Positions 1 to 64,000 of a stretch of DNA of 64,000 bases are shown here, piece after piece; positions within the stretch are counted from its first letter, which is position 1, and every line of letters begins with the position of its first letter. Made by a program: the position numbers and the translations under genes. Location of the stretch: NCBI GenBank assembly GCA_020152595.1, contig JAIGNY010001641.1:415001-479000 (forward strand), written 5' to 3'. The notes under the pieces were generated by a model. The model had not been told where the DNA came from. It ran no database searches and saw only the letters and a list, made by a program, of their open reading frames with translations. Origin of the DNA: Chiridota heheva (taxonomy: Eukaryota > Echinodermata > Holothuroidea > Apodida > Chiridotidae).

Positions 1-124
1 CTAGCTTGCGCAAGCATGCTGCAAGCTTGCATCAAGCTATTTGGAACTGGTAGCTTGTGCAAGTGTGCTGCAAGCTTGCAGCAAACTAGTTTTTGTCCAT
101 ACTTACATGTTTGGCATTTACCCA
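1..124. repeat. Partial GCAAGCTTGC-rich element
   Basis: The sequence is almost entirely variants of AGCTTGC, GCAAGC and CTAGCTTG, including the palindrome GCAAGCTTGC. It resembles the interior and right part of the complete elements at 23919-24317 and 46931-47289. It continues off the left edge of the window and appears to be interrupted by the copy starting at 125. Confidence 0.5.
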
Positions 125-487
125 CCCTTACAGAAATTTTAGCTTGCTTGCAACAAGCTAACATTTTAGCTTGTGCAAGCATGCTGCAAGCTTGCAGCAA
201 ACTAGTATTTGGAACAGGCAACTTGCACAAGTTTGCTGCAAGCTGGCAGCAAACTAGTATTTGGAACTGCTCGCTTGCGCAAGTATGCTTCAAGCTTGTA
301 GTAAGCTTGTAGGAACCGCTAGTATTTAGAACTGCTAGCTTGCACATGTGTGCTGCAAACTAGTATTTGGAACTGCTAACTTGCACAAGTGTGCTGCAAA
401 TTTGCAATTTCTAGCAAAAAATATCTAGAAGCTAAAAATTGTTAGCTTGACGTAAGCGTGCTAAACAAACTAATATTTCTGTTAAGG
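125..487. mobile_element. GCAAGCTTGC-rich inverted-repeat element, copy 1
   Basis: The left end is CCCTTACAGAAAT at 125 and the right end is TTTCTGTTAAGG ending at 487. These are inverted copies of each other with small differences. The interior is made of short palindromic words built on GCAAGC/GCTTGC and GCTAGC and has no coding capacity. The length (~363 bp) is close to the other complete copies (359 and 399 bp). It is most simply a non-autonomous DNA transposon with reiterated subterminal motifs. Confidence 0.55.
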
Positions 488-670
488 CAGGCAAGCGTGC
501 GCATGTCAACAAGTTTAGCATTTTTATAATCAAAAGCTTGGCCATGCATGCATGCTTAATTTCAACTGTTGCAAGCTTAATTGCTCTTGTTTTCTACGGT
601 AAGCATGCGCAAACTTTTTGCAAGTATGCATATCGCAAACATTCTCCAAGCTAGTTTTTGTGGTAAAGCC
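488..670. repeat. Degraded GCAAGC-rich remnant
   Basis: This stretch has scattered AGCTTG and GCATGC words and ends near 650 with GCTAGTTTTTGTGG, which resembles the right inner end of the family. It is probably an older copy split by the insertion of copy 1. Confidence 0.35.
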
Positions 671-1908
671 AGATGGATCGATCAAATTTGAGCCATTTTG
701 GACTAAGGTGGGTGGGCCAGTAATAATAAAAGATAAAAAAGCGGCCTTATCTTGTAGTTCTCTTCCAGTTCTGGTTGAGATGATCGATATTCAAGTAGAG
801 CGTTCACAATTTATATCAAATATTACCTGTATAGTAACCACACATCTAATTTTCATGATGCTTGTAACCTTTAAGATATTTCCTTTAAATACAAATTATT
901 ATTCTTGGTTAAATTTGCTTTTTGTTCATGGTTTGTGGTTGCTCTGGACCTGCAGTCACCCAGTTAAACCTCTTTTTAAAACTTTAGATCATTGCTTTTA
1001 GGTGCTTGCATGCATGGCCCTTATTGCACACTTTGCCTCCATTTTCTTTAAGCCCTAGCACAGATTTGCTTCTTTTTCTTTTTCTGCCTCGAGTTCCACA
1101 TCTGTGCTACTGTTTTGTAAAGAGCATCAGGCGAAACATATCCCGCTGGCAAATTAGCCTAGCTGTCATTGAAATCACAATTTGTAAGGTTAACGAGTAT
1201 TAAGCGAACCACTTAGGGGCAATTACGATATAGTTTAAAAGGTAATGATCCATTTCCATGATGCTTAAGGAGACTTGAAAGTTAGATTATAAAGGAAACT
1301 TGGTGTATAGCAGGCCTATGCCTTGTCATTTTGCTTTGCTCTAATTATTATCTTCCAGAAGATACCACCTAATCTTTGCATTAGCACTTTGTAGAGAAGA
1401 TACTATATTATATGATATAAAGTTGTATGAGATGTAATTGGGATTCAGGTAATAGCCCATAAAGTGTTTGCCATTGATATTGAAGTATGGAAATTGTGAA
1501 TTGAGCAATCAGGTGTATTTGATGACAAATTAGTGCTAATATAGCTTTTAGGTAGTTGTGCATAAATGCCCTAATAATGAAGCAGCTCTACAAGCGATTA
1601 TAGGAGAGCTATTATTTTCAAAGGTACCAGAATAAAGACAAGAATGGACAGATTTCAAATGTAGGAAATGATGATGTGGTAGACTTATGTGGCTGAGGGT
1701 TAGTGCAGAAGAGACATGCAGTGATGAAATGCCTCTTAATCAATTGCATGTTTCACCACAATTTGGGAGGAGGGAGAGGTCGCCCCATCTCTCATTCAAC
1801 AGCATTTGAGTTTTGGTGACATTGAAATAGTAGTTTGAACATAACTTTATGGTGTATTGATCTTAGACGATGCCTAACAAAATATCTCCTCTCTCCCTCT
1901 ATGTTCAG
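671..1908. other. Non-coding sequence 5' of the gene
   Basis: No exon, RNA gene or clear repeat was recognised. Short open frames occur but lack splice context or domain resemblance. This stretch may hold the promoter or a non-coding first exon, but no core element stands out. Confidence 0.4.
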
Positions 1909-1918
1909 TTACTTTCTC

Positions 1919-1942
1919 ATGACGGAGCCTGAGCTGAATTAG
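1919..1942 (+). promoter_or_regulatory. Seven-codon upstream ORF in the predicted 5' leader
   Basis: If the exon starts at 1909, its leader holds a short upstream ORF, ATG ACG GAG CCT GAG CTG AAT TAG. It closes ten bases before the ATG at 1953. Such an ORF could lower initiation at 1953 and favour the ATG at 1980. Nothing else here suggests a promoter, so the true transcription start may lie further upstream or outside the window. Confidence 0.3.
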
Positions 1943-1952
1943 TGATTTTTAG

Positions 1953-2103
1953 ATGAGGCGGAGGTGGTGTTGGAACCAAATGCCATCGTGCCATGGCGAG
2001 GCCCTGCATCCTCTATCACTGACGGTTGTTCTGCTACTGCTGATGACTTTTGTTTTATGTGCCTTAGCAGAAAGTGAAGATGCAGAGCTGAATGCAAAAG
2101 AAG
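1953..2103 (+). CDS. Exon 1 (signal-peptide exon) of a secreted or membrane CUB-like protein gene
   Basis: This is the first recognisable coding exon. An in-frame TAG sits directly before the ATG at 1953, so translation starts at 1953 or at the second in-frame ATG at 1980. From the second Met the peptide has a conventional signal-peptide shape: a short polar start, a hydrophobic core (LSLTVVLLLLMTFVLCALA) and an acidic segment beginning ESEDAE, with likely cleavage after the last Ala of that core. The exon ends AAAGAAG followed by the donor GTGAGG at 2104, leaving one base of a split codon. That base joins the two leading bases of the exon at 16903 to make an Asp codon. A pyrimidine-rich acceptor (CTCCCTCTATGTTCAG) ends at 1908, so the exon probably begins at 1909 with a 44-base 5' leader. 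The splice model is inferred from sequence alone; the signal peptide is directly visible. Confidence 0.68.
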
Positions 2104-3574
2104 GTGAGGAACAATTTTATGGTCTGTGCGAGGCCGTCATTCTTATCTACAAAGTGAGGGAATGAGGCAAAAATTATCGATCTTCTATTTCAAAACAAAA
2201 TCGTTTTTAAAGTGTAGCAAATTTACAGTTTTTTCTCTCCAAGACTTTGTAGTTCATTTTAAACTCCAGTGGGAAACATGCTTGCCCCCAGGAAGTACTG
2301 CTCTCGTCTGTTTTTGTTCTTAGATAAACGTTTATTCTTAATTCTACTATTTTAATCTTTTTGCCACAATGTCTTTTATATGGCAGGAACTGATTCTGAT
2401 TAATATTCATTGGTTTGACCATGGGTGGGATTTGCCTACCGAAAGTTAAAAGTGTGTGGGGGCTGGTGGGAAAAATCACGCTAAGATGGAAAAAACAAAA
2501 AGTAAAAATTCGAAAAAAGTGAGGGGTGGGCAAATTCCCCCTTTGACCCCCTCAAATCCTGTCTATGGGTTTGACCATTCCAAGAAATTGGCTTTACAAC
2601 ATTAAATTCAAGAACAATTATTTTCAGCCTTGACCAACTGAATCGCTGCTTTTGAAGCATTTTTTCTTAAATTGAGAACTATTCTAAGAAATATATTTCA
2701 TGCAGTAAAGTATTACTGGATAATAAATCTTTGTTTGTTTCACCATAGTTAACCAAAGTTTGGTTTTGGTACTTCCATATACATCTTATCAAGCAGTTCA
2801 AATGCTGCTTTTTAATACATTAATTACATACAAAGTAAAAAATGTTTTTCAAATAATTCCTCGGGGTTGGAATTAATTTTTCAATTACCCACGGTTGTGA
2901 ATAAAGGTGTCGAAAATTGTGACAGAAAAAATATTAATGTAGTGAATACATCTTTATATACATCCCCCTTTCGTGACTTTTCATCACACAATTACATGGG
3001 GTACGTTTTAAGAGCACATATTTACCACATATACTGTTGTTTATTCAAGAAATCTAAAAATAATAATTCTTCCCGCAAATTCACAATTATTCCGCGGCTA
3101 TAACCGCCAGAACTGTAGATGTTTTGCAGCTCTGTAATTCCTCAACCTCCTATGTGCATGCTGGTATTGTTGGTATCTTTCCAGTCCATGGGCAGGATTT
3201 GCCTATGGGGACAAAATTAGCGTACAAAAAATCACTATAGAAAAGATAACAATTCTGAAAAAGTTTTTTCAGTAGTTTTGATTTGTGTACAAAAATATAA
3301 CAGTAATTGATAGCTATTGTAGACACAGATCTGGAAATAATCTATATTTTGGAAAAACAGGAATTCGTTTGGTTTTTTTTCATTATGTTTTTTGTTTTAT
3401 TTTGATAGATTTCTTGAGTAAATGTGGTAAATATGTTTTCTAAAAACGTCCCCCATGTCAATGTGCAATGAATAATAGTAAAGAGGGAAGCATATCATGA
3501 TGTTTTTACTACAATAATATGATTTATGTCATGATTTTTCGTGAAGAATTTTGACACCTTTAATCAGGTAGGTA
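2104..3574. other. Start of intron 1, no recognised feature
   Basis: AT-rich sequence directly after the exon 1 donor. I see no coding segment, RNA gene or clear repeat structure. Confidence 0.4.
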
Positions 3575-4050
3575 AGTTAGTTAGGTAACTCAGTTGGTAG
3601 AGCGCATGACTGAGATGTTGGAGGTACTGGGTTCAAGACTCGTCAGGTCTAACTATTTTTCCACAGCTATGCAGACAGATATCGCTGATCATAAAAGCGG
3701 AAGTATGTCGTTTGCAGCTCCTGCTCCCCCCCTCCCCCTCCCCCTCCCATTCAGCTGTTGGAGAAGTGGCAATGGTTGAATGGCACTCGCCAACCTTCGG
3801 AGGGGAGGTTAAACTGTCGGTCTCAATGGTAGGATACACCCTACCTGGTTCTTTGAACACTATTCGAGAAGAGAAGCGTGAAAACGCGGTGTTCATTCAC
3901 TTCCCTGAGCTAATGGATATATGATAAGCCATCTGGGCAGCTCTCCCCTATTCTAAAAAAGCTCCGATGTTTGTAAAGCGCTCCTGAATATACTTGTATA
4001 GAAAGGGCGCTATATCAAATAATTACTATTATTACTATTACTATTATTCA
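3575..4050 (+). mobile_element. tRNA-derived SINE
   Basis: The head carries RNA polymerase III promoter-like boxes: an A box TAACTCAGTTGG at 3586-3597 and a B box GGGTTCAAGAC at 3629-3639. The spacing and wording are those of a tRNA gene, but with no pairing acceptor arms. A GC-richer body follows, with CCTTCGGAGGGG and the tail motif AAGGGCGCTATATC. It ends in (ATT)n at about 4021-4050, as expected for a LINE-mobilised SINE of deuterostomes. The boxes are seen; the mobilising LINE is not known. Confidence 0.75.
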
Positions 4051-4076
4051 GAACTGGGAGAAATTTTGATTTATTC

Positions 4077-6800
4077 CAACTGTCTAGACATCTAGTTTAC
4101 ATTTGGCAAAACACACAAAGAAAATTGCATTCAGTTGTAAAAAAAAAAAAAAAAACTAAACTAGCCACATAATTATATCCTCTGAAAACTATATATGTGA
4201 CTAAATAACAATGTTTTTCCTTTTCCTTGCAGATTCTGTTTAGAATTTCTTGTAAAAAATGCAGTCCCTACTTTTAAAGGTGAACGATCTCTAATACTCC
4301 CTCATCTAATGCCGATGGGTATTAGAGTTAAGGATGATATTTTCACAATCATGTTCATTTCCTTTGACTGTCCATTAAATGAAACGTAATTGATGGTTAT
4401 GTGAGGCCCTGTATGTTTCATGTGAAGAATCATATTTCTTGTAACCCTTCAAGACGTGCTTTTACATTTTTGGAATGACGAAAACTTGAACATTCTGGAA
4501 ATAATGATTTTTCTGGAGTTTTAGCACTTATGCTGATTGTGAAGCAAGATTATGATTATGACAGGCATTGATGTTTTGCTCAAAATAGTAAAGTGGATTG
4601 TTTTTCAATTCAAAAGAAACTTGGGTCTGCGTCTTGGGCAGGAAAGTAAATGTGATTAACGTGATTTGAGTTTGTTACGACCAAAGCATTGGCAAAGTCG
4701 GATTGTAATGTCACATTAATCATTTTAAGCAACTCACATTGCTCTCTGTTCTGCAGGAATTACCACCAAGTGTGTGTGTGTGTGGAGGTGGGGAGTAAAA
4801 AAATCATGTTAATATGCAAATAAGAATAAGTAGATAGAAATTCTAAAAAATTCTCCTGTCATCAAATTTATCAGCATTTTTTCTTTTGGTTTATCTACAA
4901 AATAAAAAAACTACTGTATGTGATAGTCTAGACATCTAGTTTACAATTGGAAAAAAAAAAGAAGGACATTTTATCCAAAAAAAACTTATATATCCTCTGA
5001 AAACCTTTAAAGTAATAACATGTAAATTCTGCCCTGAGAGCTTTCGTGCAGATTCTGTTTTGAATTCCTTCTAAGAAATTCAGTCCTTGCTTTTAATGGT
5101 AAACGATCTCTAGTACTCTCTGACATAATGCCGATGGGTATTAGAGTCCAGGATGATGTTTTTATAATCTTGTTCAATTTCCTTTGACTGTCCATTAATT
5201 GAATTGTAATTGATGGTCACGTTGGGCCCTGTTTGTTTCATGTCAAAAATCTTATTTATTTTAAGCTGTTAAAGATGTGCTTTCACATTTTTGGAATGAT
5301 GAAAACTTGAAAAAAAATAAATAAAGTAAATAAAGATTTGTTTGAAGTTATAGTTATTGTACAACAAGATTATGATTATGTCAGTTATCAATTTTTTGCT
5401 CAAAATGATAAAGCAGATTGTTTTTCAATTCAAAAGAAACTTAAATCTGCAAATCTGCATCTTGGGCAGGAAAATGAATGTGAGTAACAAGATTTGACTT
5501 TGTTATAACAAAGAAAGTTAGTCAGATTGTGAATGTCACATGATTTATATTGAGCCACCCACATTGCGCTGACAGCTCTGCAGGATTTGCCACCAAAAGT
5601 GGGTGGAGAAGTACACAAAAATCTGTGTTAATTTACAAAAGATAAATGAAAATCCATGTTAATTTACAAAAAATAATGTTAAAATATCATGCAGATCAAA
5701 ATTTAAAAAAAATGCTCTTGTCATCAAATATATCAGAATTATTGTCTTTTGGGTAAACTGTCTACCAAAAAGAAAACTGCCCACTTGCGCTGACAGCTCT
5801 GCAAGTCTTGCCACTAGAAGTGGGTGGAGAAGTACACAAAAATCTGTGGTATATTTACAAAAATTAAATAAAGAATCCATGTTGATTAACAAAAAATGTT
5901 AAAATATCATTTAGATCAAAATTCTAAAAAATACTCTTGTCATCAAATATATCGGAATTATTGTCTTTTGGGTAAACTGTCACCAAAACGAAAACTGCCC
6001 ACTTGCTGACAGCTCTGCAGGATTTGCCATCAAAAGTGGGTGGAGAAGTAAAAATAAATCCATGTTAAAATATCATGTGGATACAAATTCTAAAAAAAAG
6101 CTCTTGTCATTAAATATATCAGCATTATTTATTGTCTTTTGGGTAAATTGTCTACACAAATAGAAAAGTTCTGTATAATCATGTCTAGACATCTAGTTTA
6201 CAATTGGCAATAAGAAAGAAGAATATTGTATCCAGTTTAAAAAAAAAAACCTGAAATATATCCTCTAAAAACTTTTAAGTAACATATTATTCCTGCCCTG
6301 AAAGCTTTCATGCAGATTCTGTTTTAAATTCCTTGTAAGAACTTTAGTCCCTGCTTTTAAAGGTGAACGATCTCTAATACTCCCTCACCTAATGCAGATG
6401 GGTATTGGAGTCGAGGATGATATTTTCACAATCATGTTCATTTCCTTTGACTGTCCATTAAATGAAACGTAATTGATGGTCATGTGGGGCCCTGTATGTT
6501 TCATGTGAAGAATCATATTTCTTTTAAGCCCTTGAAGATGCGCTTCCACATTTTTGGAATGACGAAAACTTGAACAATCTGACAATCAAGATATTTTGAT
6601 GAGTTTTTGCATTTATGCTGATTGTATGTACAGCAACATTATGATTGTGACAGTGATTTGTCACTCAAAGAAGTAAAAGTGGATTGTTTTTCAATTCAAA
6701 AGAAACTTTGACTGCGTCTTTAGGCAAGATTTGATATATGTTACAACCAAAGCCAGCATCTGCAGTAAATCAAGATTGTTTAATGTCACATTTATCATTC
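4077..6800. repeat. Composite tandem duplication (A-B modules)
   Basis: Three diverged copies of an ~0.65-kb module A begin at about 4077, 4925 and 6180. Each opens with TCTAGACATCTAGTTTACA and contains AACGATCTCTA and CCGATGGGTATTAG (or close variants). Between them lie copies of a ~0.2-kb module B with GACAGCTCTGCAGGATTTGC and GTGGGTGGAGAAGTA: one near 4735-4900, then about three in a row between 5555 and 6180. The arrangement A-B-A-B-B-B-A indicates at least two rounds of unequal duplication. No coding potential is visible. Confidence 0.7.
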
Positions 6801-7600
6801 TAATGAGCAACTCGCATCACGCATTCCGATCACTCATGTGCAGAATGAACTCTTTCTCTTATGCATCATCGCACTTGCTTTTGATTCTGGTCTGATTCTG
6901 TAGAATGACTCACTTCTCCAATAAGACCTTACTCACTAACTAAATACTTCAAGGATAATATAGTGGTCAAACCAGAGATATTATCATTGCATATCCCTGG
7001 TCAAACATGTCCATCTTATTATATGGAAGATAACAGGGACAAATTGGTTAGAACAGGGAAGTGCCAGTATGTAAGAATCAAGGTATTAGGAAAAAAAAAA
7101 AAAAAAATCTGTTGAAAGTATATGGATGAGTAATGACATCAGCTATTTTGCTTTAAAATTGATCAAAAACCATAAAGAAAAAAAAAAGAAAAAACAATCC
7201 AACAAAACCACTTAAAAATTGACCAGTTTACAGCATTTTGAAATCTAAGGCATCCAGTGGAATGGCTGGGAGTCTGTGATGCTTGATTTGATAGGAGAAC
7301 CTTGTTATTTTTTTTTGTAAATCTTGTTTTCATTATTATTTAAAGTTGTGCAGCAAATTTTGTCCAATACTTTTTGAGTTTCAACATACTCTTATTCAAA
7401 TTCTAGCAGAAATAGACATTCCCATCATTTTCAGATTCAGAGGAGAAATTAAAAGAACTAGATCAAGATGTTGAGCCCAGTCATACATCACAAATAAAAC
7501 ATAAATCAAAAACACTTGAAACTTTCAGCAGCAGTATTACTTGGCCACTAAAAGTGCTATTTTCAAAATTTATAAGCTGATCTGCTCAAATTTAGCATCA
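6801..7600. other. Intronic sequence without recognised feature
   Basis: AT-rich intron with short poly(A) runs near 7090 and 7180. Nothing else was recognised. Confidence 0.4.
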
Positions 7601-7614
7601 TAATATTATTATTA

Positions 7615-7682
<68 letters not shown>

Positions 7683-7722
7683 GCTGCTGCTGTTATTATT
7701 GTTGTTGTTGTTGTTGTTGTTG
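7601..7722. repeat. (ATT)n / (GTT)n microsatellite
   Basis: A near-pure ATT run passes through GCTGCTGCT into a GTT run. The minus strand reads as a poly-Asn frame, which is a consequence of the trinucleotide repeat. Confidence 0.9.
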
Positions 7723-8264
7723 AGTTTACAAATTTGAAACAGGAATTCAAGTTCTAACAGATATGTGCAGAAATGACTTAAATCAAAACAGAAATCACAT
7801 CTCCATCTCACACATTCTTTAGAAGTGACATATTTTGAAATATTTCCTACAATTTGTCTGACCTGACCAAGCTGTTATGGTCTGACGTGCTACCATGTGT
7901 CAGGAGATTGAGTTCTAAAACAGTGTAGTAAAGTCCAGAATCTGTTTTAATAAACAGATTGCTGGGGAAATTTAGTGTAATTTACTATCTGAACAAAATT
8001 TTGTGGAAAAAAACATCAACAGTTAAAAAAAAAAAAAAAAAAAAGAAGCAAAATTAATTCTCAGCAATTAACAACTGTTAAAACTGAGGATATTAACATC
8101 ACTCTTCTACAGTATGTCAGGGAATAGATTTATTGGGGGCGTCACTGTTTATCTTGTTTTTTCTTGGTATCCTTAAACAGAACATTGTGTGATTAGGCCC
8201 TAGAAAGTAGTCCTCCGTCATTTGGGTTTATTTGGTTAATTTAAGTTTTGCTTTCCCTTTTTAG
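7723..8264. other. Intronic sequence without recognised feature
   Basis: AT-rich sequence with a poly(A) run near 8025-8044. No gene or clear repeat was recognised. Confidence 0.4.
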
Positions 8265-8497
8265 CTTAATCATTCGAAGAATAGTAGAGCTGCTACTATC
8301 CCTGGCGTCGGCGTCCTGTAAAAGTTTTGGTTTAAGTTTTCATAACTTAAATTAGTAATGGTGTACATTCCTGTGACTTGGCATAAGGGAAGAGGACATG
8401 GGTACTGATCAAATGAGCATGATTGGAGGGTTAGCTTATTTGCATAATAATGAAAATATTATTCAGGTTAAAGTTTTGGTTAAACTTTTTGGTTTTT
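8265..8497. repeat. Fragment of the ~0.3-kb GTTCAAATGAGCATG repeat family
   Basis: Starts with a GCTACTATCCCTGGCGTCGG head and TAAAGTTTTGG words, then GGTACTGATCAAATGAGCATG and TTATTTGCATAATAATGAAA. These are the same words as in the units at 10330-10940 and 11370-12510. It lies directly against the inverted-repeat element that starts at 8498. Confidence 0.55.
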
Positions 8498-9259
8498 GGT
8501 TCGCATGCGAAGCATTATGCGAACCTATGTAATGGTGATTACGCCGTCCGGCCGTCCACAGATTTGTCCTGAGATTTCCTCAGAAATGTTATTTTTTTTT
8601 TTTAATATTTCAGAAAATGTTAAAGTTTCTTCAGAGTTCCTCAGAAAAAGTTAAAGTTTCTTCAGATATTCTTATGGAAGGTTGGAATTTCCTTAAAAAA
8701 TGTTAAAGTTTTTCAAAAATACTTAAGACAGGATTGAAGACTAGTTTCCTTAAAAGTCTACAAAACATTTGATATTTTCTTAGAAGATAACTGTAAAATG
8801 ATATAATTTTCCAATATTCTTCAGAGATCTTCAAGTCTCTCTTGTAGCACTTGAGATTTAAAATCCTTAAAATTCTTTAAAATATTTGGGCACCAACAGT
8901 TGTATCAGGCATGATTATTAAACTCCACCTTTATTATTGTGGTCATTTGCATAAAGTTGCTACAGTATATGACCTGACCATACTTTTTTTATTTAATATG
9001 CTTAGTCAGGGAGTGTGACAGGATGTGATTGCATATGGACATAGGGAGGGATGCCATGTGGGACATGGATGGAGGCCATGAGGGACATATGATATAATAT
9101 TTACCATATTGTATACACCAAAGGCTATATCAGGCATAATTATTTGACTCCCATCTTTTTTCTTATGCAACAACTCATTTGTGTATCAGTTATTATATGA
9201 ACTGACACTTTCATACATAGTATGCTCAATGAGGGACTGTGATAGATAGGATGAGACTT

Positions 9260-10330
9260 TCTTATGGATCCTATGGGACGTCATGTGAGACATAGGGTGG
9301 GATGCCATATGGGATATGGGGTGGGATGCCATGTGGGATATGGGTTGGGATGCCATGTGGGACATGGAGTGGGATGCCATGTGGGACATGGGGTGGGATG
9401 CCAAGTGGGACATGGGGTGGGATGCCATGTGGGACATGGAGTGGGATGCCATGTGGGACATGGGGTGGGATGCCATGTGGGACATGGAGTGGGATGCCAT
9501 GTGGGACATAGGGTAGGATGCCATGTGGAACAGGTTGGAATGCCATGTAGGATATGTGGTGGAATGCCATGCAGGACATAGGGTGGATTGCCATGGGATC
9601 GAATGTCATGTGGGACATGGCGTCCCACCCCATTTCAACAAGTCATTTGCATATAAGTTATTATATGAACTAACACTTTCATACTTAGTATGCTCAATCA
9701 GGGACTGTGGTAGCCAGGATGAGACTTCTTATGGAGCCTATGGGATGTCATGTGATACATGGGATGGGATGCCAAGTGGACACGGGGTGGGATGCCGTGT
9801 GGAACAGGGTAGAATGTCATGTAGGACATGGTGGGATGCCACGAGTAACAGGGTAGAATGCCATGTGGGACATGGTGGGATGCCACGAGTAACACAGAGT
9901 GTGACATAGGTTGGGATGCCATGTGTGACATAAGGTAGGATGCCATGTGTGACATAGGGTAGGAGGCTATGTGGGACATGGGATGTGATGCCATAAAGTA
10001 GGATATGATAGGGACATTGGGAGGGATACCATGTGGAACATATAGTGGGATGTCATGTGGGACATCGGGTGCGAAGCCACAGATGCGGGACACAGGGTGG
10101 GATGCCATGTGGGACATAGGGAGGGATGTCATGTGGTACATATGGTTGGATAAATGTGGGACATACATGTAGGATGGGATCCATGTGGGTCATAGTGTGG
10201 GATGCCATGTGGGACATATGGTGGAATGCCATGTGGGACATATGGTGGAATGCCATGTGGGACATATGGTGGAATGCCATGCAAGACACTGTGTGGTGGA
10301 ATGCCATGAGGGAGATATGGTGGAATGCAA
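9260..10330. repeat. Minisatellite of GGGATGCCATGTGGGACAT type
   Basis: Tandem ~21-24-bp units follow the pattern GTGGGATGCCATGTGGGACATG. They are most regular at 9300-9510 and more diverged to 10330, with a ~110-bp non-repeat spacer near 9640-9750. All frames give low-complexity peptides (for example M-A-S-H-P-M-S-H on the minus strand), which I attribute to the repeat rather than to a gene. Confidence 0.85.
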
Positions 10331-10935
10331 GTTTTGGTTAAAGTTTTCATAAAAACTTTAAAGTTATGAATAGTGTACATTCATGTAACTTGGCATAAGG
10401 GTACTGATCAAGTTTTTGGTTCAAGTTTTTGGGTGAAGTTTCATAACGTATGGTTTACATTCATGTGACTTGGCATAGGGGTAGAGGACATGGGTACTGT
10501 TCAAATGAGCATTATTAGCGGGTTGTATGTGCATACTAATTTGCTTATTTACATAAGAATGAAAATATTTGTCAGGCTAAAGTTTTGGTTAAAGTTTTCA
10601 TAACTTAAAGTTATGAATGGTGTACATTCATGTAACTTGGCATACAGGTACTGTTCAAGTGAGCATGAATGATTAGGTACTGGTTTTAAGTTTTATGATA
10701 CCAACCAGAGGTGATAACTGTATGAAATTTCAAGCGGTACCTCTGAAGAAGGTTGTGTGTGCATACTAATTAGCTTATTTGCATAGCAATGAAAATATTT
10801 GTATCAATGATATCTCTTAAATTAAAGTAGATGTGGGGATTTTGCACACATGTTCATATATGTGAAGAGCATTGTTTACACTTAATGTTGAGGTAAAGTG
10901 TGCATATTAATTATGTTATTTGCATAACAATATAC
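10330..10935. repeat. ~0.3-kb dispersed/tandem repeat units
   Basis: Units share TAAAGTTATGAATGGTGTAC, CATTCATGTAACTTGGCATA, GGTACTGTTCAAATGAGCAT and TTATTTGCATAACAATGAAA. They interrupt the minisatellite of the surrounding element, and the same words recur at 8340-8470 and 11370-12510. Confidence 0.65.
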
Positions 10936-11295
10936 TTTCGTACAAAATGGGATGTCATGTGGGACATGAGGTGGGATGTCATTTGGGACATGGGATGTAA
11001 TCCATGTGGGACATAGGGTGGAATGCCATGTGTGTCACAGGATGAGATGCCCTGTGGGACATATGATGGAATGCCATGTGGGACAAGGGATGTCATCTGG
11101 GACATGGGGTGGGATGCCATGTGGGACATGGTTGGATGCCATGTGGGACATGGGATGGGATGTCATGTGGGACATGGGGTTGGATCATGTGGGACATGGG
11201 TGGGATGCCATGTGGGACATGGGGTGGGATGCCATGTGGGACATGGGATGAGATGCCATGTGGTACATGGGATGCCATGTGGGACTTCGTGTGAG
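10936..11295. repeat. Minisatellite block, same family as 9260-10330
   Basis: Tandem units of GGGATGCCATGTGGGACATG with ATGGGATGTCATGTGGGAC variants run up to the right arm of the inverted-repeat element. Confidence 0.85.
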
Positions 11296-11369
11296 ATGAC
11301 ATTTTCATAATTGGCCGGGTCATATAATATGGGTGTCAATTTGCATGGGTATGCGAGCCATGATGGTAT

Positions 11370-12510
11370 TTTGGTTTTCATGATTTATGAATGGTGTACA
11401 TTCAAGTGACTTGGCATAGGGGTAGAGGACATTGGTACTGTTCAAATGAGCATGATTGGGGGTTGTGTGCGAATACTAATTAGCTTATTTGCATAACAAT
11501 GAAAATATTTGTCAGGTTATTAAGTTTTGAGTTTTGGTTCAAGTTTTTAGTTCAAGTTTTTGGTTCAAGATGTGACTTGGCATAGGGATGGAGGACATGG
11601 GTACTGTTCAAATGAACATTATTAGTGGGTTGTATGTGCATGTTAAGCACGGGTTTATTTACATAACAATGAAAATATTTGTAACAATTTAAAGTTTTGG
11701 TACAAAAGTTTATATTAACTTAAGTTATGAATGATGTACATTCATGTAACTAAAGGCACAGGGGTAGAGGACATGGGTACTATTCAAATTAGCATGTCTG
11801 GGGTATTGTATGTGCATACTAATTAGCTGTTTTGCATAACAATGAAAATATTCGTATCTATGATATCTCTTAAATTGAAGCTGGAGTGGGGATTTTGTTT
11901 ACACAAATGATCATATGTATGAAGACCATTGTCTCCCCTTCTTGGTGAGGTGTAGTGTGCATATCAATTAGGTTATTTGCATAACAATCGACTTTTGCAT
12001 AAAATATATTTAACCGTAGATAATAACTTGGTACTTGTTACATGGGTAGAGGACATGGGTACTGTTCAAATGAGCATGATTTGGGGTTGTGTGTGTATAC
12101 TAATTAGCTTATTTGCATAATAATGCAAATATGTTTACTATTCTTTTAAATTAAAGTTGAAGTGGGGATTTTGTTTTACACAAATGATCATATGTGAAGA
12201 CCATTGTCTACACTCAATGGTGAGTTATTTGCATAACAATAGACTTGCATACAAAATATTTAACTTGAGATAATAACTTGCTATTTGGTTCAGTGGTAGA
12301 GGGTATTGATGCTGTTCAGTTGAGCATTATCGGGGGATTGTGTGTGCATAATATTTAGCCTACCGTATTTGCTTACCAATGAAAATATTTGTATGTGTGG
12401 TATCTCTTGAATTAAAGTAGGTATGATGATTGTGCTTAAACAAATGATCATACAGTATATGTAAATAGCATTGTTCACACCAAATGGTGAAGTATAGTGT
12501 GCATTTGCTG
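11370..12510. repeat. Diverged tandem array of the ~0.3-kb repeat
   Basis: About four units, each with GGTAGAGGACATGGGTACTG, CAAATGAGCATG, TGCATACTAATTAGCTTATT and TTTGCATAACAATGAAAATA. Some also carry GATATCTCTTAAATT and ACACAAATGATCATATG. Divergence and partial units indicate an old array. Confidence 0.65.
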
Positions 12511-12769
12511 CAATAAGTTTGACCTGAGATCAAAAGTATATGACTTATTAACTTCACATTTTTAGTTTTGTAATGATATTGACATTCCTGACATGAATAG
12601 CAATACAAAATGTTTGTCTTGCCATGAATAAAGAAGCAAATAAAAGTATCCTTGCTTCTAAAGAATGTTAAATTAGGGGTTTGGGAAATATAAACAATAA
12701 GCAGAATGTGGGGTAGAAGATGACATGATGCTAAAGAACATAATGATAAAGTAGCTGAGTAATTAGGAT

Positions 12770-13140
12770 GAGGTTATGTAGGACAGGGTGGAATTGTAGG
12801 TAGGGCAGGGTGAGGTGGGATTTTGGTTAGGATGTATTGGCATGTTAGACAGAGTTTATTGCTGTGTAGAACATGGTGGGTTGGCATGTGGAACAGGATA
12901 GGTTGGCATGTGGAATAGGATGGGTTGGCATGTGGAAGAGGATGGGTTGGCATGTGGAACAGGGTGGGTAGACATGTGGGACAGGGGGAATGGCATGTAG
13001 TGGGATGTCATCTGGATTTCAGTTGTGATGTCATGTGGTCATGCAAGTGGTGGAATGACATACAGTATCTGGTTTTCAGGTGTTATTCCATGGAGTATTA
13101 CAGGTTGGGATGGAATGTGGGACAGTGGAATATGCATTAT
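12770..13140. repeat. Diverged ~20-bp minisatellite
   Basis: Units resemble GGATGGGTTGGCATGTGGAA, most regular at 12865-12970. The word order is related to the GATGCCATGTGGGACATG family but clearly diverged, so it may be a distant relative or independent. Confidence 0.6.
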
Positions 13141-14319
13141 TAGGGGTGAGGGGAATTGTATTGTTTTCAATGTTTAGTTTGTCATACGTTAAGCAATATT
13201 GTTTTGCAAAATTTTGCTTTAATATTATTGTACATTTTTCATGCTGCTTGACTTTGCTTGACACACATATTTTTTGTGTGTGTGGAACTTGTATTGCAAT
13301 CCAGGATGTAGTTCTGAGAATGTGTAGGGGCTGGGGGAGGGTACAGGCTGGAAAGGGGGTTTAATGGCATTCTTTCATTGACATTAGCAAGTCAGGGCCT
13401 GTCCTTTCTTTGTTATTCAATGGATAGAACTAAAAGAGGTGTTGTAGTTATAAAGACTGCTAGGTTTTACATGTTCTCCGAGTTAATGGGTGAGGTAACC
13501 TTGAGCTTTTTTTTGTCTTAAGATATCTGAGAAAACTCACAGATATTTTGAAGCTTGTAGTGCAAATGAAAATGTAAGTGCATTTTTTAAAGCTCATCCG
13601 CCTCTGCTACCTTATTGCTGTATATACTCTCTATAATGCCCATTCTCTATACTAGCTTTGAATTTAAGCATATTGTCCTGCCAACAGTTCTAGTTTATGT
13701 GGGGTATTCTCAAATTGGTACCGGTGTTATTCCTGTAATCCCATGGGAGGTGTTTATTCACAGTTCAACTTAGAGTTGGGTTTGTGATGTGGGTTTAGGT
13801 CATAAAAATTATTCATATGGTCACATTTATTCATGTTATTCAGTGATATATGTGCTTTGTGGGTATTTTGAGCACATTCTGTTTGGTTTTGTCAGGGATT
13901 TGATATAGTTTCTGTGGTACCTTGTGATGTTGAAAATGCAGTTGCCACAAATATCTTTGCAACTTTTGTTACATTTTCTGATGTATGCTGGGCAAGTATT
14001 TATGCTGATTCCTTTCTTTTTCAGTAGTTTCCACAGTCATCAGAGGCACTTTACTTTTTACTTTACTTTGTTACTCTCAGCCTCCTGCGCCGACTTAACA
14101 CTTTATTTTGGAGATGGTATCATTGATACGCTGTTTTGTGACAATAAATGTTTTGAAGTGTTGAACTGATTGATTTTTGACTGTTTTTGGACAACTTCCA
14201 AACTGTTCTCTAAAGGGGAAGAAAGAGTGAACCACAACAAGTAGACTTTCTAAACCAGTCACTTTCATACAAACAAATTTAGCCATGTTTGATCACTGAA
14301 CCACATCTTTAAGGGTATA
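13141..14319. other. Intronic sequence without recognised feature
   Basis: No exon with acceptable splice context and no clear repeat was recognised. Confidence 0.35.
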
Positions 14320-14900
14320 GGAACAGGTATAGAGGGATTTCATCAGGTGACTCTAACACAACTGGACTCCATTTTGCAGCTGTTGGCAGTTGCATTGTAG
14401 CGTTCACGTGTCTTTACACAGCTCAAGTCACTTCACATGTACAACAAACATACTACATGTTAACCTATCAGTACCAGTTCAGCGAATTTTACTTATTGCA
14501 GTTTTTTGCTCGCTTTTAATTTTTCTTCATATTTTCCTTAAGTAAGTTATATTTTCCCCGGGTATATGAAGAGTAACTTTAGCGCCATCTTATTGTTCGT
14601 TATACTTAGACAAAGCCTAGATAGCTGATAGAAAGTGCTCTCTGTAAATCCTGGTGTGTAAGGCCTAATGTAGGTTGAAAGCCATTGCGTGAGAAACCCA
14701 CTTCGAACGTTGATCAGGATCAGATGGAAATTGAGATAATGTCTTTTTATTTCCACGCACACATGATAGTACAACCAATGGCACAACAAGGTTCCAGCAT
14801 AATTACCTTACAAAAATACGTATGTGAGTCTAATTAATTGTACAGCAGACAAGAGTATAGTTTAATTCGAAAAAATGACCGCTGAAGCACCCTTTTATTC
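14320..14900. repeat. Dispersed repeat, copy lacking the hAT insertion
   Basis: From GAGGGATTTCATCA through CCACTTCGAACGTTGATCAG and CAGATGGAAATTGAGA to CCGCTGAAGCACCC, this aligns with 58040-58440 joined to 61757-61930. The join falls inside CACACATGATAGTACAAC here, so this copy shows what the other looked like before the hAT insertion. Confidence 0.7.
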
Positions 14901-15411
14901 ACTAGAAAGCTATTTAGATTCTCAGCAGCACCTTCTTTGGCCTGTAGCTTCTGGCCGAGCTGTGGCTATAATCTTAGTTTCAAGAATATTTTTAATATGT
15001 AAAATTTGTGATGCATGAAAGAGAAGACAGCTGAAAATCTTTCATGTGAATATTTTAATTTTTGTTCTGAAGTTCAGTCACCATAAATTATCAGACTAGA
15101 CTTGTCTAATTCTCCTACTTATGTTTGGTTTAGGGCATGATTTCTTAATTAACTTTTTCTAAGGGCCACCATTTGACAACAGCCTCAGACTGCAGGCCAA
15201 TTGCATGGCAAAACCAGCATCACATGACAAACAAAATCCTGCCATTTTATAGCGGAACTAAAGATACAATTTGATTTGATAAGCCGCTTGTGAAGGCTGA
15301 TCTGCCTTGCAAAAATCCAAAATAAACGAGGATTTTTGCGATTTTTACCGATCTTATTTGGATTGATCTGGACGTACTATATAAATTTTCCCAACTATGA
15401 TTATTGTTCGC
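14901..15411. other. Intronic sequence flanking the 22-bp minisatellite
   Basis: No coding segment seen. AAGGGCCACCATTTGACAAC (about 15160) has the GGGCCA wording common near ends of hAT-type elements, so part of this stretch may belong to the element from which the adjacent minisatellite grew. Confidence 0.3.
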
Positions 15412-16565
15412 GGGCCAGATTGGATTGTCTGGCGGGCCAGATTGGATTGTCTGGCGGGCCAGATTGGATTGTCTGGCGGGCCAGATTGGATTGTCTGGCG
15501 GGCCAGATTGGATTGTCTGGCGGGCCAGATTGGATTGTCTGGCGGGCCAGATTGGATTGTCTGGCGGGCCAGATTGGATTGTCTGGCGGGCCAGATTGGA
15601 TTGTCTGGCGGGCCAGATTGGATTGTCTGGCGGGCCAGATTGGATTGTCTGGCGGGCCAGATTGGATTGTCTGGCGGGCCAGATTGGATTGTCTGGCGGG
15701 CCAGATTGGATTGTCTGGCGGGCCAGATTGGATTGTCTGGCGGGCCAGATTGGATTGTCTGGCGGGCCAGATTGGATTGTCTGGCGGGCCAGATTGGATT
15801 GTCTGGCGGGCCAGATTGGATTGTCTGGCGGGCCAGATTGGATTGTCTGGCGGGCCAGATTGGATTGTCTGGCGGGCCAGATTGGATTGTCTGGCGGGCC
15901 AGATTGGATTGTCTGGCGGGCCAGATTGGATTGTCTGGCGGGCCAGATTGGATTGTCTGGCGGGCCAGATTGGATTGTCTGGCGGGCCAGATTGGATTGT
16001 CTGGCGGGCCAGATTGGATTGTCTGGCGGGCCAGATTGGATTGTCTGGCGGGCCAGATTGGATTGTCTGGCGGGCCAGATTGGATTGTCTGGCGGGCCAG
16101 ATTGGATTGTCTGGCGGGCCAGATTGGATTGTCTGGCGGGCCAGATTGGATTGTCTGGCGGGCCAGATTGGATTGTCTGGCGGGCCAGATTGGATTGTCT
16201 GGCGGGCCAGATTGGATTGTCTGGCGGGCCAGATTGGATTGTCTGGCGGGCCAGATTGGATTGTCTGGCGGGCCAGATTGGATTGTCTGGCGGGCCAGAT
16301 TGGATTGTCTGGCGGGCCAGATTGGATTGTCTGGCGGGCCAGATTGGATTGTCTGGCGGGCCAGATTGGATTGTCTGGCGGGCCAGATTGGATTGTCTGG
16401 CGGGCCAGATTGGATTGTCTGGCGGGCCAGATTGGATTGTCTGGCGGGCCAGATTGGATTGTCTGGCGGGCCAGATTGGATTGTCTGGCGGGTTAGATTG
16501 GATTGTCTGGCGGGTCAGATTGGATTGTCTGGCGGGTCAGATTGGATTGTCTGGTGGGCCAGATT
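15412..16565. repeat. Homogeneous 22-bp minisatellite, 52 units
   Basis: The unit is GGGCCAGATTGGATTGTCTGGC. Counting from 15412, 49 units read identically up to 16489. Three variant units follow (GGGTTAG, GGGTCAG, GGGTCAG...CTGGT), then a partial unit. The unit has no stop codon in any forward frame and 22 is not a multiple of three. All three + frames therefore stay open and give the same 22-residue cycle (beginning GQIGLSGGPDWI). I treat this as a repeat, not a gene. The downstream GCCCGCGGGC palindrome and CTATTAAAAATCACTG resemble hAT element ends, so the array may have grown from a short GGGCCAGATT motif within such an element. Confidence 0.92.
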
Positions 16566-16902
16566 TAGCCCGCGGGCTGCCTATTAAAAATCACTGGTTT
16601 AGGATTATGTAATGGAGATTTAAAACCACCCAGTCATATTCAACTTTTTCTCAGCTTCAAAAAGATTGCTGCTGCATGATTGAAAAACATTAAGTTCCCA
16701 TGAGGAACTTCAAAGGTCTAATTGTGATTTTGCAAATTTGAAGAAAAAAAGATTTCCATAACAACAAGTTCTATTAGGCTTATTAAACTTTTTGCTATTT
16801 TTATGGTTGTCACGCAAAGTTCCTCCAATTGAGCTCAAGTTGTTTCTATATCTGTCCAAAGATCTTATGCTTATTCTCTCTCTCTCTCTTCATGCATCCC
16901 AG
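16566..16902. other. Possible hAT-type element end and intron 1 acceptor region
   Basis: Contains GCCCGCGGGC at 16568-16577 and CTATTAAAAATCACTG, wording often seen at hAT termini, then unremarkable intron. A (TC)n tract at about 16872-16890 is part of the acceptor for exon 2. Confidence 0.35.
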
Positions 16903-17132
16903 ATAAGCAAATAAGAATTCTGCAGTTGGATACATCACGGGTCTTCCCCCAAATCATGAGCACCATCTTGTTTCCTGGCTTCCAGCAGCAAGTCCCAGAG
17001 CCGGCTTCCTATGTGTACTATCTGATATCGTGGAAGGTACCAGCTCATGTCACAGTGCGCTTTACCGACTTCTTTCTCTTAAAGAGAGATGGCAACTTCT
17101 CAGAATGTGGGGAGAATGGAACGCATTTTAAG
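16903..17132 (+). CDS. Exon 2: CUB-like extracellular segment
   Basis: The exon follows a (TC)n-rich acceptor ending CATCCCAG at 16902. It is open for 76 codons after a split first codon and ends AAG before the donor GTGAGA at 17133, in phase 0. The peptide contains ILFPGFQQQ and, further on, YLISWKVPAHVTVRFTDF. This is the alternating hydrophobic beta-strand pattern of CUB-type domains (x-W-x-V-P-x-x-x-x-V-x-F-x-x-F). One Cys (SECGE) and two N-glycosylation sequons (NFS and NGT) suit an extracellular location. From memory of the family, the Y-P-x-G-F...W-x-x-V-P-A-H arrangement recalls CDCP1, but that assignment is tentative. With exon 1, residues 52-127 of the predicted protein come from here. 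Confidence 0.66.
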
Positions 17133-18660
17133 GTGAGATACGCATTTTTGTCATGTTATGATTCGTGTACAAGTGACAGTTCTTATTCAATTGTCAAGTA
17201 AGTATTCACTTTGTGAGAATTGAATTATCATGATCTAGGCTTGGGTGTGCGTAGCTCAACATAGGTTTATGCAAGCTCACTGCAACTCCTAGTAACCAGC
17301 AGTGAGCTTTTAGTAACTAGCTTGAAAGATCTATCAAAGTAGCCTCCTTTCTTTTGTTTTATGAACTTGCTCAATTGCAACTTATATGTATTTTGTATGG
17401 CAAGGGAGAGTATTGCGTGGTCAATTGAAATTCAAAGTGTTTTAGATTTTGTTTATAAACTTTAGTGAACAAATACTCAGCTCTAATGCATTCCAACATG
17501 TATTTACATGAATCTTGCAGAATCTTCATGTAAATATTTATACATTTTTTTTTTCTTCTTCAACATTTTCCTGCCAATTTTTGTGCCAATGTTGAGTTGA
17601 CCAAATGTTGAGTTGAACAATGGACCCTCACCCAGATCCATCTCTGCTTAGATATTTTAGGTAAAGTTTAATCCATTTGATCCATTAAGCTTATAGGACG
17701 GATACTTATCCCCGGTTTCCAATGGCGCAAGCAGATGAAAGCACATGACTCCCCTGGATGGGACACCAGTCCATCAAAGGTTAACTCGATCCCCATCACT
17801 GGTATCAAAGTCGGTCAAGGGAATCCCACGATATGATCAAAGGAAGGAAGTGCTTTACTTTTTGTCTGCTGTTTGAAAGCATTTCCATGACAACGGAAAT
17901 GCAAATATATTTAAGATTTCTAAGAGTTGCCACACTCACTAAGCAGTATAGACTGATTGAAGTCAATAAAACTTGATTTATTGCAGTTCGGACTATTCTC
18001 CCTTTTGGGAGAAAAATCTCCCAAATGGGCGAATCTGTATGTTAATTATATTTTGTTGCGCATCCCACTGGCTCATTACATCATTGTGTTACAGTTTAAT
18101 CAGTCGCTTCATTAGTTGTCTACATATACACTTCAGCGCTGTACCAGCACACGTACGGTCAGCCCTAACAGAAACAGTTTAGTTGTGAGATTGTATCGCT
18201 GATGTTTTCTGTGTGTATTATGCCATCTGACTGTGGAAGTATGAGTCATACACTTTTCAAACAAATGAAAATCAAGCCCCAAAAGGTTATTGATAAATGT
18301 TTTTCGGGATCTCAAATTTGTTGCAGCTTGTCGAAAACACCTAAAACACCTCACGGTAATTCCAATTAGTACTAATTAGATGTGAGAAATCTCCATATTC
18401 AATAATGCATAACTTTTCTTTAGTAGAAGGTATTGATTTTAAACTTCTGGAGGTTATAGATATTTGCCATAGAATAGGAATATGGGCATTCACAGGACTA
18501 AACAATTTCATTCAGTTAATTATTATTAATTAACAAAATTGATGATTTCCTTAACAAGCATAATATTGAACATCGACAGAAAGTCATCCAATTATCCAAA
18601 ATATGGTTTTTAATAGGTCTAAGTACCATGGAATCAATTTATTTTTTATTTCTATTGCTT
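17133..18660. other. Start of intron 2, mostly unannotated
   Basis: Around 17700-17830 is a phrase with CCCCTGGATGGGACACCAGT and CCATCAAAGGTTAACTC, a wording I associate with dispersed repeats of marine animals. Nothing else was recognised. Confidence 0.35.
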
Positions 18661-18934
<274 letters not shown>

Positions 18935-19094
18935 ACACACATTATTCAGACACTTGACAGAAATGACAAAAAGCAAAGGAATCCAAGTTCATTGGCAGCA
19001 AATGCCACAACTTTTATTAATAAAATTGGCAGCACCTGCAACAAAATAAAATACCACTTTGGCAGAACCAGCCACAAAATATAAACTTACCAAC

Positions 19095-19250
19095 CAAAAT
19101 GATGGCCAAAATTATTGCCAAAATGATGGCCCAAAATCATGGCCCAAATTACGTGACAAAATGATGGCGAAACCAGACAAAATGATGGCAAGATATGTGC
19201 CAAAATGATGACGAAACTGGCCAAAATGATGGCCTAAAACCAAAATAATG
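19095..19250. repeat. Short tandem CCAAAATGATGGC repeat
   Basis: About ten irregular ~13-20-bp units (CAAAATGATGGCC, CAAAATTATTGCC, CAAAATCATGGCC). It lies 3' of the SGNH-like reading frame on the minus strand, where the terminal region of a Ngaro-type element would be expected. Confidence 0.7.
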
Positions 19251-19489
19251 GCCTTGCCACGGGTCCCTGAGATATAACTATGAAAAACAATTGCTCCCTG
19301 AGCTAATTTGAGGCAAACATATAATATATCATACATGGCATGAATAATAGGTAAAATAGGCCATAAATTTGGAAACGACGCTAGAAAACGACAGCACCAA
19401 TCCCACGAAGTGGGATCAGCCAGACAAAAGTTGTCTGATAAAAACACAATAAATTAGCAAGGAGGATATGAAACTACGGATGAAATAAT

Positions 19490-20090
19490 CTAAATATGGC
19501 ACCAACAAAAATACATTGAATCAGAAGGGGATACTGGAAAACTGTGGGTAGAGTCTAAATAAGGACAAACCCAGCTGCAAATCCGAGAGGAACAGATCCT
19601 GCCCTTGGTCCGAAAGATGCACCCCATCATTCCTAAAAAGATGATTGCCGTTCCAAACAAAAGAGGGATGACGAATATTATGCCCCCATTCCTACCATAA
19701 GCCACACTAGCCCGCTGATTGATGGCCTTAGGTACTGTTTCCACCATACCCTGGTCCCAGGCACCCATGTAAGTAGCCCTTGAACCAAACCAGGTGTCAC
19801 CAGGCACCAGCTCCTTCACTATGCCAGTGGCTGCAAGAATGTTAGTTATATCAGGTGGGCTGGGCAGGACACAAGATCATAGGTGTCCAATTAGTAGATT
19901 ACCACCCAATTAGGCAACCGGCTCCTCTCCACTTGGCCAACAAAATCCCTAAACCGGGCTGAAAACCTGCTGAGCTTCATCCCTGAAAACCTCACCATAC
20001 AACAGTGGTTTAGGACATCTCCAAATTGATGTCTGTTCCATGTTTCACTGAATAGATGGCTGCCCACCAGACAATACTATCACCCTCTAT
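19490..20090 (-). pseudogene. SGNH/GDSL hydrolase-like ORF of a Ngaro-type retroelement, decayed
   Basis: On the minus strand, EGDSIVWWAAIYS (about 20090-20050) carries the GDS nucleophile motif of SGNH hydrolases. LDTYDLV (about 19890-19865) matches the family's LGTNDLV block with the catalytic-block Asn replaced. DGVHLSDQG (about 19630-19600) is the final Asp-x-x-His block, but in a different frame from the preceding KELVPGDTWF...GAWDQGMVE. At least one frameshift and a stop therefore break the ORF. Hydrolase ORFs of this type accompany some Ngaro tyrosine-recombinase retrotransposons in vertebrates and echinoderms. The RNase H-type fragment upstream at 21298-21440 fits that. The family is inferred from motifs only. 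Confidence 0.6.
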
Positions 20091-20399
20091 CCAAACAATG
20101 TCTAAACTAAAAAAACAGTTCAGATAAATGTTATACTCATCGTAAGCAAAACAATTAACCGTTCCCAAACACTAAAGGACAGACCCGTGCTCTGTATGAG
20201 CCACTAAACTTGACTGGGTAAAAAGATTGGACGGGGACAAATATTCTTCAAGAAACAATTAGACTTTACCTGCACCAAGCCTGAATCTGAGCACTGGAAA
20301 AACTTAATAATGCTGCAGGTAGCAGTTTAATCTGAAAGGAATGTTGACTGAATCGGAGCAGCAACCAAATGGCCCACCATGGAATTTGCTTTGCATAAC

Positions 20400-21235
20400 A
20401 CCTTTGAAAACTGATGCCTGGTGACAGGCTAGTGAGCATCTGAAAACCAAAGGACTAGTCAGCGGCCACAGGGTAGTGAGCATCTGACACCAAAGGACCC
20501 ATCAGCGGCCACAGCTGAAAACCAAAGGACCCGCCAGCTGCCACAGGGTAGTGAGCATCGAAAACCAAAGGACCTGTCAGCGGCCACAGGGTAGTGAGCA
20601 TCTGAAACCAAAGGACCAACCAGTGACCACAGCTGAAAACCAAAGGACCCGCCAGCTGCCACAGGGTAGTGAGCATCGAAAACCAGAGGACCCGCCAGCG
20701 GCCACAGGGCAGTGAGCATCTGAAAACAAAAAGACCCGCCACCGGCTACAGGCTAGTGAGCATCTGAAACCAAAGGACCCACCAGCGGCCACAGCTGAAA
20801 ACTAAAGGACCCGCCAGCTGCCACAGGGTAGTGAGCATCTGAGAACTAAAGGATCCGCCAGTAGCTACAGGCTAGTGAGCATCGAAAACCAGAGGACTCG
20901 CCAGCGGCCACAGGGCAGTAAGCATCTGAAAACAAAAAGACCTGTCAGCGGCCACAGGGTAGTGAGCATCTGAAAACCAAAGGACCTGTCAGCGGCCACA
21001 GGGTAGTGAGCATCTGTAAACCAAAGGACCCGCCAGCTGCCACAGGGTAGTGAGCATTTGTAAACCAAAGGACTCGCCAGCGGCCACAGGGTAGTGAGCA
21101 TCTAAGGACCAGCTGCCACAGGGTTAGTGAGCATCTGAAAACCAAAGGACCCACCAGCGGTCACAGGGTAGTGAGCATCTGAAAACCAAAGGACCTGCCA
21201 GTGGTCACAGGGTAGTGAGCATCTGAAAGAAGAAT
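20400..21235. repeat. ~44-bp minisatellite
   Basis: About 18 units follow the pattern GCGGCCACAGGGTAGTGAGC then ATCTGAAAACCAAAGGACC. Some units are shortened (CCACAGCTGAAAACCAAAGG), creating a partly regular higher-order pattern between 20500 and 20830. It occupies the place where a tyrosine recombinase would be expected between the RNase H-like and SGNH-like remnants. Open frames inside it are repeat by-products. Confidence 0.88.
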
Positions 21236-21297
21236 AACAAACAGTAAGATAATACACACACAAAAAAACATGAAGGAAGTAAGGTTAGTATAACCAA

Positions 21298-21440
21298 TCA
21301 GAGGGATGACAAACTGGTCATAATGGGGTCAACCTTAGGGGCCTGCTGCTTAGTCCCCATCTGAAACCGTGGTAGAGCATCTGCGATGCCGTTGCTTACC
21401 CCTGGCATAGCCTTAAACAAAATGTTAAATTGCAAAAACT
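21298..21440 (-). pseudogene. C-terminal RNase H fragment of a Ngaro/DIRS-like retroelement
   Basis: The minus strand reads MPGVSNGIADALPRFQM followed by QQAPKVDPIM. This matches the typical end of the RNase H region and linker (H-I-P-G-x-x-N-x-I-A-D-A-L-S-R-F-Q, then L-A-P-x-A-D-P) that precedes the tyrosine recombinase in DIRS/Ngaro-type elements. The conserved Ser before Arg is Pro here, and the upstream reverse transcriptase is missing. Together with the SGNH-like fragment on the same strand, it defines one decayed element spanning roughly 19100-21440. Confidence 0.6.
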
Positions 21441-21604
21441 GCACCAAAAAAAAACCACAAAATGGAGGTGGGGGTGGTGTGGGATGTTCTAGTTTTTTTT
21501 TATATTGGGAGGGGGACAAGGGGTATAATGCCATCCCCAAAAATATGGCCCCTTCCAGGATTCCAAATTGCTTTAAAGAAAAGGTTTCCCCCTAAATGGG
21601 ACTG

Positions 21605-21712
21605 CCTTGCCCCCACCATGGGTCTCTTGTCCCCAACATGGGTCTCTTGTCCCCAACATGGGTCTCTTTCCCCCAACATTGGTCTCTTTCCCCCAACATG
21701 AGACCCTTTGCC
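21605..21712. repeat. 20-bp tandem repeat, about five units
   Basis: The unit is CCCCAACATGGGTCTCTTGT with minor changes (CCACC, TTTCC, GAGACC). Confidence 0.85.
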
Positions 21713-22854
21713 CTTAAAATTTTAATCCTACTTACTGTGCCACAACATGAAAATGAAATTTGCATGAAATAGGTATATGGGCACTTGCACTACGAATTAG
21801 GGGTTGGTCTGTAAAGTTTCAGCCAAAATTACTATAAAAAGGACAATTTCATGTTTATCACGTCTTATTTTAGTGACCCATTTACTTGTTTATAATCCTT
21901 ACTTGTAAATAATCCCAGCTAATTTATAAGTGTTTTTATTTGCAAGGGATGCGCACTAGGCTATGCCTAATGTTAGTGAGCATGAAGTTTGAAAAATGCC
22001 ACCTGATTTCAGAAATTTAAAAAAGCATGCTATCCATTTCACCTGGTTGTGATATTCCCTGGGTCTCTTCTGGGTTGGGTCCAGGTACTAAAAGATCTCC
22101 ATCACTGTCAATAAGCCTTCTGGCTATTCCTCATCCTCACTTTCAATTTAAAACAAGATTCTGGATACACGTTCTTCTGTCATCTCACCGTAAATGTCAC
22201 TGGCAAAAAATCTAAAAGTTAACTCTAGTCACGTAGTTATAACACATTGTTAGAAATGATCGATGGTGTATATCTTCTATTGCAGCAATCCGTGTGAAAG
22301 GACATTTTTTTCTACAGTGTTTGGTGTTTAAAACCTTTCATTACGATATAGGGGTGGATTACAAAATTTTTACAAAAAGGGTCAAAAATCACAACATTTT
22401 ACAAATAATTTTAAAAAAATATGACTAGGTATGACCAAAACTTGATTAGATTTGGACAATATAACTTGTCTACATATTATATTATAATAAAAAAATTTAA
22501 AAAAATATATTTTTTTAATTTTCCAAGCAATTTGGTCAATTTTGCAAAAACATGCATTATATTTTTTGAGTATAGACCCCCTCCCTTCCCCACTAAAAAA
22601 ACAATATTATGAAAGATTTTTCCGAGATCTTTGCTATGAAACTATTCGCACCCTTATAGGATTTGGTAAGGTCCCGATTTTATTTTTGGTAAAAAAGCCG
22701 TTTAAAAACGGTGATATTAATGCCGCTTGGTAGAGTAAGGGTTAAAGATGGTAAATTGGATGGAAAAAAAAAGTTTGGAGCTGTTATTAAGCTTTTATTA
22801 GGCCCACTTTTCTCCAATAGAGGGCGCAGTTTCAAAAATTAATGATTAGATGAC
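21713..22854. other. Intronic sequence without recognised feature
   Basis: AT-rich sequence. No coding exon, RNA gene or clear repeat was recognised. Confidence 0.35.
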
Positions 22855-23040
22855 TTTGGTATACAGTATCATCAGTGCTGGTACTCACTCATTTAACAGG
22901 TGAGTGGAGGTGAGTGGGCTGAGGCAAGCAGGACAAAGGCAACACAGCTGCTCAGCCAGGAATCAAACCCAATACTTTTCATTCTGAACACCAGACTAGC
23001 TCCCAATCATTGAACCACTGCATTCCTCTTCTTAGATATA
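22855..23040 (-). mobile_element. tRNA-derived SINE, minus strand
   Basis: On the minus strand, CAGTGGTTCAATGATTGGGA (from about 23020) resembles an A-box head and GGGTTTGATTC (22970-22960) a B box. A body with GCTGAGCAGCTGTGTTGCC follows. There is no pairing acceptor stem, so this is a SINE and not a tRNA gene. Confidence 0.6.
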
Positions 23041-23330
23041 GCCCACTTATTATTATTTTGTGTTAGAATGTGTTTCCTGTTATCTCTCCACCATATAACA
23101 AAATGTTAACAACTAGCCACTGCAGCTGATACAAATATGTGTCAGCCTCAATAAACTATTCAAACTTGCCATCAATAAAAGTCAATGTACTTAAGTTTAT
23201 TCCCCACTGTTAATAATTAATCGCCTTCATGAGAAACATTTGTAGCTAGATGAAGGTGTCAGGAGAAATGAAGTGATGAAACAAATTTTTGCGTTCTTCA
23301 TTTATTTGATTGTAATGAATAATGATAAAT

Positions 23331-23390
23331 GCACAATTTGACCTTCGTTGTCGTGGTGCCGTTAAGACCTCATCAAACAAACAAACAAAC
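23331..23390 (+). mobile_element. Severely 5'-truncated LINE 3' end
   Basis: CACAATTTGACCTTCGTTGT through GTGGTGCCGTTAAG and (CAAA)n matches the 3' end of the LINE at about 44980-45030. It is flanked by AATAATGATAAAT on the left and AATAATAAAT on the right, a plausible imperfect target-site duplication. Only the final ~60 bases were inserted. Confidence 0.65.
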
Positions 23391-23569
23391 AATAATAAAT
23401 GGCTCTGGTTAATCACTAGATTTTTCTTAATCTGTCTTTCCATTATGATTGGTTTAATTTTTTAGTCTTGTACAAATTTGCCCATCCTTGATGAAGCTGG
23501 AGACATTAAAGTCATAAATCACTGGGATTCATGTCTTGCATGGGTGGCTGGCCATAAGGGAAATAGGTG

Positions 23570-23600
23570 CTCCCCCCCCCCCTCTCCCCCCCCCTCCCCC
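23570..23600. repeat. C-rich simple repeat
   Basis: Runs of C interrupted by single T bases. Confidence 0.9.
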
Positions 23601-23776
23601 ATCCTAAGATTTGCTCATCATTTTTGTTATTTTATTGAATTATATGTTTAATTTAAAAGGTGTTCAATTTTTGCCCTCTCAACTAAAATCCCTTACAGCC
23701 AGTCTGTGTCTGGAGGGATTCATTATGTAGTCCGATAAAGTAACAATTTAAGTGACAATGGTTTGATACCTGAAAT

Positions 23777-23910
23777 CAGTGGCATAACTAAAGGGGGCAG
23801 GAGGGGCAGTTGCCCACCCTTATTGGGCCCAGCCTGAGCCATAAAAAAAATATTCTATTATACCTATATACCACTCACCCCCGGCCTATAGGGCCCTAGC
23901 TACGCCACTG
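23777..23910. mobile_element. hAT-type MITE with 8-bp target duplication
   Basis: The left end CAGTGGCATAACTAAAG is the inverse of the right end CCTAGCTACGCCACTG with few differences. The flanks are CCTGAAAT (23769-23776) and CCTGAAAA (23911-23918), identical at 7 of 8 bases, as expected for hAT transposition. The interior is AT-rich and non-coding. Confidence 0.75.
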
Positions 23911-23918
23911 CCTGAAAA

Positions 23919-24317
23919 CCCTTACAGAAAAAGTAGGTTGCCGAAAGCTTGCGGCAAGCTTGTGACATGCTAACATTTTGAGCTTGCTCAAGATTGCTAC
24001 AACCTTGCGGCAAGCTTGCTGCAAGCTTACAGCAAGCTAGTATTTGGACAAATGCAAGCTTGCTAGCTTGCACAAGCTAGCAAAAACCTTTCCGCAAGCT
24101 TGTGCAAGCTAGCAAAACTATCTGCAAGCATGCACAAGCTAATAAATATGTTTTGCTAGCTTGCTCAAGCTAATGTTAATTTGCACAAGCTAGCAAGCTT
24201 GCATTTGTCCTAAATACTAGCTTAATTATTGTAAGTTTGCTACAAGGTTGCAACAAGCTTGCGCTGAAAATTTTTAGCTTGTTGCAAGCTTGCTGCAAGC
24301 CAGTTTTTCTGTAAGGG
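23919..24317. mobile_element. GCAAGCTTGC-rich inverted-repeat element, copy 2
   Basis: Starts CCCTTACAGAAAAAG and ends TTTTTCTGTAAGGG, an exact inverted match over at least 12 bases. The ~370-bp interior consists almost wholly of AGCTTGC/GCAAGCT/GCTAGCTTG words. It begins directly at the edge of the right target duplication of the hAT MITE. Confidence 0.7.
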
Positions 24318-25386
24318 ATCACTCAAAAAATTTCAGTTGTTTTTTTTACTATTTTGTGAACCTTTAAATAATTTAGCTCATCATTTTGCATGATTATACA
24401 CAGCATGAGGACATTTCTTAAATGGCAAAGTTTAATCCGTTCTGTTAGAAAATAACCTCAGGTGGAACTATTCAATAAAAAACATTTAAAATACCACTAT
24501 TTTTAAAAATAGTACATTTTTCTTCAATCATCATCACTCTGGAGGAAGAAATTATTTGTTTCTCTTTTCCATGTAAAGTTCACAATTTTTGTCCTGTTAT
24601 GTCCTCTAAATCCCAAGCACCAGAAACCAACAGGTGCCATTTTTACAGGCTCTGGTATGACCCCATCCAGGATTGACTGGGGTATTGTTGTTATATGTAA
24701 TTATTGCATAATTCATAAAGAAAACATAATTACCACAACACATTATGAAAGAGCATTTTTTCTTATACTTTTGACCTTTCAAACCTTACCAAATGAGTTT
24801 AAAAAGTTTGCAAAACTCAAGCTTAACTGCCACTCACTCATTCTAAGATATTTTTTATACCTTTGTTATATATATTGCACTTGCAAAAAATATAAGAAAA
24901 AAGACATATTATTAGATTATTAGCTTGAATACATTACTTAATTATGTAATCAGATATGATTGGAATCCATTTCAATTAATTTTTGCCCGAGAAACATTTT
25001 TTTTATTTTACAAATTGCGGAAAAAATTAATGAAAATGAATGTAAAAATCAGACCGGATTGATGAAACAAGAGAAAAAAAACATCATCACTCAAAATTTG
25101 AAAGCTTTTAAGATCGTAGAATTGATTGCAATTGCTTTGAAGAGATGGATTGGTATTTTTTTTTAGAGTCAAGGATTTTCATTATCCAATTTGATTACCT
25201 GGTTGCAATCCAACAATGGAAATAAATTTACAAACTGGGAGAATGGATGAATTTATCTGAGAATATATTTAAAGGGTTAGTTCATTTCAGTCAAGCAAGT
25301 GTTCTCTTATATGAAAGAGAATTTTCAGAGAAACAGAATGGTGAAGAAACTACTTAAATATCTTTTTCCAGTAAGGAGATATTTAA
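24318..25386. other. Intronic sequence without recognised feature
   Basis: AT-rich intron. No exon-like segment or clear repeat was recognised. Confidence 0.35.
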
Positions 25387-25471
25387 AGTAAGTCCACTAG
25401 GGACTTTGAATATTCATAGTAAGTCCACCACAGACTTTAGATATTCATAGTAAGTCCAATACGGACTTACT
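25387..25471. repeat. 31-bp tandem repeat with hyphenated palindrome
   Basis: Three units begin AGTAAGTCCA. Each carries inverted arms AAGTCC and GGACTT (one arm altered in the middle unit) separated by five bases, followed by a TATTCAT spacer in the first two. Confidence 0.75.
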
Positions 25472-25844
25472 ACCTACCTAACAATTGCTAATGTATTTTA
25501 TAGAAAATTCAGTAAAACAATTTTTACTATTTCAGTAAAACATTTTCACTATTTGAATTATTTTCCATTGAACTTTATTCAGGTGGTAAATTATAATTAT
25601 GTTTACAAGATTCTATTCTGCTACTTTCCTGACATATCCAATGGTTTTTAAACCATGGAATGTGGGACATAAAGACTGAAGAAACTGAGGCAGTGATTTC
25701 AGTCATTTCTACACAAGTGATACCAGATTTAAACTTAAATATCTCCTTCATTGAATAAGATTTTTGAATGCTTTCTTCACCATTTTGTGAAGTCATCTTT
25801 CACATAAGATGGACTTGTTTGACCCCTGAATGAATATTTAATGA

Positions 25845-25915
25845 TTGATGTATTGATTGATGTATTGAATGATATATTGATCGATTTATTGATCGATCTA
25901 TTTATTTATTTATTT
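25845..25915. repeat. GATTGATGTATT / (ATTT)n simple repeat
   Basis: Low-complexity ATTGATGTATTGA and GATCGATTTATT words run into (ATTT)n. Confidence 0.8.
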
Positions 25916-26784
25916 CCACTTCTTTGTGAGACAGAAACAATGAATATTTAATGTGGTGGAGACCATAATAAGCATATAAAAGCTTTAACAAAGATGATTC
26001 TCTGTATGATGATATTTGAAAAATAATCTTAAGAGACATTGATTTAAATGGACATATGGATGTAACACAAAAATAAATATAAGTGATATAAAAAAACAAT
26101 AATACAGTTTAAGCTTACAAAAAGATAATAGACCCCACCCCACTTTAGCCCCCTCCCCCTCCCCTCCCATCCACCTCACCCAAGGCTGGGTGAGATTATC
26201 TTTAGACTGGCTTATGGAGAAAAATATGACTTAGTATTAATGGATGGTATCTTATTGTTTGGCAAACATATGTGTGTTCATTAATATCTCATGTAATTAA
26301 TCAGAAACAATGGAAAATGTCTAAATATAAAATTAACGTTAAATCATTGCAAAGTTGAAGTTTATTTCCAAACCTAATTTATTAGAAATAAAAAGGTGTG
26401 TGTGGGGCTAGATCATTGAATCATTTATGAACTGTGGATAACCTTCAGAATTGTACAAATCTGTCTGTATTAGTTTATGGAAAATATATCTCTGAAATTA
26501 TGGAAGAAACAGAAAATTGATGTATGACTTCTGTTGACAGAAGTGACTGAAGAATGGATCAAGTTTGCCCCTTCCAGCCTCAACTTCCAAGACATAAAGA
26601 ATGAAGGTCTAAAATTATAAGTGGTTGTCATATCTGGTTACCTCCTCTTCTGTCACTTGTGTTTTTGTTAGTATTTGTAAGATGATTCTCTTGTTACTCA
26701 AGTGACATGCTCTTGGAATATTTATATACTCGCAGGGAAACTGTTACTATGAAAATTTGAATGTAGTGTTCATGAAGCAATATC
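25916..26784. other. Intronic sequence without recognised feature
   Basis: AT-rich sequence. No exon, RNA gene or clear repeat was recognised. Confidence 0.35.
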
Positions 26785-27065
26785 TTAGGAGAAATGGTCC
26801 GTCAATCATTCACAGATTGCAAACAAATTTCTCCCACTAAGACACCTGACACTGATGAGTGATTTTAATCACAAAAGTGCCTTGATTATTCAGCTCTAGA
26901 TTTGTGTAATCTTATACACACAAATAACCTTGTTCTACTTGACTGTGGTGTGCATGGGAATGGTAGATATTCATTGTTTGTAGTGGACACAATACACTGA
27001 ACAGGAAGTCGGGTTGGTTATTGTCATACCTGAGTTTTCAGAATTAACTCAGGTGTTGGGTTAAG
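26785..27065 (-). repeat. Dispersed repeat X, copy 1 (inverted)
   Basis: Contains GGAGAAATGGTCCGTCAATC, AAGACACCTGACACTGATGA and AACAGGAAGTCGGGTTGG. This is the reverse complement of the copies at 36330-36745 and 42895-43285, and no coding frame is conserved. Confidence 0.7.
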
Positions 27066-27689
27066 GTAGGCTTAATGAAACTTTTCATCATGTTTCTGAA
27101 AAATTATTCTCGTAGAGGTTTGTTTCAAGAGAGATACAAATACAATTAATATATTTTGTCACCTAAAAAATTGAGGTAGGGATGTGTTTAATGGTTAAGA
27201 AATGTTAAAGAATAGGGAATATACTTCAATGTTAAATGGTGTCCTAAAAAACTTAATATTGCAAAATATTTAACATATCTCAAAATGGGTAAAAAAAACT
27301 TAAACAATATTAGCACTTTCAAAATTTAGGGTAGGGAATTTGGTTAAGGTAAAGTAATGTTAAAAAGGAATCTTATTACAAGGGAATTGGTTGAACCGTG
27401 ACCAAGTATATTTTATACATACTAGTTCCATGTTTAATTGAAACACGTTCACACATGATGTTTCTCTAAAGTCATATTATTTACAAATAAGATTATATCT
27501 TTAATGGTATATGAACATGTAGCAACATCATGAGCTTACATGGTTTAAAATATGATACAAATCATGCAAACAGCAAAGTATACTACAAACCATGCAAAAC
27601 AGCAAAGTATACTACAAACCATGCAAACAGCAAAAAGTCCCATCAAATCGGTTAAAATTTGACCATTTTACAGCATTTTAAAACTTAAA
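27066..27689. other. Intronic sequence without recognised feature
   Basis: AT-rich, with a short local repeat of AAACCATGCAAAACAGCAAA near 27560-27630. Confidence 0.4.
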
Positions 27690-29395
27690 ACCTTTTTCCT
27701 CTGCCCCAATCTCCGCCTTGAAGATTCCATAATCCCCAGTAAAGACAGTTTTAGCCTCATTGGAATCACTCTTGATTCCAAACTGTCCTATCTTCCTACA
27801 TCAACACCCTCAAAACCAACTGTCACAAAAAATCCTCAAGGTCCTGTCCAGCACTGACTGGGGAACCAATCATCTCATCCTGTTCACCTTATACCACTCC
27901 CTCCTCAGATCCAGGCTGGACTATGGCAATTTTATCTACGCCTCTGCCCGCAACCTTTACTTGAAATAACTGGAGGTCACTGAAAACACTGCCCTAAGTC
28001 TTTGTCTTGGCGCCACTCAAACCTCCCCCATCACCAGTCTCCACATCAAGGCCAATGAACTCCCTTTCAACCTCAGATGCATGAAGGCCGGCCTCTCCTT
28101 TGCTCTCCACATCTCACCATTTCGCGGAACCCTTGCTTCCATTCCATCCGCTCCCCCTCCTTTACCAACCTCCTTAATATCAACAAACGCATTCCCCCAC
28201 CTTTCGAGATCCGGATGCACTCCCACTTCCCCAAAGTCAACATCAACATTTTCTTGATTGCCAGACACACTATCCCCACCCATACCCACCTGGACTATTA
28301 ACCCCCCCACCTCACCAAGAAATACCTTGGTCTTTCCTCCTTTACGAAAGCTCTCCACAACCCAGCCTTCTTCCGCTCCAAATATTGCCAACTCAGTAGA
28401 CATTTCCATGACAACTACTTCCTCTTTACCGATGGCTCCACATGGGAGTCATCGCCGCAGTCTGTCCTGGTCTCACCCTCTCCTCAAGGTTGCCTGACGG
28501 AACCTCTTATCTACTCTGCTGAAGCAATGGCCATCCTGCTGGTCTTAAGCTTCATAGAACTCCTTTCACCCACGTTTCGACATCTTCTCTGACTCTAATT
28601 CCATTCTCACTGGCATCCTCAACATGCTCTCATTCTACAAATCCCTAACAAACTTTACACTCTTTCCTCCTTAGGGAAGAAAATGATCTTTTTCTGGATC
28701 CCCAGCCATGTCAATGAGAGAGCCGACAGAGCCGCCAACGAAACTTTTAACATTTCTCCTTTTACAATTCTGCACTCGGACCTCTTGTCTCTCCATCTCC
28801 AATTACATCAGTAAGACCTTACAAGACTCATGGAATCACGAAACCAGTAACAAACTTCACCATCAAACTTAAAGTTGGGACCAACATCCCCCTGCACAGT
28901 TGCAATCACAAGGAAGATGTCGTTGTCACCCGCATCTGCCTTGTCACCCATCTCTCACCCATTCCCATCTCCTTTCTGGCTCCTCTGCCCCTCTCTGCCC
29001 CACCTGCAACACCCAACTCTCTGTAAGCATAGCCTCTTAACTTGTCCACTATACCTAAACTCCAGGTCTCTTTTCTCCTCACCAACCTCAATTCTCAGAT
29101 CTATTCAAAAACAATCCTTCCTCCAAGTTTATCAACTTTCTCTGCAACAACAACAACCTATTCCACCATATCTAATCTTCCTTTCTCTTCCCCTTTACAC
29201 CTAACCTTACACACCCCTTTCTTTTACACCTTAATTTTTATCCCAAATGCACCCTGTTTTCCAACTTTTCTCCCTCTCCATTTCCTCTCTGCCTTAACTT
29301 GTTACACCTTAATTTTTTAACACCCTCTCGGCCGATTTGACTCTTGACTGTCGCAGTGTCGTTAAACATCAACAAACCAAACCAAAACCTTTCAA
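27690..29395 (+). pseudogene. 3' part of a LINE retrotransposon (reverse transcriptase end, RNase H, Cys knuckle)
   Basis: The + strand carries broken reading frames of a LINE polyprotein. SRLDYGNFIYASARN (about 27909-27955) fits the end of the reverse transcriptase domain. LFTDGST (about 28422-28440), an SAEAMAI block, a SDSNSI block and FFWIPSHV (about 28690-28711) are the acidic and His motifs of RNase H. CPTCNTQL with HSLLTCPLY (about 28995-29045) is the C-terminal Cys/His knuckle. Frames change several times and stops occur, so it is inactive. The 3' end runs to GTTAAACATCAACAAACC. RNase H after the reverse transcriptase places it in the I-like group of LINEs. Confidence 0.78.
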
Positions 29396-32124
29396 ACTCA
29401 CCTATAAATAGCATAAAATGTGCAATGTTTTGTGACATCAGAATGAAACAACTTTTTTGTTTGTCAGTCCTTCTTCCAAATATTTTGAATTGGAGAGGTT
29501 GGCTACAGTGAACAGGAAATTGGATGTTATTTGTAACCTTAATCACCCACATCATGTATGAAATTTGGGAAAAGATATAGTACATTAAAGAATTTTAGCT
29601 GCATTCCTTTTCATAATGTACATCTTACTGTTGCACATGTTGAAAATTTGTACAAATTTTGATTTGTCATAATTTGAAAAATATAAGTGCTATTGTGCAT
29701 GTTTAAAGACTCAATCATTTGCTCAGAATTTAAACAGATGGAGGTAAAAAAATATCTACCTATCCATATAACTTAAACTTTGGGAGAACTTACATGTTCA
29801 TACAGTACCTGTCCCTGCACAGTACCTGTCCCTTAAATTGAATGATTACATTTTTTGGACATATTTTGAAATTGCTTATATCATTGCAAACCATTGCAGC
29901 TCTAAAATCTTGAAAGCTTTGCAATTGCATTTAATAGAATTTGATACTCTTTGATGACACTGAAGAAATGGTTATTTTTTAGGTCCAGTGATATCCTTTA
30001 TGGAAAAATGGTTTTATATCCTTAGGGTTTTGCAGGTGACAAAGCATTTAAAATGTGAATAGAATATATAAATAAATTTGGATGAAATGAAATGAAATGC
30101 TTAAAATTACAATATTGACAAGATTATGGTTTTATGCAAAGAGCAGACAAAACTGTGAATATATGATGGAAATTGTGGAGCAAATGCTGTGTGCATTTTT
30201 ATTTAGCCCTGTACTGAGAGGCGTAGTGGCCAATCAGTGTATATATATGTTAATCACGGTATATGGCTTTTAAATCTGTAATAAATTTGGCATACATGCA
30301 CTTGAAGATAGCCTGTTCAAGCATGGTGTAGAATATGAACATGCTATACATTCTTCATGTTTTGAATTTCTACTGATTACGATTGAATTTATATAGCTCA
30401 ACACTATTTTTATTCAGCTGTTTACTCACAAGCATCTGCTAATTTTACTTAGCAGATATCAGGTAAATTACTCACCATTTTCTTGGGTTGTTTATTTTAT
30501 TTTTATTTAGCTGTATTAACTTCTTGGAAAACTGGATAAGAGCTCCCAAGGACAATCTCACTAGCTTTGTCCTTTGATTACTCAGTTCTTTTGAGGCAAA
30601 GCCTCCATTTTGTAAACTCCTTTTAGACTGGATACCAATTGTTTTTAATTTCTTTTCTTTACAGAATTTTGAATCCCAAAACTAACCCTTTTTTTTCTTC
30701 TTGTCTTTAATGCAATTATTTTCCCAAGTTTTAATTCATAGCCACTCCATCTTGTTCATAGCTTAATATCCTGCTAACTAATAGCTGAATAAAGTGCAGC
30801 AAATAAACAGGCAGATGGATGGTGAAATATAATGTCTCTTCACCTTTGAAAGTGGAAGTGATAACCACTTTTTAAATATTCCCCCAATAATTCAAAAGAT
30901 GGTTAAATACAAATTTACTTAATTTTCTTGAATGCCATGAAGAGGTAATGAAATTGTCAATTTTTAAGTTGATTTTGATATATTTTTTGCTATTTTCATG
31001 ATTTCTAATATACATAATATTCTTAATGTTATTTGTTAAGAAATTGAATTTTGAAAATTAAATCATGGAATTCTTCAAGTTAGCTTAAATCTGGTCCCTC
31101 CTGAAATGGACTTTCTTTCCTCCCTTGGCTTTCTGTTGCTTCATATGGGTCAAAATAACACAAAAGGATCGATTGTGCTCTAGCACAAGCAGGTGTCATG
31201 AAATAGCAAATCATAAGATGCTGTCCTTTTGACATTTGCTTGAAGATGTGAGTCGATGTATTTGCCACATACATCGCTTTTGTTTATGTTAGTGGTAGTA
31301 TTCATCCATGAATAATTAGGTCACCATTCTTAGAGCAATTTTCTTTCGCTTGAATTAGTCAAACATTCCAATAATAAAGCCTCCAAGATAGCTTCTTTGA
31401 CAAACTCTTTTCAAATCCTACGTCTAAAATTCCTTCTTAAATAATGAGATTTTCTTTAAAATTTGACTCCCATCAACAAGTAATTGACATCAGAGTTGAC
31501 ACATTTCACTGAGAATTGGCCATTAACGGAGATGATTGCTATACGTGTCTTCATTTCACCAATGTTTAGGGCTATAAGATGAGAATGGAGCTTGATGACG
31601 AGTGAAATCTAAAGTATTCCTTAACAATTCTTTAGAAATACCTTAAGCTTAAAAAAAAAAAATGAAGCAAATTGCAGACCTGCTGTATATACATGCATGC
31701 ACATATCTAAAACATACCCTAAAAAGTCTCCAAAGATTCTAGATCATGTAGCTAGTAAAATTTTAAAATAAAAGTTCTGCAGCTCAAATAAATATGAAAA
31801 TGTGAAGTCATAAAAATAGGGAAAACATTTGACGTCGAGCGGCGACGTCACTGACGCTCTAGTTGATATGCATTAAATCTTCACTATACTAAGAAAGTTT
31901 AAACCATTTATTTGATGATGCAATCTAATTTTCCTCTCCTGTATTGTTGTTGTGCATATCCGATAATTCTATTGACCCACGTTTGAAATAAAAACAGCTG
32001 ATAATTATTCCCTCCAGTGGAAGAAATCAATTTTCTTCTCTAATTTTTGGCAATTAAGATGAGATGAAGATTTTTCACAAATTCATGATTGTATGATTTA
32101 GTCATCAGCTGACCCGTCCTTGTT
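29396..32124. other. Intronic sequence without recognised feature
   Basis: 2.7 kb of AT-rich intron with no exon-like segment, tRNA-like boxes or clear tandem repeat. Confidence 0.35.
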
Positions 32125-32609
32125 GGTGAGCATGCGAAGCATAATGCAAACCTAAATGGCAATTTCGTCCGTCAGGCTGTCTACAGTTTTGCCTGAGAAT
32201 TCCTCAGAAATGTTAACTTTTTTTTAAATTCTTTAGAAAATGCTAAAGTTTCTTAAGAGTTCCTCAGAAAAAGCTAAAAGTTCCTTCAGATATCCTAATG
32301 GAAGGCTGGAATTTCTTTACTAAATGTTAAAGTTTTTCAGAAACTTTTAAGATGGGTTGAAGACTATATATTTGATATTTCCTACGAAGATAACTGTAAA
32401 ATGATATAATTAACCAAAATTCTTTAGAGATCATGAAGTGTCTTTCATGACACTGGAGATTTAAGGCCCTTACACTTCTTCAAAATATTTGTGCACCAAT
32501 GGCTGTATCAGGCATGATTATTAAACTCCGCTTTTATTATTGTGGTCATTTGCATAAAGTTGCTACAGTATATTAACTGACAAGACACTTTTACTTAGTA
32601 TTCTCAGTC

Positions 32610-33180
32610 AGGGAGTGTGACAGGATGTGACTGCATATGGACATAGGGAGGGATGCCATATGGGACATGGATGGGGGCCATGCATGTAGGATAGAATATA
32701 TACTATTTGGTATGCACCAAGTGCTATATCAGGCTAGATTATTTTTTTTTCTTATTTAACAACTCATTTGCATATAAGTTATCATATGGACTGACAGACC
32801 TTCATACATATTATGACAGGGACTGTGATAGCTAAGATGAGACTTCTTATGGAGCCTATGGGGTGTCATGTGGGACATGGGGGTGAGATGTTATGTGGTA
32901 CATGGGGTGGGATGCCATGTGGGATATGGGGTGAATTGCCATGTGGGTGAGACAGGGTGGGATGCCATGTGGGACAGGGTGGGATATCATGTGGGACATG
33001 GGATGTCATATGGGGCATGAGGTGGGATGCCATGTGAAACATGGGGTGGGATGCCACGAGTAACACCGTGTGACATAGATTGGGATGCCATGTGTGACAT
33101 AGGGTAGGAGGCTATGTGGGACATAGGGTAGGAGGCCATTGGGACATGGGATGTGATGCCATGTGGGACATAAACATGAT
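32610..33180. repeat. GGGATGCCATGTGGGACAT minisatellite, block 1 of copy 2
   Basis: Irregular ~20-24-bp units, more diverged than those at 9300-9510. The best units are at about 32860-33060. Confidence 0.8.
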
Positions 33181-33184
33181 GAAA

Positions 33185-33560
33185 TAACCCTCTTTAGGAG
33201 GAGTGGTCCATCAGTCATTCATGGGCTTTGCACAAAGTCCTCCAGGCATGTAATGCATATTGATATTTAGGCTCTTGAGCCAAGAATTAATCTGATTCTG
33301 CTTCACTGCCAAGCAGGTATGTGGCTTGAACCCCAGGTGAATTGTGTAAAGTGTAACAGTAGCTGGTTGCTAGCAAGTGAACTGTGAAGAGACTAAAAAG
33401 GCTTTCAGTTGGAAGGTATAGATTACCCCTGTGTTGTGTATGGTGGAACAATAGCTGTTGCTAGTAAAGTGAACTGTGAAGACTCTTGGGTTGAAAGGTG
33501 TGAATTACCCCTGATTTTGATAAAACCGAAGGTGTCAGGTTGGAGGGGTCTAAGGGACAA
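33185..33560. repeat. Non-minisatellite segment with an internal ~100-bp duplication
   Basis: Opens with GGTCCATCAGTCATTCA, which resembles the GGTCCGTCAATCATTCA edge of repeat X. It then contains two tandem copies of a segment with GTGAACTGTGAAGA and ATTACCCCTG. Confidence 0.5.
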
Positions 33561-33564
33561 AAAT

Positions 33565-34320
33565 TCTTAATGAAGTAGGATGTCATAAGGACATTAATTG
33601 GGAGGGATACCATGTGGAACACATGGTGGGATTTAATGTGGGACATAAGGTGTGATGCCATGGGGACATAGGGTGGAATGCCATGTGGGACACAGGGAGG
33701 GATGCCATGTGGGACATAGGGAGGGATGCCATTTGGGACATGTGAATGATTAATGTGGGGCATTGGATGGGATCCATGTGGAACATAGGGTGGGATGCCA
33801 TATGTGTCATAGTGTTGGATGCCATGTGGGACATATGGTGGAATGCCATGTGGGACATATGGTGAAATGCCATGTGGGACATACTGTATGGTAGAATGCC
33901 ATGTGTGAGATATGGTGGAATGCCATGTGGGACAAGGGATGGGATGGGATGTCATATTGGACAAGGGGTGGGATGCCATGTGGGACATGGGATGGGATCC
34001 AAATGGCATCCCTCCCTATGTCCCAAATGGCATCTCATGTGGGACATATGGTGGAATGCCATGTGGGACATACTGTATGGTAGGATGCCATGTGGGAGAT
34101 ATGGTGGAATGCCATGAGGGATGGGATGTCATATTGGACATGGGGTGGGATGCCATTTGGTACATGGGATGGGATCCATGTGGAACATAGGGTGGGGTGC
34201 CATGTGGGTCATAGAATGGGATGCCATGTGGGACAAATGGTGGAATCCCATGTGGGACACATGGTGGAATGTCATGTGAGGCATGGGATACCATGTGGGA
34301 CTTAGTGTGAGATGCCATTT
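33565..34320. repeat. GGGATGCCATGTGGGACAT minisatellite, block 2 of copy 2
   Basis: About 30 irregular units. At about 34005-34035 there is a short inverted piece (GGCATCCCTCCCTATGTCCC), a reversal of a unit within the array. Frames within it are not genes. Confidence 0.82.
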
Positions 34321-34375
34321 TCATAAATGGCCGTGTCTTATGATATGAGTGTCAATTTGCATGGGTATGCGAACC

Positions 34376-35205
34376 ATGACGGTATTTACCGTTCTGTTTT
34401 TTTTTTGTGATGGCTTTGAAGAAATATGAAGATAGGATGTCATTATATTTCCTTTCAAGCAGATTGAAAACAGAATTGAAAACTCAGCTATATTTGGTAC
34501 TTTGGATTAGAACAGGGTAAACCATGCAGGATGCAGGAACACTGACACAGGTTTGCGATTAGGGGCCTGAGGACCAATGTTGGCAGTTGCCCATGAAATT
34601 TATATAGGGGCCATGGACCCAGTGTCTGGGACATGCAATGCTTGGGTGTGTCAATATCTTCTAGGGAGTTGACATCTTCATTGAAGTTGGAATCAACATT
34701 TAAGTAGACTTAGAAGTAGAACGAACTGTGAGGGCACCGTTTTCTAGAGCAAAGCTTGTAGAGCTACCAGACTTCTCTCACATCAATATTTACACCGAGT
34801 AGTTACCTAAGATTCATAAGCAATAACAGGTCAACGAAACTTGAACAATACACAAAAAACGCCCTCACTTGATCATAGGAGTCTAATCCGTCTTTTAAAT
34901 GATAAGATTGTTACCACTTAGCTGCAAATTAAGAAAAGAGTTTTTAAGCTCCTAAACAAATTGTAGATTTGGAGCAATGACACTGCAAAATGCTTTTATG
35001 GGAAATAGGATTGCCCGAGCTCCCTCTGCCAATATTCATAGTATGGTATAGGTTTTTGAGTACTTTCATCATTTTATTCATCTTTTATCTTATGTTTTAT
35101 ATAAGAAAAACATCGACCACTAAAGCATTCACTAGATGCTAAAACCCATGACACTTTCTCTGCCACTTTTGTGAAGTTGTCATGTTTTTGCTTTCTTTCC
35201 TTCAG
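34376..35205. other. End of intron 2
   Basis: No recognised repeat. The acceptor tract for exon 3 lies at 35190-35205. Confidence 0.4.
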
Positions 35206-35401
35206 ATTGTCGATAACTATAAGAGCTCTTACCATTGTGGAGTGCAGCGCCCTCAACCCATTCTTTCAACCACTCAGTGCCTTAAGCTTGAATTACGGAT
35301 CCTTGATTTAAGCTGTACTGCCCTCATTAGGGCAGAATACAAAGTGCTTTCATCGAAAGAGTTTCAGAAAAGACAACTAGATATGCAAGAAGAAAATTTT
35401 G
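35206..35401 (+). CDS. Exon 3: cysteine-containing continuation of the CUB-like protein
   Basis: The acceptor is a strong pyrimidine tract (CTTTCTTTCCTTCAG, ending at 35205), and the donor is G|GTGAGT at 35402. The exon starts in phase 0, matching exon 2, and ends with one base of a split codon. It encodes 65 residues (about 128-192) with three Cys, in SYHCGV, TTQCLK and DLSCTA. A beta-strand-like stretch (LKLELRILDLSC) is followed by a charged segment rich in Lys, Glu and Gln. Cys-containing strand-loop patterns after a W-x-V-P strand are expected where a CUB domain ends and a second repeat begins. There is no transmembrane segment. I recognise no specific family from this exon alone. Confidence 0.64.
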
Positions 35402-36005
35402 GTGAGTACTTAAGCAATTCAGTAAGTTGCTAAGTAGATGTTGTTATAACATTATATCCACAGCTCATGTTTGCTGGATGTAAATGCATAATGAAATTAA
35501 TTGTGAAAAAGCTCTAAGCAATCCGAAAGATTTCCTGAAAGTTAGAGGATGAAATATACATTCAACAAGCAGGAGACAGAAGGACTATGGGAGCTGCCAT
35601 AACTTGATATTACCCAAGATGCCCCTGTGTCTATATTTGGTCATTGAGTGATTTCAACTTTATTGTGGGATTTTTTTCGTGTTTTAGTACTGCGTGGAAA
35701 ATAAATATTCATTGACTTGGGGCATAAATGAACAAGAATATCTGTGAAATTTTCCCATCTGGATTTCAAGATATTTATCCCCAAAATTCTTGACCTTAAC
35801 TTTTCTTGGAATATTCTAGGTATTTAAAGGGTTATGATGTAAATGCAACAGTTGCCAAATGAGTGAAGAGCCCACATCAAATTCAATTAAAAATTATTGT
35901 TTTACAGCTTTTTAAATTTTCTAATGCATAAGTGCAACTTAATTTGTATGCACAGAATTCCATTTTCCTTCTTAAATCACTTCCACTAATTCCATCGGTG
36001 TCTGC

Positions 36006-36240
36006 CTACTGGTCCAAAAGCCCATTGGTTCAATAGTCCAAAGGTTCAATGATCCGAAAGAAAAGGCACAATAGTCCAACAGAGAGGGTTAGTGTTAGGG
36101 TATGCCTTCGGACTATCAAATCTTTGGACCATTGGGCCCTCGGACTAGTGAACCTTTAGGCTATGGAACCTTCGGACTATCAGACCTTTGTATTAGTGGG
36201 CCTTTTCTTTTGGACTATTGAGCCTTCGGACCAGTGGGCC
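36006..36240. mobile_element. Hairpin (foldback) element built on GGTCCAAAGG words
   Basis: The left half (ACTGGTCCAAAAGCCCATTG, TTCAATAGTCCAAAGG) is the inverse of the right half (CTTTTGGACTATTGAGCC, TTCGGACCAGTGGGCC). Each arm also repeats a GGTCCAAAGG-like word several times. Non-coding, and likely a MITE or a tandem-palindrome expansion. Confidence 0.6.
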
Positions 36241-36329
36241 CCATGCAATCATAGCAATCCCATCTCTAATTTTTGAACTTTCCATCTCCAAGCTGTGTTT
36301 GGTCTTCATGCTTTCTTCTGCCTTTGGGT

Positions 36330-36745
36330 GTCCTGGTCAAAGCCTTGCATCCTACAGTGTGTGGCATCTCTGCACCCATGCTGAGAAGTTTCTCTTTAAT
36401 CCTACCTGCACCCAACACCTGAGTTAATCCTGAAAACTCAGGTATGACAATTACCAACCCGACTTCCTGTTCAGTGTATTGTGTTTCTACTCCAAACAAT
36501 GATTGTTTATCTGCCATTCCCATGCATACCACATCCATGTAGCCCAAGGAGGCTATTTGTGTGTATAAGATTACAAAAAGTCAAGAGCTGAATAATCAAG
36601 GCACTTTTGTGATCATCCGTGTTAGGTGTCTTAGTGGGAGAAGTTTGTTTTCAAACTGGTGATGAAAATAGCTGTGCATCATAATGTGCATTAAGTGTGA
36701 ATGATTGACGGACCATTTCTCCTAAGGAAAGATATTGCCTTATAC
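36330..36745 (+). repeat. Dispersed repeat X, copy 2
   Basis: Shares CACCCAACACCTGAGTTAAT, CCCGACTTCCTGTTCAGTGT and ATTGACGGACCATTTCTCCT with the copies at 26785 and 42895. Confidence 0.72.
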
Positions 36746-38040
36746 ATTTTTTCTATCATCAGAAGGTCTTTTTTTTCTACTCAGTAACCCCACATTCAAA
36801 AGGGAAAACATATTGTCAGCATTTTCAAAGACTGAAATTAAGCAAAGAAGTATAAAGAATACATGTATTCAAATTCTGAGCTGTATATATTCTCTCATTC
36901 ATATGTCACAAATTTTGCATAATAATGATCAGTAATCAAACTTGAATGAAATATGTTATTTTCAAACTTTTTTGACTGTGTCCATAAACCTTAAAAGAAT
37001 AAGCCTATCTAGTGGAAGAAGTATTTGTTTTATAATTGATCGCCCCCAAAAAAAAAAAAAAAAAAATAATAATAATAATTAAAAACATCAGGGGGTGGGT
37101 GTTTGAAGCTCATAAATAAACATACTGTTTTGCAAACCATAAAATAAAAAATTATTCACTATCCTAAACAAACCAAAATCAAATTACCATGAAAGAATTG
37201 AGTAACGAAGAGCCACCACAAACATTGCAGGTAAAGAGATGTAGTGCTACACTCAGAAATAACTGTTGAATAGATGATTGATTTATATCCTAAGAATCTC
37301 ATCAAAATGTCCATACTTCAAATATCAAAATATCACATTTCTATTTCGGGGTCTCACCCTTGCAAAACAGCTAGGGACCCATCCCCGAGCCACTGTCTCT
37401 GCACCACTGTATTTCTGCTGTATATAAAAAATCATAATTATTCCTTTTGCCATCACACTTCTCCACAAAGCAAGAGCACTTACTTTCTAAGCTGACGAGA
37501 AGAATTTTGCAATTTGTTCCCCGTAATCCCCCAAATTACCACTACAATAGCATATAAATCTTTCATTAATGGTGTTGTGTTTATGTGAGCAGCATCTGAC
37601 AAAATACATCAGTAGAAAAAATGAATATTCAAATTTAAAAAAACTTTTTCAAATAGAGGGCACACTTCCAAAATGAAATATTGGATAGATTGTTCAAATT
37701 CTTTGTGCAGTAATCAATCACTTATCAAATCAGTCAGGAGAGGAGGCATGCAGTTTGTATGAATTGAAGCCAGCTGCCATAAAGTATGTATAGAAATAAG
37801 GGCAGTGTAGAACACTCATTTTCAAAATATGAACTCATGGTATTTACAATGTATACATATTCACATTATGAATGAAATACACAAAGAACTATATTATTAG
37901 ATATGCAATTATGACATCACACTTTGCACTGCAAGGTTTCTTGTCAACACTTTTCAATCTTTGAAATGCAATATTTCCTAAATGGAATAAGATATCAACA
38001 TGGATTTTACACCAAATTGTTTTTTATTTAAAGTTCCTCT
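36746..38040. other. Intronic sequence without recognised gene
   Basis: AT-rich, with a poly(A)/(AAT)n tract at 37048-37080. No exon-like segment was seen. Confidence 0.35.
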
Positions 38041-38042
38041 AC

Positions 38043-38329
<287 letters not shown>

Positions 38330-38749
38330 TATGTGTGTACTTTGTACATGATGAAGAGGGAAAGATATCAGGTACATGTAAACCTGAATTTTAAGCTAAT
38401 ATCATATTTTTAATGGTGTTGTGTCTGAGGAAAGATTTAAAATAGGTGTTTAGATTGCTTTGATAATTTAAATGGCATTTAGATGGGGGTTTTTTTAATG
38501 GGAAGAAATTCATATTACTAATAAGAAAGGTTGGTGAAAATTGTAGCTGAGTTATATTGCAACACAAGTCCATTTTTAAATTTCTATTTGCTGCCATCAT
38601 CCAGGAAAACGGACTAGCAAAAAGCTTACAAGGATGTTAGCTGTTTGCTGCCATTAACACAAAAGATATTCTTAATTATATTTGTTACAGTACAGGGCCC
38701 CTGGCATAGGGGGCTGAGGGCTCCACCAATAATTTCAAAGCAATAGGCA

Positions 38750-39340
38750 CAATTTTCAAATAGGCTAGCTTTTACCTTTTCATGACTTTTCCTCCTTAAA
38801 AATTTATTCCAGCAAATTAAAACTACAAACTTACTGTAGCAAATAATGAGTCCACTTATCTTAATCAAATTAACCACACAACCACACAATAAGAACTTCA
38901 TTCAGTGCTAATATTGTCCCTGTTTTGACATAGTGATGAATGTAAGGTCAATTGCAAGTGTTTTATTTCGTTTTGACATAGTGAAGAATGTCTTCAAACG
39001 CATATTACCATCATTTATATGTTTACCTTCTTCGTTTTATATAACTAATAAATTATTTATATTAATAATTCTTAATCATAGTAATTAGCAACTAAGCTTT
39101 GTTAATTGCACATTCATCACTGTTAAAACGAAAAGCCTCTTTTGCACATTTGCCACTATATCAAAACAGGGACGATATGATACTCAACACCAACGTCATC
39201 AACAACTGGGGAGAATGAGTTCAATAGAGCTATTGATAGGGAAATTTGACCATAGTTACTTGTGGTTTTGAGAATATAGAAAATAAAGACTGGAAGTCTG
39301 ACCAAACCTGCTTATTTATCAGGTCAGTTCTGACTGTTTG
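38750..39340. repeat. Dispersed repeat Y, copy 1, interrupted by a small element
   Basis: CTCCTTAAAAATTTATTCCA, GTAGCAAATAATGAG and, after the interruption, GATACTCAACACCAAC and TTATCAGGTCAG...TCTGACTGTTTGAA match 55640-55970. Confidence 0.7.
38917..39172. mobile_element. Small inverted-repeat element (MITE) inside repeat Y
   Basis: It begins TCCCTGTTTTGACATAGTG and ends CACTATATCAAAACAGGGA, inverted copies with one mismatch in 19 bases. It is absent from the partner copy at about 55770, where the flanking words join as GCTAATTTGATACTCAAC. It is 256 bp long with no coding capacity. Confidence 0.75.
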
Positions 39341-40234
39341 AAGCACAAAACTAATGTTGCATGAGAAGCTTAATTACTTAACCTGTTTTCTTTTCTTGTG
39401 GAATCTGTGATATGGATAAACTTAATGACTAAATTTAAAATGGGTACTTTGCCTGTAACATTTTCTAAAAATAACAGTTATTTAACCTTTGTCATAAATG
39501 ATGAATTTAGGCAACTTCATGAGGCTGCCTCTTAAAAATGATTTCTGCTTGAGTACTTAGTTGTAAAAATGCATTAAATTCAGAGCAGAAAGAAGTCTCT
39601 AAATTTTGCAAGTTCTATCAATTTTTAATTTATGCATAGTGATTTAAGGTAGCCCACATAAACTTTGTGTCATTGAAGAATAATTTCTTGAAAACTGAGG
39701 GAAAATATCCTGAAAACCAATAGTAATTAAAAAATCCTGAAAATGAAGAAAAATTTTCCAAGAAGAAGGAAATTTCCCTCAAAGTTTTAAAAATTTCCTG
39801 AAATATAATAAGAATGTTTTCCAAAATTTGAAGAAACTTCCCCAAAAATTGAAGGAGATTTCACAATTAGCAACAACGTTTCCATGGACGCCTAAATTAG
39901 TAGTGCAATTTTTCCTCTTGTCATCAGAACATTTTGAGGGTTCTTGTTTTCCCGTGAAAGGTGACCCTTCCTACACCCCTAATAATAGTCTTCAGTGTAT
40001 TTTCTTGAAGTATTTTTAGATTTTGAGACTTACAACCACTCGATATGTCAGGAGAGTACTGTAACAGCTAGGGTCTCGTAAGTCATTTTGATTTACCATC
40101 AAAACAATTTTGAATGACTATCAATAAGTGAAAATAGCAAAATAAATTTGAGATAAAATGTCTAAACAATTATTAGGCAAGTGAGGTTGTATCGTTATTT
40201 TTCTACAGTAGAGTTTTGACACATGTAGTTTTCA
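39341..40234. other. Intronic sequence without recognised gene
   Basis: AT-rich, with purine-rich loosely repetitive AATTTCCTGAAA-type wording at 39690-39870. Confidence 0.35.
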
Positions 40235-40509
40235 TTAAAGGAAAGTTATGGTCCCATAAATGCACTCGAAGTGAATGCCACCGTGCTGATACGTCACTTC
40301 CGGTTTTTGATTTCTCCCATTGATTGCGAAAAAATCGGCGATGTTATCGATCATACATGTGCCGAACCAAACATATAAGCCTATTCATGTTTTCAGTAGC
40401 ATTACAGATTTCTCGCAATCAATAAGATAAATTGAAAACAGGACGTGACCTCACCAGCAAGGCAGCATTCACTTCTAAATATATTTATGGGATGATACCT
40501 TTCCTTTAA
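40235..40509. mobile_element. Long-TIR MITE flanked by TTAA
   Basis: TTAAAGGAAAGTTATGGTCC at the left and its inverse (ATGATACCTTTCCTTTAA) at the right begin arms of roughly 100 bases. These include GAAGTGAATGC and ATTGATTGCGA with their inverses, so nearly the whole 275 bp can fold back. The TTAA at both edges is the target duplication used by piggyBac-like elements, but it may belong to the arms themselves. Confidence 0.65.
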
Positions 40510-41650
40510 TTTATGACACCTGTAAAATTTGATATATCCTGAATGCAACAATTTTTTAATTTTGTATTTAATTGGTGAGTAAAGAAAGTATACTATAAAG
40601 ACTATTTGCTGTGATAATGTCTAAGCTGAAATTTTGTCCTTCCCTAAATTAACCCAATTTTTAGATAGCATATAAATGATGATTCTATAATTAGTTTATT
40701 CTCTACAGAGGATCTTTCAATTTGCCATTATTACCAAACCTTGTTAAGTTCTAAATCTTTAATTATATTTGATTCACATGTATGCAACTAATTAATGTGG
40801 GTGCTAATCTGCATTGCAAATTCATTGCTGTGATGTCAGGATCAATTCTCTTGTGGTAGTTTTCTCAGCTAATGTGTTATTATAAATTACCAAAAGTAAA
40901 AAAAAACCTGTTATGTTTTTTCTTGAAAAGTTTTGGCTAAATTCCTCTCATGAAATGAAAATGTCAGCAAAATTTTATGAAAGGAAACGTAAGTGTTTTA
41001 TTTATATGAAATTAAGCATAAAATGTGTTTATTTTGAGAGGGAAAATTTCTCAAAAAGATACTAAGAATGCTACTTACATCCATCAAAAAGTCAACAGGA
41101 AATGATTCTCAGGTGATAAGCAATTTTCTGTGGCAAAACTTTTCAAGTGATGCCTGATGTATAAAGGTTTTGAGAAAAATATGTGTGTATGCATGGGAAG
41201 GTGGAGGGAGGTCTGCCACCTCTAGATTTCTCGAACATTTCTTGAGCCTTGCATATGGTTTGAATATAATTGAAGTAAAATATGAAAAAGAAAGAAATGG
41301 GGGAAAATGGGAACTGTTTTCCTTCAGTTGACAGGTAGTATAGGACTTGTTGTGTGACAGTCTTGGGGGAAAACATAGTGCAGTATTAAAAAACATAATT
41401 CGTTCCTCAAATTCAAGTACCTGGCAAAGGAAATGTCTTATGTTGTGGTTACCATTCTACACGTCTTACAATGGATCCTTAAAAAGTATATGTATAGAAA
41501 TTAGTGGCGGGGGTACATTTGGATTTCTTGAAAGTACAGTAAGCCACCAAAGTTTAGAAGGTTCCCATGCACCCCAGTGGATATTACTGATTACACTTTC
41601 ATGAAGAAATTCTTCTCTATAAAGTAATTAGTCAAAATTGCCTGAAGCAT

Positions 41651-42300
41651 CCAGGCTGACAATCTCACATTTCACAGCACAAGCCACCTGCTTGCCAGAC
41701 CAGTATGCAACCCAATCCCCTGCTCATCTTCCTCACTCACATTAACGTTGACCACGTGTGCTCACTATGACAACTGTTTACATGCAATGCACGGTACAAT
41801 GATAACTGGATAGCTCGAAGGCGCCTTCCACAGCGCTCTGCATAGAGGCTCTTTGTTATGAGTGTAAACAAGCACGGGTTACCAGATGTCGGGTTGGGGT
41901 ATTATACCAGGCTTTTTAAATGAAAAGTCCAGTGTCGGGCACGGAAAGCTGTATAGAGAAACTTTTTGACATGTTAATGCACTTCTTCAAACTTGAAAAT
42001 TGTAGTAAGCTGGTATTTAATTTTTGGGTCCAATATTCAAGAGTAACCCTCAAATGAGAGTTATTCTAGAATGAGAGGTTTAAAGAAACCATGAAACCTA
42101 TCATACCTTGGGAGCTAGCCTACAGTAATGTTGCCTTAATATACTAGAAAATTTAAAAAAAAAATGAAAAAGGAGAAAAAATGGAAATATGACACGTGGT
42201 CAACATTAATGTGAGTGAGGATGATGAGCAGGGGATTGGCTTGCATACTGGTCTGGCAAGCTGGTGGTTTGTGCGGTGAAATATGAGATTGTCAGCCTGG
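41651..42300. mobile_element. Element with 109-bp terminal inverted repeats
   Basis: 41651-41759 (CCAGGCTGACAATCTCACAT ... TTGACCACGTGT) and 42192-42300 (ACACGTGGTCAACATTAATG ... GATTGTCAGCCTGG) are inverted copies with only a few mismatches. The 430-bp interior is non-coding. The low divergence between arms suggests a fairly recent origin or conversion between them. Confidence 0.72.
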
Positions 42301-42308
42301 CATTCATG

Positions 42309-42340
42309 CCAATGCTTCATGCCTTGGCATGAAGCATTGG
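42309..42340. other. Perfect 15-bp hairpin
   Basis: CCAATGCTTCATGCC, a TT loop, then GGCATGAAGCATTGG, directly beside the 109-bp inverted-repeat element. Confidence 0.85.
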
Positions 42341-42894
42341 AGTATAGAACTGTTATTTTTAAACCTGGGATTGGGGGAACTTGCTGTAATAAAATGAGGT
42401 GAAAGACCTTGAGGAAGTAAGACTATGTAATGTTAAATTATCCACTTTCATCACCTCACTTAGTCTCTTCAGGCCTCCTGGCCTATAAGGCTGCTATCTA
42501 CTTTCCTACAATGAGTCATTTCATTTGTTCAATTTGATCTGAATCAGGTCTGGTATTAATTAAGACCTATTCATTTGGGGAAACATTTCTCCTTGGACTG
42601 AAAGTCATGATGTACAAATCTTTCATAGACAACTGAAAACTTTTCTCTCACAAATCCAGTACTGAAAATATGGGTGTGCTTGCAAGCTTCCGCAATTAAG
42701 CATCTTGTACGCATGCAGCAAACATACTTGATACTTATACATGCTTATATGTTGGGCATACGTTGAATTGAAACTCATGAAGTAAAACAAACCTATGTTT
42801 AAAAATATCTATAGCCCAAACTAATTGGATAAACATCTGCTTGACCTTATCCCATCCCCATAAAAGATTGTCATCAAGTCAAACATTGTCATCC

Positions 42895-43285
42895 TTTAAC
42901 ATGCTGAAAAGTTTCTCCCTAAGCCTACCCGCACCCAACACCTGAGATAATCCTGAAAACTCAGGGATGACAATTACCAACCCAACTTTCTGTTAAGTGT
43001 ATTGTGTTTCCACCTCAAACAATGATTGTCTATCTGCCAACCCCATGCGAACCACAGCCAAGTAGCCCAAGGCTATTTGTGTGTATAAGATTACAAAAGC
43101 CAGTGGGGAGTAATCAGGGAACTTTTGTGATTGCAATCACTCATCAGTGTCAGGTGTCTTAGCAGGAGAAATTTGTTTGCAAACTGGTGATAATAATAGT
43201 TGTGTATTGTATGCCGGAGGTGATGTGTGTATTAACTGTGAATGATTGACGGACCATTTCTCCTAAGGAAAGATATTGCTTCATG
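42895..43285 (+). repeat. Dispersed repeat X, copy 3
   Basis: CACCCAACACCTGAGATAAT through TCAGTGTCAGGTGTCTTAGC to ATTGACGGACCATTTCTCCT is parallel to the copy at 36330-36745. Confidence 0.72.
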
Positions 43286-44034
43286 AATGCAATCTCTCCC
43301 TTGAAATAATTGATCTTTAAGAGGAACCACAGCGGTTTCCATCATCCTTAATCTCTGGGACATTTCCACATCTAAAGCATATACCATCAAATGTAAGGAA
43401 CTTTTTTTGAAAAAAAGTGATGAAAAATAAAATGAAGGAGAACTGCATATTTGTGTTCAAAGCACCTAACGTAAGCTTTATTGACGAAGCACTGTTATAC
43501 AAGTAAAGTGACAGCTCCCAAACGAGATGTTGATTGTGTTAAGAGGATGGGGATTGAGAGAAAAGTTCAACAGGAAGCTCAGAATAGAGTGGCATAATTA
43601 TGATGATAATCGCTGGGAGTATAGAGTTTCAAGAGAAAAAGATGGGTGAGGGTTGTAATCGAATTAGGCAGGGAAAGCAACACAAGAAGAACCATTGTAT
43701 AAATTTGCGCAAAAAGCTTCAGGCTGGATTATTTCACCTACCTCTTGGTTGAGACAAACATCTTTTATTGCTTTGTCCTAATAAAAAGGAAGGTATTGGT
43801 AAAAGTTGTTGGTGAGAATTTTTTCAGTTCATGCAGTATTCTTATGAATAAATTATACTGCTTATAGGTGAACTCAATTTCTTTTTGAGAAAATGTTTTT
43901 TTATGATACGATTGGTGAAAAAATATAAAAATTGCACCAGACAAGAATTAGGTAATGTTACTTTTTTTAAACAAATTTCTACACAACTTACTAACTTACT
44001 TAATTATATCAATAATCATCCTAAGCCAGAGACC
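43286..44034. other. Intronic sequence without recognised feature
   Basis: AT-rich sequence. No exon-like segment or clear repeat was recognised. Confidence 0.35.
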
Positions 44035-45030
44035 TGAATCCAATAATTGGCCTTCCCGACTACTCGTCTATCTTTTCAGCTGAGGCAAAGGCCATCCTCT
44101 TCACCTTCAACTTTATTGAGTATTCTCCGCTCAGCCACTTTGTCATCTTCTCCAACTCCAAGGCTGTCCTTACTTCTTTACACTTAATTGGGATAACTCC
44201 ACATCCCACCTCCTTCTCCTCCGAAAACTCCTTTTGCCCACCCTCTGCAGGAAAAGTATTCTTTTCTTCTGGATACCCAGCCATGTTGGCATCCCTGGCA
44301 ATAACAGGGCTGATGCAGCCGTTAAGCTTACCCTTAACCCCCTCCCTACCCCTTTTCCCAAAACCCTCTCTGACATCAAACCGCTTATCGCTTCCCTTGT
44401 TTGTGACCGCTGGCAAACCTCATGGAACTCCCAAATTGATAACAAACTCCATGTCATCCAGCCCACAATTCCGATCAAATCCACCATCAACAACCTCTCT
44501 CGTATCGACAACATTCATATTACCCATCTTAGAAATGGTCACACCCACCTAACTCACTCCCACCTCACTCACTCACACCTCACTCACTCCCACCTCACTC
44601 ACTCCCACCTCCTTATTCTCTCCCCAACCCCTCTGCAACAATTGCCATTGCACCCTCACAGTCCACCACGTTCTCCTTTCTTGCCCCCTGTACAACCTTC
44701 CCAGAGCTTCTCCCCACAACTCAATTGCCGAGTTCTTCCAGAAAAACCCTCCAGATAAAATTATTTCCTTCCTTCATCATGCTTCCCTGTACAACCATAT
44801 TTAGTCCTCCCCCTCTACTTTTTGTTTTCCTTTCACCCATGCACCTCTTCTCTCTTGATCCCAGCTTTCTTACTGTTTTTTTTTTAGTTCTTGTATTTCT
44901 CTCATTCTTAATCTTTCTACCCCTAAAATGATTTGCTTTGACCCTCCTACCTCTAGAATGATCTAACCTCTCTGGCACAATTTGACCCTCGTTCTCGTGG
45001 TGCCGTTAAGCCCTCATGAAACAAACAAAC
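44035..45030 (+). pseudogene. LINE 3' fragment with RNase H
   Basis: FSAEAKAIL (about 44075), FSNSKAVL and FFWIPSHVGIPGNNRADAA (44257-44320) are the motifs of an RNase H domain of an I-like LINE, spread over more than one frame. A 15-bp tandem repeat (ACCTCACTCACTCCC, about four units at 44549-44612, read as HLTHS) sits downstream of RNase H. The 3' end has TTTGACCCTCGTTCTCGTGG, TGCCGTTAAG and a (CAAA)n-like tail, as in the fragment at 23331. It is truncated and inactive. Confidence 0.75.
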
Positions 45031-45179
45031 CCTCCCTTCCCCTGCAGATATACATAGCATATACTGCTTTTTTGATAAAAAAGAATCATCAAGTTAGTTC
45101 TAATGTTCCTTATTTTCTATACCTACTGCATATGTAGTTTATAGATGTTTTTCTTTAAACCCATTACAAGCTGCTAATT

Positions 45180-45850
45180 ATTTTAGGTACCAGATGATAA
45201 GAGATTATATATGGTCATTACGTAGATGATAAGAGATTATATATGGTATTAGATGGTAAGAGATTATATATGGTATTACTTAGATGATATGGTATTACTC
45301 AGATGATTAAAGATTATATATGGTAAAACTTAGATGACAAGAGATAATATATGGTATTACTTAGATGACAAGAGATAATATATGGTATTACTTAGATGAT
45401 AAAAGATCATATATGGTATAACTTAGATGATAAGAGATTATTTATGGTATTACTTAGATTAGATGATAAGAGATTATATATGGTATTACTTTATTAGATG
45501 GTAAAAGATTATATATGGTATTACATTTAGATGTTATTGTGTGGTTGAGTGGTTATTTTATAAGATATGGTATTACATTAGGTGGTAAGAGATTATTTAT
45601 GGTATTTCTTAGATGGTAAGAGATATGGTAGATTATTTTTTATTTCTTAGATGGTTAAATGATACTGGTGATATATGGTATTACTTAGATGTTAAGAGAT
45701 TATATATGGTATAACTTAAATGATAAGAGATTATATATGGTATTACTCAGATAATACCGATGATATATGATATAACTTAGATAATAAGAGATTATATATG
45801 GTATTATTTAGATAATAAGTGATTATATATGGTATTACTGAGAACTGTGT
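45180..45850. repeat. Diverged ~31-bp tandem repeat
   Basis: About 20 units follow the pattern GATGATAAGAGATTATATATGGTATTACTTA with many small indels. Confidence 0.88.
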
Positions 45851-46049
45851 TTAAAGGCCAGATATCGTAATAACATGAACAGTAATCAGGCAATATATAG
45901 TGAAAGTCAACGTTTCTGTTTGGTCATACACAAATGCCAACAACCAATCAATAACCGCCGCGGTAGTGACTCTCACGCTGTACATACACACACAATGCGC
46001 ACAGTATGTACGTAATTAGAAATGATTGACAAGCGGATGTGACATGAAA

Positions 46050-46654
46050 GATATGAACATCGCAATTTTACTGAGATGAGATTCCCTCTTTATCAATATC
46101 ATTTTAATGTCTGGTGATGCTGCTGATTTTACGTTTGTGAAACAACATTTAATTCTGAGTAAAAACCCTTTAAATCTTTGAAAAAGCGTATGTAGATTTT
46201 TTTATAGTTATGATTAATCAAACTAATTTTTTTAAGCTTCAAGATTTTAGAATTCAGGTGAAGTTTGTGATATGTCATCAGATGAACAAAGTTTGATGTC
46301 ATATAAGTAATTCTTTAAGATGTGTTCTTCAGTTTTAACAAGTTATAAGTTGTTTTTCTTCTTTGCTGATTACTTGCTGCCCCAGGAGAGGGAGGGGGGG
46401 GTATCATCAAGTTTTAAAATCTCCAGATGGAATCAGATATTGACCACCAAAATATATTTTAGAGAGAATTGAAAACAAAGGATTTCCATTAAAAAAAAAT
46501 TTTTTGAAGATTTGTTTATCTGCCTGTCACAAATTATTTTGCTATAAGGCTAAACAAATGAAAATGCTGTAAAATGAGAATTTTTAAATGATTTTGATGG
46601 GAGCTTTTGCTGTAATTTATTTTGAATTATTTAAGCTCAAGTTGTTTCAATCTT
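46050..46654. repeat. Dispersed repeat Z, copy 1
   Basis: GATTTTAGAATTCAGG, ATCAGATGAACAAAG, GGAATCAGATATTGA and GATGGGAGCTTTTGC match 57325-57650 in order. Confidence 0.6.
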
Positions 46655-47315
46655 GGATCTATTCAAAAACAATCCTTCCTCCAACATTATCAACTTCCTC
46701 TGCAACAACAACCTATTTCACCATATCTAATCTACCTTTCTCTTCCCTTTTACACATAACCTACACCCCCTTTCTTTTCACCTTAATTTTTCATGCTATT
46801 CCCCCCCCCCCTTTTCTTCTTCCTAATCCACCATCTCCTCTCTGCCCTAACTCTTACAGTACACTATAATTTTTCAACACATTTGCCATTTTTTGGGGCA
46901 CATTTGGCTCTGACTGTAGCAGTGCCGTTACCCTAACAGAAATTAAAAGCTAAGCTGCCACAAGCTTGCAATAAGCAAAAAGTTTTAGCTTGCTGCAACC
47001 TTGCGGCAAGCTTGCAGCAAGCTAGTATTTAGGACAAATGCAAACTTGTTAGCTTGTGCAAGCTAGCAAAAACCTTTCCGCAAGCTTGCAAAAACTTTCT
47101 GGAAGCTTGTGCAAGCTAACAAATACTTCATTGCTAGTTTACGCAAGCTAATGTTAGTTTGCGCAAGCTGCTAACAAGCTTGCATTTATTCCAAATTCAA
47201 GGTTGCAGCAAGTTTGCGCAAGCTAAAAATTGTTAGCTTGTCGCAAGCTTGGTGCAAGCTAGTTTTTTTTCTTCTTTTTTCTGTTAGGGTAAACATCAAC
47301 AAACCAGACCGACAC
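46655..47315 (+). mobile_element. LINE 3' end interrupted by a GCAAGCTTGC-rich element
   Basis: GATCTATTCAAAAACAATCC, GCAACAACAACC and TCTGACTGTAGCAGTGCCGT match the end of the LINE at 29095-29395. The match resumes after 47289 with AAACATCAACAAACC. Only the non-coding 3' region is present. Confidence 0.75.
46931..47289. mobile_element. GCAAGCTTGC-rich inverted-repeat element, copy 3
   Basis: Starts CCCTAACAGAAATT and ends TTTCTGTTAGGG. The interrupted LINE reads GCCGTTA before and TAAACATC after it, while the intact LINE at 29353 reads GTCGTTAAACATC. This fits insertion with a TA duplication, or with none if one more base on each side belongs to the element. The interior is again GCAAGCTT/GCTAGC words. 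Confidence 0.75.
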
Positions 47316-48711
47316 ATGTTCATTTTCACAATACTTTTCATTCTCTAATCTCATAATTTCAAGGAAAGGAAAAGAAAAAATTTATTGGCTGTTTTTTATC
47401 CATAAAATTGAATCTCAAGTGACCCAAAATTGAGGCAGTGGCAAAAACATGAGAATAAACAAGTTCATTGTACACCCACAGTCTTTAATGAGTTGTCATA
47501 ATAATTGTTTGCTTCATTTATGTCAATCTTTTAGATGGCCTTGCCTTGATGGAGTACTTGCAATCAATTCTTTTAATCAATGTAAAGACATTCCACTTGA
47601 TGGTGCTTGAATCCAATGAAAAATATGCATTAATTGCTTTTTAAGTTGTCAAAATTTTACCAGGTTTTGATTTGGTGTAAAAACAATTCTGTGTTATGTG
47701 AGCAATTTTTGCATTTTAATTTGCTTTAAACCTGCATGCCAGTTGAAAGCATAGACGATGTACATTTTAACCAATTATTGCTTTGGTTTTGTGATAAAGG
47801 TTTTGCTCATTAAATGCATTTTACTCTTGACAGTGAAATGTCAATATTGTTAGATTCCTTCAAGAATAGGTCATTGCATTTTGAGGCCCCGGCTTTCAGC
47901 AAAGATTGAAAGATAAGTTTAGCACAAGGGCAATGACTCTTCTATGAGGAAGCTGTAGGAGACAAGAGTAGACAACTTGGTAAAGCGAGCCTTATACAAA
48001 TTACTCCTTTAGCTTAACCTCATATATAAATAGATAATTCATTTATGTAGATTTTCATGTATACAATTAAAGATTAATGTTGAGGTAGATTGTTATATGC
48101 GTATTTAATGCACAGGACAAAGGACTTTGGCCCGTGTAGAAATTGGCCTGACTTTAGGAGGGTCATTCGCAAGTGCAAAGTCCTTTGAACTGTGCATTAA
48201 ATATGCATATAAACAGGATGCCAATACATAATATTTTTATAAAAATTTGTGTTAGATTGTTTAAAATGCATAAAAACAACTAAACAGAATGAAACATGAT
48301 TATCGCTTTTTTAAAAAATTACCTGTTTTGAAAATGGAATAAACGAAATAATCATTGTCATGCATTAACAGTATTTAATCCATGGGTCATAACAATGCAA
48401 ATACTCCATAGAATTTGTTGTAATCATTTAAAAAAATGCTTTATAATGAACAAAGTAAATGAAACATAACCCTAACACCATAAGATTACCCCTAACAACC
48501 TGAACAATTTTAAAGGGAATTTAAACGATGGGGGTAAAATTTTCCAAAGGCTCACAAATATTTAGCAAAACTTGTTGTCCCTTGTGGAGAGCTAAAGAAC
48601 ATTGATATTTGACCATACCCTTTGGTCTGTTTATAGAAAATATATATGAGGTAAAGCATCTCATTGAATTGGAATAAATATGTCAATTAATTTCTTTGTT
48701 TTCTTTTTCAG
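47316..48711. other. End of intron 3
   Basis: No recognised repeat. The T-rich acceptor tract of exon 4 lies at about 48690-48711. Confidence 0.4.
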
Positions 48712-48849
48712 TTCAGAGTACTACGTTGTTAACCAGTGACCTAGGTAGCTTACGGACCACAATCATTGGTAATCCATGCTGTAAATCGGTGGATTATTTG
48801 TGGTATGTTTGTCTCAGGAAGCATCAAGAAGTACTGTTTACATTAGAAG
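48712..48849 (+). CDS. Exon 4: further extracellular segment of the CUB-like protein
   Basis: The exon follows the acceptor TTTTCTTTTTCAG (ending at 48711) and ends before the donor GTGAGT at 48850. It starts with two bases that complete a Val codon with the last G of exon 3, and ends with one base of a further split codon (phase 1 on both sides). The 45 whole codons (about residues 194-238) contain a CC pair (IIGNPCCKSV) and a third Cys (WYVCLRK), again with beta-strand-like composition. Exon 4 is a 138-bp symmetric exon, so it could be skipped without a frameshift. No following exon with a matching phase was recognised before the end of the window. Confidence 0.63.
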
Positions 48850-49126
48850 GTGAGTGGACCCATATGGATATAGCAGCACAATTTTGTTTGAGCAGTAAAA
48901 TTGCTCGAAACGTGGCTGGTACTTTCCCAAGAATAACTTTGTGGTGTTTTGTTTGGCAAGTGCCTGAAATAATGGCATTTTGTGGGGGAAATCAACCCTT
49001 CCCTGCATACCTCCTCCTAAAGTATGAGCCCATACCAAAACAAAGTACTTCTAGATTAGAGAAACCAAGGAGTTCCCATTAAAAACAAGTTGTTCAAGTT
49101 CCATAGAAATATAGGAAAGGAGGCAG

Positions 49127-51165
49127 AGTGGCACTATGGTCATCAACAAATTACTCATTGGTTGCGCACTATGGTCATCAACAAATTACTCATTGGTTGT
49201 GCACTATGGTCATCAACAAATTACTCATTGGTTGCGCACTATGGTCTTCAACAAATTACTCATTGGTTGCGCACTGTGGTCATCAGCAAATAACTCATTG
49301 GTTGTGCACTATGGTCACCAACAAATTACTCATTGGTTGCGCACTATGGTCATCAACAAAGTACTCATTGGTTGCGCACTATGGTCATCAACGAATTACT
49401 CATTGGTTGCGCACTATGGTCATCAACAAATTACTCATTGGTTGCGCACTATGGTCTTCAACAAATTACTCATTGGTTGCGCACTGTAGTCATCAACAAA
49501 GTACTCATTGGTTGTGCACTATGGTTATCAACAAATTACTCATTGGTTGCGCACTATGGTCATCAACAAATTACTCATTTGTTACGCACTATGGTCATCA
49601 GCAAGTAACTCATTGGTTGCACACTATGGTCATCAACAAATTACTCATTGGTTGTGCACTATGGTCACCAACAAATTACTCATTGGTTGTGCACTATGGT
49701 CTTCAACAAATTACTCATTGCTTGCGCACTATGGTCATTAACAAAGTACTCATTGGTTGCGCACTATGGTCTTCAACAAATTTCTCATTGGTTGTGCACT
49801 ATTGTCAACAAATTACTCATTAGTAGTGCACTGTGGTCATTAACAAATTACTCATTGGTGCACTATGGTCATCAACAAATTACTCATTGGTTGCGCACTA
49901 TGGTCATCAACAAATTACTCATTGGTTGTGCACTATGGTCTTCAACAAATTACTCATTGCTTCATTGGTCATTAACAAAGTACTCATTGGTTTGGTCTTC
50001 AACAAATTTCTCATTGCTTGTGCACTATTGTCAACAAATTACTCATTAGTAGTGCACTGTGGTCATTAACAAATTACTCATTGGTGCACTATGGTCATCA
50101 ACAAATTACTCATTGGTTGCGCACTATGGTCATCAACAAATTACTCATTGGTTGCGCACTATGGTCATCAACAAATTACTCATTGGTTGCGCACTATGGT
50201 CTTCAACAAATTACTCATTGGTTGCGCACTGTGGTCATCAGCAAATAACTCATTGGTTGTGCACTATGGTCACCAACAAATTACTCATTGGTTGCGCACT
50301 ATGGTCATCAACAAATTACTCATTGGTTGAGCACTATGGTCATCAACAAATTACTCATTGGTTGCGCACTATGGTCATCAACAAATTACTCATTGGTTGC
50401 GCACTATGGTCATCAACAAATTACTCATTGGTTGCGCACTATGGTTATCAACAAATTAATCATTGGTTGCGCACTATGGTCATCAACAAATTAGTCATTG
50501 GTTGCGCACTATGGTCATCAACAAATTAGTCATTGGTTGCGCACTATGGTCATCAGCAAATAACTCATTGGTTGCGCACTATGGTCATCAACAAATTACT
50601 CATTGGTTGCACACTATGGTCAACAAATTACTCATTGGTTGTGCACTTTGGTCATCAACAAATTACTCATTTGTTGCGCACTATGGTCATCAACAAATTA
50701 CTCATTGGCTGTGCACTATTGTCAACAAATTACTTATTGGTTGCGCACTGTGGTCATCAACAAATTACTCATTGGTGCACTATGGTCATCAACAAATTAC
50801 TCATTGGTTGCGCACTATGGTCATCAACAAATTACTCATTGGTTGCGCACTATTGTCAACAAATTACTCATTGGTTGCGCACTATTGTCAACAAATTACT
50901 CATTGGTTGCACTATGGTCTTCAACAAATTTCTCATTGGTTGTATTGTCAACAAATTACTCATTAGTAGTTGGTCATTAACAAATTACTCATTGGTGCAC
51001 TATGGTCATCAACAAATTACTCATTGGGCACTATGGTCATCAACAAATTACTCATTGGTTGCGCACTATTGTCAACAAATTACTCATTGGTTGCGCACTG
51101 TGGTCATCAACAAATTACTCATTGGTGCACTATGGTCATCAACAAATTACTCATTGGTTGCTTTG
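49127..51165. repeat. 35-bp minisatellite, about 58 units
   Basis: The unit is GCACTATGGTCATCAACAAA followed by TTACTCATTGGTTGC. Truncated units (lacking TTGC or CTATGG) recur in the same order at about 49790-50090 and 50640-51150, showing a higher-order pattern. The unit lacks stops in the forward frames and 35 is not a multiple of three. All forward frames therefore stay open for long stretches and give the same cyclic peptide, a repeat artefact. The array starts ~280 bp after the exon 4 donor. Confidence 0.92.
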
Positions 51166-52014
51166 GGGTTTGTGTGCTTCTTAAGTTTTGTGTGCTTCTT
51201 AAGTTTTGCTATTTTGCTAAGGAGGTTACAGATTAGATGCCCTTTTTGAACAATCCTGCAGCCTATCCCCCCTCCTGGTCACAATCAAAACATGAAAGAT
51301 TCGCGCCCTTACATCGGCGATGTTTGGAATTTCCACATCTTAGAAAATAAAACATTTCAAGACCAACGAAAATTGACGCATCACTACCCCTACGCTCCAT
51401 ATATACAGTATAAAATTATACACTTAGTGTACGCGTACGGTGTTTATTTCGGGAATGGTTTAAACATGGTTTTTACACCATTTAAGAAATATTGAGTAAG
51501 GGCGCTGTGAGTAGCAATGTCATAGATGTCGGGGCACAATATTGGCATGAGCTACAAAGTTCTCAGAGAAAAATAGTATGTCAGGCTCTGAGCTTCCTTC
51601 CATCCAAGGAAGTAAAAGGCTCACCATACATCATGCAAGACTTCTGGATTTTCCCGAAATTCTGGATTAAAACAAAAAATCATAATATTTTTAAATTTAT
51701 TCGAACATAAGCTGTTTATATACCTTGTTTGATTTTCGAATTATTGTCAACAATTTTTTTTTTTTATTATCCAAAACAAAAATCAATGAATAATTTATTT
51801 GCATAATAAAATAATTTTTATGTCTGTACAGCTGGTTTCTGAAAGTCAAGAAACCATGAACAAAATCATTTCAGTCAGCTTTTTTTATTTTTTTTTATGG
51901 ATAATACCTCTGTCAGTCAATGTCTGTTTCCTGTAATGACTTAAACAAGAACACCCTTTAAAGAAGGGCTGTCGTGGCATTTAATTTTGCTTGTAAGGAT
52001 AGTAATAAAGAAAG
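51166..52014. other. Intronic sequence without recognised feature
   Basis: 51290-51480 is richer in CpG than its surroundings and partly open, but has no splice context or domain resemblance. Confidence 0.35.
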
Positions 52015-52515
52015 CAGTGGCATGTCTAGTGGCGTGTTTAGTGGCTAATTTCCCTAAAAATATCATAGCCCCCCTCAAAAAATACAAACTTCAACTTTGC
52101 AAAATTTTCATGAATTGAATTCTAAGGAAATTTTTGTCAATTTTCGGGAAATCTTCATTTTTTGGAAAATTTCTGTCATTTTCGTGAAATCAAAAGAACT
52201 TGAAGCTCTTTGGTGAAATCTTCAATTTCTGGGAAATTTTCTTCAATTTCCAGGAAAATTCTTCACTTTGCAGGAAAGCACTGTTAATTTCGAGAAATTT
52301 CTGGAAGTGTTGCCAAAAATTGTATGCATTTTTTTTTCAATTTTATGTTAATAATTTTACACTTTGCCATCAAAATAAAGCATGCATGCAACTGGGAAAT
52401 AGAACCCCATTCCCTAAGTCCTACACCTCTGTCCTTCCTAATCTGAAACCAGCCTTTTTTATGGGGGAGGGGGGTGCTTAAGCCCTCCCCAAAAACAAAA
52501 AGCTAGACACGACCC
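52015..52515. mobile_element. Possible inverted-repeat element
   Basis: Left GTGGCATGTCTAGTGGCGTG and right AGCTAGACACGACCCTTC are weakly inverted copies. The wording resembles ends of hAT-type MITEs, but no target duplication is clear. Confidence 0.3.
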
Positions 52516-53820
52516 TTCATAGAAAGAGAACACTAAGTTATATAGGCTTTAATTTGCATAGAATAAATACAAACGATCTGCAACTTGGTTTTCCTGAGTA
52601 AATTCTACCCATGCCGAATTTGACTGGTTGCAAGGTTACAGTCTGTACGTGATGTACGCTAACACTATCTTAACCTGATAAGTTAGCTCTTTAAGTTTCA
52701 GAACCGTATCCGGTGTAGTCAACATTCTGACCGTATTATACGCTATATAGCCACTACATGGCTGCTACACAAGTACTGCAAGTATTAACCTAGCATGTAG
52801 TGCCTCCCAAGTGAGGTGTTTATCTCACTACATCCAATGAAACCAAGCCTCGTTTATTTCAAATAATATTCTCCTTCATTATCTTTCGTGACTCTTCAAA
52901 AAAAAATTTGGTGTAATAAATATTTTCTATTATGTTTCTGAAACAGTAAAAATGTCTAAATAATACCATTCTTTATATCACGTTTTAAATGTGGCTATTA
53001 AAATATCGGATTGGCACCAGAAGTATTTATCTCCATTCCTCAATGTTGCCAATTTACATGACTTTTGCGAATAAAAACCAATACCATAAATTTCTTAATT
53101 AGCATTGCTGAAATTGATTGTAGCAAAGTAACCAATAAAATACAACCTTCAATAAATAGCACTCCATGTTCTCTTTATTTATTAAAATTTGAAATATAAT
53201 TCTCAATTCAAAGATGGCGGATTTTGAGCATGGAGTTCACAATACTAGTCCTGTTGTGCTCTAAGGGCCAGGTCAGAACAAAAGAGTCCTAAAATAGGAG
53301 TTAACCCTTAAAATCCCAGACCAAGCGTGTCATGCTCGATTGGGGACATAATTTTTCAAAAAATGTTTTTCTTTGTCAAATAGGCCCACAGCAATGATCT
53401 TGGTATCGTTTGAAAGAGCTCGAATAGTTCTTTCAGTAAATATAACTTTTGATGGGGGTTTTGTTAAAGAATTTCGCAAAAACATGGATTGAAAAATATT
53501 TTATAAAAGCTTCCTTGCCATACTTCCAGACCTAGCGTTTGCTTGAAAAGCTGTGAACAATTGTCAAAGACATCAAAGTATCCAATTTTGGTCTAATTTT
53601 GACTGCCCCTACCATCAATATCCTTATTTGGCCAAATGTGATGATTTTGAGCCTTTTTGAGACCAATTTTTTTTTAAATCATAAGTTCTGATCGCAATAC
53701 ACCTACCGTACACGAAATGCATTGTAAGAAAGGCCAAGTCATGTACTTTTGATTGATATCAAAAAGAGCAAGTACCCCCTCTATATACATATCTAGATTT
53801 AAGTAATAATAAAGCTTGTT
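52516..53820. other. Intronic sequence without recognised feature
   Basis: AT-rich sequence. No exon-like segment or clear repeat was recognised. Confidence 0.35.
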
Positions 53821-53900
53821 AGTCACTTTGGTCTAGTGGCAAGTCTCTGTGCACAGCATGCGAATTCGATCCCCGCAAAGGACACGAGGCTTTTATTTTT
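53821..53900 (+). mobile_element. tRNA-like SINE fragment
   Basis: TGGTCTAGTGGC (A-box-like, 53829-53840) and AATTCGATCCC (B-box-like, 53863-53873) are spaced as in a tRNA-derived promoter. No acceptor stem pairing is evident. Confidence 0.45.
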
Positions 53901-54297
53901 CCGCTAGTAATTACAGCGGTGATTATTATTAAAAAAAATTCTTCATTATTTTTGCATGTTTTGCTTTGATAACAAAATTTAGTCTGGTATCAATGGAAAG
54001 GAAATGTCACAAACAATCTAAATATGTAAAAAATCCTCATTTTTCATTATGCACAAGAAAAAATACAAGCTCAAATAAATTGGCCTAATTTGGCATAAAA
54101 TGTGCAAATTGCATATTTTTGCAAAGTTTATTGTCTTAACATTCATATAAACTAAACTTGTAGTGGTAGAAAACAAAAGGAAAATTTAATTTTGATAGTG
54201 AAATTTAATTTTGAAAAGAAAAAAATTATGTTAATTTGTTGTCATGTTTTGAACCTCTGGGTCTTTAAGGCTTACCTAAATAGGTCATTCTCCCTGG

Positions 54298-55050
54298 ATT
54301 TTAAAGGAGCAAGGTGAAATAAAGTAAAGAAAATAAGCTGATAGCTTTTTAGAGGAGCCCAAAACTAATAGGATTAAAGGAGCATGAAGTAAATTTTAAG
54401 GCTATGTATTTTAAATGATTGCAGCAGACTGATCATTAAAGGAGCATAAAAAGAAGTCTGTGACTTATAAAGGAGTATGGGAAATTAAATGAGTACAAAG
54501 TAAGGTAAGTTTGGAATTTTAAAGTAGCATAAAGTAAAGGAAGTAGGTCTGTTATAATTCTAAAGGAGCAAAGGGTAATTATGGGATATACTCAAGAAAA
54601 GTCTTGTTAGGATTTTAAACAATTTAAGGAGTAAGTTAGGATTTTAAAGGAGCATAAATAAAAGTTTAAGGATAGGATGTTAGGATTTTAAAGGAGCAGA
54701 AGACTAAGACAATTAATTAAAGGAGTATAAAGTAAATGAAGTGAAGTCTGTTATGATTTTGAAGGAGCAATAAAAGGATGTAAAAGTTAGGCTGGTAGAT
54801 TTTAAAGGAGCACAAGTCAAAGACATTTAAAGGAGTTAAGTTCTTTAGGATTTTTAAAGCAGCATAAATAAAAGAAAGTCAAAAGTTGGGGTGTAAGATT
54901 TTAAAGTAGTATGAAGTAAAGGAAGTGAAGTCTTTTAGGAATTTGAATGAACACAAAACTAGCCAATCTAGGATCATAAGATTGAAGGAGGGAAACCTAT
55001 GCTGTCAGTGTTTTGAAAAGAGCATAAGGTAAAGGCCAGGTCCTGTGTGC
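54298..55050. repeat. Diverged ~50-bp tandem repeat
   Basis: About 15 units contain ATTTTAAAGGAGCATAAAGT and AAAGGAAGTGAAGTCTGTTA words with variable length. Confidence 0.82.
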
Positions 55051-55639
55051 AAGTTCAGTATGTTAATGGGGCAATTTTTAGTTATTTGGTTGGGAAATGG
55101 GCATGAGGCTGAAGACTGAACTGGAGCAAATGTCACCCTTCCTTGTTCATGAGTAGTGGTATTCTCCCACACATAACAGGGATGTTAGCTATCAAAATTT
55201 ATCTTAATAAAACTAAGTCCAAGGTTTTTAGATTACTACAAAGAACATCCCTGTCCCACTGATGGATGGTTTAGCCATATCTCTGAATCTGAACATAAGA
55301 AATTTAAACTGCATACAAAATACAAAAGCTGCAACTAAATACAATTAAAGCAATGCATTTTATCAGTAATTATGGTATCATTACTATACTTCTTCAGAAT
55401 TGAACACGAATGATGAAGGTAAAACTTGACTAGAAATCATACAAATTGGTTGTCAATTATTATAAAAGGATATTTTACATATCTTTTTTCTCTGTGCAGT
55501 GCATGATATTGAACAAAGCCTAAAGCATGATAATTTTCTTAAACATAAATCACTTCTAATATTCATTAATTGCAGTCTCCTGTATTTTAACATTGCTGGA
55601 AATTTGGCTTTTTAAATGCAATTTGAAGAGTTCTTTCGT
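55051..55639. other. Non-coding sequence without recognised feature
   Basis: AT-rich sequence. Nothing was recognised. Confidence 0.35.
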
Positions 55640-55970
55640 TTCTCATGACTTGTCCTTCTCCTTAAAAATTTGTTCCAGCAAATCATAGCCACAAACTTAA
55701 TGTAGCAAATAATGAGACTACTTATATTAATTAAAATAACCACTCAACCACACGATAAACACTTCATCTATTGCTAATTTGATACTCAACACCAACTTCC
55801 ACAACAACCCAGGACCAAATGGAGAACTAGTACAATGGAGCCATTGACAAGGGAAATTTGATCCTAATTGCTTGTGGTTTTCAGAATAAAGAACATAAGG
55901 AGGAAAAGTCTGACCCGACCTGCTTATATATCAGATCGGGTCTGACTGTTTGAAATTTTAAGGAGCAGAA
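55640..55970. repeat. Dispersed repeat Y, copy 2 (uninterrupted)
   Basis: Aligns with 38750-39340 and lacks the 256-bp inverted-repeat element found there. Confidence 0.7.
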
Positions 55971-57149
55971 CAACTAATGTGTCTTTCTTCTCTGCTTCTC
56001 TCACTAATTATTCTTGACATTTATTGTAAAATGTGGAAGAGGGTTTTTATCTTCATTTTAAAAACTTGTTATGACTTCATGATTTCACATAAAACTTGTT
56101 ATGACTTTATTATTTCACATAAGGAATACTGGTTAACTGCATTTGGTAATTTGAGACATCTCCATTTACAGAGAGAGTTAAGCTTACCTGAGTGTTTCAT
56201 AATGACTTTCTGACAGTTGTAAAATAATTTTTCTGCAGTTGATTTCAATATAAATAAAAAAGACACTTCAGTGGTACTTTTTACAAAGTGTACATCAGCT
56301 TTATCAGCAATGCTAAGACAAGGTTAAGTTTAAATTGATGCTTAAATACTGAGAGGCTTTATAACGGTGCAATGTTACAACCCTCAATTTCTAGTATTTT
56401 TTTTCAAGCTTATATTATATTTTAGTGTGTAATTTATCAGTTTCACGACAAACAGAATCATCAATGTTAGCTGTTATCGATCATATGTCGAAACTGACTT
56501 GGAAATTTTCTTTAAGATATCAATGTGGTTTTGAAAAATTATTTCTATATTTTGAGAATTTTTGCTTATTATATCATGATTGTATACATAATAAGAAGAA
56601 CTAAAAAAAGAGACTTATAGAACACATGAAGTCTGACATAATCCTTATTTGATATAATAGAATTGAAAATAACAAATGTACTGACTAAGTTTCACAACTC
56701 CCGAAGCAATCTCACACATTTTGTGTAATCATTAAAAAATTAATACTACTACTTAGTAATACCATGAGAGCTGCCGTTTTGATTTCAAAACATGCAGATT
56801 ATGATGTCATCAGCCCAGCAGGATGTTGGAATGCTTTGTATTTCTTTATAATCTACTTTTAGTTTTTAAGTTTTGTAAGGGTCAAGGAAATTTTTGTGTA
56901 CACATGATATTATCAAAACATTCTGTTAAAACTTTGTGTCACATCATTTTGGAAGAAGAACTTTAATCACAATTATAAAGAAATACATTATAATCCTTAT
57001 GCCCATGTTGGGGAAATCTTGTCACCATGCACAATATTTCAATACAGAATTGAACAAAATGGCAGCCCCAAGTGTCAATTTCAAACATGAATAACTTGAG
57101 ATAGGAATAAAATTTTGCAGTTGGTTAAGATTTTGATCCTCTATTATAT
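55971..57149. other. Non-coding sequence without recognised feature
   Basis: AT-rich, with a short direct repeat of ACTTGTTATGACTT near 56065-56110. Confidence 0.35.
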
Positions 57150-58440
57150 GAAATATTGATTGCATCAGACTTTATGTCTCCTTTAAGATTAAGCATGTAT
57201 ATTTTCTTAGGTCATGATACTCAAATTGGTATTATTTTCATTAGCAGTTTTAACATATGCCAGTAAAGAAACGTTAAATTGTGAGTTCAATGACCTTCAA
57301 ATCTTTAAAAAAGTCTTAAGATCTAAGATTTTAGAATTCAGGCAAACTTTTGTGATGTCAGCAGATGAACAAAGCCCATCTTAAGTAATTCTTTCAATGT
57401 TCTTCAGTTAAAGCCACGGTTATAAATTTTATTTTTTCTTTGTGTATATGTTGTCGCAGAGGAATAATTAAGTTCAAAATACTTGAATGGAATCAGATGT
57501 TGATTGTTGCGGATGCTGCCTATGTCACAAACTATTGTGCAATACATCCCAAAAATTGAAAATGCTGTTTTTAATTGATTGTGATGGAACTTTTGCAGTA
57601 TTATTGGTCCATTGTGAATTTTGAAGCAATATTGATTAAGCTCAAGTTGCATCCAGATTGTTCTTTGAAACAGAGTTTGTTGATTGGTAGAAAAGATCAT
57701 TTAGACATTCAAAATCGAGGGGCAGTGACTTGGAAAGATGCTACAATGCTCAGTATTTCAAGGAAAGTATTTGGAAAGGGGCAAATTGTCCCCAATAGAG
57801 GGCCTAGTTAAGGATCGATTGGCCTTAAAAATCAGAAAAGCATAATTTGGCAGAACATTTTTTATTTCAAAAGAATTGCTAGATGGTAATGTTGATCTCT
57901 TTCTCAAAGAGCCCACCTTTCTGGATTCCCTCTATACCCATTCTCATGGAAGAGGAAAACAATCTTGAGCAACATTTTATAATTTTCAAAATCTGATCTA
58001 CCTGAGAGAGAGAGAGAGAGAGAACACTGTATCTAGAGAGGGATTTCATCATGTGACTCTTAACTCATGTGGAAGTCATTTCACATGGCACACACAGCTC
58101 ACGTACAACAAACATACTGCATACTAACCTACCTACCAGTTCAACGAATATTACTTTTTGCATTTTTGTTGTTTGCTTCTGATTTTACTTCAGATTTTCC
58201 TTACATTTTATATATTCACCGAGTATACGAAGAGTAACTTTTATGTGAACGCCAACTGATTGTTCGTTATACGCAGACAAAGCCTACATAGACCTACCTG
58301 ATATAAAAGTGCTCGCTGCAAATCCTAGTGTAAACTGTTGAAAGCCGTTGCATCTTACAGCAGAAACCCACTTCGAACGTCAATCAGGATCAGATGGAAA
58401 TTGAGAAAATTGAGAAAGACGGCACACGTCTATTAGTGCA
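57150..58440. repeat. Dispersed repeats Z (copy 2) and the 14.3-kb family, left of the hAT insertion
   Basis: 57325-57650 matches 46240-46620. 58040-58440 matches 14330-14760. A (GA)n run lies near 58008-58021. The repeat is cut at 58440 by the hAT element and resumes at 61757. Confidence 0.62.
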
Positions 58441-61400
58441 GGGGCGGCGGAAGGTCACAATTTTTGGTCCGACCTGACAGGGACCAAAACCTCTGATTTT
58501 TTTCAGAGAGCCTCGGGAATTGGTTCTTGATTAAATGATCTTGAAGCCAATGAAATACCTAGGTATTTTATGGGGGCCCAAATTGTGCTGATGACATACA
58601 AAATGGTGTGGGGGGTGGGGGCAATAGAAGAAAATATGTTTTGTACTTGCCGGTTTACTGGTGAGGGTTATAAAAATTTGCCGAACAAAGATGAACGATA
58701 ATCCGAATGTCCACAAATTCATTCAAGGCATCCGTAAGGTTCAGAAAATCTGTCCTTTCCTTGTGGATCTGTAGAATCATGAGTTCATTTAATCTCCTCT
58801 GACTCATCGTCGATCTTAAATATGACTTGGGTCTACGTAGCACCGAAAATGATCTTTCAGAGGTTGCATTCGTTGCAGGAAGAACCTAAAAAAGGTACAG
58901 TAATGTGCAGATTTTTGAGTAAAAATACCGTTCAGCTGTGGGCATGTCCTTAAAGAAGTCAATTATATCCTGTAGTGATCGTGATGTGTTTGCGAATTTA
59001 AGCCTTAAATTTGAAGCTGTGTTTTGGCTGCTCGTTATCAAAATCCGATCATCCATAGAAAGTCGTTATCGCAGTTAATTGGGATTGGTAGTCCTTGTTG
59101 TTGCATGCATTCAACAACAATTCTTGTAGTTGCTGATACTGTGTTAAACCAGCTTGATTGAATCGACTTTCAATCGCATTGATGATTTTGTCCAGAACAG
59201 CATAATACTGGCATCTGTTGTAATCACGGGCTGTCTTTGCATGTTTTGGAGGAGCATTACCAGTCTCGTATCTGATCAGTGGGGCACATTCCTTTGCCGC
59301 GGTAATTCTGGTTGAGATACATCCAATTTGAGGTTTCCGTCGCCGTCTTTTTCCTGAGCCAACTTGTTTGCTCTATTGTAGAAAAGATTGAAATCTCTTT
59401 CATTTTGAATGTTCTTCAAAGTCTTTATCGTGTCTGATGCACATTTCTGGTCAGAAGCTGCTGTCAATTCGGGGATCTGTAAAGTTTTGCTCAGATTATC
59501 TGCGTGTCTGAGCACTAGGCATGCAAGATTTACTCCCCAGAAGAAATTCCAATTTTTGCATTTGGCTTCTGACTCCAGATATCCTTGCTTTGGTTTCTGT
59601 ATCTTTTACATAGTCGGTTTCTTCCCAAAGCTCTTGAAGTACTTGGTAGTTGTTTAGAACACTACCCAAAGATGCCGCACGAACAGTCCACCTAGTCGGG
59701 CATAGAACACGAAGACCTGGACCATCTGGCTGAAGTTCACTCTTAATTTTACAAAAAAAAATCCCCTCTTTTCAGAGAATATTGGACGAGTTTACAAATT
59801 TCATGTTTGTATTCAAGAGCATTCTTTGTGATTCTCTCTCCCTTGATAGCGTCATTTGCAGCAAGATTCAGAGAATGTCCGTAACAGTGAATAAATATTG
59901 CTCACGGTTCGCGGGCCTGAATTCTTACTGCTAGTCCGTTCCTCATTCCACTCATGTTGCTGGCGCCATCATAGCACTGTCCTATACACTTGGAGTAGGA
60001 AAGATTGAATCTCTTAAATACATAATCTACTACCTTCTCGAGAGTATCGGCTGTAATATCAGGAATTTGATATAGTCCAATTGCATCCTCGTGAACTGAT
60101 AGTGTAATTTTATCCAACCACCTTAAAATGATAACAGCTTGCTCCTTATTTCACGTGTCCGTTGCTTCATCAATCATTAACGAGAAGAATGGGGAGTTTT
60201 TAACATCATCCACTATGTCCCGTCGTACTTTAGATGCCAAATATTAAGAATCTTGTTCTGAATATCATGACTTACATATTTGTTTGTTTTCTTCTCACTC
60301 CAAGATTTTACTGAAGGATCATCACATGCTCTTAGGTTCAGAAACTGAATGAAATTTCCACTGTTTTCATTGTGTCCATGGAATGGAAGGATCTGGCGAC
60401 CCAAGAAACGAGCATTTTCAAATAATTTCCTTAACATCCTCTTGTTTTCGGTTTTCTCTCTAGAATGATCTTCGCTGAGTTACTCTCCTATATCTTGAGT
60501 AACTTTGGGTAAAGTAACCACACGTTCCACTGCTTCTTTGTGACATTTGGTTTTCTCATGGTTTTTAAAAGCAGAAGTTGCTTCCTTCCAGTTGGTAAAC
60601 CCCTTTTCAATGAAGGCTTTGTCTATTTTTGTGTTGGGAAGTTTGTTTTCTATTTTTGCATGTTTGCAAATATGACACACAACAGCATCATCACTTTCAT
60701 TGTAATGCAGCCAGGGATATCGATCAAACCATTCCGGCTGAAACTTGCCATTCAATGCAGTTTTCCTCCCAAAATGTTGGTATGGAAAATTTAGATTTCT
60801 TGGTTGATTTGGTGAATCTTGATTTTTCCTGAAATTGGTCCTTGCTGTACTTGCCTGCATGACTTCGTCCTTTGATTCTTGGCCTAGTGTCATAAACTCC
60901 GAGTGTGACTCGGAAATTGCTTCGCCTGACTGATCTGAATCCGAGGGCCTATCAGGAGGACACTTTTTAAGATACTGTAAGATAGACATTGTATTGATTG
61001 TGTTCTTTCCTTTCTGGTAGAAGAGCAAATGGAACAATAATTTAATGCTTTTAATAATGAACGTAATTTGTACATCTTCTGTATGTATACTAGGCTAGCC
61101 AGAGTTTTATACTGGGGTCGGCCCAATTAAAACCATGATCTTACCGACATTCCAGAGTTCACTAATACCAGCGGTTGATTTCACGTGCTGTAAAAGTTGG
61201 GACTGCCTGGGGTCACGGATAAAACGTCATTAAATACGTCATATCGTTGATTATTGAATTTGTGTGCATATATAGCGCAATAAAAAGAAGTAAAACAGTA
61301 GAAAATCACAATTTGTTTTATAATCAAAGAATGATTTAGATTTTAGTGCTAAATATATTCACTTCACAGGGGCCGTGGAGCAATTTTGAGGGGGCATAGA

Positions 61401-61756
61401 ATTTTAAAGTTCAATTAAAAAAACCACATGAGTGCTTCTCATTTTTATACTACTTGTAACATATTTTTCGAGGGGAATATTTTTCCTTCAATTGTGTAAT
61501 TTCTGCAGAATTCAGGCTACCGATATTATGTGATTTGCCAAAAAAGGGGAAATTAAGGGGCAACACTTAAATGGATCATATTTATCATAAATGTGCAAAC
61601 ATGATACTATAGTTCAAAGTCAAATTTAAAATTCTATTTATAACCGGAAAAAGCACAACTTTATGTGGTCCAACTTTATGTGGACCATTCGATCATTATC
61701 GGGCAAAATATTGGTCCAACCAAGGTCGGAGTGGCGGAGCTGTTCCGCCACCTATG
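58441..61756 (-). pseudogene. Decayed autonomous hAT transposon (TTF zinc-finger / DUF4371-type transposase)
   Basis: The element is bounded by GGGGCGGCGGAA (58441) and TTCCGCCACCTAT (ending about 61755), short imperfect inverted ends. It is flanked by TTAGTGCA (58433-58440) and GTAGTGCA (61756-61763), which match at 7 of 8 bases. On the minus strand, from right to left: a TTF-type zinc finger with WFDRYPWLHY and VVCHICKHA (about 60740-60650) and HEKTKCHKEA; FLGRQILPFHGH (about 60400); CYDGASNMSG (about 59970); HCYGHSLNLAANDAIKG (about 59885-59835); LCPTRWTVRAASL (about 59710); and the dimerisation end SYLRSTMSQRRLNELMILQI (about 58825-58765). Stops and frame changes break it into at least five pieces. 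The gene orientation is opposite to the host gene. Confidence 0.85.
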
Positions 61757-61960
61757 TAGTGCAACAGATGACACAGTAAGATTCCGACATAATTCAGCTT
61801 ACAAAAATTATCTTATATAACAACATGCAAACGTTTGTAAGTCTGATAAAGTGTACAGCAGATGACAATGTTTCCTAACAAAATGGCGATGTCAGCAAAA
61901 CTATGTGACCTCATGATGTCAGCTGAAACACCCTAATAGTGCTGTTTATACTACAAGGTC
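61757..61960. repeat. Right part of the repeat split by the hAT insertion
   Basis: GTGCAACAGATGACACAG through GTCAGCTGAAACACCC aligns with 14785-14895. Confidence 0.65.
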
Positions 61961-62085
61961 ATGTACTTACTATTTACATAAAACACCTCTCTGTCCTTTC
62001 CATGGTTGGTTAGATATGCACAAAGAGTACAAAATAAAATGGGGCTTACAGGATAAAGGAAAAACAACTTGCTGTGATTTACTTC

Positions 62086-62328
<243 letters not shown>

Positions 62329-62329
<1 letters not shown>

Positions 62330-64000
62330 TGAGTATATTTAAAATATATAGATATTTTAAAAAGATAAAAAGAGATTTGTGCAATTTCTTTTTTGCTAAT
62401 TCAAATCCGCCACATCCAATAACTTGTAAACAGATCAATATAAAGATTAGAAAGAAAAGGTGGTGCACTAGATCGACCATGGTGATTATTATTTGTGTAC
62501 ATTTCATCTCTTGTCAGAAACTGGAAGCTATTGATTAGTTGCCAATCGTTTTCATGCAGGGGCTCAATTCCCCCTCCCAAAACAAATGGTCCAAAGGTGA
62601 AACTCTCTTTGTAGAAAAATATTGGGCCTGTTCATGGATTAGCAGAACAAATTTCTATTCAGAGTATTCTTAAAAACAAATTCGTGGTGCTCTGTAAATT
62701 GTCTGATATTTTAAAATATAAACATGGTGTAAAATTGCAGATGTTACTTTATCAAAGAGCTGTTTTGAAACACTGATCAGAATTTGAGAAATAGGAACAT
62801 ATGTACTAACTAAAAACTTTTTATTGGAAATTTTAGGATGATAGAAAAATTGTAAGTTATCTGTGATATTTGGGGGAGGGGCACAGCAAATTTTTAGAGA
62901 CAAATGTCCCACTAGACTGTTCCCTCTTTGTGAAGATTAAAATTGGTCACATCCCTTAGGGGTTAAGACAATATAAGTGTTTTCCATTTTACAATTTGCT
63001 GAAAATGCATTTTATTGATTAATCTTCTTGATGTGTAAACAAACTTCTCTGGCCTCTATCAACTCAAGATGATGCATTGTTGACATCAGTATTAATTTCA
63101 TCTCGTTAATTGAATTCACTTGAATATGACAGACATGATGCCTCTAGTCTGTGTTTTATCTCTGGTCATGATCTTGCAGAAAAAACAATGCCTTGTGTCT
63201 CACTTGAGTACAAGCTTGCCATCAGATCCATTGTAGATGGTCTGATCATCAGAACCCGCAGTAGAAATTTATGTCAATAAAAAACCTGCAAAATGTAACA
63301 GAGCAGACTGTTGAATAATAAGCTATTAAAAGATATTGCGAAACCAACGTGATCGCAGGTCACTAATCTGCGTTCACACACATTTGTTGAGAATCTTGTT
63401 GGTGGATCTGATTGGCTGTTCCGGATGGTGATCCTAACCTCAAGTAGGATGAAGATTAAATGACTGCAATCAGATTTGGTGAGAGTTCTCAAAATGGGTG
63501 GGTCTGATCATGTGCAGTGGGTCTGATCGCGAGCTTCTATTCAATGAGAACGCACCTTCTGTAAAGGTTCATTGGCCAGCTCTGCCATAAGTGTTAGTCA
63601 TACAAAATCATTTTTTCATGCTTTCTTGACAAGCAATTTGAAATTTGCACAAGCCACTTGTAATGAAGAGCGTTCCTTTTAATATTGCTTTTTGATGTCT
63701 TGTTTGTAGAAAAATGTGTATGACAGGCAAATTACACAAGTCACTTTTATATTAAGACTTGACCACTGATTTGAATACATTCTATTCTTCAGTGGTTTGA
63801 AGAGAGTTTACCTTCCAAAGTTTGCTATCAAATCTTTAGAAATGATTCAATCAGTTGCGAGCTGACATATTCTTTAATATGTTAAGAAGTATTTTAATTG
63901 TTTTGTCAAAATTATGAGAATATTGAATCGTGTGACAGAAAATGCAATTGAGGAAGTAACCTGTTGATTTAAATGGCATTCATCTAATCTTGTTTATGTT
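62329..64000. other. Right end of window, no recognised gene
   Basis: AT-rich sequence without a phase-1 exon that I could defend. It is probably intron 4 of the CUB-like gene. Confidence 0.35.

Follow-up and report, generated by a model that had tools for sequence, protein, structure and literature searches.

Four short, widely spaced pieces of the 64,000-nt stretch of DNA analysed here (the window) look like the true first exons of a gene of animal type whose protein is secreted or sits at the cell surface. These pieces, E1 to E4, are likely to open the coding sequence of one plus-strand gene as its first four exons, with a signal peptide in E1 and a diverged CUB-like segment in E2 and E3 together (E2+E3); the four-exon protein probably contains a diverged CUB-like binding domain, and the kind of gene is an ordinary one. 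Joined, the exons give a 238-residue peptide whose frame is open throughout, and are separated by introns of 14799, 18073 and 13310 nt. The peptide has 10 cysteines, of which, as split by eye, 3 belong to E1 and 7 to E2-E4, and two sequons, NFSE and NGTH, both within E2. The splice sites and phases that the first-pass annotation had read for the four segments are borne out, as are the seven cysteines and two sequons it placed outside the signal exon, and its proposal of a single gene with a signal-peptide exon gains support.

E1 (1953..2103, plus strand, 151 nt) is immediately preceded by an in-frame TAG stop and ends, in phase 1, at the donor AAG/GTGAGG. Its hydrophobic core is LTVVLLLLMTFVLCAL, and by the -3/-1 rule for signal-peptide cleavage the likely cut is after ALA. 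In a search of ATG-to-donor candidates of 75-300 nt with donor scores of at least 4.8, a 12-residue hydropathy of at least 2.2 was reached only by the two starts of E1 (2 of 13 rows on the plus strand and 0 of 29 on the minus), the top values being 3.18 for E1 versus 2.12 for the best minus-strand row; E1 is the sole signal-type first exon within that search.

E2 (16903..17132, 230 nt), E3 (35206..35401, 196 nt) and E4 (48712..48849, 138 nt) lie on the same strand, GT being present at all four donors of the set and AG at all three acceptors. Phases at the E1/E2, E2/E3 and E3/E4 junctions are 1/1, 0/0 and 1/1, and E4 is left in phase 1. Ranked by splice-site consensus matrices, the donors of E1-E4 stand 4th, 10th, 37th and 2nd among 3421, the acceptors of E2-E4 34th, 6th and 9th among 3400. 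With the worst splice scores of these exons taken, post hoc, as strict cut-offs, a search for open AG..GT segments of 130-350 nt returned three loci on the plus strand, E2, E3 and E4 only, and none on the minus strand; dinucleotide shuffles in 2-kb blocks averaged 0.115 loci. At cut-offs of (3,3) the plus strand again yielded just E2, E3 and E4, the minus strand 4 loci, and the shuffles a mean of 1.23.

It is very improbable that the four are merely a chance set of open segments: three strict loci were reached in 0/200 shuffles and E2+E3 shows a separate likeness to CUB domains, although matrices and cut-offs were picked post hoc, at least three loci turned up in 24/200 shuffles at the (3,3) cut-offs, and phases alone would match at three junctions by chance in about 1 set in 27. 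The first-pass annotation had made the phase fit its main argument; the phases do match, but at that chance rate the argument was overrated, and the case for the exons is one of splice strength together with openness rather than of phase fit.

The exons are richer in GC (0.40-0.49) than their flanks (0.34-0.38). Repeats detected by comparing the window with itself do not overlap E1-E4, tblastn found no second copy of the exons in the window, and Rfam and ARAGORN gave no matches. No codon-position coding signal was seen in E1-E4, in a test that is weak because it has just 238 codons to work on: controls as high numbered 2460/5000 for RNY, 2804/5000 for position asymmetry and 1281/5000 for G1-G2.

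Compared with CUB domains, E2+E3 matches distantly, E3 doing so better than E2; the likeness is moderate. E2 would supply the first half of the domain (PGF..., V.V.F.DF) and E3 the second (CG..P..I.ST). Against an HMM of nine CUB domains E2+E3 scored 14.9 bits, E3 11.6 and E2, whose signal by itself is weak, 5.7; the top of 2000 shuffles was 8.8, so none reached the E2+E3 score. Alignment of E2+E3 with the same profile by hhalign covered 77 colinear columns at 29% identity (P 0.0015), scoring 23.8 versus 10.3 for the reversed sequence and matched by 0/500 shuffles; the program's own probability for the match was just 17%. This profile includes TSG-6, which the query itself had selected: the TSG-6 CUB domain, aligned across the E2/E3 junction at E 0.3, is the top match of E2+E3 among 177635 PDB sequences. 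Without TSG-6 (eight CUB domains), HMMER gave 11.3 bits, the best shuffle reaching 10.3 among the 1665 reported of 2000 and none being as high, and hhalign gave P 0.0094, with 5/500 shuffles as high. Nearly all the signal then comes from E3, which alone scores 19.5 by hhalign, close to the 19.6 of E2+E3; fused to an unrelated segment (41655-41755) E3 scores 11.6 bits, above the 11.3 of the true pair. Joins at 17106/35177 raise the nine-domain score from 14.9 to as much as 17.2 bits; they rely on weaker splice sites, and the junction 17132/35206 was kept for that reason.

With an E limit of 10, Pfam returned no family for the joined peptide, for E2, E3 and E4 singly and for E2+E3, in searches whose HMMER filters may drop weak matches, and nothing for a trimmed E2+E3. 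There is no match to the CUB profile PF00431 at its gathering score. CUB-like strands had been claimed for all three exons after the signal peptide: for E2 and E3 the claim has moderate backing, mostly through E3; for E4, which has no CUB score, it is not supported.

Among smaller segments, the AG..GT pair 4757-4787 would shift the phase into E2, and 4233-4279 is closed in the phase needed by E1; both were discarded. Two small open pairs between E3 and E4, 39928-39960 and 43166-43219, are phase-compatible and have weaker sites than E2-E4. Downstream of E4, no convincing internal plus-strand exon was found in 48850-64000. A search there for segments of 60-350 nt with splice scores of at least 2 returned one, 62518-62596, in phase 2; a laxer phase-1 search returned five weak segments, none of them strong. 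Two acceptors in this region score well, and their phase-1 readings, of 31 codons to a stop from 52254 and 37 codons from 55500, carry no recognisable feature; as possible terminal exons they leave room for the gene to stop before position 64000.

Three further readings accept some or all of these exons. The one we take most seriously, while thinking it doubtful, joins E1-E4 as above but regards the segment as another beta-rich extracellular domain, like CUB by chance. It would account for the silence of Pfam and for the hhalign result without TSG-6, equalled by 5/500 shuffles and owing almost nothing to E2; it sits poorly with the nine-domain scores, unmatched in 2000 HMM and 500 hhalign shuffles, with a top PDB match that is a CUB domain aligned across the junction, and with phases that fit an extracellular class 1-1 module. 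It is rather unlikely that E2 and E3 belong together while E1, E4 or both come from another transcript, or that small extra exons intervene. Neither E1 nor E4 has a sequence match by itself, and a phase fit is a 1-in-3 event at each junction, but no other signal-type first exon emerged from the ATG-to-donor search; the two pairs between E3 and E4 fit in phase, but through the weaker sites noted above. Less likely still, the exons could be real and derive from a decayed gene or gene fragment, as the lack of a profile match, of a codon-position signal and of a convincing later internal exon in 48850-64000 might suggest; against this, none of the seven splice sites is damaged or weak, and the four frames are open with matching phases.

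E4 itself is a good exon with a near-perfect donor (AAG/GTGAGT); its peptide is of extracellular type, has three cysteines and is assigned to no fold. Beyond this donor the frame stays open for 77 more codons, the first split with E4, to a TAA at 49080-49082 (tail 48850..49082, plus strand), and a poly(A)-signal-type hexamer, ATTAAA (49078..49083, plus strand), overlaps the stop. The stop and hexamer lie just before a 2-kb satellite array. Some transcripts of the same gene might, as a tentative suggestion, end in E4 by skipping the donor and reading the tail to the TAA at 49080; with the poly(A) signal over the stop, their product would be soluble and 315 residues long, counting the signal. 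At least 77 open codons followed by such a hexamer at the stop occur at 10/91657 control positions in the window and at 0/4556 control GT positions, in a test devised post hoc whose control positions, since they overlap, are not independent of one another; taken one at a time, equal openness occurs at 1.7% of positions and a hexamer at the stop at 10.9%. The near-perfect donor also speaks against this ending, as does the lack of any Pfam or PDB match for E4 plus its open tail. The whole proposition, a receptor-type gene of CUB-like kind whose introns are very long and which has a built-in soluble form made through the E4 tail, is rather improbable. If true, one site would decide whether a short secreted decoy is made or a long protein, probably bound to the membrane, and the possible soluble end would be of minor regulatory interest.

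The preferred model, one gene beginning with E1-E4, would work as follows. The exons would be spliced in the order E1-E2-E3-E4 across introns of 13-18 kb, in an animal-type genome, and the gene most likely runs on past position 64000. The signal peptide would direct the chain to the secretory pathway; E2+E3 would fold as a diverged CUB-like beta-sandwich, N-glycosylated and with one conserved disulfide, and would bind extracellular protein partners without the usual CUB calcium site; the next domain would begin with E4. The choice between secretion and membrane anchoring of the protein as a whole lies with exons that the window did not reveal. If the model is true, a diverged extracellular module is encoded by a gene stretched across over 47 kb of repeat-rich DNA, its exons easily missed or split by gene finders; the exact junctions, 2103/16903, 17132/35206 and 35401/48712, make it testable with one RNA-seq experiment.

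Of the known systems, human CDCP1 (CUB domain-containing protein 1), which the first-pass annotation thought loosely similar, shares with this gene a signal peptide and, after it, extracellular sequence whose CUB likeness is non-classical, and a local VPAH stretch that aligns with the peptide. The relationship is supported neither by Pfam models nor by pairwise scores: PF23665, PF23667, PF23668 and PF25142 match neither the joined peptide nor E2, E3 and E4 singly, whereas human CDCP1, as positive control, matches four CDCP1 models and CUB; scores against the CDCP1 ectodomain are reached by 271/2000 shuffles for E2+E3, 404/2000 for E2-E4, and 87/2000, 1825/2000 and 759/2000 for E2, E3 and E4 singly. 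The transmembrane segment and cytoplasmic tyrosines of CDCP1 are also not in the window as read. Literature on CDCP1 with invertebrates, structure and lancelets held, among the matches listed, no study of such a gene.

CUB itself is a class 1-1 module; papers retrieved on CUB exon phases were, among the matches listed, general ones that nowhere state this. Extracellular proteins of animals typically have class 1-1 modules, and phase-1 introns close to the site of signal-peptide cleavage (PMC8001218). Like such modules assembled by exon shuffling, E2+E3 is bordered on both sides by phase-1 introns, one of them soon after the signal peptide; unlike them, it is interrupted by a phase-0 intron, and no further copy of E1-E4 was found in the window by tblastn. 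The proposed read-through end of E4, as processing within an intron, would be comparable to the soluble neuropilin forms of NRP1 and NRP2, which come from intron processing or inclusion (PMC5641316), and this precedent favours the shorter transcript.

CUB domains (PF00431; for example those of TSG-6, cubilin, PCPE-1 and neuropilin) are a further comparison, with several differences. E2+E3 lacks the first of the two CUB disulfides (C1-C2, C3-C4), the C19 column not being Cys and E2 having a single one; some CUB domains do without this pair. Of the CUB calcium-site acids, E41, D49 and D90 (A1 numbering), the first two are not conserved in E2+E3 and D90 falls outside the aligned columns; two extra cysteines occupy the C-terminal strand region, Pfam gives no match, and the likeness drops without TSG-6. 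What E2+E3 does share with these domains is the PGF start, the V.V.F.DF strand, the CG..P..I.S block and the Cys pair at the C3/C4 positions.

The four plus-strand coding segments that the first-pass annotation joined were borne out, with phases 1/1, 0/0, 1/1 and these exact borders: E1, the signal-peptide first coding exon (1953-2103, phase 1 out); E2 (16903-17132, phase 1 in, 0 out), which holds both of the two claimed N-glycosylation sequons; E3 (35206-35401, phase 0 in, 1 out); and E4 (48712-48849, phase 1 in, 1 out). Joined across introns of 14799, 18073 and 13310 nt, they yield an open peptide of 238 residues. An in-frame TAG lies immediately 5' of the E1 ATG, and a second in-frame ATG at 1980 leaves the signal peptide unchanged. 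E1-E4 overlap no repeat detected by self-comparison of the window, and their GC is above that of the flanks; a codon-position test on them gave no coding support.

To score splice sites we used generic matrices, by which the donors of E1-E4 rank 4, 10, 37 and 2 among 3421 GT sites and the acceptors of E2-E4 rank 34, 6 and 9 among 3400 AG sites. A strict exon search of the window, with an open frame of 130-350 nt and with cut-offs derived from the finding itself, being the worst of the site scores of E1-E4, returned three plus-strand loci, E2, E3 and E4, and none on the minus strand; shuffles preserving local dinucleotides gave a mean of 0.115 such loci and reached three in 0 of 200. At looser cut-offs (3,3) the plus strand again gave E2-E4 only and the minus strand four loci, and at least three were found in 24/200 shuffles. 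The first-pass annotation relied on phase matches, which alone arise about once in 27; counting such exon loci across the window is the better test. E1 was sought separately, from ATG to donor (donor score at least 4.8, 75-300 nt, hydropathy limit 2.2): among 13 plus-strand and 29 minus-strand candidates only its own two starts pass the limit, at 3.18 (best minus-strand value, 2.12).

The suggested search against CUB and CDCP1 profiles, run in Pfam, matched the peptide to neither, nor to any other family. A search of 177635 PDB sequences with E2 and E3 joined (E2E3) put the TSG-6 CUB domain first; this match spans the exon junction, at a weak E of 0.3 (0.58 with the whole peptide as query), and the sole other match of E2E3 is a serpin (E 0.59). 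On a profile built from nine classical CUB domains, that of TSG-6 included, E2E3 scores 14.9 bits, compared with 11.6 for E3 and 5.7 for E2 taken separately, the top of 2000 shuffles being 8.8; two CDCP1 regions score 18.4 and 5.3 in the same run. hhalign aligns E2E3 with this profile over 77 colinear columns at 29% identity (P 0.0015, probability just 17%), a score matched by 0/500 shuffles. Omitting TSG-6, which the query itself had chosen, makes a stricter test: HMMER then gives E2E3 11.3 bits, E3 10.4 and E2 3.5, with no shuffle equal to E2E3 (top 10.3; 1665/2000 reported). In hhalign E2E3 scores 19.6, E3 by itself reaches 19.5, and 5/500 shuffles are as high as E2E3. When 25905 phase-fitting exon pairs from both strands were scanned with the nine-domain profile, the top 25 were all E2+E3 variants, the exact pair ranking 14 of 19515 scored; with eight domains it ranked 16 of 19780, slightly below two pairings of E3 with an unrelated segment. 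A CUB-like signal of moderate strength is thus present in E2E3; most of it comes from E3, and what likeness E2 shows depends mainly on TSG-6. Taken by itself, E4 has no score on the CUB profile. The peptide is classed here as CUB-like, neither as a member of PF00431 nor as CDCP1.

The loose resemblance to CDCP1 was not supported: no Pfam CDCP1 model matches the peptide, whereas human CDCP1 (a positive control) matches four, as well as CUB. The pairwise alignment score against CDCP1 was equalled by 87 (E2) to 1825 (E3) of 2000 shuffles. Such a likeness would be poor evidence in any case, since according to PMC8843743 the N-terminal part of CDCP1 has no CUB fold in the AlphaFold model.

The window also holds repeats and candidate mobile-element segments. 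An array of a 22-bp unit (15403-16565; 52.9 copies, 99% match), through the greater part of which all six frames are open, is probably a young minisatellite; related 24-bp minisatellite units TGGGATGCCATGTGGGACATGGGG occupy 9274-11274 and 32859-34318, spaced about 21.6 kb apart. A minus-strand ORF (60480-61094) matches the zf-C17orf113 zinc finger (E 1.4e-7) and resembles part of a hAT/ZMYM-type transposon. A plus-strand ORF (44120-44758) has a weak RNase H match under the curated cut-off (E 0.0097) and a WIPSHVGIPGN-type motif, as in non-LTR retrotransposons. The segment 3570-3660, tRNA-like by eye and not called by ARAGORN, is possibly a SINE head. A minus-strand AG..GT segment of 85 nt (57917-58001), open in two frames, has the top acceptor score (10.8) among minus-strand candidates listed.

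Since no strong internal exon was detected in 48850-64000, the remainder of the gene most likely lies beyond 64000. Short plus-strand terminal exons are possible at acceptors 52254 (score 6.5; 31 codons to a stop in phase 1) or 55500 (score 7.7; 37 codons, likewise phase 1). Past the E4 donor the frame stays open for 77 codons (48850-49083 region) to a TAA at 49080 that sits within ATTAAA (49078-49083), a combination found at 10/91657 control positions in the window and 0/4556 GT positions. Shortly 3' of this end comes a satellite array (49131-51161) in which a 35-nt unit is repeated about 60 times. Because the read-through test was devised post hoc, with the sequence already seen, we consider it rather unlikely that the TAA would form a soluble end. 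Such read-through into the intron may be likened to the intron-internal processing by which, according to PMC5641316, soluble neuropilins arise.

With its signal peptide, the chain would enter the secretory pathway. E2+E3 probably form a single module, and E4 probably starts another domain. In the hhalign alignment with the nine-domain profile, E2+E3 retains the second CUB cysteine pair but lacks a cysteine for the first pair and two of the calcium-site acids. Calcium-site binding by the module is for that reason unlikely, and our best guess is that it would serve in plain extracellular protein binding. Phase-1 introns are over-represented near signal-peptide cleavage sites, and shuffled modules of animal extracellular proteins are of class 1-1, according to PMC8001218; E2+E3 is likewise bordered on both sides by phase-1 introns.
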